Below are positions 1-64,000 of a DNA stretch of 64,000 nucleotides, one piece after another. The DNA is from Theristus sp. LFF4_11. Taxonomy: Eukaryota; Nematoda; Chromadorea; Monhysterida; Xyalidae. Every line of letters begins with the position of its first letter. The stretch's first letter is position 1. Location: contig JASANC010002569.1 of the NCBI GenBank assembly GCA_030248135.1, positions 110,692-174,691 on the forward strand, written 5' to 3'. Both the position numbers and the translations under genes were made by a program. Under the pieces are notes generated by a model. The model ran no database searches. It was given only the letters and a program-made list of their open reading frames with translations, and was not told the DNA's origin.

Positions 1-643
1 GTTGTGCTTGAACTTGCCTGTTTTGCTGTACACATCGCCCGTATTGGCATGCGTTTCTCAGATTTCAGCGCCGTGTAGACTGTAAAAATTGTGTTTTTAT
101 TGAAACTTTTTGTTAGCACCCGCAATAATTGTTATTTGTAACATGATGACCAGCTTGTTTTGTAGCCCTTATTCGTTTAATGGTTTGTTCTGATTTTTTT
201 AATGAAAGACTGAATATCAAAAAACATTATGTGAAAAAACTGTACTGTGACTAGAGCTATATGAACTTTAAAAAATACATGTAACGTGACATGTGATTTT
301 TGTGGTTCAACAGCGAAGTTGAGACGGGAATTGGGATACTGGAAGACGGCTTATTGCTCGCTAGCAATGTGTGCAACCACTGCATCATGCAACCAATCAG
401 TAGACTGGTTGATTCATAGAACGTTGCCAATATATGTGTCACAAGTCGCAACAACATACATATGTGAGTTCACTCATCGCAGCACATGAAGTTCGCTGTT
501 TGCGGTTTCGCCTAGACGCAACGCATACCGCGGTGCACTCTGGCTCGTCAGTGCGATTGGCACCAGGCCGAACTGTCCAGGTGTATATCGTGTGGAACAA
601 TTTTAGTAAGTTTTAGTTTTTCTCCGAACTCCAAATTTTTTTT
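1..643. other. Non-coding, nothing recognised
   Basis: AT-rich sequence with only short chance open frames. No splice-bounded exon, repeat or RNA gene could be recognised. Confidence 0.5.
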
Positions 644-911
644 TATGTACGGTATGGCCGATTAAACATGGCTGCTTTTTTCAGGGTTCAAGGAGCGCGC
701 GAATTTTGAATGGCAGAAAAAAGACGTTCAGAAACCAAATTATGTGCCACATTTGACGCGTTTTTTTCAAACTAACAGATTATCCGCACTATTCTGTTTA
801 TTCTTTTTCCGGATTTGGAATTATGTTTGCATTTTTGAAAAATACAGCTCCTAGTCTGCGACTGATCCCGCCTTGATGGACTGCCTCATTTATTCGGCCA
901 TACTGTACGTA
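644..911 (+). mobile_element. MITE, TACRGTATGGCCGA family, copy 1
   Basis: A stretch of about 265 bp with inverted ends (TACGGTATGGCCGATTAAAC on the left, a GGCCATACTGTAC end on the right). The inner blocks AAGGAGCGCGCGAA and CTCCTAGTCTGCGAC recur in the copies at 35.76 kb (same orientation) and 44.43 kb (opposite orientation). No coding capacity. The inverted ends and dispersed copies fit a non-autonomous DNA transposon; the superfamily is not assigned. Confidence 0.75.
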
Positions 912-3900
912 TTTTCTGTTCGTTCGCATAAACACTTCAAGATTTTTGCTATAAAGTTTTCTACTAGTTATAAAAAGAGGTTTTTCTCTAAAACTTTTAT
1001 GATTATTTCAAACAGATAACGAAACGTGTTCTTGTTCCGTTCGAGTTATAAGAATAATGTGTTTTTGACTTTTTGAGACTTCTGTACATGTATGTGCACC
1101 AACAAGTATATGAGAGACAGCAGCTGTTTTGTGACATACACGCGGGTGTTAGTGTAATTATTTCGTTTGCAATAAACTTTTTTGATACACTGTTCCTATC
1201 GACTTTAGGCGCTTAGTTCGATTTTCGGCAAACGTGTATTAACATAAGGGGAAACATAAAATCGGCACAAAATTTATAGCCGTTCGTTCTTGTGACAAAA
1301 GGCGCGTGACGCCTCTGTTCGTGTGTGTTTCAGTTTACAAAAAAAGCAGAAATAATGAGCAAAAAACAAAACTTTACAATTCTTAATTTATGGTGTTTTT
1401 GAAAACGCTGCAAAAACGGACCCGCAGGCCGCTAGCTGTTGGTGGCCATTGCTGAACAGAACATTGTGGTTTGAGACTTTAGCTCTCTCGAACAAGCACA
1501 GGTTAGTGTACATAGTAATTTCTATTCAGTATTTCAGTTACATTTGCCAGTTACGCAACCAGTCAATAGAGCCAATCATCTAAAAACGTCTTATTACTCA
1601 GCTCAACATCTTCAAAAAAAGTCTTTCAAATCATTAGCGTCAAAAAAATCAACACCAGACAGACTGTCGCAAACAGAAAACCCATATCCAGACGTTGCAA
1701 ATCATAAATTCAGCATACCTATCTGGCTTACATCAGTACATATATTCAATAAAAAAGCTACAATGGCACACACATTGTATATTGAATTATGCAGAATAGC
1801 TGGATATACAAAAATAAGGTACGCTGGAACAAACTTCTGGGTGGCCAAAGAAATGTCGAAAAGTCGCTTTAAAGACAGGGGTACCCAGAGTCGCCCGGGC
1901 AAAGGACTTCAGTGAAATTAGTGTCTCTTCATGAAATTTTCAACTGATTGGCTGAATTTTTTCAAATAAGCAGACATGTTTTGTGCACTGTAGATTTTGG
2001 CTGCAGCATCTGTAGATTTGATGCTTTTTCGGGTGGAGAAAAAAAGAATTCCAGCGCAACAATAGCCTAGACGGTCGAACTAGAAAACGGAAAACATTTC
2101 CATTTTCATAATTTCCCTGTGTTTCCTCACAAACATATCACACGCACGCGGGATGAAAGCGTTCGGCCGCGATGTCCCAAGAACGAACACCAACGCATAA
2201 ATCACGCTGCGTGCCGAAAAAAACGCGCGCCGTGCACGGTGCGTTTGTCGGTTTTTTTCAGCGTTTTTCCGTTTTTTTTGTGCAAAATTCCCATTCTTTC
2301 TCTCTCTCTCTCTCTCTCGCCGGTTTTCAATAATGCAAAACATATAGAGGCGCATACAATATGATGATGTGGCTTTTGTGTCATATTGTTTCGCTTGTCG
2401 CTACATGTGAACCTTGGTGTTTGATACATTTCAAAATTGCACAAAAACATATATTGTATCATATTGCTTCTGTGTGTTGTCCAACTCGCGACCGCCGCCT
2501 CTTGGTCTGATCGGTGACACTGGCTGGACATTTGTGCTTTTTTTCGGTGTGCTTTGTGATTTTGTTGTGAAACAGTACTGAAATTCTTTGTTGTTTCTTG
2601 ACAATGCCTTCTTTTTGCTGCTCTGATTGGGTCCATTTCCAGCTCGGGAGGCAATCAAGCGACCTGCGAGAATAAAGGACTTCCGCAATTTCACGAAAAT
2701 CGTAGTGAGATTTCGTGGCTGTCGCTGATGTTTTTTTATCAATTAAAAAAGCACATGTATGTTGCAGTTGCACCCCCACTGTATGTCAAAGTCGTCAATT
2801 TGTTGATGCTTTTGTCCTCAGCGTAGCGTACACGAAATGTAAAACCTGCTGTCACGTTTTTTGGTAACAAAAAGTGTATTCTGTACAATCATGAAACAGC
2901 TTGATTTGCTTTTTCAAATCAAAACAGATTACTTTTCTGTTTTTTCTAGGAAGAACTTTTTGTCAAAAACATGCAAAATGTCAAAATTTGTCGAAATGTT
3001 TGCTCCCTCTGAAACGCTATCACTTTTTTATCACGTTCTCAAGGGTTTAAAACAAGAAACAAATAAAAAGCGCGCAGATGTTTTCAGTTTTCTCATTTTT
3101 TTCGGCAGAACTGAAAACTGTCATAAATTTACATTTTACAACATTTTCTTTTTGTGTATGTATGTCTGTTTCTGATCACCATGATAATTTGAAACAGGTC
3201 TCTAGTCTCCGACGATAAAAAACAACAACCAGAACAACAAAAATACAGTCTGAGCTGAGCTTCTTTATTCTGTCCGTACAATGTACAGCTATTGTATAAT
3301 GTATACATACGATTTAATGATGGGTTGAGCGCTTTTTGTTGTACAAAGCGAAAATAAGATTGAAACTAGTGCTTTACGCTCAACGTGGACAGAGGCACAT
3401 GCAACATGCCACGATACATGCATGTATACATACATTGTATATGTACAGGGTGTTGCAAAAAGTACAGGACAAAGCTGAAATATACACACACGTTGTCCCA
3501 CTGCTGGAAATGGTGGTGTGTACATACATGCAGATGCAGATGCCATCAGAAACATTTCGCTAACAAAAATCATCGAAAGCTCGGCTCTATCATGCTGTTG
3601 ATATGAGGCAACTGTCCATTTCCGTTTCGGTTTCCATTTTCGTTTACGTTTCCGAAATTTTTATCGAAAATCTAAAAATGAGAATCTGACCATTTCTGAA
3701 CACCAGACTCACCGAAATGATCGGAAAGCAAATTTCGGAAACGGAAACCGAAATGCACTTTCTAACGCATGTAGATTTAGAAAATAGTCGAGTTGCAGAC
3801 ACATTTTTGACGAATGTTTGCCAAATTTTATTCATGGAATCATACTTTTCATCCACCCTGTCTCAGATCAAAGCATTACAATGATAGACACACCGCAACC

Positions 3901-6900
3901 TTGCTTGTGAAAGTGAAAACGATTCTTTCTCTTATAAAAATTGTGTCTGTCTGCAACACCGCAAAAAACGCACCTAAACGGCAAAAAACACACATCTCTT
4001 GGCGGTCGCAAAACATGTAAATCGTTCAAATTTATTGGTTCCGTGTCAGACATTGAATTTCTTTTTGCTTAACAACAATTCGCATCGCTGAAAACAGCTC
4101 AGAATCGGCTATTTCATATCTTTTCAATCTGGGAGGGCGTTTTATTTATATGTTGCAAACACAAAAAACGCAGCACCTTGTTTTTTGTTGCGCGTTTTAT
4201 GGTGCTACACATTTTTGCAACGAGCTTGATATCGTTAAGTGGCGGCTGTATTGAAGGTTCGCGGTTTCAAAAATTCGCTGTTTCTTCCCCGCGATTGCAT
4301 AAATTGCCGACATTTTCTCCTGTATCCTATCTTTACATAAAATGTCGCTTTTTTCTTGCTTTTCTGCTGTTCTGTACCATTTTATTTTATCTTGAATTGG
4401 CTTTTCGGTGTGCTAAAAAACGGCTGGCAAAAATCGTTGAAGGCCTTCGGCGTTTTTTAACGAGCGCACACTTTGTATTTTTACATTTTTCATCATTTAA
4501 AGCTGCTGCGCGTATGAAAACGTGTGTGTGTCATTCTGAAATCATATATCGATCTTGGTGGTTTATCGGTGTCCATATACCTCATGGATTTTATTACGGG
4601 TTTCTCCGTGATTTTGCCAGCCGTTTTTTGTTTCTTTCTGTATTTCTTATTTTTTAGTGCCTTTTGTACCTTCTGACTTGCACCGCTGTTTGGCCGTATC
4701 TTTTTTCAGTTTCTGTTTTTATGTGTTGCTTTTGGCACGGGATTTTTAGTCAACCAGGGACGTGGGTTCGAATCCCGCTCAAAACTTTTCCGGTGATGCC
4801 TGCATCTCTTTCGAAAAATAGAAGTTTCTGGTTGTCTTTGTGTTTATGTTTGTCGAAAAATTATGTTTACACTTTTATGAGTTATAATAGCTTTATTCTT
4901 GATTGTAAAAACGAAACTTTTGTTATTTAATTTTGTGCCACCTATTGGAATCACTTTCACTTTTTTTGTTGTCACAGATCACTGACGTTATCTCTGTCTG
5001 CCCAATCAGTCAAAAAATACCACGACTTTGTCAGAGCCGCCACTCTTTAAAACACCAAAAGTCACAAAATGCCGCAAAGTTGAAAAGCAAAAGACAACAC
5101 GCAAACTGCCATAAAATAAAGTCAACCTTTAAAAAAAAAAAACGACCCATTGAGATTTCGCAAAGCCTCCATCTATGAAACAGAAATGCACATACATAAA
5201 TTTTCTCTTGAGCACGAACGCGAACGCGCGGTAATTTTCAAAAAAAAAACAAAAACAAAATAACGTGCCCAGGAAAGTGTGATTGCAAAAATATTGTTCA
5301 TTTTTTGGCGGTTCGCTTCTTCTTCGTTTCATTTGTTTTGCTGTCGTTTCTCAAAAAAAACATCCAACACTGCATATGCGCTTATTTTCAGATCTTTTTT
5401 TCAAACAGCAAAAGTAAGTCAAGCCTGCCTATGAGATATCTATGTATTTATGTTAATAGGTGTTCATTTTTATGCTCTGCAATATTTTGTATCTCTCTGC
5501 AATGTTTGCTCAAAGCAAAAAATAGAGATATTTTTGCAAATTGGTCGCCATTTTTTTCGACTTTCAATAGACAAACCAACAAACCAGCAACCCATTTTTG
5601 ACCTAACCTGCCAATTTGTTCTTCAGGCAGTTTAGTTTTTAAAAACAAGCTTTGAGGTTCCCATAGTCATGCATAACACCCCAGTAACCAATCAACGTGT
5701 TGAAATCATTTTGGAAGTTCTTTCTCTGCGTGGACTTAACACGCAAATTGTGTTTTTTCTAATAATACGCATTGATTGGCTGTCTAAAATTTTGTAACCA
5801 TTCAGTAGTAAAAAAAACTTTCGACATAACCATCAGTTGTGTTGGTGCGGAGCGGATCAGTGAGGAGCAAGAAAATAAATCAGCTGACCTATACTTTTAC
5901 CGTTCCGAGCATACATATGAAGTGCGCTACCGTAATTGGTCTCGACACGCTCCTTTGCAGAAAGTTCCACTGGATAATGAAAAAAGAAGTCCTGAGAAAT
6001 AAAAGAAGTACAAGAATAAGAACAAATCGTTTTCTGTCAAAAAAAATTCACTGACATCCAGAAAATCGTGTTGAGAGATACTATAGTAGCACCCCTAGTA
6101 TATTTTGTTCCAGACCATACCACACTTTTTCACATTTCGTCACATGCACATATTGCCACAATAAAAAATTCGATTACAATGTAATTTACCGTAAGTTATT
6201 GCACTCGCTTTCACATAAATAAAAGGTTTTTATTACCATCTGATACCTGAACATGTAACACTAGATTGTGGTTACTAAATAAAAAGCTGCGTTCCACTGC
6301 GCAAATATTATTTTTTTGGCGATACGCTAAACTTTTTTTATGACAAAAGTCATGCTCATGACATATGATGCCACATTCATGCATCACTGTTTGCCTGGTT
6401 GATCAGGTTCAAACCAAATTCTTTGTGGTATTGGTGTATTGTTGCATTGTTGCGACCAGCCAGTGCACTAAGTGTAGCACGCTCGTTGGTTGCCACCTGC
6501 GCTGAGTCAGTCAATCAGCAAAACAAATTTTACGTTCTGGCTTACAAGAAATTGTTCGCTTTTTCAGAAAAAAACTTCTAAAATCTGGGATCAGTTTTGT
6601 TACTGGACTTACTGTTACTGTTCTGTTACTTTTACTTATCAAAATGACAGCGTTCATTACTTTCCCACGTTTCCGATCTCTCCTTGTTCTGTTTTCTTGT
6701 GTTTTGCACAATAAGAGGATTTTTTCTGAGTTGAAAACCCGCGATTGCAAAAGATTAGAACGATGTGACAGCCTGAGAAAATGGCGAAATGGTTTTTTTT
6801 CGAAAACGACATTCGACTGTGTTATTCTGAATCATGATTTTTGATAGTTTTTGCAATTCAAATTTCTCTTTATCTATCGCGTCTTGAATTAGAAATCTGA

Positions 6901-7114
6901 TGGCGGAATTCTATTGCTACAAAGACGCGAAACTCACGTTTTGACGCAAAAAATACAAAAACTCACAAAAAGCGAACATTTTACCGTACTACTGCGCTTG
7001 TTTGTGCCTCGTTTTTAGTCACAAAATGGTTCAAGCGATAATTTCTCTGGCAGATGCTTGTAGAAAGTTACTAAAATTTGTAACATTTTGAAAACAATTT
7101 CTTTTTGCTGCATG
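912..7114. other. Long non-coding stretch with simple repeats
   Basis: No exon with protein-like composition and splice signals was found. A (TC)n microsatellite lies at about 2296–2318. Around 3605–3760 there is an imperfect inverted repeat rich in GGAAACGGAAA-type words. The open frame at 1544–1915 (123 codons) and the Phe-rich frame at 4178–4657 match nothing I recognise and look like chance frames in T-rich DNA. Confidence 0.5.
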
Positions 7115-7290
7115 ATCTTTTATTTTGGCCCCGAGACTCAAGATAGTTTTTGATAGTTTCATGCATGAGATTTTGGCAACATGAACCGAGTTTCCTAAAT
7201 AGGGCCGAGTCACTCAGACGACTTTGAATTGCCAAATGAAGATTGAAACTAGTTTCCTTTATAAGTCTGCGCACGCATTATGAGTTGCAG
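7115..7290 (+). repeat. SINE family 1, diverged partial copy
   Basis: This shares the 3' part of the tRNA-derived repeat seen at 61.6 kb and, inverted, at 46.1 kb: AGGGCCGAGTCACT, then GAATTGCC, then AAGATTGAAACTAGTTTCC. The tRNA-like head is not clear here, so this is probably a truncated or old copy. Confidence 0.6.
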
Positions 7291-7611
7291 AATCTAAAAA
7301 AAACTGATATAGCTGGTAAAAGCATTTTGTAACCAAAGATCGAACGGAGCTTGAACCGCTCAAATTTTAAATTGTCACTGTGCATCCAATCAGCGTTTGC
7401 ATGATGAATACGAAATTCATGTTCGAATTCGCACATGTGTTTCACTTTTTTGCAAAATTTTGCCACTTTCCACCATAAACCGCTCGCTTTGTTAGTAGGT
7501 TGGTTGTTTTTTATTGCTTTTGTGTTCGCATTGAAAGCTTTTCCCGTGGTCCGCACAACCATATACACTGAAATGTATAGGCGCGCTAATCACACTGAAA
7601 TGCACACTAAA

Positions 7612-8322
7612 ACTACAGGGTGTTTATGAAGAAGTGGTATATACTGCATGGTCATTCACCGTGTTGCAAACAATCGTGTTCTTGTGGTAGAGTTTCGATG
7701 TTTTTAGTCGGAAAATCCATTTCATTCGAGGCATTTGACAGACACGGTCACCCTCATCCATCCCCTTGTTTGGTATAGCCGCTCAAAACTGTCACCACAA
7801 CACGCTGAAAAAAAATCCCTTTCGCGCGTCCATTTTACACCCCATTTTTCGTGCCAAAATTGGCCGTAGTTAGAAACAAATACGCCCGACGGGTCACTGT
7901 AAAAATCTGGTCTGGCAGTCTGTTGGTGCCAGTCTGGCGAAGCTGCTGTTGGCGTAAACGCCAGCTGCTATGACCTATTTTTTTAAACGTGTCCCTCTGA
8001 ATTGACGTCATGTGCGGCAAAACATGCGTTTGCCGTTCACAGCAAACCAGACTTTCCGTTTAGCCGATTTCTTCCCGTGTAAACAAATGGTGAATGTCGA
8101 ATCAGTCACAACAAACTGACATTTTAGTGCCTGTACTTTGACAAACGGGCGTTTTTTAAAGCAAATGACGTCATTTTAGTCCGGGCACGTTTGAATAAAT
8201 CCACAATATTTGTAGTAAAACAGTTGAAGCGCACCTGATCTCATCTACTTACAACAAATTTCATACCGTCTAGCAAGCGCTAAAAATTATCCCTTTATCC
8301 ACCATCATTAGGCTACCCTGTA
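7612..8322. mobile_element. Possible element with ACAGGGTG / CCCTGTA ends
   Basis: The stretch opens with TACAGGGTGTTTATG and closes with GGCTACCCTGTACG. These look like the short inverted ends common in animal DNA transposons. A TGACGTCA MITE copy lies inside it. No transposase is visible. The boundaries are tentative because no second copy was found in the window. Confidence 0.3.
7968..8212 (+). mobile_element. MITE, TGACGTCA family, copy 1
   Basis: About 245 bp with inverted ends that read TTTAAACGTGTCC, then (on the left) TTGACGTCA, and on the right TGACGTCATTTTAGTCCG then CACGTTTGAATAAAT. The inner words CCGTTCACAGCAAACC and GTGAATGTCGAATC recur in copies at 44.2, 47.2 and 53.8 kb. It has no coding capacity. 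Each copy carries a palindromic CRE-like TGACGTCA near each end, a possible source of transcription-factor sites. Confidence 0.85.
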
Positions 8323-11300
8323 CGTTTTATATTCCATGTACCGTCATTAGCGTTGCATTTATGTTACATGAGCATTACAAATATGCTGAAAACAAGCGTG
8401 TTCGTTTGCGAATTTTCCTGCTGCTCTTCAGTAATTTACAGTTTGTCAGGGTTTAAAAAAATTCAAACTGTGCATATGCTTGTTACATCTCTGCATTGTA
8501 TGGTAGTTTGTTTTATGTGTTTCATTCTTGCGTGTTTCTCTATAGGTTTGTTTTAGGGACACTCAGTTTCGTTTTGTCTCTGTTGTGGTAAAACGGCAAT
8601 GGGAGGTGCGTAGACAGGGGTGAGTTGTCTTGTATTTTTAGTTATTCCGAGCTGGTTTTACAAGCGAAAGTGCAAAAGTAGCTTTAAACGGCTCAGCGAC
8701 ATTTGTAAATCTCTTTGTGCATGTTAGCTGCGATGTTTCTCCTCTCTCGACAAAGTGGTTCTAAAAAGTCAAAAGATGATCGACTCTTTTTGTGCACTTG
8801 CTATTGTAGAGGCAAACTACAGTAACATCTGTCGCGCTCACTGTAATCATGTGATCACATTTACATGCTCTCTAAAAAATGCGAAACTTTAGTGCTGCGA
8901 AGCTTAGTTTCGTTCCAAACCTGGTTCCAAAACCATTGAGCGTTTCCGAACACCAGGCTCACCGCATTAGCGTTTTCCGGCCGAATGGCAACATCGCTGC
9001 CGAATTTTTGAAACTTCTCCGTGCTGCACGCTGATTGGTCAGGGGCACGTGGACGTATGTTGGCAGAGAACGCTTCCCAGGAGCTTCTGCGGTGAGTCTC
9101 AGACATAAATTTTACGTACTGTAGCTTGGAACCTCATTTGGAACTGAACCTGGCGTGCACCAAATTTAGCACAAAGGATTGCATATATTTTTGCGTGTCT
9201 GTTAAAACAAGACTGCATTTCAAAAGAAAACAACCAAATGCTAGGAGAGGAAACTCAATTTTGTTTTCACAAATTGTGCTCAGAAAATACACAAAAACTC
9301 ACAGACACAGACACGCGCACAAAAGTTGAAAAAGTTTTCAATAAAGGCAGTAAAACAAAAGCGCTACAACAACTCAAAGATTACTATAAAATGGTAATGA
9401 ACAAGTAATAAACACACACAACTTGAAAACAATAAAAAAACAAGATACAGACGCAAAATACCCGACAAACGAAAACTGGAACACAATGCATGCAACGGAA
9501 CACACAAAAAGCGAAACCGGAGCTATTCATCAGGCAAAACTCTATTATAAAAGCCCGAGCGCCTTTTTTCGAATCAGCTACCTTCAACAATAAGTTTATC
9601 CCATCATTTTAAGTTATTATGTTGTGCGCACATACAATATCTTCGTTCTTTACTTTTTCTTTCAATTCTTCCCATTTTCATTAGGATCTTACTTTATGTT
9701 TTTTGTTCAGTTTTCTTGTCGGAAATTACATAGCATTTTGCTACCGTACTAATGATGAACAAAGAAGACATCGCAAGCGAACGGAGGCAAATTAAATAGA
9801 GTCTGAAAGTAGTTTTTGCTTGTCTTTTGTTTTGTTTCTAAACAAGTGAATTGCGGTCGCAATGCGCCGATGTTTGTTCCTTTTGTTTTCGTTTTTGAAT
9901 CAACGAACAGTTTTCGTCTCCCTGCCGGGTGGTCATGTTTCTGATTGTTGTTCTGGTTGAAGCAAAAACTATTTGCGCTTTTTACCATGTCGTCTCACGC
10001 TACTACTTATTGAAAATATCATTGTTATTTTTAATTAAGTTTTGTGACTAAAATCAAAACACAGCCATCTGCAAACACCTGTGCTTGCTGAAAAAAAATG
10101 TCTCTATCACATAGACGAAACGTTTCTTGAAATCCTGCACACTTTCGAAAACATCAGAGAAGCACTCAAAGGACAGTGAACGTTGTTGGGAACACTAGAA
10201 CGTTTCACAGGCACCTTTGGTATTTCCTTTTATTGTTTCCTGTTGCTAAAGTATTGTTTGCCACAATGTTACCCGTTTCAAAGTTTTTGTTTCCCTTCGA
10301 TTTTCGTGTTCCTAAAACAGAGGTACCAAATATCCTTTGTCTTCTCACATTAAGGTGAGACCACTCCAGGCTAGGAGTTGTGCTAAATATAATAATATTT
10401 TAACCACAAATTTGGTGTTTGACTGCATCAAACCCGATCACATTCGTTCTTCTTACTGTAATTCAAAGTTTCACATGCTCTGTGTTCTGGATAGCAACAC
10501 CCTGTACCTTGGATTGCTTCTCAATGAACAACACAACCAATCACCACAAGTTCTTGTTTGTTTCATTCGTTTGTTTGACATTGATTGATTGAACCACACA
10601 TTGCTTGTTTACATCTGAAAAAACATGTTTCTTTTATTTAAGCCACTGATGATATCTGCAAAGCTCACGAGTAGTGTTGAAAAAAGACGAAAAATACTTT
10701 GCATCTCGCCGCACCCCAAGTTCTTTTACGCTTATAATGTTGCTCATGTTACTTTGATTTGCGGAAAAAATAATGGCGCCATCAATCATAACTCGAGTAC
10801 ATGTACAGTGTTCAGTGAATGTGATCGGGAAAGCAAAAGTTTCCAGTTGTTTTAAAAAAACCTTTTAAGTATTGATGTTTTGAAACTTTTGTCCCACCGC
10901 AGCTTGCCTGATTTTGCTCTATTTATGTATTTTAAACCACACTTGCTTTTGTATGTGCATGTATCCGATGTTTTGCACACCGCACACACACGCGTGCAGT
11001 ATTGAACGAAACCGTAATTCATTTTGACATATTTTCGTGAAATCAGCGATTATAATCAACGCTTTACTACGATTACCTGCGTTGATACAGTTCAGAACAG
11101 GGTTGTTGTGATTTCGATTGTGCGGGGGATGGAGAATAGGGATCTAAAGGCAGCTTTTGAACACTGTTTTTTTCTAGTGAAACTTGATAGCGTAAACGTT
11201 TTTAAGCGTTCAAAATCAATGCGTTTAGAAAATTCTAACCATCCTCAAATTTCTTCACACTTGTAGAAGAGCTGAAAATTTTCCAGGTGCCCTTGTATAG

Positions 11301-14300
11301 TGCTAATTTATCTTCCTGCCATGTAACCCTTAAAATTCTCAATTTTAGCTCGACCATGCCAAACGCATTTGCACGCGCGCAGTTGCAAATCGGAGCAGTG
11401 GTAGCGCCTCCCGAAAAAATAACCGCATAAAAACTGCTGCAACCGATCGTAAATTCCTCAAATTTAATGTTAGACAGGGCCCTGTGTTTGCCACGTAATT
11501 TTCTACCAACAAAACAGGTTGTTTCCCATCATCATGTAGCCGAATAAAGCGCGTTTTTTTACGTTCGGCAATTCTCGGTTTCGGTCTTGTTACAAACTGC
11601 CAGCGACGTGTGAGCGATTTATGCTCGACTACTGCTTTGTTCTGTCAGTTTCAAAGCGTATATATGCGTTTTTTGCAATATTTTATCAGACACCACCACA
11701 ATGTTTTCACATGATTAGTGCAGGTTTTTTTTGTTTTTGAAGACACTCATCGTACTGTTCCTGCGTGTGCGGCCTTTCGTACATTGTATCTCTCCTGTTT
11801 TGCTTATCTTGCATTTTTTTAATCGGTGTGCAAACTTGCGGAACGGCTAGCTTGCTAAATTGTTTCATATAAACTGTGGAGGCCCACGGTGCATTTTGTA
11901 TATACAGTATTATCAGTAGCGGCGGGTAATAAAAGTCAGTTGCAAAAAAGTTTCAACATCCAAACGGCATTCATGTGGAGTAATAATAACGTGTGCGCAT
12001 TGTTTATAAAGCGGTTTTATTTCGGTGTTCCTGCGTTATCATATCGCTGTACACTGTCTGAAACTGTAACGCCGAAAAAACCGCACGTTATCATTTCAAT
12101 CCAGCGTCTTCAGATGTTTTTATTTGTTTTTTTTTGTTTTTTTTTAATTTTTGCTTTGTTTTTTCAGCACTTTTTTCGTCTTCCAACCTTAAAAAGTAAA
12201 GAACCTCGCAGACCGTAGTCTAAAAAGATGTCCCCCCAGACGGTCTGGCGCATCTTTTCAAAAAAATCAGCAGAACAAAAAAAACAGTTTTCTGCGTGAT
12301 TTCTCCACTAGTAATCTCAACAATCAAAATAAATGTTGCCCAGTTTTACATACAATACTCCCAGTCTTAAAACGTCATTTCTCAGCGTCATAAAATGTCG
12401 TATTTTATCGTTCATGTACATGTATCGAACACATAAGTCATAAAATGTTTGAAATATCCATACCTATATTGCTCTGGTACCATTTGCTACATGAGATGTA
12501 TGTATTGCTCGCAGTGGTTTTTTAGACGCACGTGTAGAATTTTGCAAAAAATCGTGCACACACACAAAATCGTATCGAACTAAACGAAAAACAGAAGCAA
12601 CAAAAAATTGGCAAAATTTATGCGTGCTTGTAAAAACCTTCGCCTGATGATGTACATGGTATTTTTAAACTGGACATGGATAAGTTCAAGAAGGTATGAA
12701 TTTTTTCCAGCTTTGAAAAAAACATTCATTTTTCGTTTACTTATTTGCCACATACTGTACGTCAAACCAGCTGTGTCCAGTTATTCCAAGTAGGCCTTAA
12801 AAGTTAACAACGGTGTTCTTGTTTTTCCTTAAAAAATAGGGTTGAAAAAATCGTACATAGAAAACATGTACCGTTGTGGTGACAAAGAAAATTCTGCGTT
12901 TCATAAAAAACAGTTTTGGTTCCATGTAACTTGTTATGTCATTTTTAAGTTACCACTTGGTTACCGTATGTGATACGTTCTCAAAAGTAAAAAGTTCAAA
13001 ACGTGAGTCATTATTTAGGACACAAAAGTTTTTTAGTCCACAGTTATAACATTTTCTACTTTAAAAACCTACTAACAAGTGTCCTTTTTCGTTCGAACCC
13101 TAAAGAACCATCCGTTTTCCAAACTGATTTGGAACATGTATGTAACCAATCAACAAAGCGGTACATTGGTCCTAGTCCTTTGGGTAACAGGTCACATGGC
13201 CTGATCACATTTCTTTGTTCAGTAGGCTCGTCGATACAAAAGGTTATAAAATGGCTCGTGTCAATCTGCTTCATTCCCTCCTTATGCATCTTCTATTCCT
13301 ACTGAAAATTATGACGCCACAAAAAAGTCGCAAAAAAATTCAGCCAAGCTCACAAATTTCAGATTTGCTGATTTTCTGATGTGTTGCCGTATATTTTGCG
13401 TTTTATTTTCCGTCGTCGTTGTTGGTTTTTTCGGCTGAATTCCAAGCCACACTGAAAAACCAACAACAATAAAAATGAAATAATAAACGTCAAAAACAAC
13501 CCCTTCGCCGAAAAAAACAACTGCATACATACGACGCCCCGGCTGATCTGTCTGTTTTTTATTTATTTTTGAACATTAGACCCAGTGGCGCCTATATTTA
13601 TGCAAAATTATATTTCTATGCACGGTTGTTTATGGTTGAATTCGAAATTTCAAAAAATTATGATTATTAGTTTGGGTACATTTCGTTATTTTACAAGCAT
13701 GCATATATCAATTCACAATAAGCGAATCAAATAAAAACATTTTTATAGATTTTTGCACAGCCATCCACATCGCTCAAATATGGCCTGTAGCAGAATATGG
13801 CCCAAAAATGTACAGTTTTCTGGGGTCTTTCTGTGAGCGTGTTCCATTTGCAAAGTTACACAACTGATTAGATGCTTTGAATATTTTAAAAATATTGAAT
13901 ACGTGTATACGCTACCAAGCCAGCAACTCAAGTCCCAAACAGTATTGTAAAACATTCTGAGTGTCTCAAGGTGTATCAGTTTTTTTGCTACTGCTTTTTC
14001 AAACCTCCAATTCTGCGTTTCTGTTTTTTTGAAAAAGTATCAAAAAACTGTATCAAGCATGTGCGTTGACGCCAAAACCATCAGAAACATGTCTTATTTT
14101 GTTTATGTTAACAATACCTGCGCATTTATGAGCGGTCATTTCTCCAGACAGCTGTTTTTCACTCTGTAGTTCCTTTAAAGAACCAAGATTGAAAAAAACA
14201 ATAGCAACGATTGAATGATGGAGTGTAAAGGACGCAATTTTTGAGCGCTTACTACCGAGAATTTTTTGGAAGAAATGCCTTTTTTTCTTTTTCGACCTTT

Positions 14301-15044
14301 TCCGTCAAATTTGTTTCATTAAAAAAGCAATATTCTTTGTAATATTCTAGATCCTCTTGCGTGTGGTTTGTGAAAAATGGTTTCAGTGATTTTTGAAATT
14401 ATATCTTGCGTGCGACCAGTTATTCAATCGCGTATACCTTATGGTCCACAAACACGAGATTCTTCTATGCAACACAAATTACTCCTATACCGAAAAGTTG
14501 TACTTCTAAGTTGCGCACAACTGCAAGCAAATGTATCTGTTGATGTACATCGTTTGGTGTTAATGAAAAAATATTCCTGCGACCGCCTCCAACACATCAG
14601 TCATCTATCGCATGATTTGATAAATTTTCACTGTTTTAAAACTTGGCACTATTGTTTAGCTGGCAAGATTTTCCCTTGTATTTGGAGTACCTTTGTTTCT
14701 CATGACACCTTTTTAAAACAACACACGCAAAAGAGAACATGAAACACCTGTACTGAGTAGCTTTTTCTGAGCGCTTAAGAAATGTTGAGTTTGAATTACT
14801 GCGCCCATTTCAGTAACAAGTTGGGATTACCCGAATCTCGTTATTTCTTTTGTCTGACTGCTTGAACCTTCGCCCGATTATCATGTATGCAATTGAATCG
14901 CCGGCATTTTGGTTTTTAAAACTGTCTGAAATGAAAGCGAACTTTTAGATTTCAAAAACAATTTTCTCAATAACCTGGAAAAATAAAGCTGGTGTTTTAT
15001 TAAAATTCGTTTTTCCACAGTCAATCTCGCTAATATATGCAACT
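8323..15044. other. Long non-coding stretch, nothing recognised
   Basis: AT-rich DNA with short open frames only. I looked for Cys-rich, Hint, DM, nuclear-receptor, kinase and transposase signatures in all frames and saw none. Confidence 0.5.
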
Positions 15045-15131
15045 AGCTGATTGGTTAGTCATAGCAACTCTCAGCGCTGATTGGTTAATCATGGGGTGTT
15101 TTCAGCGCTGATTGGTTGGTCATGACGTCAT
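15045..15131 (+). promoter_or_regulatory. Phased triple CCAAT-box and CRE cluster
   Basis: Three copies of CTGATTGGTTRRTCATG-like sequence place ATTGG (CCAAT on the other strand) at about 15050, 15080 and 15111, spacings of 30 and 31 bp, close to three helical turns. They are followed by the palindromic CRE TGACGTCA at 15123–15130. GTCATAGCAAC, an RFX X-box-like half site, lies between the first two. NF-Y binds CCAAT and CREB/ATF binds TGACGTCA. The role here is inferred, and no transcript start or adjacent exon was recognised. Confidence 0.4.
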
Positions 15132-18100
15132 GTTCGCGTCATGTTGCATTTCCAGATGGACTGTAGATGTTCACTTTGTTGTTCGCATGAACAATCACGT
15201 TACAGTACCCGTACATGAAGAAACATCATCAAGTTTTAGTCTCAAGTTGGGCCTCCTCCTTGATTTCACGCAAATGCGCTGGAACGTGAAAAAAACTTGC
15301 GACAATGTTCGCTTTGATTTTTTGACAAAACAGTACGTAATACATATAGTTTTTGTAACAAGTGTTTCAAGGTCAGACGAACGTGAAACTTTTTTATGTT
15401 CGTTCGTAAACTCTAACGTCTGCAGACAAATGTGCGCAAGCACTTTTATCATTAAATTTGCATCAAATAATGTCTTGTGCAAAAAAAACTTGCGCTTTTT
15501 ATCAGTTTTTTTTGTTGAGCACCATCATGCGTGCGTGAAACGTTTTTGTACATGCAACATTTTCTGATGCAACACACTCAAACGAAACTTCAGCGTTATA
15601 ATGTAAGGAGCGAAATGATTCATGTGGAAATTGCCGAACGTATTTTTTTTAAAGTGTCCCTGCATTCAATAATGATTTCAAATCCGGCACGCTACTCGGC
15701 AGTATCCTGCTGGGTTACAACTCACTTTCACATCCAAGCAATCAGCATTTACCCGTGCTAAAACACAAATAGTGTAAAATTTACGATCGACCGTGATGTG
15801 TATTAGGGTGATAAAATAATTTCACGATGGCTGTTTTTACATTCACTCAGAACAAAAAAGCTTCCCTTTATCTAAACATGTGCAGACATAAAACTACTAA
15901 TGCAAATGTTTATTGCAACTTTTTGGTACAAACAACGTTACGTGCACACGGGTAACCTTGTCGAGCTGTTCGCGCAGGTGCGTTCAACCGAGCAAAACTT
16001 TCATGTTCACATTATGTGTTGGTTATTGGGCAAAAAAAACGTTTTTTCCCGTTTTTTTGTTGCACAGATACATTACAGAGTTTGTTCAAGAATACGTTTA
16101 CGATTTTTTGTAAATTTTGATTCCATCAATATTTTTGTTTTTATATAGTTACTCAACGAGCAGTTCATTTTATTCTATGAGATGAGAATACTGATTGCCT
16201 TCGCCCTTTTTTCAAAATCATGCCGATATCTCAATCTCAACGTCAAATGTTAAGTGCCTGTTGTTAAGTACCCGACCACTTTTCACATTTGCACCTGTAT
16301 ATGCACCATGTACAAATTTTCTGCTTAAAACGCGTTCTTCTCTGAATTTTTTTTTTCAAAAAACTACTGTGGTTGCCTGTGAAAGACGGTGAAATTGTTT
16401 TTTTTTGTCTTAGGTCTGCTGTGAATGAATCGTTTATTTATTTCTGGTTAGAACTTAGTTTTAAGTAACCAAAGTATGATTTCTTAAACATCTTAGTTTG
16501 GTATTTCAAAATTTCAGCTCAAATGATTGAATGCTTGGCGAAGCTGCGGTGCTAGTTCTGTGCTGTATGTACCTCTGTACCCATTAGTTATGGTTCACCC
16601 TGTAGCACATGTTGCTTGTGTATATTTGAAACATGTAAATGCAAGGTAATCAGTCATCAATTTTGTCCGTTCCATCCAGTCTTTTCTAACATTTGTCTGC
16701 AACATGTATACACATGTACACATACATGTACGTGTCTGGGTGCCTATCTGTGCCTGGGTTTTTACATATGTGTTTCATTTCGCATGTCTATTCGGCGTTG
16801 CTTTTTGTTTTCCCGGCAGTGTTTGAACATACACACATAACGTGTTGTTTTTTGAATAGCTGCTAAACCTACGTATTTTTGCTTCATCCTATTTTTACAT
16901 TTCCCAATATGTTCTTTATATGCTACAGGCATACATTGTAATTCAATTCAGATATCATGCAATATTAAAGAAATTTTTAAGAACATATACTTTTTAAAGT
17001 GAAGATTTTCAAAATGAATAATTTCTAGAGGAATGAGAAACATTGGAAGAGTATTTCATTCGTCTCTTTTACACAGGCCAGTGCCCTAAATAAAATTTAA
17101 TTCAGTTTGATCAAATTCGTGGTCAATATGTTTTTTTCGGTACAATAAAAGTGTATTGTACAAATCGTCCAAAACGCATGACTTGCAGTGCACTGTTTAA
17201 TAAAATCTGTTTTCTCACTAACCTGCATAGATTTCGAACTTCTAGCTTTTATTATAGTTACAATGCCGTTTGCTTTTTTATAGATCTCATAGACTGCTGA
17301 GTTCAACAGTTGGCTCTTGATTGAACTTGGACTGTCTTCCATTCCTGAACGGTGGTGTATTCTTAGGAGTAATGGTGTGTATAAATTAATCGCTGCACAG
17401 AGTAGTTCCTACTGTAACAGTCAAAACCGCATAAATCCTATGCTGTTTTTTTTGGTTTCGATTTCAATTGGCCTTGAAAAATCGTAATATAAGCCAAAAT
17501 TCAGAGCAGATTTTAATTTCAGAAAAAACACGCTCTCATCCCATTGTCAGTTTCGGTAAAAAATGAATTTCCATTCATTTCATGTAACATTCAGTTTGGT
17601 CCTTTCAAAACGTTCGCAACAATCGTTTTTGACATTTTCTGTAGTAACTAGTAACATTTTTTGTGCTCCATTGTGTTCTTGGGTTAAAAAATTCTTGATT
17701 GATAAAATTCATACATGAATACTTCAGGTTTACTTGAATGTTTCGAGCACGTGCAGATGTTTTTTTCTAAATTTTGTTTGACTTTCAGTTGGGCAATAAA
17801 AAAATCTTGTTTGATTTTGATTCGATTATGTAGTTTCCCTAATGTCAAACGTAGTAGAAGTTCACATGTTGATAATGATTTTTTTACTTTTCTAATCGTG
17901 TTTGTTGCATTCGATTTCACTCAATGATTTCAAAACGTAAATCAAAAACTAAAATATAAGTTTTTTTTTTAAACTTGATACTATTTCAAGCACATCATCA
18001 TTGCATGCGCACATTGTACAATGATGTACATGTGTAACTGAAAAATAGTAGCTATGTCTGAGCAACATGTGATGAAACCAGAGAAATTCTGCTTTGTCTT

Positions 18101-21100
18101 TTGCTACTTCTCCTTTTTTCTGGTCCGCCAAATCACCCACGATAATAAATTATTGGTAATGTGGTTCGCATTTGAAGATAATTGTAGACCGTCTCTCGTT
18201 GTTTTGACACAGTTACATTTTGAAATGTCTTCAGTTTTAGATTGAACAGATTTGACGTGTCTGCACTGCGCGCGCGCGCATACACACACGTTATATGCAT
18301 ACACACATTGCAATATTTGTTTCTAAAAGACACAATTTCAACTTCAAAAGAAAACAATCCAACGAAAAAAACGTCTGCGTTTTTACGCCTCATTAAAATA
18401 CAGGCACGCGCATGAAACGCTCTGTACACCAGTGTATTGCAGTGCAACGTATGCATGTACGTGAACATATTATATGTGTTGTATGTAAAAGTTAAAAAAA
18501 ACCTCAAAATATATTCATTTATAGGCACCGCCATTGCCCATGCGTTACAAAAGTTTTTCCAAACTAATATTATAATGAAAGAAGACATGTGAAAAAAAGC
18601 ACATCTGCCATATCAGTCTTGAACTTTTGTTTCTTCTATGATTTCGTCACATATCAGAGTTTCATGTTTAAATTTTCAAGATGCGCACATATACTGTATA
18701 CGTACAGATCAGACGTTTTTTTAATCTTCCCAGACACACACGTCACATACAGTGTATGCAAGTACGCAACTATAATCTTAACCGCATCATATACACAGTT
18801 AGAATAGTTTCAAACGAACGAACAACAGTTTGTGATAAAGAGAAAAAACCGAATTTTACACTCTAAATTGCGGTGAGCACGCACACACACATATGAACAC
18901 ATAAACATACATATACATATAATGCAAAAGACATGCGCGCGTCGCACAGTGATATACATTGAGCAGTTTTATGTGTTGTATATACTTCTGACGGACCACC
19001 CTTGTCGTTTTTCAAAGTTTTTGCAGCGCGCCGAAAAATCATCAAATCACCGCGCTGTACAGCGAGAAGGCGAAAAAAAACATCTGCATTTTCTTCACGT
19101 TTCAATATGACCTTTCACGTTATGCCACGCGCAATATATGTTGTCATGGAAAATGTCTTTTTATGCGCTCGAAACATGTATAACAATCGTTTTGTATGTT
19201 GCACGGTAAACTTTTCGTCATATATTGCAAAATGTTTTTTTGACGATATTCTACTTTTCAATTCAGATGGATACATGAGTGCGGCGACTGACATGGATGC
19301 TTTGTAATTTGAAACGGTAGAACAGTTTTGCTGTTTGTTTTTTTTCATAATTACTTTTATATAAACCGTTTTTGTTATACAACTTTTGTCATACACGACG
19401 TGCACCAACGAAATAATGAAAAAAACAGACACCAAAACGCACACATGATATACAGTTTTGCGCAAAAATAAGACATACGGTATGCACGTACTATTTCGGA
19501 CATATAAAGTATATCAGAATCATGATAGTCGTGAACAAAGTAACACATCCACACAAAACCAAGCAGCAACTCGGCCACAAGTCAAGTTCGAACAGTGCGA
19601 TATATCTAGATACCATGGACAGACACAAACAACGCGCGCGATTTTGTAACAAAAAATGTGTTCGCACGCACGGCGACGACGTGTGTGGCGCTTGTGCGTA
19701 AAAAAAAGTAAACGCGCATCAGCAAATTTGAAACTAAAACGTTCGTTTCATTCTGGACGCGTCGTAAAATTTGCGTATGCAGGCAAGACTAAAAAAGCTT
19801 CGTAGTTGGAAAAGGCCGCAAAAAACGCACCGCACCGCTGCAACCTGTGCTGCCTGACGTGTAACAAGTTGTTTTTTTTGTCTCGATCGAATTATTTTGT
19901 AATTCTTTTCCACTAGACAGCAACATATAGTTTCAATGTAAAATCACAAATGTCCCTTTCTGTTAACTGTCATGCCAGTGGTTTGGCGTTCTCTCAACTT
20001 TTGCTCATTTCACAGCGGACATTGTCGTGTCAACGTGACAAACTACTAATCTGTATTATCATGAAAGACCTTGAATGGTTTCTTGAGTGACGTTCGCATC
20101 AATGATTTGACGACATGTAAATTTTGTCATGTAAATTTTCATCTGCAGTCTCCCTCCGCTTGTTTCATTCTTTTTTTAAACACACACGCACACACTTTTT
20201 GCGGTTTTTCGACGTGCGCGTGGTCACTTGTTAGGTTTCGAACAATTAACCGCCGGTTTGCGGAACTTTTACCCGCTCGACTATTGCAGACTACGCTTTG
20301 TTATTTAAGAACACCACATGTTGTTTGTGTTTAGCGCAGCGGCCTACACAATCGTCACCATCGGCTTTCACCGAACAACAATAGCAAACAGTCCATGTTC
20401 TTTCCTCCGCAGACTGCACTGAACTCAAACTGCTACCATATCCTGAAGTTTAACAAGTATGTTATACAGTAGTTCTTGTTGCGCATTGTCAAGTTTCGAC
20501 GCTAACCAGACAGCTAATTGGTGTAGCTGGTCGAACTTTCTGTCAATTTAATAACGTCGTAAATTGCCATGTAACTCTGTAATTCGCCACACTGTCCAAT
20601 TATTTTACAACGGACAGTGATTCGATTTCGCGTGTTCCACAACGCGCACGTAACAACCTATAACAATAACAAGTAATAATACGTTTTTTACTATCATTAT
20701 TACCGTATTTCGCAATGCAATATGCAGCGTCAACTTGATTACTGGGCCGACATGCCGAACACACTCACAGACAGCACAACCCAATCTACAACAATGTCAC
20801 ATTTTGTCACCGTCATCTTACAATTACGAGATAGTAATCAGACTTCAGTGTGGGGATGCGTTTCACATTCGGATGGCAGCAATATTGCCTTTTGTGACAT
20901 AGCGTGTCACTTCAGTTGCCAGTTAAAGTTCTCACAAACAATCTACCGTACTTTGGATGTGTTTTTTTGGATGTCGCACAACACAATAAAAAACACGAAA
21001 ACAATAATGATAGGACTGCAATTTTTATATTTTATTTTTTCACACTACTGTTTGTTTGATACATGTTGTGCCCTGTTGTAAGCCGTATTTTTCTCGGTTG

Positions 21101-21600
21101 TATCTACTTTTCCATAACCTTATTTCCCAGTGCTGTATTGTGCGAAACGAAATTACACTGAATATATAGTGTTCCAGTACAGTTTACAAAAATTTCAATG
21201 GTCTGTTCTGTTCCAACTTTTTTTAATTTAAATATTGTCATATACCACCCACGTTGCAAATGTTGTTGTCATACCCGCATATAATGCAACGCACAGGTAG
21301 CAGCTAGCTGTTTTTTCGCACAATAAATGTTTCGCACAACAAAATAAATGTTTGAATCGTTTCCCTTGCATTTGTAATTTCTGTGTGAAAGCAAGCAGCA
21401 AAGTGGCATTGTACTGGTTTTCTTCGGAGAAATAAAAAAAAGTTGCAGGAAACACTTTTAATATTCGCCATATCACTGTGTTTATAAATACCGGTAGATA
21501 CCTTGATGATTGTTTGATTTGTTGCATAAGAAACAATTTAAGAATAAATTTCTATCAGCTTTGAATAATAGGTATTAGATAGTTTAACTTGATTGTCACA
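15132..21600. other. Non-coding stretch upstream of the DM gene
   Basis: No exon or RNA gene recognised. It holds short CA/GT-rich runs (for example around 18270–18300 and 18880–18920). The open frames at 15112–15567 and 20722–21081 have no recognisable similarity and no supporting splice context. Confidence 0.45.
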
Positions 21601-21603
21601 TGC

Positions 21604-21783
21604 AGGGTGATCAAAAAACGTCAAAAGAGTAAAAGGCTGGTTTTCAAAACTGAACTAAACAACGGTTTCAGCTGAAACTTAGCAATATGTTAGAACACGC
21701 GTTGGTGATTTCAACAAAAAATGTTGCTTCCAGTTCTGAATACCAGCCGTTTACTTTTTCTGACGTGTTTTTTTATCACACTG
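21604..21783. mobile_element. Small inverted-repeat element next to the DM gene
   Basis: The left arm begins CAGGGTGATCAAAAAACG and the right arm, read in reverse complement, gives GTGTGATAAAAAAACACG. Both continue with GTCAxAAxAGTAAAxGGCTGG and then an AACTG block. One arm-like copy also occurs at about 40538–40600. Non-coding foldback MITE, ending about 200 bp before the proposed first codon of the mab-3-like gene. Confidence 0.6.
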
Positions 21784-21987
21784 GTACTTTCACGTTTCAA
21801 TGTTGCATTCCCACCGACATGAATGGAACATTGCTTTGAAGTGCTGTTTATACTGTCCACTTCACTGTTTACACCGTGTGTGCAACAATAAAAAAAACTG
21901 ATGACGTTCCGACCAGGTCGACTCGCGTCCAGAATTTCATCACACGACCTGACGTGGCGTGGCGTGGCGCGCGCGCACCGCACAGAC

Positions 21988-25337
<3,350 letters not shown>

Positions 25338-25358
25338 ATACTGCTTCATGAATGCCGC

Positions 25359-27372
25359 TTCATTCTGCACTGTTCAGCTCTGCTGTTTTGTACCACGTTT
25401 GAGGCACTATGCTTTGCAGAAAGTGTTCAGGTCAACAAAATTTTGAACGAAACAGCTGCGATCACGTGAAACAGATCCCGTGATTTCTTTCCTCCCATTT
25501 CAGAATAAGAATCATATTGAAATTGCAAGCGGTCAGCAAATCCAACATCAACGGATCGGCATAGAAAATAGTTCAAAAACGGTAACAACACCAAAGGATC
25601 GCGCCGAAGACAGCAGCACAACGCATCACCACAACAATATAACGCACGATATTTTTTTGAATTTGATCTTCACTCAACAGTACAGCACACCGTTTGTTCT
25701 GTATCAAAATTTCGACAAACTTACAGTCACACTGTATGTAACTGTCCGGTTCACGGTTAGAATTAAGTGGTCGTGTGCGTGTAAATCAGCACGGGTAACC
25801 AAATGTGAATTTGCTAGATTAATTTGAAACACTTTATCGGGAAAATTGATATGTACGCAAATTAAAGGCACAACGGCAACGCCTATAAACCAGCGCCACC
25901 TAGGGTATTATTCTTTGTGTTTCGTTTGTTGTTTGTTGGTGTTTTTTGGCTATTTTACAACATTTGATGAGCTGTGACACTTTGTTTACCTGCCAATCAT
26001 GTTCAAGATTTTCACAAATTGACGAGAATTAAAAAGTTTGTGTGTTGCTGCAAGTTTCACACAATCGTGTGATTTGCTTGAAATATTATTTCTTGGAATC
26101 ATTTCGTAGTAATTTTTCGGAGCTGAAACGTGCGTTCGAATTTATTCTTGCCCTTTTGAAAATTCGTGCGTGTGATTGTCCTGGTGTTGAACATATTTAG
26201 CTTTATTTTGTTTCTTGCCAATTTTTATTCCGTGCCCCTTATGTATGTTTGTTGGTCGTTTCCCGATGAATTTTTCTTGTTCAGCTTGTATCATTACTAA
26301 AAATCGATCAGAAATATTTTTTGCATCTGTTTCACGGATTTTGAATCCGTCTAAACCGACTGTTTGAATGGAGAAGTTAGTTTTATTGTCATGTAAGCAA
26401 TAATGTTTGTTTCGAATCATGCCTGCACTTTGCTTAATAATCGTACAGTACAATACTGGTTACGTGTGTGATTTGCTGACGCAAAAGAAAACCTGGTGAA
26501 TAGTTAATAATCATACTGTTATTTTTTAATAAATCCGGTTTACTTTTAAGCACAAACGATTTATTATCGCATTTTTATGTTAAAACTGTTTGTAGCATTA
26601 TGTGTAGCGTTAAACGCTGAGTTGTTAAACTGCACTTTGTTCAAAATGCTGTGAAGTCAAAACGAAGAATTATGTTTGTGTCAGGTTTTTGAGTGATATA
26701 ATCAGTTCAGTTCCTCACACAGTGTTCTCAATGAAAGTTTAGTGCGTGTTTTTTCGTTTACAGGTTTGAAGTTAGAAGTTAAAAACAGATACCCAGAACC
26801 AACGTCAACACTTGATTGTATGTACGTAGATGCAGATGCAGATGCATGCTCATGGAGATACATATATCGATACAAATGCTGTAAAAATTGCAGAAACAAA
26901 AACACAGATGTCAATCTGAACTCACTGACTGCCTATTTTGTTCAATTTGCATCTTGTGTCCGAAAATTTATCTGCACGAATCATTGCATCTGCATCTACA
27001 ACTGCACGAAGATTTGCATCTAGAGCTGCATCAACGCTTGCATTTTTTTCTGTGTGGATGAAACGAAGATTTCAAAGAGAGCTGTTTGTAGTAAAATTAA
27101 AGATCAATATATCCGTCGGACACTTCATAACGCCCTTTTGTTGATTCGTTCTTGACAACATTTATAAACTGCTGTACAAACAAACACACTAATGAAGACG
27201 AGAAAATCCGAAAAAATACCATACCACCGATGAAAGCTCTGAAATAAGTACAAGTCAACAAGAAACAAGAAATAATAGAAACCAGTAAATTCTGTAAAAC
27301 AAAATCATTAACAACAACGGGGAAACTTCTTTGCTGACAATCAATTCAACATATTTGCCAATAATGTTCCAT
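25359..27372. other. Convergent intergenic region
   Basis: Lies between the ends of the mab-3-like gene (+) and the downstream Hint gene (-). A possible extra acceptor (CCCATTTCAG, 25503) precedes a Gln/His/Thr-rich open frame reaching about 25827, but it joins the last secure exon out of frame. Otherwise AT-rich with no recognised gene. Confidence 0.5.
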
Positions 27373-28599
27373 TCAGTTCGACATGACTGTGCCGACCGAA
27401 TAGAATGACCGCAGCAGCGTCGGAACGCCGTCGTTCGCACTGAGACCGCGCGTCAAGAGCCGCTGCGCCTGAACGTAGACGGTCGCAAACTGCTGTTGCA
27501 GCCGGTGACTGGTGAATTCGGAGAAACACGAGCAGTGTACGCCGTTGACGAGGAGGGTGCCCTCCGTGGTGACCGGGTTGTACGCGCCGCGCGCATGTTC
27601 CACGGACACCTGCAACCCAGAGCGGCGCACTCGCATTCAGAGCATCACTTTCGGGGTCACCCGTTTCGACGCGCGTCGTCAGACTTGATTCGCCAGTTAG
27701 AAAGCGCTCTGTTCTCTGCGTCTCACATTCAATAAGGCCGCTCTTGCGGCCCAATACTGGCGGCAAAACCGCGACCACCTCCGAGAGGGGCGGGCGGGGG
27801 TCGAACCCGGTACCTTATGCTGTCAAGGCGGACTGCTTTCCACTGAGCCATGGAGGCGCCCGCTGAGAACTGTCAACGAAACATCATCCCCATCTAACCT
27901 CAACAATGCGTTCACGTCTCGCAGTTCCCTCATCATCCGCCATCAGTAAACAGTCGCCGACTTGCGCGTTCGCCGCTGTCTCCGCGCTCAACGTCGCCGC
28001 GTACACTTCCGTCGCGGACAACGTCGTCTCAGCGGAGCATGGAACGCGCGGCAGCAAATGACCGGCCGAGATGCTCAGCGTTCGATTGGATTCGGTTTTC
28101 AGTCGCAGATATTCGGTGTGCAGCGTTCGCTCGCGGTGGAAGAACGTCTCGACGCGACTATACGTCTGAGAGCCGTTCGATAGCAGCACGAGAACCTGGA
28201 AAAGGTGCATAATCGATTTAAAAGATTTTAGTTTGTCTCGAATTGTAGTTTACAGCTGTAATTTGTGATGGTCGAACGTGTCACAGTCTCACAGTCAGGT
28301 TTAAAAGTTTTTGTTCAACGTTTTTTCCAATATATTATCTGCCGTTCAAACGCAGCGCCATCACGTGGAATAGCAAGTGGAATATCAGATTTACAAGGCC
28401 AACTATAAAATAAGAAAATCGATGACTAAGTGTTCACTCGTGTGTCACGTGTGATTTTTGTTGCGACACTGCCTGTTCACCTGGTCTCCAACGTTCAATT
28501 GCCGCATTGTCTTCACGCCGTTCGATCTCGTCTGAACGCGCATTTCCTCCGAGAAACACTCGAGCAGACTGGCGCCGCCGACACCCACCGACGTGTGGT
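27373..28599 (-). CDS. Hint autoprocessing domain of copy B
   Basis: Three exons: 28599–28481, 28195–27899, 27609–27373. Hint domains of hedgehog proteins cleave themselves before a Cys and release the N-terminal part. Visible here: ECFSEEMRVQT with catalytic Cys430; RQLNVGDQ; YSRVETFFHRE; EYLRLKTES; SISAGHLLPR with His501; AQVGDCLLMADDEG; GAYNPVTTEGTLLVNG then CSCFSEFTSHRL. Relative to Cys430, His501 is at +71, as in Drosophila Hh (Cys258/His329). The Thr at +68 is Ser498 and the Asp at +45 is His475. The stop is TGA at 27373–27375. Confidence 0.9.
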
Positions 28600-31500
28600 C
28601 TGAAAGCGAATTTTAGGCAATCAGCTGATTGGTTGGCGGTCACACACGTGCATGCACGCTTTCTGTGCAAGCCAAACTCCGTCCCACCTAGAGATGTCAA
28701 AAAAAATTCCTATTTTTTTCTTAAAAAAAATTTTTTTTTTTAATCAAAGTTGTTCAGAATTTTTCAGGGAGTCCGAATTAGGGTTAGGGGGAAAAAATCA
28801 GGATTTTTTTTTAAATTTTAATTTTTTTACAAGTTAGGTTTGTTCGAAGCGTCTCGTCGAGCTGAGTTCATCTAGACTATTTTCAGAACGATCTGGAAAA
28901 CTATAAGAGCGAAAATTGTGTTTTATTGAAATTATGTCCATTTCATAGAGGGAAAGTTGCATTTTCAACAGTAAAACAGGACAATTTTCGACGTGTACTT
29001 GAATATTGAACCGTTTTTAGTTGTTCCTCTTTAGAAAATTACCAAAATTTGACTGTGTTCAAAAATTCCTGTTTGCTGTAGCTAAGTCGGCAACCCCTGT
29101 CGACCCGGTCGCCCCCCCCCCAAGACACTTACTTTCAGGTTCAACCAGCTATGCTATCTGCCACATGGCGAGAGCCCACTCTTCAAATCATCGTATCGAA
29201 AACACGTACCATGATTTCGCGATCACGTTGCGGGCAACTGACAGACGCAAGTTTAACACGTTAGTTTAGCTCAGCACGCAAGTTTTAACATGTGGCCATG
29301 TTATCGGGTATCTGAAAAACGGTCGTGTGATGTGGTATTAACCAACATCTCCGCTCCAATTGTTTAACAATATATCGCACAACTCCATTGTAGACCTATA
29401 ACATACGCCAATCAACAAGATATCATGTTCATCTCATGGCCTACCGACTGAAAAACATGTTCTAAGTTGCAAGAAAACGATTTCTGAAACGATATTTCAA
29501 TTCAGTTAAGTCATTTCAACGCTAAAAATTGACTCTAGAAGTCATCCAAATCGAAAAACATGGAGTACGTCGGTCAAAATGACCAAATAATGACATTTAC
29601 CTAAGCACACAAAGAAGTTGGGAAGAAAATTTGGTTTGAACTTTCAAAAAATTATGCCATAAATCGAATTTTCAGAGCAAAGTAGAAGAAAAATTTTTCA
29701 AATTTTTTTTAAGTTTGAAAAAAAACCAAATTAAAAAAAACAAAAAAAAATAGAAAAAAAATTTTTTTTCAAAGCCCCTAACCCTAGTCCGAATATCACC
29801 ATCTGAGGAGCCACCGACTTACCATATGACCCCCACTCATATGGGAGGAGGGTGAAAATTTCAGACTTGGTTTCGGCGACCCCATTTTCCCACCGACGAC
29901 ATCACGTCTCGTGTTTTGCCTCTCAATTCACCTCAAATAACACGGAAACAAGTTCAACAACAAACCGGTGTGATCATGCTGACGACACGAGGCGAAACAG
30001 CAACGAGCAACCAACGAAGTTACGCTTGCAGTGGCAGACAGTGCAATTTCGACCTTTCGAGATCCTGAAAAACGATGCATAAATGTGAGTTCTCTGCTTC
30101 TATCTCACCTTAGCGGCATCGGAATTTGTTGAACTAGCCTTTGCGACGCTCAAGTACTTCAATGCGCGAGTCGATCATCACTCACCAAGGCTGAAAACAG
30201 TCGATAAATCGATCCAGAATACCACCTGCAGCGTTGAAGACTAAGTGACAAGGTAAAGTCAAAGAAAATTTTTGTTGAACTTTCGAAAAATTATGCCAAA
30301 AACGGCATTTTCAGGGCACATTAAAGAAAAAATTTCAAAAATTTTTAATAAAAAAAATAATAAAAAAATGCTCATTTTTTTACTTTAAAAAAAATATAAA
30401 AAAAATTTTTTTTGACCGTTACATCTCTAGTCCCACCGCACAGCAACGGCATGCATGCGCACGTGTATCACCAACCAACGACGACGCTGATTATTCCCTA
30501 TAATTTACAGTTCCGACTGTATTGTTGTTTCTTCTTCTTTTAGAAGAATCTGGTTTCGTGTGTTTTCATGATTTGCTCTCCACAAGTTTTTCTCGTATTT
30601 GTGCAGCTGGTGAACTTACAGCATTGACCATTCGAAAGGCAGAATGGATGTGCGCTGTCAATCGAGGAACATTGGGCGCTTGAGGTGCAGGCAGCTGCAA
30701 AGCGAAAAAAGGATGACTCAAACAAAAAATGAAAATAACTCGAAGAAACTCAGTTTTGTACTTTTCAACTATTCTGTTGGAAAAGTCATCGTACAGTGTT
30801 TTTTTTTAAACCTGTCACTGTTTCGCAGAATAATAGAGCTCGCGAAAGAAAAGCGAACGTAATCGAAATTACAATATTATGCATTTAGCCAGAAATATTG
30901 GATTTGTCTGAGAGAATTCAACAACCAAACACGTTCTCGTTCTTCATACGTTCCGCATGCTCTGTGCTGCACGAATAATGACAGGTTTCAACAAACACAC
31001 CGCGTATTATTTCACACAATGATTTGGTGTCATCTATAAACAATGCGACATCTATAAACCCATGGCACATGACGCATTTTATACCGGGTGTGCGCATGCT
31101 CGCACAAGTTTGGACTTGGGAAATATTCCGCTTCATGTTTTTGCATATGTTTTGCTTTCCGTTGCTTTATATTTCGAATTTCGAAAACAGTTATTGGCAC
31201 CCAGTTACCTAACTTGCTTATATTTGATGGTTGGGAGTGAATAAATGGGTGGCTTATAGAATCAAGAGAAGGAACAGACGATTGTCACTAAAATGTCTTT
31301 GTCTTCTCAGTTGCAAACACCATTTCCTTTAGGATCAACACCAAAGCAGTCACTGTCAGTGTTGGGCAAAGGCCAACAACCGACTTCTGTAGGTGACCTA
31401 AAGGCCCATTCATGCAAGCGCGCGCTGAAGCGCGCTGACGCGCGCTGACCAGCTTCATCATGAATGAAGAAATGAAGCTGCGTCAGCCGCTGCGGCTTTT

Positions 31501-34500
31501 TAGGTTTTTTGTCCATTCACGAACGCGCGCGCTGAAGCGCGCTGAAGCGCGCTGACCAGCTTCATCATGAATGAAGAAATGAAGCTGCGTCAGCCGCTGC
31601 GGCTTTTGATGTCCGGACCCCAAATGCCGCAGCGGCTTGTCTGAAAAATGAAACGTATTTGCATAATTTCTGCGCTTTCCATTGTGATAGATGCAGACCA
31701 AAAAGGGAATGAATTTAATTGTGTAAAATTAAATTAATTGAGGAATACAGTAAGTTTTATTGTGCTGCGTTTGTGACAGAAACCAACAGATAAAAAGGAT
31801 AAAAACAACTGGGCTAAGACGGGTTTCGAACTTTGGCCTCTGTGCTGACAGGCACAACATGTTACCACTGCACTATAGTAGTTCACAGGCGGGAAGCTCT
31901 CTAGGTGTTTGTTCATTAAATGTCGTTCAGTTTTATCGTTTTGTACGGTTGTCTGTGTTGTCTCCGTACGTGCTGTTTAGTACACACTTATACCGCTTCG
32001 ATACGTTGTTTTTGCCGTTTCAGTGAATGTTTTGATCTTTTGATTTGTGCAACATTCACTAATCATGTGCTGCCGTTGATGAAATTTTTTTTTTGCAATG
32101 CTCTACACCGTGGCAACGCTAAAAAAGGAAAAAGGTTTCACGCCAAACCGCAGTTGAAGAAAACAATTACTTCACATCACGTTGTGGGGTACCGATGTGC
32201 GCAGCCCTCAAAATCGGTGTGCAGGCCGCAAGAAATTTATGCGGCGGCACTGTTTCGACACCGGTTTGAGGGCTGTGCACCACTTTGAGGGCTGTGCACC
32301 ATTTTGAGGGCTGTGCACCACTTTGAAGGCTGTGCACCACTTTGAAGGCTGTGCACCACTTTGAGGGCTGTGCACCACTTTGAGGGCTGTGCACCACTTT
32401 GAGGGCTGTGCACCACTTTGAAGGCTGTGCACCACTTTGAAGGCTGTGCACCACTTTGAGGGCTGTGCACCACTTTGAAGGCTGTGCACCACTTTGAGGG
32501 CTGTGCACCACTTTGAAGGCTGTGCACCACTTTGAAGGCTGTGCACCACTTTGAGGGCTGTGCACCACTTTGAAGGCTGTGTACCACTTTGAAGGCTGTG
32601 CACCACTTTGAGGGCTGTGCACCACTTTGAAGGCTGTGCACCACTTTGAGGGCTGTGCACCACTTTGAGGGCTGTGCACCACTTTGAGGGCTGTGCACCA
32701 CTTTGAAGGCTGTGCACCACTTTGAGGGCTGTGCACCACTTTGAGGGCTGTGCACCACTTTGAAGGCTGTGCACCACTTTGAGGGCTGTGCACCACTTTG
32801 AAGGCTGTGCACCACTTTGAGGGCTGTGCACCACTTTGAAGGCTGTGCACCACTTTGAGGGCTGTGCACCACTTTGAGGGCTGTGCACCACTTTGAAGGC
32901 TGTGCACCACTTTGAGGGCTGTGCACCACTTTGAAGGCTGTGCACCACTTTGAGGGCTGTGCACCACTTTGAAGGCTGTGCACCACTTTGAGGGCTGTGC
33001 ACCACTTTGAAGGCTGTGCACCACTTTGAGGGCTGTGCACCACTTTGAAGGCTGTGCACCACTTTGAGGGCTGTGCACCACTTTGAAGGCTGTGCACCAC
33101 TTTGAAGGCTGTGCACCACTTTGAGGGCTGTGCACCACTTTGAAGGCTGTGCACCACTTTGAAGGCTGTGCACCACTTTGAGGGCTGTGCACCACTTTGA
33201 AGGCTGTGCACCACTTTGAAGGCTGTGCACCACTTTGAGGGCTGTGCACCACTTTGAAGGCTGTGCACCACTTTGAAGGCTGTGCACCACTTTGAGGGCT
33301 GTGCACCACTTTGAAGGCTGTGCACCACTTTGAAGGCTGTGCACCACTTTGAAGGCTGTGCACCACTTTGAGGGCTGTGCACCACTTTGAAGGCTGTGCA
33401 CCACTTTGAGGGCTGTGCACCACTTTGAGGGCTGTGCACCACTTTGAGGGCTGTGCACCACTTTGAAGGCTGTGCACCACTTTGAGGGCTGTGCACCACT
33501 TTGAGGGCTGTGCACCACTTTGAAGGCTGTGCACCACTTTGAGGGCTGTGCACCACTTTGAGGGCTGTGCACCACTTTGAAGGCTGTCCACCACTTTGAG
33601 GGCTGTGCACCATTTTGAGGGCTGTGCACCACTTTGAAGGCTGTGCACCACTTTGAGGGCTGTGCACCACTTTGAAGGCTGTGCACCACTTTGAAGGCTG
33701 TGCACCACTTTGAGGGCTGTGCACCACTTTGAAGGCTGTGCACCACTTTGAGGGCTGTGCACCACTTTGAGGGCTGTGCACCATTTTGAGGGCTGTGCAC
33801 CACTTTGAAGGCTGTGCACCACTTTGAGGGCTGTGCACCACTTTGAAGGCTGTGCACCACTTTGAAGGCTGTGCACCACTTTGAGGGCTGTGCACCATTT
33901 TGAGGGCTGTGCACCACTTTGAAGGCTGTGCACCACTTTGAGGGCTGTGCACCACTTTGAAGGCTGTGCACCACTTTGAAGGCTGTGCACCACTTTGAGG
34001 GCTGTGCACCACTTTGAAGGCTGTGCACCACTTTGAGGGCTGTGCACCACTTTGAGGGCTGTGCACCACTTTGAAGGCTGTCCACCACTTTGAGGGCTGT
34101 GCACCACTTTGAAGGCTGTGCACCACTTTGAGGGCTGTGCACACAATTTTGAGGGCTGTGCACCACTTTGAAGGCTGTGCACCACTTTGAGGGCTGTGCA
34201 CCACTTTGAAGGCTGTGCACCACTTTGAAGGCTGTGCACCACTTTGAGGGCTGTGCACCATTTTGAGGGCTGTGCACCACTTTGAAGGCTGTGCACCACT
34301 TTGAGGGCTGTGCACCACTTTGAAGGCTGTGCACCACTTTGAAGGCTGTGCACCACTTTGAGGGCTGTGCACCACTTTGAAGGCTGTGCACCACTTTGAG
34401 GGCTGTGCACCACTTTGAAGGCTGTGCACCACTTTGAAGGCTGTGCACCACTTTGAGGGCTGTGCACCATTTTGAGGGCTGTGCACCACTTTGAAGGCTG

Positions 34501-37500
34501 TGCACCACTTTGAGGGCTGTGCACCACTTTGAAGGCTGTGCACCACTTTGAAGGCTGTGCACCACTTTGAGGGCTGTGCACCACTTTGAAGGCTGTGCAC
34601 CACTTTGAGGGCTGTGCACCATTTTGAGGACTATGCACCATTTGCAAGCAACGTGCAAGCAAATTGCATCCTAGAATGTTCAGTCAAAATGCAGAAATCG
34701 TACAAAATTGTTCATAAAAAACTGTATTTTGCGGTGTAGCTTTCATTTTTCTTCACTTCGAAAGTCCATTTCACAATTTTTCAATAAATATGCGCCTAAG
34801 ATCAGAAAACTTTTGGTGTGAAACCATAAAAACAGCACAAAAAAGCGTCAGTTTTTGCTTTGTGGGCTGCGGACTGACACCGCGAGGGCTGGACACGCTT
34901 ACCGGGCGAAACCGCAAAAACAGTGTCCAGCCCTCGCGGTGTCAGTCCGCAGCCCACAAAGCAAAAACTGACGTATAACATCGTTTTTACGCATTTATGC
35001 GTGGCCACAAGCCAACCCAAGTACAAAAACGCATTCTGAATGAATTTGGCCATTTTTGCTGTTTGCAAGGCATCCGGTGTAATGAAGCAAAGCTAGCAAA
35101 GCTTGTTCTTGCGGGCTGCACACCGGTTTTAAGGGCTGCGCAAATCAGTACCCCACACCGTCGCACGGGTACAGTTCACATAAATTTCACATAAATTTCT
35201 TGCACTACTTTTCTGCTTTGTTGAGTATTCGTATTCTCACTGTCACACTTATTTTGAGACTAATTACGCTATACAATACTGTTCAGAATCTGTCAGAAAA
35301 GTACTAAATGATTTAACAAAAAAGTCTTGCAACATTTGTGAAAGATTGTCACTGACAGCAACAATCAGCGATTTTGCACACACAAATTTGATGTCCGGAC
35401 ATCAAATGCCGCAGCGGCTGACGCAGCTTCATTTCATCATTCATGATAGCGCACTTCAGCGCGCGCGTTCGTGAATGGGCAAAAAACCTAAAAAGCCGCA
35501 GCGGCTGACGCAGCTTCATTTCTTCATTCACGATGAAGCTGGTCAGCGCGCTTCAGCGCGCGCGTCCGTGAATGCGCATGTGCTCCAAAACTGAAGCGCG
35601 CTGACGCACGCTGAAGCGCGCTGTTTTTTTTGCTTCGTGAATGTGTAGCAAAGTGAAGCGCGTCAGCGCGCTTCAACCTCCATGAATGGCGCTTAAGGCT
35701 TCGCAACCCTTTTATCAAGGAAAAATCGTCAACATAATCTGTCACAAGGGTACAATATTAGCAGTTATACGGAATGACCGAGTAAACATGGCAGCTTTTT
35801 TCAGGGTGCAAGGAGCGCGCGAAATTTGAATGAAAGAAAACAGACGTTCAGAATCCAACATGTGTGCCAAATTTGACGTTTTTTTAGACCAATGGATTCT
35901 TCGTGTCATTATGTTCATTCTTGCTCCCTTGAACACATGATTAGGAGTTACAGTATGTTGGCATTTTTGAAAAAGACAACTCCTAGTCTGCGACGGATCC
36001 CGCCTTGACGGGCTGCCTTATTTATTAGGCCATACTGTACCAGTGACAAAGATGCAACCCCTTTCCAGTGGCAAAGTTGACCAAGAACTCTACAGAACTG
36101 CTGCCAGCTTTCAGGAACGCGCGTGTAAATATGCATTACACAAATGTATATGTTTTAGACATACACATGTCAGCTGTCATGTCATGTGAGCATTATAAGA
36201 AAAGTAAACAATGTAATTAAAAAAGATTTCTATTGGAAAAATATAAAACATAAAACGAAATAACAGCATGCATCATAACAAGCGTGTGGTTGCGCAAACC
36301 CGGTATACAAAATGAGTGTAAACCCAGGCGTGGGAAAGTGTGCGGGTTTATAGATGACCATTGACCTTTCACAATGGTTCCGACAAAAAAATCAGGTAAG
36401 CACAATACAATACACACCGCACATGTGCGTGGAGCTGCAAACGGGCGTGGTGCCACTGCAGTCGGTGTTCGAACTGCACACGGTCGCCGCAGACGCAGGA
36501 GACAAATCTGCGTTACGGTTTTCTCTTTGTTTCACAAAAGTTTTACGCAGTTATCTTTCTTTCCATCCGCTGTGACAGAATCTCGAAAGCGGCAAAATCA
36601 ATTGATTTTGTTGCAATGACCAACGATCCATCACTTACAACATTGATTCGAGTTTGCATTGCAGTTCGGCGTGCTGGTGCCGGCGCAGTGCGAGTCGGCC
36701 GAGCATTGCACTGCATGATTATGAAAATCGATAATTGAAAATACAGTGGCGGCCAAAAGTGTTGGAACGCTGCGCGCATGTGTGCGCGTGTGTTGCGCAT
36801 GTGTATCATCAGCCTTACAAACGCTATTATAAGAATCCCATGCTAATTTTTTTTTGTTTTTATGATTACTGAGTGTATCTAGTACACTATCCGCAGGGTT
36901 TTTTCGCTGAAGCACACATTTATTTGACAGATACCAAACATTACAACACACCTCCATTTGGCAGTAAAACTGTTTCAAAATTATTTGGCAATAAAATATA
37001 GCGGAATAAACAATACAACCCGACTGGAACCCGAAACATGAACGCAATGCACGTCTGTTAGATAATTCAAACACAAACAAACGCTAATACTTCGTAGAAT
37101 AGTTTTATTGCCGATGATTTTGAATCAGTTTTACTGCCAGTCATGTGCAATGGAGGCGTGTTATAATGTTCGGTATTTGTTAAATAAATGTACGCTTCAG
37201 TGAAAAAACCTGCGATTCATGTACTAGATACACTCAGTAGTCTAAAAAACTAAAAAATTAGCATGGGATTCTTTTATAGCGTTTGTACGGCTGATGCAAC
37301 ACACGCGCAATACACAGCACACAGCACACACGCGCGCAGCGTTCCAACACTTTTGGCCGCCACTGTACATTTGTATGTCAAAGAAACTCGTCAAAAGAGC
37401 AAAGGAATCGTGGTATTTGAAAAAAAAGTTGTATTGATTCATACAACTGTGAGAAAACCTCTTGATGAAAAATGTTTTTTTTCTGTTGAGCTCACTCACC

Positions 37501-40500
37501 ACACTTTGCGGTGACGGTGTTGCAAATTGCGGTCGGCGCAGTGCAGTCGGTGTCGGCCGCACATTGCACTGAAATTGCAACAAAATACTGTGGTGGTTTG
37601 CATCGATTGAAAAAGCAAAATGCAACCGGAAGAAAGTGGCCGAACACTTTCGTTTAGAAGAAAGGCACATACTGGGAACAAGAAAGAAAAAGTAAATACT
37701 CGGTGTTTTTTTGACAAAATTCAAGTCATCAATCCCATTGTTATTTTTCAATAAACACTTCTTTATTTCATTTTTCGTTAACTTTGTTTAGATGTTGCAA
37801 CTTCAGGCTTTGTTCATCCACTCTTACCACAAACGTGCGTGTTCGTGTTGCACACGGGCGTCGCAGTCAACGCAGCACAGTCGGCGTTCGCCAAACATTG
37901 AACTGCAACAAACAGCAAATAGTCTTGAAAGTTCGTTACAGTTTACAGTTCAACTGTAGTCGCGTACCACATCCGTATGTAGCGGTGTTGCATTTCGGTG
38001 TTGCTGCGATCGCGGCGCAATGCGTATCCGATGAGCATGCAACTGAAATTAGAAGGCATTTACATTGGAAAAAGAATCGTAATTACAGGACGTTTTTTCA
38101 GTGACAATTTTCATGCTGCTTTTTGGTACAGGACTGGCACGCAACCACCATGAACGGCACGAAAAAAATGTTTTATTTAGTTTATATGGCCCAGTGCCAT
38201 CTATTGTTTTTTCGTGACCCCACTACGTTCGTCACACTTGTTGTTGTTGTTGGGATTTTACGCGATGTTTTTGCCAGGGCGAACCCAGAAAGGCGAACGG
38301 AACGCCGTCAAGTAGGGTGCCCATCGAGTTTTCTTTGTCATTTAGTGCCTATACACCCATCCGGCGGGGCTCGATCCCGGAACGAACAGACAACGAGTCT
38401 AACGCACTACCACCAGGCCACGCTTACCGCAAGTTTTCGTCGTCGTTTTGCAGGCGGGCGTCGGCGCAGCGCAGTTCGCGTCAGCCAAGCAGCCGACTCA
38501 AAAACAAACAACACAAAAAACTTCAAACTTCAATATAGCAAGCATTGTTTTTTTACTTTTTACGTTTTGCTCAGAGGACATGAAAATGATAGAACAATCA
38601 TAAGTATTTTTTTAAAGCATTTCGGAAAAATTCAAATAATCATATCAATGAAAAAAAGCAAACCGCATGTATTTATGGTCGTGTCGCAAACGGAGGTCGG
38701 TGCTGCGCAGTTTGCGTTCGCCGTGCATTGCACTGGAAAACAAAAACTGCACGCTGATTGGCTGCATCAAAAATAGCAAAACAAGAAAAAAACCAGAACT
38801 TCAGTCAGCATCGCGCCAGTTTTGGCTTGGCATCTTGAAAAAAAACAAAAAGAAAACAACTTCTGTGTTTTGTCAACCTGAAAACATTCTGAAATTCACA
38901 GATATTTGCCAATCCGGCGTCAAAAATGACCCTATATACAACTGATCGTATACCGCAAGTGTTTGTGCCGGTGTTGCAGACGGCGGTAGGCGCCGTACAC
39001 GCGGCATCGGCGGTACACGGGACGCACTGGTTGGTGGCGGTGTTGCAGTGCGGTGTGGCGGGCGTCGCAGCACAGTCGGCGTCGGCCAAGCATTGCACTG
39101 CACGAGAAACGTTGTTGCAACGAAAAACAGCCGTTTGAAACGGTCATTCCGAGAACCATGAACCATGGAGAGCAAGTTGATGCCAGCTAATCAGGTTTTT
39201 TTTGAAAAAAACTGAAAAGAATAACGAATATACCGCAAGTGAATGCCGCGGTCAAACATTTCGGCGTGGCAGCGATCGCGGCGCAGTGAGCGTCCGCAGT
39301 ACAACCGACTGAAAAAAACCGGTTTTGTTTCAATCATTCACGTGTTTCTGGCACACACACACTTAATTATTATGAACATTAACTGATTATTTTCACAACA
39401 CTTTCCAACCAACCGCACGCGTTTGTGGCGGTGTTGCACGCCGGCGTCGGCGCAGCGCAATTGGCGTCCAATTCGCAGGCGACTGAAATTTACAAAAAAA
39501 TGCAAAACCATGTCAGCAAAGTTTGTCTTCTGCTTTTATTGGTCATTTTTGCGAAAGATTTCTTTTACCGCAAATGCCTGCCGCCAGTTTACAAACGGCC
39601 GTCGGTGCAGTGCAGTCGGTGTTGGCGAGACAGGCAACTGAAACAAAAAAACAACGATTGTGTGATCGTCTGGAGAGCATTTGAATATTTTGTATCATCT
39701 TACACATGTGATTTCAATGTACGCTGATAAAAAATCAACAAAAAAGTGCAGCATTTCATTGGGCTACATTCAAGCTACAAGCGAAGGATACCTACATGTA
39801 GCTAGACAAAATGCTTGGCCGATACAGAACATCACCAACACTACATTTTACTTCAAAAACAATTACAGTTCGTTGGGCAGCTCAGCCAATAAAACGACTC
39901 TTGTTAGAAGGACAAACAAACTATTCAAAAACGGCTGACAACCAATGGTGAAATGATATCAAAAATTAATAAAAAGGAAAAAAGGCTCACCGCATTGATT
40001 GGTGGCAGTGTTGCATTTTGTGTTTGGTGCGGTCGTGCAGTCAGCATCCAGCAGACAAGCCACTGCAAACAAAAAAAATAGATTCATAAAAAATTAGATT
40101 TATAAAAACGACAAATTCATAAACTTGCTCGCGATTTTCAAAACAGAGTACAGTTTAGGACGCTCTTGTAAAAAATCGGTTTCCTCTTTAGTCAAAAAAT
40201 GGGGCACTTGGGAAACGTTGTTTGCACATGGTTCCTAATCGCGGAACCTAACATTGATCGGTTTCTCTTCGACTGTGGATTTCGAAAGTTTCAAAGATGG
40301 GCGCACTTTTGAGTCAATGTATTTTCGAACGACAAAGGAGCCCAAAAACAGCAATCATAAAGCGAACAACATTGAAAACGTGTCAACGGTATAAACTAAC
40401 CGCATTTTCCGGACATTGTGTTGCATTTCAGCGTGGCCGGAAACGTTGCACAATGCGTCGCCGTTGTACATTGAACTGGAGTAATAAGAGCAGAGTTCTT

Positions 40501-41623
40501 ATCAAATGTTTGAAATGTGAACACTTACAGATTGTACAGGGTGTAATCAAAAATCGTCAAAAAAGTACACGGCTGATAGTCAGAACTGAAGGGAGCTGAA
40601 ACTAGCAGGTGTGAAAGAAATACAGTTGCCATTTGTTGCGTTAACATTTCAGCTGGTCAAACGCTGTTAACCACAGTGTAGCAGACAATTCAAACCTACA
40701 AAGCGTCCCGTTGGGCGGGGGGGGGTGCCTGCGCAAGTTCAAACTAAACACTCCACAATCGACCAACTAACCGCACATCAGCGCTGGCACGTTGCACACT
40801 TTGTCCACGGCCTGTGCCGCACACTCGGTTCCAGCAGCAGTGCATGCGACAGCTGAAACGGTCTGATTGTTGTGCAGTGCCAGTCATTATTGTTGTTGTT
40901 GTTGTTGTTGTTGTTGGGATTTTTAGGGCTAACCCAGAGAAACGTACAGAACGCGATTGAGTAGGGCGTCCATCGAGTTTTCTTTGTCATTAAGTGCCTA
41001 TCCCTCGGCGGGGGGCTCGATCCTTCGAGCGCACAGACAATAGTCTAACGCACTACCACCAGGCCACGAGGGTGACAAATTATTAGTAATGTCGCATCTG
41101 AGTGCCATATCGAGCTTTTGAGTAGTGTCGTCCCGCACAAAGTACATATAGGAGGGGCGGGATTTAGGTGTGCACACATGAATGCAGAAAAGCTTGTGAG
41201 AGCCGCTGAGCTCCACAACTATCTCGCAAGAAAAAATAAAAAAATAATAAGCGCGCGCGCACGGCCCAGCCGATCAAATACACAGGGCTGCAATGGGGCT
41301 ACACAGAGCTCGATCAAATTGCGACACTAATTGTGACTGGCACTGTACAAAAAGCCAAAACAGGTGAAGTTAGCTAGCGTGTTGTGTGTCAAATATGTTG
41401 CGCTTTTACGTTAGAAAATGTTAAGTAACGTCACTGTTTACGAGCAATTTGACTGATCGCACAATAGTAAACGTATTTGAACGCGGATTGGCTGCTGCGA
41501 TGAGCCATTTGAATGAATGGATTCCATCAACTCTGCCTTATTCGACTGTCACTTACCGTCAACCACGTCAACGTGGAACACTGTGGTGCAGATGAGCAAC
41601 ACGTAGAACAGATGTGTCGACAT
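27373..41623 (-). CDS. Secreted cysteine-module protein with C-terminal Hint domain (copy B)
   Basis: Predicted secreted, self-processing hedgehog-related (Hog) protein of 632 residues. Exons read from high to low coordinates: 41623–41557, 40852–40772, 40475–40401, 40062–39991, 39637–39569, 39482–39414, 39308–39234, 39097–38954, 38732–38664, 38496–38428, 38042–37968, 37902–37828, 37568–37500, 36710–36639, 36507–36418, 30694–30620, 28599–28481, 28195–27899, 27609–27373. All joints follow GT/AG and keep one frame. Residues 1–22 are a signal peptide, then 16 four-Cys modules, then Hint from Cys430. The exon sizes and phases mirror those of the paralogue at 43.1–50.1 kb. The 5.7-kb intron after 36418 holds a satellite-bearing foldback element, and the next intron a hAT insertion. 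No transcript evidence is available; the 5' UTR and poly(A) site are unknown. Confidence 0.87.
27720..27862 (-). repeat. tRNA-like or tRNA-derived sequence
   Basis: On the minus strand the sequence GGGCGCCTCCATGGCTCAG, then TGGAAAGC, resembles a box A, and GGTACCGGGTTCGACCCC a box B. The acceptor and anticodon stems do not pair cleanly, so it is more likely a tRNA-derived SINE or pseudogene than a working tRNA. It lies in the last intron of copy B. Confidence 0.45.
28689..30429. mobile_element. Non-autonomous hAT-like transposon
   Basis: 1,741 bp with inverted ends TAGAGATGT (left) and ACATCTCTA (right), flanked by exact 8-bp direct repeats GTCCCACC at 28681–28688 and 30430–30437. An 8-bp target duplication and TAGAGATG-type ends are characteristic of the hAT superfamily. 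The inside is A/T-rich, with long A and T runs at both ends and AGGGTTAGGG-like words in opposite orientation near 28780 and 29775. No transposase frame is visible. It sits in the copy B intron before the first Hint exon. Confidence 0.88.
30620..30694 (-). CDS. Last cysteine-module exon of copy B
   Basis: 75-bp phase-1 exon between TTTGCAG and GCT|GTAAGTTC. It encodes AACTSSAQCSS, then HPFCLSNGQC. It matches the 75-bp exon 45163–45089 of the paralogue (TECNDKDSTHPFCLSDGQC) closely, which links the distant module array to the Hint exons across two transposon-filled introns. Confidence 0.85.
30695..31397. other. Intron sequence, nothing recognised
   Basis: Part of the large intron of copy B between 36418 and 30694. 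No open frame with protein-like character and no repeat recognised. Confidence 0.5.
31797..31880 (-). repeat. tRNA-Asp-like sequence
   Basis: The minus strand reads TATAGTGCAGTGGTAACATG, then TGTGCCTGTCAGCACA (a stem with loop CTGTCAG, anticodon GTC) and AAGTTCGAAACCC. The T stem and acceptor stem are poor, so I call it a degenerate tRNA-Asp-like sequence or SINE head. Confidence 0.4.
32262..34640 (-). repeat. 19-bp satellite array, about 125 copies
   Basis: Head-to-tail repeats of GTGCACCACTTTGAGGGCT. The main variants are TTTGAGGG (A) and TTTGAAGG (B), plus a rarer CCATTTTGAGGG (C). A and B alternate as AB dimers around 32.8–33.0 kb and as ABB trimers at about 33060–33350, so 38- and 57-bp higher-order units exist. 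One insertion is visible near 34138. All three minus-strand frames stay open across it because the monomer has no stop in any frame; these frames are not genes. Confidence 0.97.
34846..34973. repeat. Perfect 51-bp-arm hairpin
   Basis: The left arm 34846–34896 (beginning CGTCAGTTTTTGCTTTG and ending GAGGGCTGGACAC) is the exact reverse complement of 34923–34973, with a 26-bp loop. Perfect arms suggest recent formation or strong homogenisation. Non-coding. Confidence 0.9.
35764..36038 (+). mobile_element. MITE, TACRGTATGGCCGA family, copy 2
   Basis: Begins TACGGAATGACCGAGTAAAC and ends GGCCATACTGTAC. Shares GGTGCAAGGAGCGCGCGAAA and CTCCTAGTCTGCGAC with the copies at 0.64 and 44.43 kb. It lies just outside the composite foldback element. 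Confidence 0.8.
36418..40852 (-). CDS. Cysteine-module array of copy B (14 exons)
   Basis: Fourteen exons from 40852 down to 36418 encode modules of the form C-x-x-[DN]-x-x-C-[AT]...P-x-C-[ND]-T-x-T-x-x-C-[GV], for example VGCTADAHCAA, then TPKCLTAAFTC. Nearly all start after AG with two bases completing a Val codon and end TGC G|GT, so they are symmetric phase-1 exons of 69, 72 or 75 bp. The exon 39097–38954 is 144 bp and carries two modules joined by CVPC. The first (81 bp) and last (90 bp) differ in type and match their counterparts in the other gene. Four Cys per module suggests two disulfides each. The domain family is not recognised. Confidence 0.87.
36744..37365. mobile_element. Tc1/mariner-like MITE with long inverted repeats
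   Basis: 622 bp, starting CAGTGGCGGCCAAAAGTG and ending CTTTTGGCCGCCACTG, flanked by TA on both sides (36742–36743 and 37366–37367). The inverted arms extend about 260 bp inward (for example TTACAAACGCTATTATAAG against CTTTTATAGCGTTTGTACG). The TA duplication and GGCCAAAAGTGTTGGAAC ends are typical of Tc1/mariner. No transposase. It lies in the intron between copy B exons 37568–37500 and 36710–36639. Confidence 0.85.
38238..38426 (-). repeat. SINE family 2, copy 1
   Basis: The minus strand begins GTGGCCTGGTGGTAGTGCG (box A-like), continues with GGGATCGAGCCCCG (box B-like) and ends in a CCCAACAACAACAACAAG tail. The same unit occurs at 40.9 and 63.0 kb. Its 5' end touches the donor of the copy B exon 38496–38428 (GTAAGCGTGG), so part of the splice-site context is SINE sequence. 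Confidence 0.8.
40886..41072 (-). repeat. SINE family 2, copy 2
   Basis: Same unit as 38238–38426: box A-like GTGGCCTGGTGGTAGTGCG, box B-like GGATCGAGCCCC, then CTCGATGGACGCCCTAC and a (CAA)n tail of about nine units. It lies in the first intron of copy B. Confidence 0.8.
41557..41623 (-). CDS. Signal-peptide exon of copy B
   Basis: ATG at 41623 (minus strand) opens MSTHLFYVLLICTTVF, then HVDVVD, ending G|GTAAGT in phase 1. It has a hydrophobic core and small residues near the end. It matches the 64-bp first exon of copy A in size, phase and the MST start, which supports the start choice. Confidence 0.8.
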
Positions 41624-43122
41624 ATTCGAATGATCTTTTCAGAACACCCTGGACTTTCGTTGTGACAATGTAAACCAATTCGAAATAATTTTGAAATTTG
41701 AAATGAAATAAAGCTGGATTCAGCAAAACAAATCAAGCGAACGTAAAATTTCGTAAGTAAAATACACTCAGAATACAAGGGTAAAAATTTTCAAACGGAT
41801 GTCAACAATAGTCAGCAACAAAAAAGACGGTTTTTTCGTTGCCGTTAAGAACATATATTTACGTGCTTGAAAAACAGACTAGTAGTGAATGGTCTTTCAG
41901 ATTTGTACTTTCATTAAGTACTTAGCAGAATTAATTTTTCTGTTGTAAAACTATGTATATCGTGGGTACTTCACAAGCACATACGTTATACTTGCAATAA
42001 TTTCGAAAGGTTTTTCAGATAGCGCTAAACTAATTATTACACTAAACCGGTGTATATTGAAAAAGCTAACGTCGTAAAAACACTCAATTAAAAATAAAGG
42101 TTTGCGCGGAACAAAATAGTAGTTTCAAATGTTTTGTTTCTATTGTTCTTTTTACACTTCACAATAGAAACACCGATGAAAAAAATACTATTCGTTGAAT
42201 ACGTTTGAAATGCGATATGATCTCAGAAGAAGTTTTTGCCGGCGGTAAATCACTTTTTTGGTGCTAATAACTTAAAGATGTGTAATAGCTGTACATACAT
42301 TGTACAGTACATAAGATTCATACATTGTAAGATGCACATACAGGTACATAAACATGTTATGCTTTTGATGTACAGGAGTTGGTTGCTGGTGACGCGGATA
42401 AGTTGGGCTGTTTGTTTCACTACTGGTGAGAATGCTGAGTCGATACTGTAATTTAACCGTTACTAGTGGTTGTTATGTCTTAATTTTGAAATTAACTGTA
42501 AAACAGCATTTTAAGAACGTTCATCGTCAACTGTGCAACTTCCGTGAATGAATTATGCACCATGTTTACGGTTGCTTCGTAAAGTATTGAGTTATTGACA
42601 TTACATTGTTTTGGCACGTCATTACATCTTGTATCTGGTTATTTCAATACTATTAAAAATTTAAAGCGCTAAAATGATAAAAATGCTAACGAGAATTACT
42701 TTTTGACGTGCAGCTAATTTTTGTGTTACTTCAATTATCAATCTCTGTGGTTTATCAGAAATTCAAAGCACTCATTTTACTGCTTTGTTTCGAACCGTTC
42801 AGCACATTGTGTATTTAATTGTGTATTTTTTCAACTATTATATGCTGCAACAGATTTTCCATCCCATTTTATTTTTCAAGCCTTCAACTGAACAAGTCAA
42901 CTATACAAACAGAGTCAGTCATCAATTAATAGAAATTACTGAAGTAGCAACGTCTGTATTTCGAATTCCCACATATCCGGGACAACTTTAAAACCAAAAT
43001 TAAGCGACATGTATACATACTTAACAAGTTAGCAGGTGAAATAAAGAAACGAAACAAATACAGGACCGATCGTGGCGTTTTGCAATATTGGAATCTTTTC
43101 AACACGAAAAAAGAAACGTTTT
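41624..43122. other. Short intergenic spacer between the tandem Hint genes
   Basis: About 1.5 kb between the stop of copy A (43123) and the start codon of copy B (41623), both on the minus strand. It must hold the copy A 3' UTR and the copy B promoter. A minus-strand AATAAA at 42868–42873 is a possible poly(A) signal for copy A. No TATA box or other promoter element could be assigned. Confidence 0.45.
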
Positions 43123-44962
43123 TCACGAAAACACCTTTCCGACGGTCTGGAGTGACTGCAAGAAGAACGGAATCGGTTGCACGCCGCATGAGCCGTCCTT
43201 TGTGACACTGGTGTCCAGCCAGTAGTTCGCCTGCAAATACAGTGCGGCCACCTGCTTCTGTAGACGGTGGCTGGCGAACTCCGCGAAGCACGAACAATGC
43301 ACGCTGTTGACGAGAATGGTGCCCTGCTCCGTTACTGGCGTGTACGCCCCGACCGCCGTTTCGGTCTCGATCTGAGCAGCATTTATTGCTAGCGTCGCTA
43401 TAAGCTGTGTGCTTTGATTGAAGCGGTCTTCCTTCTCTAAAGGGGCATTCATGAAACAGTATTTAGTGACGCATAGCACAGCTACGCGTCACTAAATACT
43501 GCTTCATGAATGCCGCCTTAAGGGAGGCTCAACGTCCATCAATACATTCTTGCACAAATTCCAGCGGTATGATGGTATGCTTCGGCGCGTTTCGGAAACC
43601 GTTGCGGGCAGTTCCTAGTGCAATCATAGCTGTACCAACTGAATTGAGCTTACATAGATATACCACCTATGCACTTGCGGATATTTTCTCACATCCAGAG
43701 GCCGGGTCTACCATCATGAATGTCGTTTCCCCCCCAGTTCGATTCACACAAAACGCACGCATAATGCCCTGCATTCCAGTTTTCACCTCGACAATCGTGT
43801 CCCTGCGCACGTCGCCGTCATCGTCCACCACGAGCAGGCAGTCACCGACGGCGGCGTTTTCGGCCGGGTCCGCAGCGTCCGTGATGGCGCCCATATACGG
43901 CGTCACGTGAGCAGCGCCATTGCACGCAATTCGCGGCAGCAGATGTTTGCGCGCGATACGCAATTCTCGGCCACCTTCGGTCACAATCCGAAGGTACTCC
44001 GTTTTCAGCTGCGGCTCCCGATGGAAGAACGCCGCCACCCGACTGTAGGCGTGTGTGCCGTTGGACAGAATCGTGGACGCCTGTGTGATATGAATTAGTG
44101 TATGGCAGCCGTTTTCTGGTGGTTAGCGTACCTCTCCGTCGAGTGCGTTTGCTGTCAATTATTGTGGATTTATTCAAACGTGTCCGTACTAAAATGACGT
44201 CATTTGCTTTAAACACGCCCGTTTGTCAAAGTACAGGCACTAAAATTTCAGTTTGGTGTGACTGATTCGACATTCACCATTTGTTTATGGGAAGAAATCG
44301 GCTAAACGGAAAGTCCGGTTTGCTGTGAACCGACAAGCGCATGTTTTGCGGCACATGACGTCATTTCAGTGGGACACATTTGAAAAAATATGTCTTATTG
44401 TCTGTGGCAACTCTTTTGTCGGAGCCGTCTCGGTACAGTATGGCCGAATAAATATGGCAGCCCATCAAGGCGGAATCAGTCGCAGACTAGGAGTCGTCTT
44501 TTTCAAAAATGCCAACATAATTCCTAATCATGTGTGCAAAGGGAGAAAGAACAAACAGAGTAGCACGAACAATCCATTAGTTTTAAAAAAATGCGTCATA
44601 TTTGATACACAATTGGGTTTCAGAACGGTTTTTTCGCGCGCTGTTTGCACCTGAAAAAAGCTGCCATGTTTACTCGGCCATTCCGTAAAAGCAGTGCAGA
44701 GAGTCTTCTCTCAGCGTTTGCTTGATCACCAAACCAACGAACACACAGGTGGTGAAAAATGCCCGCCAACTGTGGAACGTTTACAAATTGGACGACAAAA
44801 TTTGACAGTATTTGTTTTGAAACACTCTTTGAAGATCTCTCACCTGATCACCAACGCGCAAATCGCTCATCTGTACGGTGCCCCGCCGTTTCGTCTGCAC
44901 CTGCATGTCCCCAGAGAAGCAAATGCCGATTGTTCCTCCGGACACTGAGACGGCGGTGGCGG
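43123..44962 (-). CDS. Hint autoprocessing domain of copy A
   Basis: Exons 44962–44844, 44080–43787 and 43371–43123 (119, 294, 249 bp) match the copy B Hint exons in size and phase. Visible: ICFSGDMQVQTK with catalytic Cys433; MSDLRVGDQ; AYSRVAAFFHRE; TEYLRIVTEGGRELRI; ARKHLLPRI with His504; AAVGDCLLVVDDDGD; GAYTPVTEQGTILVNS then CSCFAEFASHRLQK. His504 is at +71 from the Cys as in Drosophila Hh. The +68 Thr is Ala501 and the +45 Asp is His478. The stop is TGA at 43123–43125. Confidence 0.92.
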
Positions 44963-47900
44963 CTGGAATGTACAGTTCGGTCAGAAAAAAAATGGTGTCT
45001 TACGTGTGCACGCTTTCATCTTCTATTCGTGCCAAGCGAAACGAAGCACAAAACGAAACGATTTCCAGCTGCAACTGTAACAACGTACAGCATTGTCCAT
45101 CGGACAAACAGAACGGATGCGTGCTGTCCTTGTCGTTGCACTCGGTCGCTGACTGACAGCCGCCTGGAACGAAAATAACACTATTTTTTTCATTGAAGCT
45201 TTCAAGATATACCGTATTACCCCCATTAAACCCCCCCACCATTAATCCCCCCCACACCAATAAACCCCCACCCCCCGACCAGTTTCCGAATAATCCCCCC
45301 CCCCACAAATAATCCCCCATGGGGGATTATTGGAGACCTGTTTGAAACACATACCCAGCGAATTCAGTGGCTGGTTGCAGTGAAAATGATGAAATTGTGC
45401 TACCAAAGGCCCCAAATGGGTGAGTTAATAGTAATTTCATTACAAAAGGCTGTTATAAAAGGAAATTTCTATGTAGAGTAGAAGTTTCTGCGACTTTCTT
45501 GCCTGCCATGCAATGTATTTTTGCTATTTTTCAACAAACCCCCACCCCTAGAATTTTTTGTAAAATAAACCCCCCCCCCACCAATAATCCCCCCCCCCCA
45601 CCAATAAACCCCCACCCCTAAAAGTCGCTGACGTATTAATCCCCCATGGGGGTTTATTGGGGGTAATACGGTAAAAGTAATGACGCACTTTTTGGAGACT
45701 TTTTGACCGTGTCGGCAAACCACGAGAACACACGTGTTTTGCATTTGCAAGATTTTTCAATCAAAGCCTGGAGATAATGAAACTTCGAAAATCACTGACG
45801 CACGGCAAATGTGATTTGTGCCGCAGATTGGTGTGGCGCCGGTACACGGTGTGTTGTCCGTGCATGCGGTCGTCGTCGTCGCCGGGGTCGCCGCTGAAAC
45901 AGAAAATTATTTTGTTTGTTTCAGACGGACACCAATAGCGTTGTGTTCAACACTTTTCATCTCCTGTCTGACCATTTGGGCGTATACCACGGAGCGCGTG
46001 CTGCAGTGTGTAATGGGCGGAGTCACAAAAAACGGGAGTTCGGTTTGCCACTCCGCACACCAGACAGGCCCCCCACCGGGTCTATTATTATCTTTTCTTT
46101 AAGACCTGCGACTCAATGCGGTTGTGGACGTAAAAGGAAACGTTTCAATCTGTATCTGGTAATTCAGAAACCCGGCCTTATTTAGGGGACTCGAATCCCT
46201 TTGCCAATTTTGAATTCCCGCGTCATGCATGCGACTGCTTACCCATCTATGCGCGCATTGAGACGCGGGACCAAAATGAAAGATGTTATGTGCGACTGAA
46301 CTCTGCACAACGCTCACTCACCGCATGTGTCGGTGGTGACGTCGCACGTCGGTGTTGCCGTGAGAGCAGCACAACTGGTATCAGTGAGACATTGTACTGA
46401 AGATTGCGAAAATTGTTTTATTATATTGGTGAAAAGCGCGTGTGTTAGACCGGAAGAAATGTGTGTTCCACCCGATATAACCTACCACATTTTCCGCTGC
46501 CCGTGTTACAAATGGTGTTTGGCGCAGTGGTGCAGTCGGCATTAGCGTTGCATTGCACTGGAAGATGTTGCAAAAAACCGCATTTCTGCACACTGCAGAA
46601 ACAAATACCAACATTGGAATGAAAACAGATAAACAACGAAGAATTAGCGCACGCATACCGCAGTTATTTGTGTTCGTGTTGCATTTCGGTGTGGTCGTCA
46701 GAGCGGCACAATCAGCATCGGCATTACATTGAACTGAAAATGATAAATGATTTGGAAAACCAAAATGAACTTGATTCAAGCTAGAAAAACTGTTCTTTCC
46801 ATATCATGAGGTGAAGCATGAAAAACATCCACCCAACCGCAAGTGAAAGTGGCCGTTTTGCATTTCGGTGTCGCCGCCGTCGCGGCACAGTGCGTGTCGC
46901 TTGTGCATCCAACTGCAAGAAAAAATTTCAATAAAGTTTCCAAAAACCTAAATTTGAAAAAAAAGTTTAAAAATGGTGAAGGAAAAGAAGAAGCGGTGGA
47001 AGAAACTTGCCGCACGTTTTTGTCGCCGTGTTACAACCGGGCGTTGGGGCAGCGCAGTTTGCGTCGGCCGTGCAGGCCACTGACAAAAAGTGAAACACGT
47101 TAAAATAAAAAAAAATTAAATTTCTTTTTGAACGACGTGTTGAGACTTCTAGACATTCTGTTCGCGTTTTTTGTTGTTAAAGTCAAAGATTATGTATGAC
47201 TTATTTTTTCAAACGTGTCCCACTGAAATGACGTCATGTGCCGCCAAACATGCGCTTGCCGTTCACAGCAAACCGGACTTTCGGTTTAGCCGATTTCTTC
47301 CCGTAAAAAACGGTGAATGTCGAATCGGTCACACCAAACTGACATTTTAGTGCCTGTATTTTGACGAACGGGCGTTTTCAAAGCAAATGACGTCATTTTA
47401 GTCCGGACACGTTTGAATAAATCTACAATACCGCAAATGTTGTTTGTTGTGTCGCAAACAGCGGTTGGCGCCGTACAGTCCGTATTTGCAGTGCATGCGA
47501 CTGAAAAGTGGTGGGTGAGTTTAAAAAAGTTGCATCGAATGGAGTAGAGTTGGATAGTTCACTTTTGAATCATCAACAATCCCAACCGCATTTGTTGGTG
47601 GCCGTGTTGCAGACAGCTGTCGGCGCGGCACAATCGGTGTTAGCGGTGCAGGTGACTGAAATTCAACAAAAAGTGTCACCGAATCATGTTTGTCCAGAAA
47701 TCAAGAACGACGAAGAAAAAATCAATTGAAATGAATAACGTCGGCACTTAATGGACGTATACACTTTGCTTATTGCTGAAAACGTTGTTTTTTGAAACTT
47801 AAAAACCAGCAGCCAAATCGATGAGCGACCCAACCGCAAGTGTGTTTCGTCGTGTCGCAGACGGGCGTCGCTGGTGTCGCCGCACAATCGGCGGACGCCA

Positions 47901-50096
47901 GGCACTGCACTGAATATGCAGTCAAAATACTTTATTTAATTTTCTAACCAGAAGTCTCAAACATAAGCGAAGACAACCGACCTTGATCAAATCTTTGCGG
48001 GAAACATCCCTTAAAAACAGAATTTAAAATAGAACGAAATGATCTTACCGCAGGTATGCGCGGCGGTGTTGCACTTTGGTGTTGCGGTAAGCGTGGCGCA
48101 GTGCGTGTCGGTCATACAAGCGACTGCAGTGCAGAAAGAGACAAACACAATGGAAAAACTAATGCGACAGAAGTTGTCGGCTATTTCGTGACCATTTATT
48201 TCAAAGAAAATTTGAAGTTTTCAAAAAATGACACAAAACAATTTTTCGCACCACAAACATTCGTTGCGGTGTTGCACGCCGGGGTTGCAGCGGCACAATT
48301 GGCATCCGCCGTGCATTGAACTAAAACGAATTGAAACAAAAATGCTGTTTGTCAACTCGGAACGTTTTATCCCGCACGGCTTATTGCAAATCGAAAAGTT
48401 AAGACGTAATCGGGTGCGTGTATGAGTGGAAATGTTTTCAACCAAGAATACACGAAATGTCGGATGATTATGAAATGAATTTGAAAAATCAAAGATAAAT
48501 AAAAGTTAGAACAATGTGAAAACGCATAATACCGCAAGTGTTGGTGTCGGTTTTGCAAACTGTGTTCGGTGCCGTGGTGCACTGCGCGTTTGCAATGCAC
48601 GCCACTTAAATAGAAAAAAGTACGAAAAAAGTACGTCAATGACATCCAATGAACGATCGAAAACGTGTCTGTCGTAAAACTGTGTTGAGACCGAGACACC
48701 GTAGTTTTCGAACAGTGCAGCGTTAAACAAAAAAAACAAAATTTTGGTTACCCAAAAAACGAACCGCAAGTGCCAGTGACCGCATTGCACGCGGGTGTTG
48801 TGCCGGTACAGGATGCGGCAGAAGCGGCCGTGCATTGAACTGGAACATGAACAATGAAAATGTGCGTTGCTTTCATTGGCTTCATTTCTGGTTAAACCTG
48901 GAGCTACTTTTTTCAGCCAGAACGTCAATCAAGTTTGTTTTTCAAAAAAAACACAACCAAAACAAACCGCAAAGACCGGTGCCGGTGTTGCAGACTTTTG
49001 CTGGGGTCAGCAAAGCACACGGCGTGTCATCGATGCATTGAACTGAATAGCATTGTAAAGATGAGTAAAAATACACGGATCATAAATACAATCTACGGTT
49101 AGAGAAAAACGTCAACAATGTGCGGAGCCGTGTCGTTGGTACAGTTTGTATCTGAATATAGGAAAAGTTTTGGAGTTTTGTTTTCTAAATGTTCCCCCTT
49201 CGCTCGCAACCTCAAAAACAGATCCTGCTAGCTGCGTGCAGATGTTGAAAGTTTTTAAAATAGTAGTTGAACTTTAAAAAGTAGCGTCACCGTACGTTTA
49301 TTTAGCCTGTTTTTGATGTGTCCGACTGAAAATCCGTCTTTGTGCGAGAAAATATGCGGTTCTCCGATTATATCACGCAGAGCAAACCGGGACTTAAGCG
49401 TGGCTGATCCATTCAAATAATGAAAAAAGAAACGTGAAGGGTGCATCAAATTAAAATTATTCTAAAACGGGAACTGAAGCGGCGGGCGTTTATGACGGCA
49501 AATGACGTCATTTCGGCCTTACACGTTTAACCCAATCAACAATACTAACCGCACATCAACGTCGCCGTGTTGCACACTTTGTTCACCGCCTCTGCGGCGC
49601 ACTCATTTCCAGCGGCGGTGCACGGGACAGCTGAAAACGTTTTTTTTTGGTTTTGTGTGTGTGACATGTAGTTCTTCCGCACTGTGAAACCAAGTTTCGG
49701 TTCAACATTAAAGTACTAGTCTGAAGACCACGCGCTCGCTTATAACACATATGCACAAACAAACACACGCGCACACATACGATGTTTACGGCAGGTGTAC
49801 TTGAATGTGTGCGTGCGCGTGTTTGTTGAGTGCGCAACAATTCGGTGTTATAAATAACCAAGTGCAGTGTCTTCATAAAGCCACATTGTATCTAGATAGA
49901 TGCAGCGCATGCTTAACGTTGACAAGAATATTAACAGCATTTTGGTAATAAGTGTTTCAGCATTTCATTCTATTTTTAATTTTACAAACAATATTTTTTT
50001 TAAACTGCTGAATCAGCATATTTTGAACTTACCGTCAGATAGCCTCGGGCTGATTGATAATAACACCAACATCAGGTAAGCAACCGTAGTAGACAT
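43123..50096 (-). CDS. Secreted cysteine-module protein with C-terminal Hint domain (copy A)
   Basis: Paralogue of the gene at 27.4–41.6 kb, 638 residues. Exons: 50096–50033, 49630–49550, 49042–48968, 48839–48765, 48604–48533, 48320–48252, 48123–48049, 47909–47835, 47655–47587, 47500–47432, 47079–47011, 46912–46838, 46733–46659, 46557–46486, 46396–46322, 45893–45804, 45163–45089, 44962–44844, 44080–43787, 43371–43123. The frame is kept throughout. Residues 1–22 form a signal peptide, then come 16 four-Cys modules, then Hint from Cys433. The donor of exon 47079–47011 is GC (GTGCG|GCAAGT), and the acceptor of 48604–48533 is TTTTAAG. Expected role by analogy with Hog proteins: secretion, Hint self-cleavage and release of the Cys-rich N-terminal part. 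What that part binds is unknown. Confidence 0.88.
43441..43514. mobile_element. Palindromic MITE, copy 3
   Basis: GGGGCATTCATGAAACAG, then TATTTAGTGACGCATAGC, and the reverse complement ending CATGAATGCCGCC. It is flanked by CTCTAAA and TTAAGG. It lies in the last intron of Hint copy A. Confidence 0.85.
44155..44398 (-). mobile_element. MITE, TGACGTCA family, copy 2
   Basis: Reverse orientation relative to the 7.97 kb copy: TTATTCAAACGTGTCCGTAC on the left, ATGACGTCATTTCAGTGGG then ACATTTGAAAAAATA on the right. It lies in the intron between the first and second Hint exons of copy A. Confidence 0.85.
44430..44690 (-). mobile_element. MITE, TACRGTATGGCCGA family, copy 3
   Basis: TACAGTATGGCCGAATAAAT on the left, then GTCGCAGACTAGGAG and ACTCGGCCATTCCGTA on the right, inverted relative to the 0.64 kb copy. 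It directly follows the TGACGTCA MITE in the same Hint intron of copy A. Confidence 0.8.
45089..49630 (-). CDS. Cysteine-module array of copy A (16 exons)
   Basis: Sixteen consecutive small exons, each one module, from 49630–49550 to 45163–45089. The regular ones are 69, 72 or 75 bp, phase 1 at both ends, for example VQCNADADCAALTTTPKC, then NTNTNNC. The first (81 bp, AVPCTAAGNEC..VNKVCNTATLMC) and the last two (90 bp, Thr/Ala-rich start; 75 bp, CNDKDSTHPFC) are distinct and have exact counterparts in copy B. Differences between neighbouring modules are concentrated between Cys residues. The uniform phase means modules could be gained or lost without breaking the frame. Confidence 0.88.
45211..45672 (-). 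mobile_element. G-tract inverted-repeat element, copy 2
   Basis: Inverse of the 24.28 kb copy: TACCGTATTACCCCCATTAA at the left, GGGGGTAATACGGTA at the right, with long C runs. The core with CTTTCTTGCCTGCCATGCA is shared. It lies in the copy A intron between exons 45893–45804 and 45163–45089. On the transcribed strand it reads as G runs. Confidence 0.85.
46093..46275 (-). repeat. SINE family 1, copy 2
   Basis: The minus strand reads TCCCGCGTCTCAATGCGCGC, then AGATGGGTAAGCAGTCGC (box A-like) and GGGATTCGAGTCCCCT (box B-like), AATAAGGCCGGGT and AGATTGAAACGTTTCC. It has a tRNA-like head and a unique tail. It lies between copy A exons 46396–46322 and 45893–45804. Confidence 0.8.
47197..47430 (+). 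mobile_element. MITE, TGACGTCA family, copy 3
   Basis: TTTTTCAAACGTGTCCCACT and ATGACGTCATGTGCC at the left, then GACGTCATTTTAGTCCGG and ACACGTTTGAATAAATC at the right. Its right end meets the donor of copy A exon 47500–47432, whose intron begins GTATTGTAGATTTATTC. Confidence 0.85.
49302..49548 (+). mobile_element. Diverged TGACGTCA-family MITE
   Basis: Old copy: AAATGACGTCATTTCGGCC, then ACACGTTTAACC, at the right end next to the donor of copy A exon 49630–49550. The inner words AGCAAACCGGGACTT and GGCGGGCGTTTATGACGGC are only loosely like the other copies. Confidence 0.55.
50033..50096 (-). CDS. Signal-peptide exon of copy A
   Basis: Minus-strand ATG at 50096 opens MSTTVAYLMLVLLSI, then SPRLSD, ending G|GTAAGTTC in phase 1. 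It has a typical hydrophobic core of a secretory signal. It pairs with the copy B exon 41623–41557. Confidence 0.82.
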
Positions 50097-53000
50097 TTTG
50101 CTGATACAGTTTGAGTTTGAGTAAATTTTGAGTTTTGTAAACACGCACGTTACGGTTTTGTTCTACCAGAGCAGTGAAATTTAAATTAAATTTTGTCGTT
50201 CCGAGCAGCTAACCAAGAAGACTCGCTGCGATTTACTTTAAACATCGCCCTTTGGCAATTTAATGTTTTGATCGCGTCACAAATAGTTTTTTGCAGGAAA
50301 TGCATTTTTTCGCGCTCAATTAGACAAAAAAGCAAAATGAAAACAATCAATGCACACCGGTTTTACAAGGACTTGCCATGAAATGTTGCACTCAGTTCTA
50401 AAAGTTTTCCATATACCTTGTACATTTGTTTAAGCGCGTGTGTTTATTGTAATATGTTTATTGTAATTTGCACAAATATGCCTTTAGATTCAATGATATA
50501 TTGGATTTCATTGCATTGTTTTTATTATTACAACAAACGCATTGCTTTGTTGTTCAGATTTTCTCACATACATGAGTATGTTTTTTTCTTCTTCGTTTTC
50601 GACGACGACAATGATGCGTTCAATAGGTGCATTGAACATATTGTATGTTTTTGCGGATTTGATGCTAAAAAACTGACCGAATGAAGGCATTTCGCACCCA
50701 CTGTCCGTCGATGAAATGGAAGAAAATTGATGAGTTGAAAACTTTGTACTTGCTGTAGCGGGATTTCATCAAACCTGTGAAACTTCAAACTCAACACAAA
50801 ATGTTTAAATAGGGGGCAACTTTTAAATTTTGCATTATATGCTCAAGGAGATCGATTGACATCAAGTTTTCACGGTCTTTTAGCAGTTTCACGAGCACTT
50901 TGATGAATTTTTATTGCGATATGAACTAAAAAACACTAATCATTTCCCAAAAAACACTACACGAGTGCAGATCAGGTTAGGTATAGTTTTATTACTCCAC
51001 ACACGTACATGTATATAAAATATATGAAGTACATTTAAATATACCGTGCTGGCTGCATATGATTCCCGAAAGCCATGAAAAACAAATGTCAATAGATAAG
51101 AAAAACATTGGTGATCGGGCGGCACACAGAAAAGGGAGAGGGTATATTCATTGTTCTTAACTGTGTATCCACAATGAGATCTATTTCAACATTTTTAAAC
51201 ATCAGATTTTGTTGTCAAGTTGAGAAGCTTTTTAATTTTGATTGTAAAACATTTCTTAGGTTTTAATATTCAAAGTTTCTTCAATCTGTCAACTAATACA
51301 TATTGTATGTCTACGAGATGCTTATTCAAAAATGCCAGTATGCATGAAATGAACTCGTCATGGGATGCATCTACGTATTTCCAAATTTGTTTAAAAATCT
51401 TATTTTTAGTTTCTTAGCTACTTTTGTAACTGATGTATGTACTATAATTGAAAAGAAATGAAAACCACTACCCACGTTAAAAGTCGCACATTATGTACCG
51501 CAAACCAATTATGCAGTTGAAAAAAACTGTTTTCATCTATTGAAAAACCCACCGGTCTAGTCATATACAACAGCAAGTTACAATGTAACACAAGTACAGT
51601 ACTGCACATTGAAAGTTACACTTGTACAAAAATCTACATATCAATAATATAAATCTTATGCCATATACCAAAGAAAAATTTCGGCAACGATTTATATTAT
51701 CAATCTACGAAATGGACTTTCTAAGCAATTGTTTTATGTAATTGTGAACGATTCGTCAAAACGTTTGAGATTATATTCTGGTGCATCCTGTGGTACAATG
51801 TATGCAGTGCACTTTTTTGTAAATTGTACTGGTATTCTGGTTAACTTGAACAAGGGGTGTGAATGTATTGTGTTGTGCTTCAGTGTCAATAAAAAAACCA
51901 ACAGTTTCACACAAACTTGACCAAAATCTGACGGAAATTTGTTTTAGGGTACCAAAGCATCTTTACAACCAATAAATACACTCTGAAGCTATCACAGACA
52001 TGGACATACATGTTACAAGTACACAAAGAAAACAGATTTACAAATACAGACAATAAAACACAAAAAGAAAATGTTTTTCTTTCCTCTGGGGTCTATGATT
52101 TTGTCACATGTGGCTCATTTTAAAAAACTTACCCACAATTAAATACCAATTTTTTAATACCTGCAGTTTTCCTGTGTCAAAATCCTGTGTAAACCCCATT
52201 TCGAGTATAAATTTCAAATTTATAGGAAAGTATTGAACTTTCAACTAAAATAATTTAAACACACGATAGCAAGAACCAAAGGTAAGGTCAAGAATTTCAT
52301 GGGAAACTCCTCAAGTTTTGATCAAATTCGATACACTCAATGGCGAAAGCGTTTTCTGTGGTGTGTGTGGGTGGGTGTCGTGATTTGTGAGCTGTGCAAA
52401 AATTATAGTGGTCAAAATGGAAAACATGTCAAAATAACAAAGAACAATACCAATTTTGTCAAACCCGAATACTGTACTGAAGTGTACGTTGTTGCTTTTG
52501 TCACAAAAGACAGCTACAAATTTGTTTACAAAAAATCACGAGACTTGCATTGAAACAACGTCAATTATGATGGCGTGTTGGTTCCGTATCAAGCAATTAA
52601 AAACAACATTTGTGCATTTCACGCTGTCGCTGAGAAAAACGTTCTCAACAACAGTCAGAATGCAATGGGAAGAATGAGAGAAACCATCATAACTGTTTCA
52701 CGTCCAAACACATTGACATTTGTTTCGTTTTAAAATATCTAGATATTACCGTGTCTTAAAAGAACTTTAATTGCACGGAATCGAAGCCCGCCATAGTATT
52801 TGTATCACCTAATTGCTTCTAGTGTCCCTAGTTGTACAATGCACACAACGCTTAAAACAAAAATCGAAATAAAGTATCGTTTAACTAAGCAAAAAAAAAC
52901 AGGAAACCACAGATACAGAGATAGTAAGACTCGGTAGCAACGTAATGAGCGCATAGAAGAGAAACACAGACACGAAATTAGAACAAAATTATTAAAATGA

Positions 53001-53785
53001 AATTAGTAGAACTTTCAAATTTTGATCAATTCAGTTTCGAAGTTCGCAATCACGAGTTTGTGATTGGAATTTGTGAAAAGTCGAAAATTCTACCAATTCA
53101 ATTTTTTATTGACCTATTGTGCAAAATCACAATATATCCGAACACAATATTTATTCGATGACAGTTCTCTTTTCATAGTTAAAAATTTTAAACACCTTGT
53201 ATCACATCATAATGAACATATTCGTTCAGCAAAACCAAAAAATGCGAGGTGTCAACAATAAAACTCTTGTTGTATTTGGTATAGTTTCGTTTGCACTCTT
53301 TGCAATAATCAGAAAGTCAATAATTGACACTTGCACTGCAAAACTAAAAAAATAGAGCATACTGATTGGCTACGGTCTCTAGTTACGGTCATTGTTACAT
53401 CAAGCTCATAACATGAGCATGTCAAATCAAAACAAAAACAAAGTTAAAATCTGATCGGCAAAAAACGCTGGTGAACAAAAAATGAACTTTCGGTTTTGTT
53501 TTCTCAACCCGACGCAGTCAATGTCATCATGAATGCCGTCATACTTTTACTTCAATCTGAAAAGTAACGTACTTACCCTTCAAAAGTCGAAAACTGAGTA
53601 ACTTCCCGAACTTCTCTGCTTTACACAACAAAAGCAACCCACATCGCCTCATTCCATGCATATCCATCGAAATTGAACATACAGTGTATATCGATGCAAG
53701 TCAACAAATCAAAACATGCTTCACCAGAGACATTGAGACAACAAGATATTGTTTCTCAGAGACAAACAAATACATTAAGTGTATG
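50097..53785. other. Region upstream of Hint copy A, nothing recognised
   Basis: AT-rich DNA containing the presumed promoter of copy A. No exon, RNA gene or transposon end recognised. Open frames are short. Confidence 0.5.
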
Positions 53786-54022
53786 ACCTATTTTTTCAAA
53801 CGTGTCCCACTGAAATGACGTCATGTGCTGCAAAACATGCGCTTGCTGTTCACAGCAACCAGACTTTCCGTTTAGCTGATGTCTTCCCGTAAACAAATGG
53901 TGAATGTCGAATCAGTCACATCAAACTGACATTTTAGTGCCTGTACTTTGACAAACGGGCGTTTTTAAAGCAAATGATGTCATTTTAGTCCGGACACGTT
54001 TGAATAAATCCACAGTACAATA
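53786..54022 (+). mobile_element. MITE, TGACGTCA family, copy 4
   Basis: TTTTTCAAACGTGTCCCACT, then GAAATGACGTCATGTGC, at the left; TGATGTCATTTTAGTCCG, then GACACGTTTGAATAAATCC, at the right (one base change in the right CRE). It lies about 40 bp downstream of the stop codon of the nuclear-receptor gene, so it may be in or next to the 3' UTR. Confidence 0.85.
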
Positions 54023-54064
54023 TTGTTCCAATAACACAAAAAAAACAACCAGGCCGTGTTTTGC

Positions 54065-62953
<8,889 letters not shown>

Positions 62954-63032
62954 CTGCAATGGTGAGTTTGTGTGTGTGTGTGAAAAAATTTGACGTTACG
63001 AACCGACCAAACCGTGCTTTGGGCGATGTTTT

Positions 63033-63205
63033 GCAGCCAGGGCTAACCCAGAAAAGTGTACAGAGAACGCCGTCGAGTAGGGCGCCCAGGGAGTTTTTCT
63101 CTGTCATTAAATGCCTATGCCCTACACCCCTCCGACGGGGCTCGATCCCCCGAACGCACAGACAAAACGAGTCTAACGTGCTACCACCCAGGCCACAGGG
63201 TGTCA
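63033..63205 (-). repeat. SINE family 2, copy 3
   Basis: Minus strand: GTGGCCTGGGTGGTAGCACG (box A-like, one extra G), GGGGGATCGAGCCCCGTCG (box B-like), then GACGGCGTTCTCTGTACAC. The tail (CAA)n seen in the other two copies is missing here. Confidence 0.78.
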
Positions 63206-63462
63206 CTTCGACTGGAGGCTTCAAAATCTTGAACTTAAAACCACCGTTATGTATTTGAAGTTTTTTGTAAAGTTCATGTTGACTGCTTGTACATAAATCT
63301 ACATTGTAAGTCGATTTTTTCTACCATGTACATACCTGCACATGGATTTTTAAATACTGCAGGTGTATCCCATATGCCAGCCACTATGCAATGTATATCC
63401 CAATTTCTTTCACATGGCATAATTTTACGAAAGAGATGCAGGATCATGGGAAAAATTTCAAA

Positions 63463-63530
63463 ACCTCGATTGGGATTCGAATCGAACCATGTTTTCCGGA
63501 CTTTTTTGCCTTAGACCACTTATGCCACAT
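63463..63530 (-). repeat. tRNA-like sequence
   Basis: Minus strand: GTGGCATAAGTGGTCTAAGG (box A-like) followed by CATGGTTCGATTCGAATCCC (box B-like). The acceptor arms are not complementary enough for a working tRNA. Possibly the head of another SINE. Confidence 0.4.
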
Positions 63531-64000
63531 CACATGTCATTAACAGCTTTGTTGTCTTTCGGACATAGTGTTTTTCCCTTCACTTCCCATCATTACGATC
63601 ATGCCCCTAAATTTTTGAAAATAATGTCCAAACAAATCAAGCCTCATGCAAGAAACTCACTTCGATGAAAAAACTCTCGATGCACGACTAGTCACATGTG
63701 AATTTGAGATTGAGACACGTGTTTTCTCTAGTTTCCTCAAGTCTCGTGTTTCGTGCTATTTTTTCCAAATCACACATATCGCCGCACATGCGATGCAACC
63801 CATAGTTTGGAAAAAAAACCAGCGCGCAGAATACATGCGTTTCAACAAGTGGTAGTGAGAGTAGCTTCAAATGCAACAACAACAACAATCGCTGAGATAA
63901 CCTTAATCATTATTTAGGTCACGCCTTGGGCACGAGACATTTCACCAGGTATAATCAAGGTGAGGAGGGGGGCAGGTGCAGGTGTAGACAGATATATTCC

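Follow-up and report, generated by a model that had tools for sequence, protein, structure and literature searches.

Two neighboring genes on the minus strand of Theristus sp. LFF4_11, lying in the 64,000-nucleotide stretch that was analyzed (the window), encode proteins in which a long run of small cysteine-rich modules precedes a Hint domain. They raise the question of how such proteins relate to the hedgehog-related families of nematodes and from where their N-terminal regions were drawn. Passages of a 2008 survey (PMC2362128) describe nematode Hog proteins such as warthog, groundhog and quahog, along with Xhog, Shog and Thog of Enoplea, and note that their N-termini vary widely between lineages. 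Like these proteins, the two studied here, termed A and B, combine a variable N-terminus, predicted to be secreted, with a C-terminal Hint domain bearing an extra Cys pair. Unlike them, the N-terminus is an array of four-Cys modules, nearly all encoded one per phase-1 exon, in which neither a Wart, Ground, Qua or Enop domain nor a short N-terminus could be recognized; among Hog N-terminal domains, a named model was applied only for Ground-like.

Architecture of the two genes

Gene B (50096-43123) comprises 20 exons and encodes 638 amino acids, while gene A (41623-27373) comprises 19 exons and encodes 632; each specifies 16 modules and a Hint domain. When both were rebuilt from the minus strand, no internal stop was encountered, and the frame stays open through 19 introns in B and 18 in A. 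All introns have an AG acceptor and a GT donor, with the sole exception of a GC donor in B after position 47011. The layout given in the first-pass annotation (signal peptide, 16 four-Cys modules, Hint) is thus borne out, with the signal peptides judged by eye from the hydrophobic N-termini.

In gene B, exon 1 (50033-50096; donor gtaagt) supplies the start codon and likely signal peptide, and modules 1 to 8 follow at 49550-49630, 48968-49042, 48765-48839, 48533-48604, 48252-48320, 48049-48123, 47835-47909 and 47587-47655. Modules 9 to 14 occupy 47432-47500, 47011-47079 (the exon with the GC donor), 46838-46912, 46659-46733, 46486-46557 and 46322-46396; module 15 (45804-45893) has an Ala/Thr lead, and module 16 (45089-45163) is of the HPFCLSDGQC type. 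Gene A likewise opens with a start codon and likely signal peptide (41557-41623), followed by modules 1 to 6 at 40772-40852, 40401-40475, 39991-40062, 39569-39637, 39414-39482 and 39234-39308. Modules 7 and 8 share a single exon (38954-39097; a 47-residue piece was folded), and modules 9 to 15 lie at 38664-38732, 38428-38496, 37968-38042, 37828-37902, 37500-37568, 36639-36710 and 36418-36507. A 5.7-kb intron, containing a tandem repeat of 19 bp x 125, separates these 15 modules from module 16 (30620-30694; HPFCLSNGQC type), unlike in B, where modules and Hint are encoded by closely neighboring exons.

The intron phases are identical in A and B, namely phase 1 for every intron that precedes Hint exon 1 and phase 0 for the two that come after it. 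The claim that exon sizes and phases are common to both genes therefore holds for the phases but needs amendment for the exons: A has one intron fewer because its exon 39097-38954 carries two modules, so that 16 modules are distributed over 15 exons. When the window was scanned strictly for phase-1 exons bearing the module Cys pattern, 26 emerged, as against zero in three shuffled versions in which blocks of two bases were permuted, indicating that the module array is more than a product of chance.

The two proteins are 56% identical overall, 61% in the modules and 51% in the Hint domain, and share 68 of 71 Cys columns. Silent changes exceed replacement changes, with dS near saturation: dN/dS values by NG86 are 0.31/2.01 for the modules and 0.45/1.33 for Hint, and those by YN00 are 0.40/0.70 for the modules and 0.40/1.12 for the whole. 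The excess of silent change in the modules is thus weaker by YN00 than by NG86.

The Hint domain and its catalytic positions

The Hint domain is a genuine one of the nematode Hog type, as had been supposed. Pfam model PF01079 matches B at 6.8e-39 (134.1 bits, residues 424-614) and A at 1.2e-37 (130 bits, residues 427-608) against a cut-off of 29.7, and this part also matches Hedgehog Hint structures of the PDB. The extra Cys pair in the middle of the domain, described in a passage of the 2008 survey as a mark of nematode Hog domains (PMC2362128), is present in all 24 Hint exons compared from this genome and appears in A and B as HLLPR.C and VGDC. The exon sizes and the location of Cys1 are exactly those first reported. 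Hint exon 1 (119 bp; 44844-44962 in B and 28481-28599 in A) carries the nucleophile Cys1 at the junction (Cys433 in B and Cys430 in A), exon 2, which encodes sites 46, 69 and 72, measures 294 bp in B (43787-44080) and 297 bp in A (27899-28195), and exon 3, with the last Cys and the tail, 249 bp (43123-43371) and 237 bp (27373-27609), respectively.

Like Hedgehog, both proteins retain Cys1, the His72 site and the last Cys (fly C143; Cys584 in B and Cys582 in A). Unlike Hedgehog, they give no Pfam match to the Hedge domain (PF01085, HH_signal), and two catalytic sites differ. The sterol-activating Asp46 site is a His in both (His478 in B and His475 in A), and the T-x-x-H motif of block B is absent: the Thr69 site is Ser498 in A and Ala501 in B, giving S-x-x-H and A-x-x-H, with the His kept (His501 and His504, respectively). 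The residue preceding Cys1 is Ile in B and Glu in A, as against Gly in Sonic hedgehog. Across the 24 Hint exons, His occupies site 46 in 23, while site 69 is occupied by Ser in 21 and by Thr in 2, B alone having Ala. Hence, His46 and Ser69 are the rule in this genome rather than signs of decay. Fly Hint takes more sterols when site 46 is His, according to part of one study (PMC8529194), and a passage of the 2008 survey calls it unclear whether nematode Hog domains add cholesterol (PMC2362128). A and B would probably cleave themselves, with His at site 46 of both and Ala at site 69 of B giving cause for real doubt; owing to this Ala, the Hint domain of B may cut poorly.

Affinities of the four-cysteine modules

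No Pfam model claims the N-terminal arrays, and a Pfam scan of both proteins lists Hint only. Specifically, neither A nor B matches Ground-like (PF04155), which has 13 exon matches elsewhere in this genome, or the EB module (PF01683), and neither reaches DUF7107 (PF23416) or Dickkopf_N (PF04706). There is likewise no match to Wart, Ground or Qua in so far as the Pfam library covers these domains. The proposal that the array lies outside the known Hog N-terminal domains is upheld to the extent that Pfam offers no match, Ground-like being the only such domain tested with a named model.

The closest sequence matches are instead bacterial Cys-rich repeat proteins (best 6e-84), and among the matches listed, all the named ones are myxobacterial or deltaproteobacterial. 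The module itself is thus not novel, as its best matches are Cys-rich repeats of the myxobacterial type. The likeness far exceeds what Cys spacing and composition would give: the scores are 332 and 289 bits, whereas shuffles with the cysteines fixed reach at most 39 and 41 bits and segment shuffles at most 101 and 129. Scanned alone, B matches the TIGR04201 model (Myxo_Cys_RPT) in six stretches at 16.5 bits (E 0.0068), under the cut-off of 25; of two bacterial matches scored with this model, P0001 also falls below the cut-off (16.6) and P0026 lies above it (47.9). In the same single-protein scan, the TraA model NF033759 gives B 46.5 bits over the whole protein against a cut-off of 750, the best stretch being residues 163-274 (2e-12). 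Like the myxobacterial repeats and TraA, A and B have tandem four-Cys units with 6,6,2 as the commonest spacing, and they share the pattern C-x2-[DN]-x2-C..T-[AP]-x-C-[ND]-T..C-V-x-C. The myxobacterial unit differs in preferring Gly8 and Pro11, and its proteins, among the matches listed, are bacterial, show no Hint domain and have partners such as PPC and lectin domains. To judge from these comparisons, the modules of A and B are more like a repeat found in surface proteins of social bacteria than like any known part of a worm hedgehog protein that could be tested.

Relatives within the genome

The genome has 65 Hint clusters in total. One of them, on contig C468, is a third Hint gene in which eight module exons of the A/B type and EB-like exons lie ahead of Hint exon 2; its Hint exon 1 was not picked out. 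Because these module exons are of the same kind, A and B are not a lone pair. In a tree of the 24 Hint exons, A, B and the C468 gene form one clade with support of 90/82, under the tree tool's top mark of 95/80. The notion of a distinct branch is retained as this small clade, shown among those 24 exons of this genome.

Contigs devoid of a Hint match, namely C1775, C801, C1141 and C2989, also contain arrays of four-Cys modules, and other Hint genes of the genome have phase-1 Cys-rich exons of the EB type upstream of Hint. EB matches were obtained for joined exons of C468 (9e-07, one stretch) and of C1217 (5.8e-16, four stretches). The EB proteins thus offer a parallel for phase-1 Cys-rich exons before Hint, and on C468 they stand together with four-Cys modules; the EB unit differs in being longer and is not matched by A or B. 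A further parallel comes from related tandem four-Cys units on C2989, which match DUF7107 at 42.8 bits (6.8e-11) and Dickkopf_N at 8.1e-05, under its cut-off, although A and B reach neither model. The C468 exons score 19.9 bits with DUF7107, below its cut-off of 24.6, and the A/B-like exons of C2989 and C1141 match neither model.

Proposed mechanism and alternative explanations

Taken together, these observations lead us to propose, with a probability of roughly 0.6, that each gene encodes a secreted Cys-rich stalk that was built by exon shuffling and is freed by Hint, with cleavage being doubtful in B. The precursor would start with a signal peptide and continue as a rod of 16 small modules, each probably held by two disulfides, with the Hog-type Hint behind it. 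In the secretory pathway, Hint would attack the junction on its N-terminal side, at Cys433 in B or Cys430 in A, releasing the rod with a lipid or another small nucleophile probably joined at its C-terminus. Outside the cell, the rod might serve as a stalk, an adhesive or matrix piece, or a ligand; a part of one report proposes that the Cys-rich repeats of myxobacterial TraA form a stalk (PMC6372800). The rod would have arisen as exons encoding one module each, in phase 1 at either end, were duplicated and shuffled; their source would be a stock of modules that this genome also employs on contigs lacking a Hint match. A different role, which we consider unlikely but worth keeping in view, is that Hint is folded but slow or dead and that A and B function without being cleaved, as large matrix proteins rich in Cys. 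The Ala at the Thr69 site of B, the His at the Asp46 site of both and the lower identity of Hint relative to the modules would suit this role, but both proteins retain Cys1, His72 and the last Cys, the prevalence of Ser69 and His46 across the Hint exons compared fits poorly with it, and dN of Hint remains below dS by NG86.

It is very improbable that the modules and Hint belong to different transcripts and that the layout is an artefact of modeling. The gene models do come from DNA alone, and A has its long, repeat-bearing intron, but order, phases and sizes are alike in the two genes, the frame is open across all their introns and modules precede Hint on C468 too. Hardly any weight, in our estimation, attaches to the view that A and B are diverged warthog, groundhog, ground-like or quahog proteins with an N-terminal domain no longer recognizable: a passage of the 2008 survey does argue that most nematode Hog N-termini stem from divergence (PMC2362128), but that of A and B has no Ground-like or other Pfam match and consists of tandem exons of a kind present elsewhere in the genome, which fits gain by shuffling. 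The origin of the module itself is more evenly poised, and here we lean slightly toward convergence of the myxobacterial repeats on a minimal disulfide unit, with the module being a native offshoot of animal EB-, DUF7107- or Dickkopf-like units. In keeping with this, the DUF7107-type units of C2989 align by profile to the A/B modules (87% probability), the A/B modules are encoded one per exon with one pair excepted, and EB-like and four-Cys exons are mixed on C468. Moreover, units of 6,6,2 spacing carry Ala8 and, for the most part, Pro9 in A and B where bacteria prefer Gly8 and Pro11, and the spacing 8,6,2, second in A and B, ranks only fourth in the bacterial set. Against convergence stand the scores far above both kinds of shuffle and the absence of a DUF7107 or Dickkopf_N match from the A/B-like exons of C2989 and C1141. 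More speculatively, and with rather long odds, Hint might have turned into an all-purpose processing unit at the C-terminus, placed after interchangeable Cys-rich exons in many of the 65 clusters and yielding a repertoire of self-cleaved, lipid-tagged stalks, and the four-Cys module of A, B and the C468 gene might also have come by ancient gene transfer from myxobacterial surface-protein repeats, such as those of the kin-recognition receptor TraA, and spread by exon shuffling.

Implications

No earlier description of modules joined to Hint in this layout was found among the open-licence papers that the literature searches listed. A passage of the 2008 survey holds that the variety of nematode Hog N-termini is probably due mostly to divergence and not to domain gain (PMC2362128). 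A and B speak for the opposite, as their N-terminus is made of exons of a kind that is also arrayed elsewhere in the genome, here linked to a Hint exon in matching phase, with one relative, the C468 gene, mixing two kinds of module. The detailed likeness of these modules to myxobacterial repeats calls for an explanation. Further, the genome furnishes a series of Hint domains that naturally bear His46 and Ser69, together with a single Ala69 version, which lets one ask what nematode Hog domains attach.

Two tandem genes with cysteine module arrays ahead of a Hint domain

The window carries two complete-looking genes arranged head to tail on the minus strand: gene B (50096 to 43123; 20 exons, 638 residues) and gene A (41623 to 27373; 19 exons, 632 residues), the latter without one intron present in the former. 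Both products start with a hydrophobic stretch, read by eye as a putative signal peptide, followed by 16 modules, most of which fit C-x2-[DN]-x2-C..P-x-C..C, and by a C-terminal Hint domain (PF01079; E = 6.8e-39 in B and 1.2e-37 in A); no other Pfam family was recovered in either at E values up to 10. The coordinates, exon sizes, protein lengths, and Cys positions of the first-pass annotation are right, and the layout it described is real and a sound observation. The two proteins are 56% identical, with Cys common to both in 68 of the 71 Cys-bearing alignment columns, and their introns agree in phase, which is 1 for all those before Hint exon 1 and 0 for the last two. Between the two genes, dN lies below dS in the modules (NG86, 0.31 and 2.01; YN00, 0.40 and 0.70) and in the Hint domain (NG86, 0.45 and 1.33).

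Part of a long intron of gene A (32265-34644) consists of about 125 copies of a 19-bp unit; being open in all three minus-strand frames, this repeat yields spurious ORFs of 797 to 838 residues. Within gene B, the last intron contains a near-perfect palindrome (43440-43505), seen by eye, that resembles a small inverted-repeat element.

The Hint domains and their active sites

Sequence matches of the A and B Hint domains include the Hedgehog Hint structures 7e2i, 6tyy, 6td6, and 1at0. Searched with a Hint profile, the source genome (159 Mb, 3744 contigs) gave, among the matches listed, 120 exon matches, 116 of them above the family cut-off, which form 65 clusters on 50 contigs; some clusters, e.g., C287 and C3434, look like allelic doubles. 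From these 65 clusters, we compared 24 distinct second Hint exons (after setting aside the short C840 and the doubles C287 and C1868). With sites numbered from the junction Cys without gaps, gene A has His475, Ser498, and His501 at the fly Asp46, Thr69, and His72 sites, and gene B has His478, Ala501, and His504; the last Cys of the domain is Cys582 in A and Cys584 in B. Site 46 is His in 23 of the 24 exons and Asp in one (C921); at site 69, 21 exons have Ser, two (C74 and C3434) have Thr, and only that of B has Ala. The C840 domain, outside this set, has His at site 46 and Thr at site 69. All 24 possess the extra Cys pair that is described as distinguishing Hog domains of nematodes (PMC2362128), and a fly Hint domain with His at site 46 reportedly takes a wider range of sterols (PMC8529194). 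Given these residues, their spread over the 24 exons, and that sterol range, the gene A Hint domain looks capable of self-cutting and that of gene B less so.

The same genome holds 13 Ground-like exon matches (PF04155; best 7.0e-13, 11 over the cut-off), and its source is thus most likely a nematode that carries Ground-like genes. No Hedge domain was found in it, though the control search was silent too.

Related modules elsewhere in the genome

The nearest domain to the B Hint after that of A, among the matches listed, is on contig C468 (46% over exon 2). There, the DNA upstream of Hint exon 2 contains eight module exons that agree with those of A and B in phase and pattern, and after them a pair of EB-like exons; one stretch of this pair passes the Pfam EB model (9e-07). 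Hint exon 1 was not recognized at this locus. A tree built from the 24 exons groups A, B, and C468 in a single clade (support 90/82). Hence, A and B do not stand alone. Among 11 Hint loci examined, clear Cys-rich phase-1 exons precede Hint on six contigs: C468, C1217 (EB, 5.8e-16, four stretches), C618, C3508, C2729, and C2474. On C2474, two four-Cys exons of a looser kind occur. C1384 is a doubtful case; none were seen on C1532, C1555, C74, and C840, nor, in 5 kb, on C1352. As several Hint loci are without such exons, the modules are not common to all Hint genes of this genome.

On C2474, a 546-residue Thr-rich open frame (locus positions 5187-6825) lies upstream of the Hint gene, of which it may be part, and precedes the looser four-Cys exons and an EB-like exon; it recalls Thog and Hoglet, proteins that PMC2362128 describes as rich in Thr. 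On C74, a Gly/Asn-rich repeat frame (locus position 7368 onward) lies upstream of the divergent Hint gene with Thr at site 69.

A strict scan for module exons covered the window and 35 loci, with 16 further loci left out for overlap with others or the window. It gave 26 exons in the window, 38 on C1775, 22 on C801, 15 on C1141, 10 on C2989, 8 on C468 (one recurring where two loci overlap), 3 on C3137, and 2 on C2075, besides one EB-like exon on C1217 counted in two overlapping loci; the remaining loci of the 35, and shuffles in two-base blocks (three each), gave zero. No Hint match was found on C1775, C801, C1141, C2989, C3137, or C2075 among the best candidates listed. In profile comparisons, 26 of the 32 A and B modules link to six C468 modules (96%) and to 15 C2989 units (87%). 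The modules are reused in arrays elsewhere in the same genome.

The long arrays on C2989 and C1141 combine two kinds of four-Cys units. By eye, contig C2989 is near-identical to part of C1141, and the two perhaps represent a single large gene in two haplotypes. Related units that stand in tandem on C2989 match DUF7107 (6.8e-11) and, at a score below the model's cut-off, Dickkopf_N; neither model matches the A/B-like four-Cys exons of the two contigs.

Likeness to bacterial Cys-rich repeats

Against 5.8 billion predicted proteins, protein B has at least 283 matches at E 1e-5 (7998 candidates sharing most words scored), the best being an unnamed protein (6.1e-84). Among the matches listed, the best named one is from a Myxococcota bacterium (1.6e-69), and several bear the name Cys-rich repeat protein. 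In the best 120 of the 283, the bacterial units share with the A and B modules the commonest Cys spacing (6,6,2) and much of the surrounding pattern, but prefer Gly8 and Pro11, whereas A and B prefer Ala8 and Pro9; the spacing (8,6,2), second commonest in A and B, is only fourth in them. Against these 120 proteins, the real A and B sequences reach 332 and 289 bits, versus 39 and 41 for the best of 20 shuffles with Cys fixed and 101 and 129 for shuffles within inter-Cys segments; since the targets were picked for likeness to B, absolute scores are inflated, and the contrast between real and shuffled sequences is what counts. Among NCBIfam models, residues 163-274 of B match TraA (2e-12, far below its whole-protein cut-off), and Myxo_Cys_RPT scores in B under its cut-off. 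The Cys-rich repeats of TraA have been proposed to act as a stalk (PMC6372800). The likeness may reflect transfer, common origin, or convergence. The modules, which the first-pass annotation could not place, are in part accounted for by this myxobacterial-type repeat and by the module pool of the same genome.

Proposed function and implications

We propose that A and B encode secreted precursors in which a rod of modules, probably assembled by exon shuffling in phase 1, precedes the Hint domain. The latter would cut the rod free, perhaps tagging it with a sterol or other nucleophile, and the rod might then serve as a stalk, an adhesive, or part of a matrix. A and B are nematode Hog proteins with a new N-terminal architecture, not a novel kind of system.
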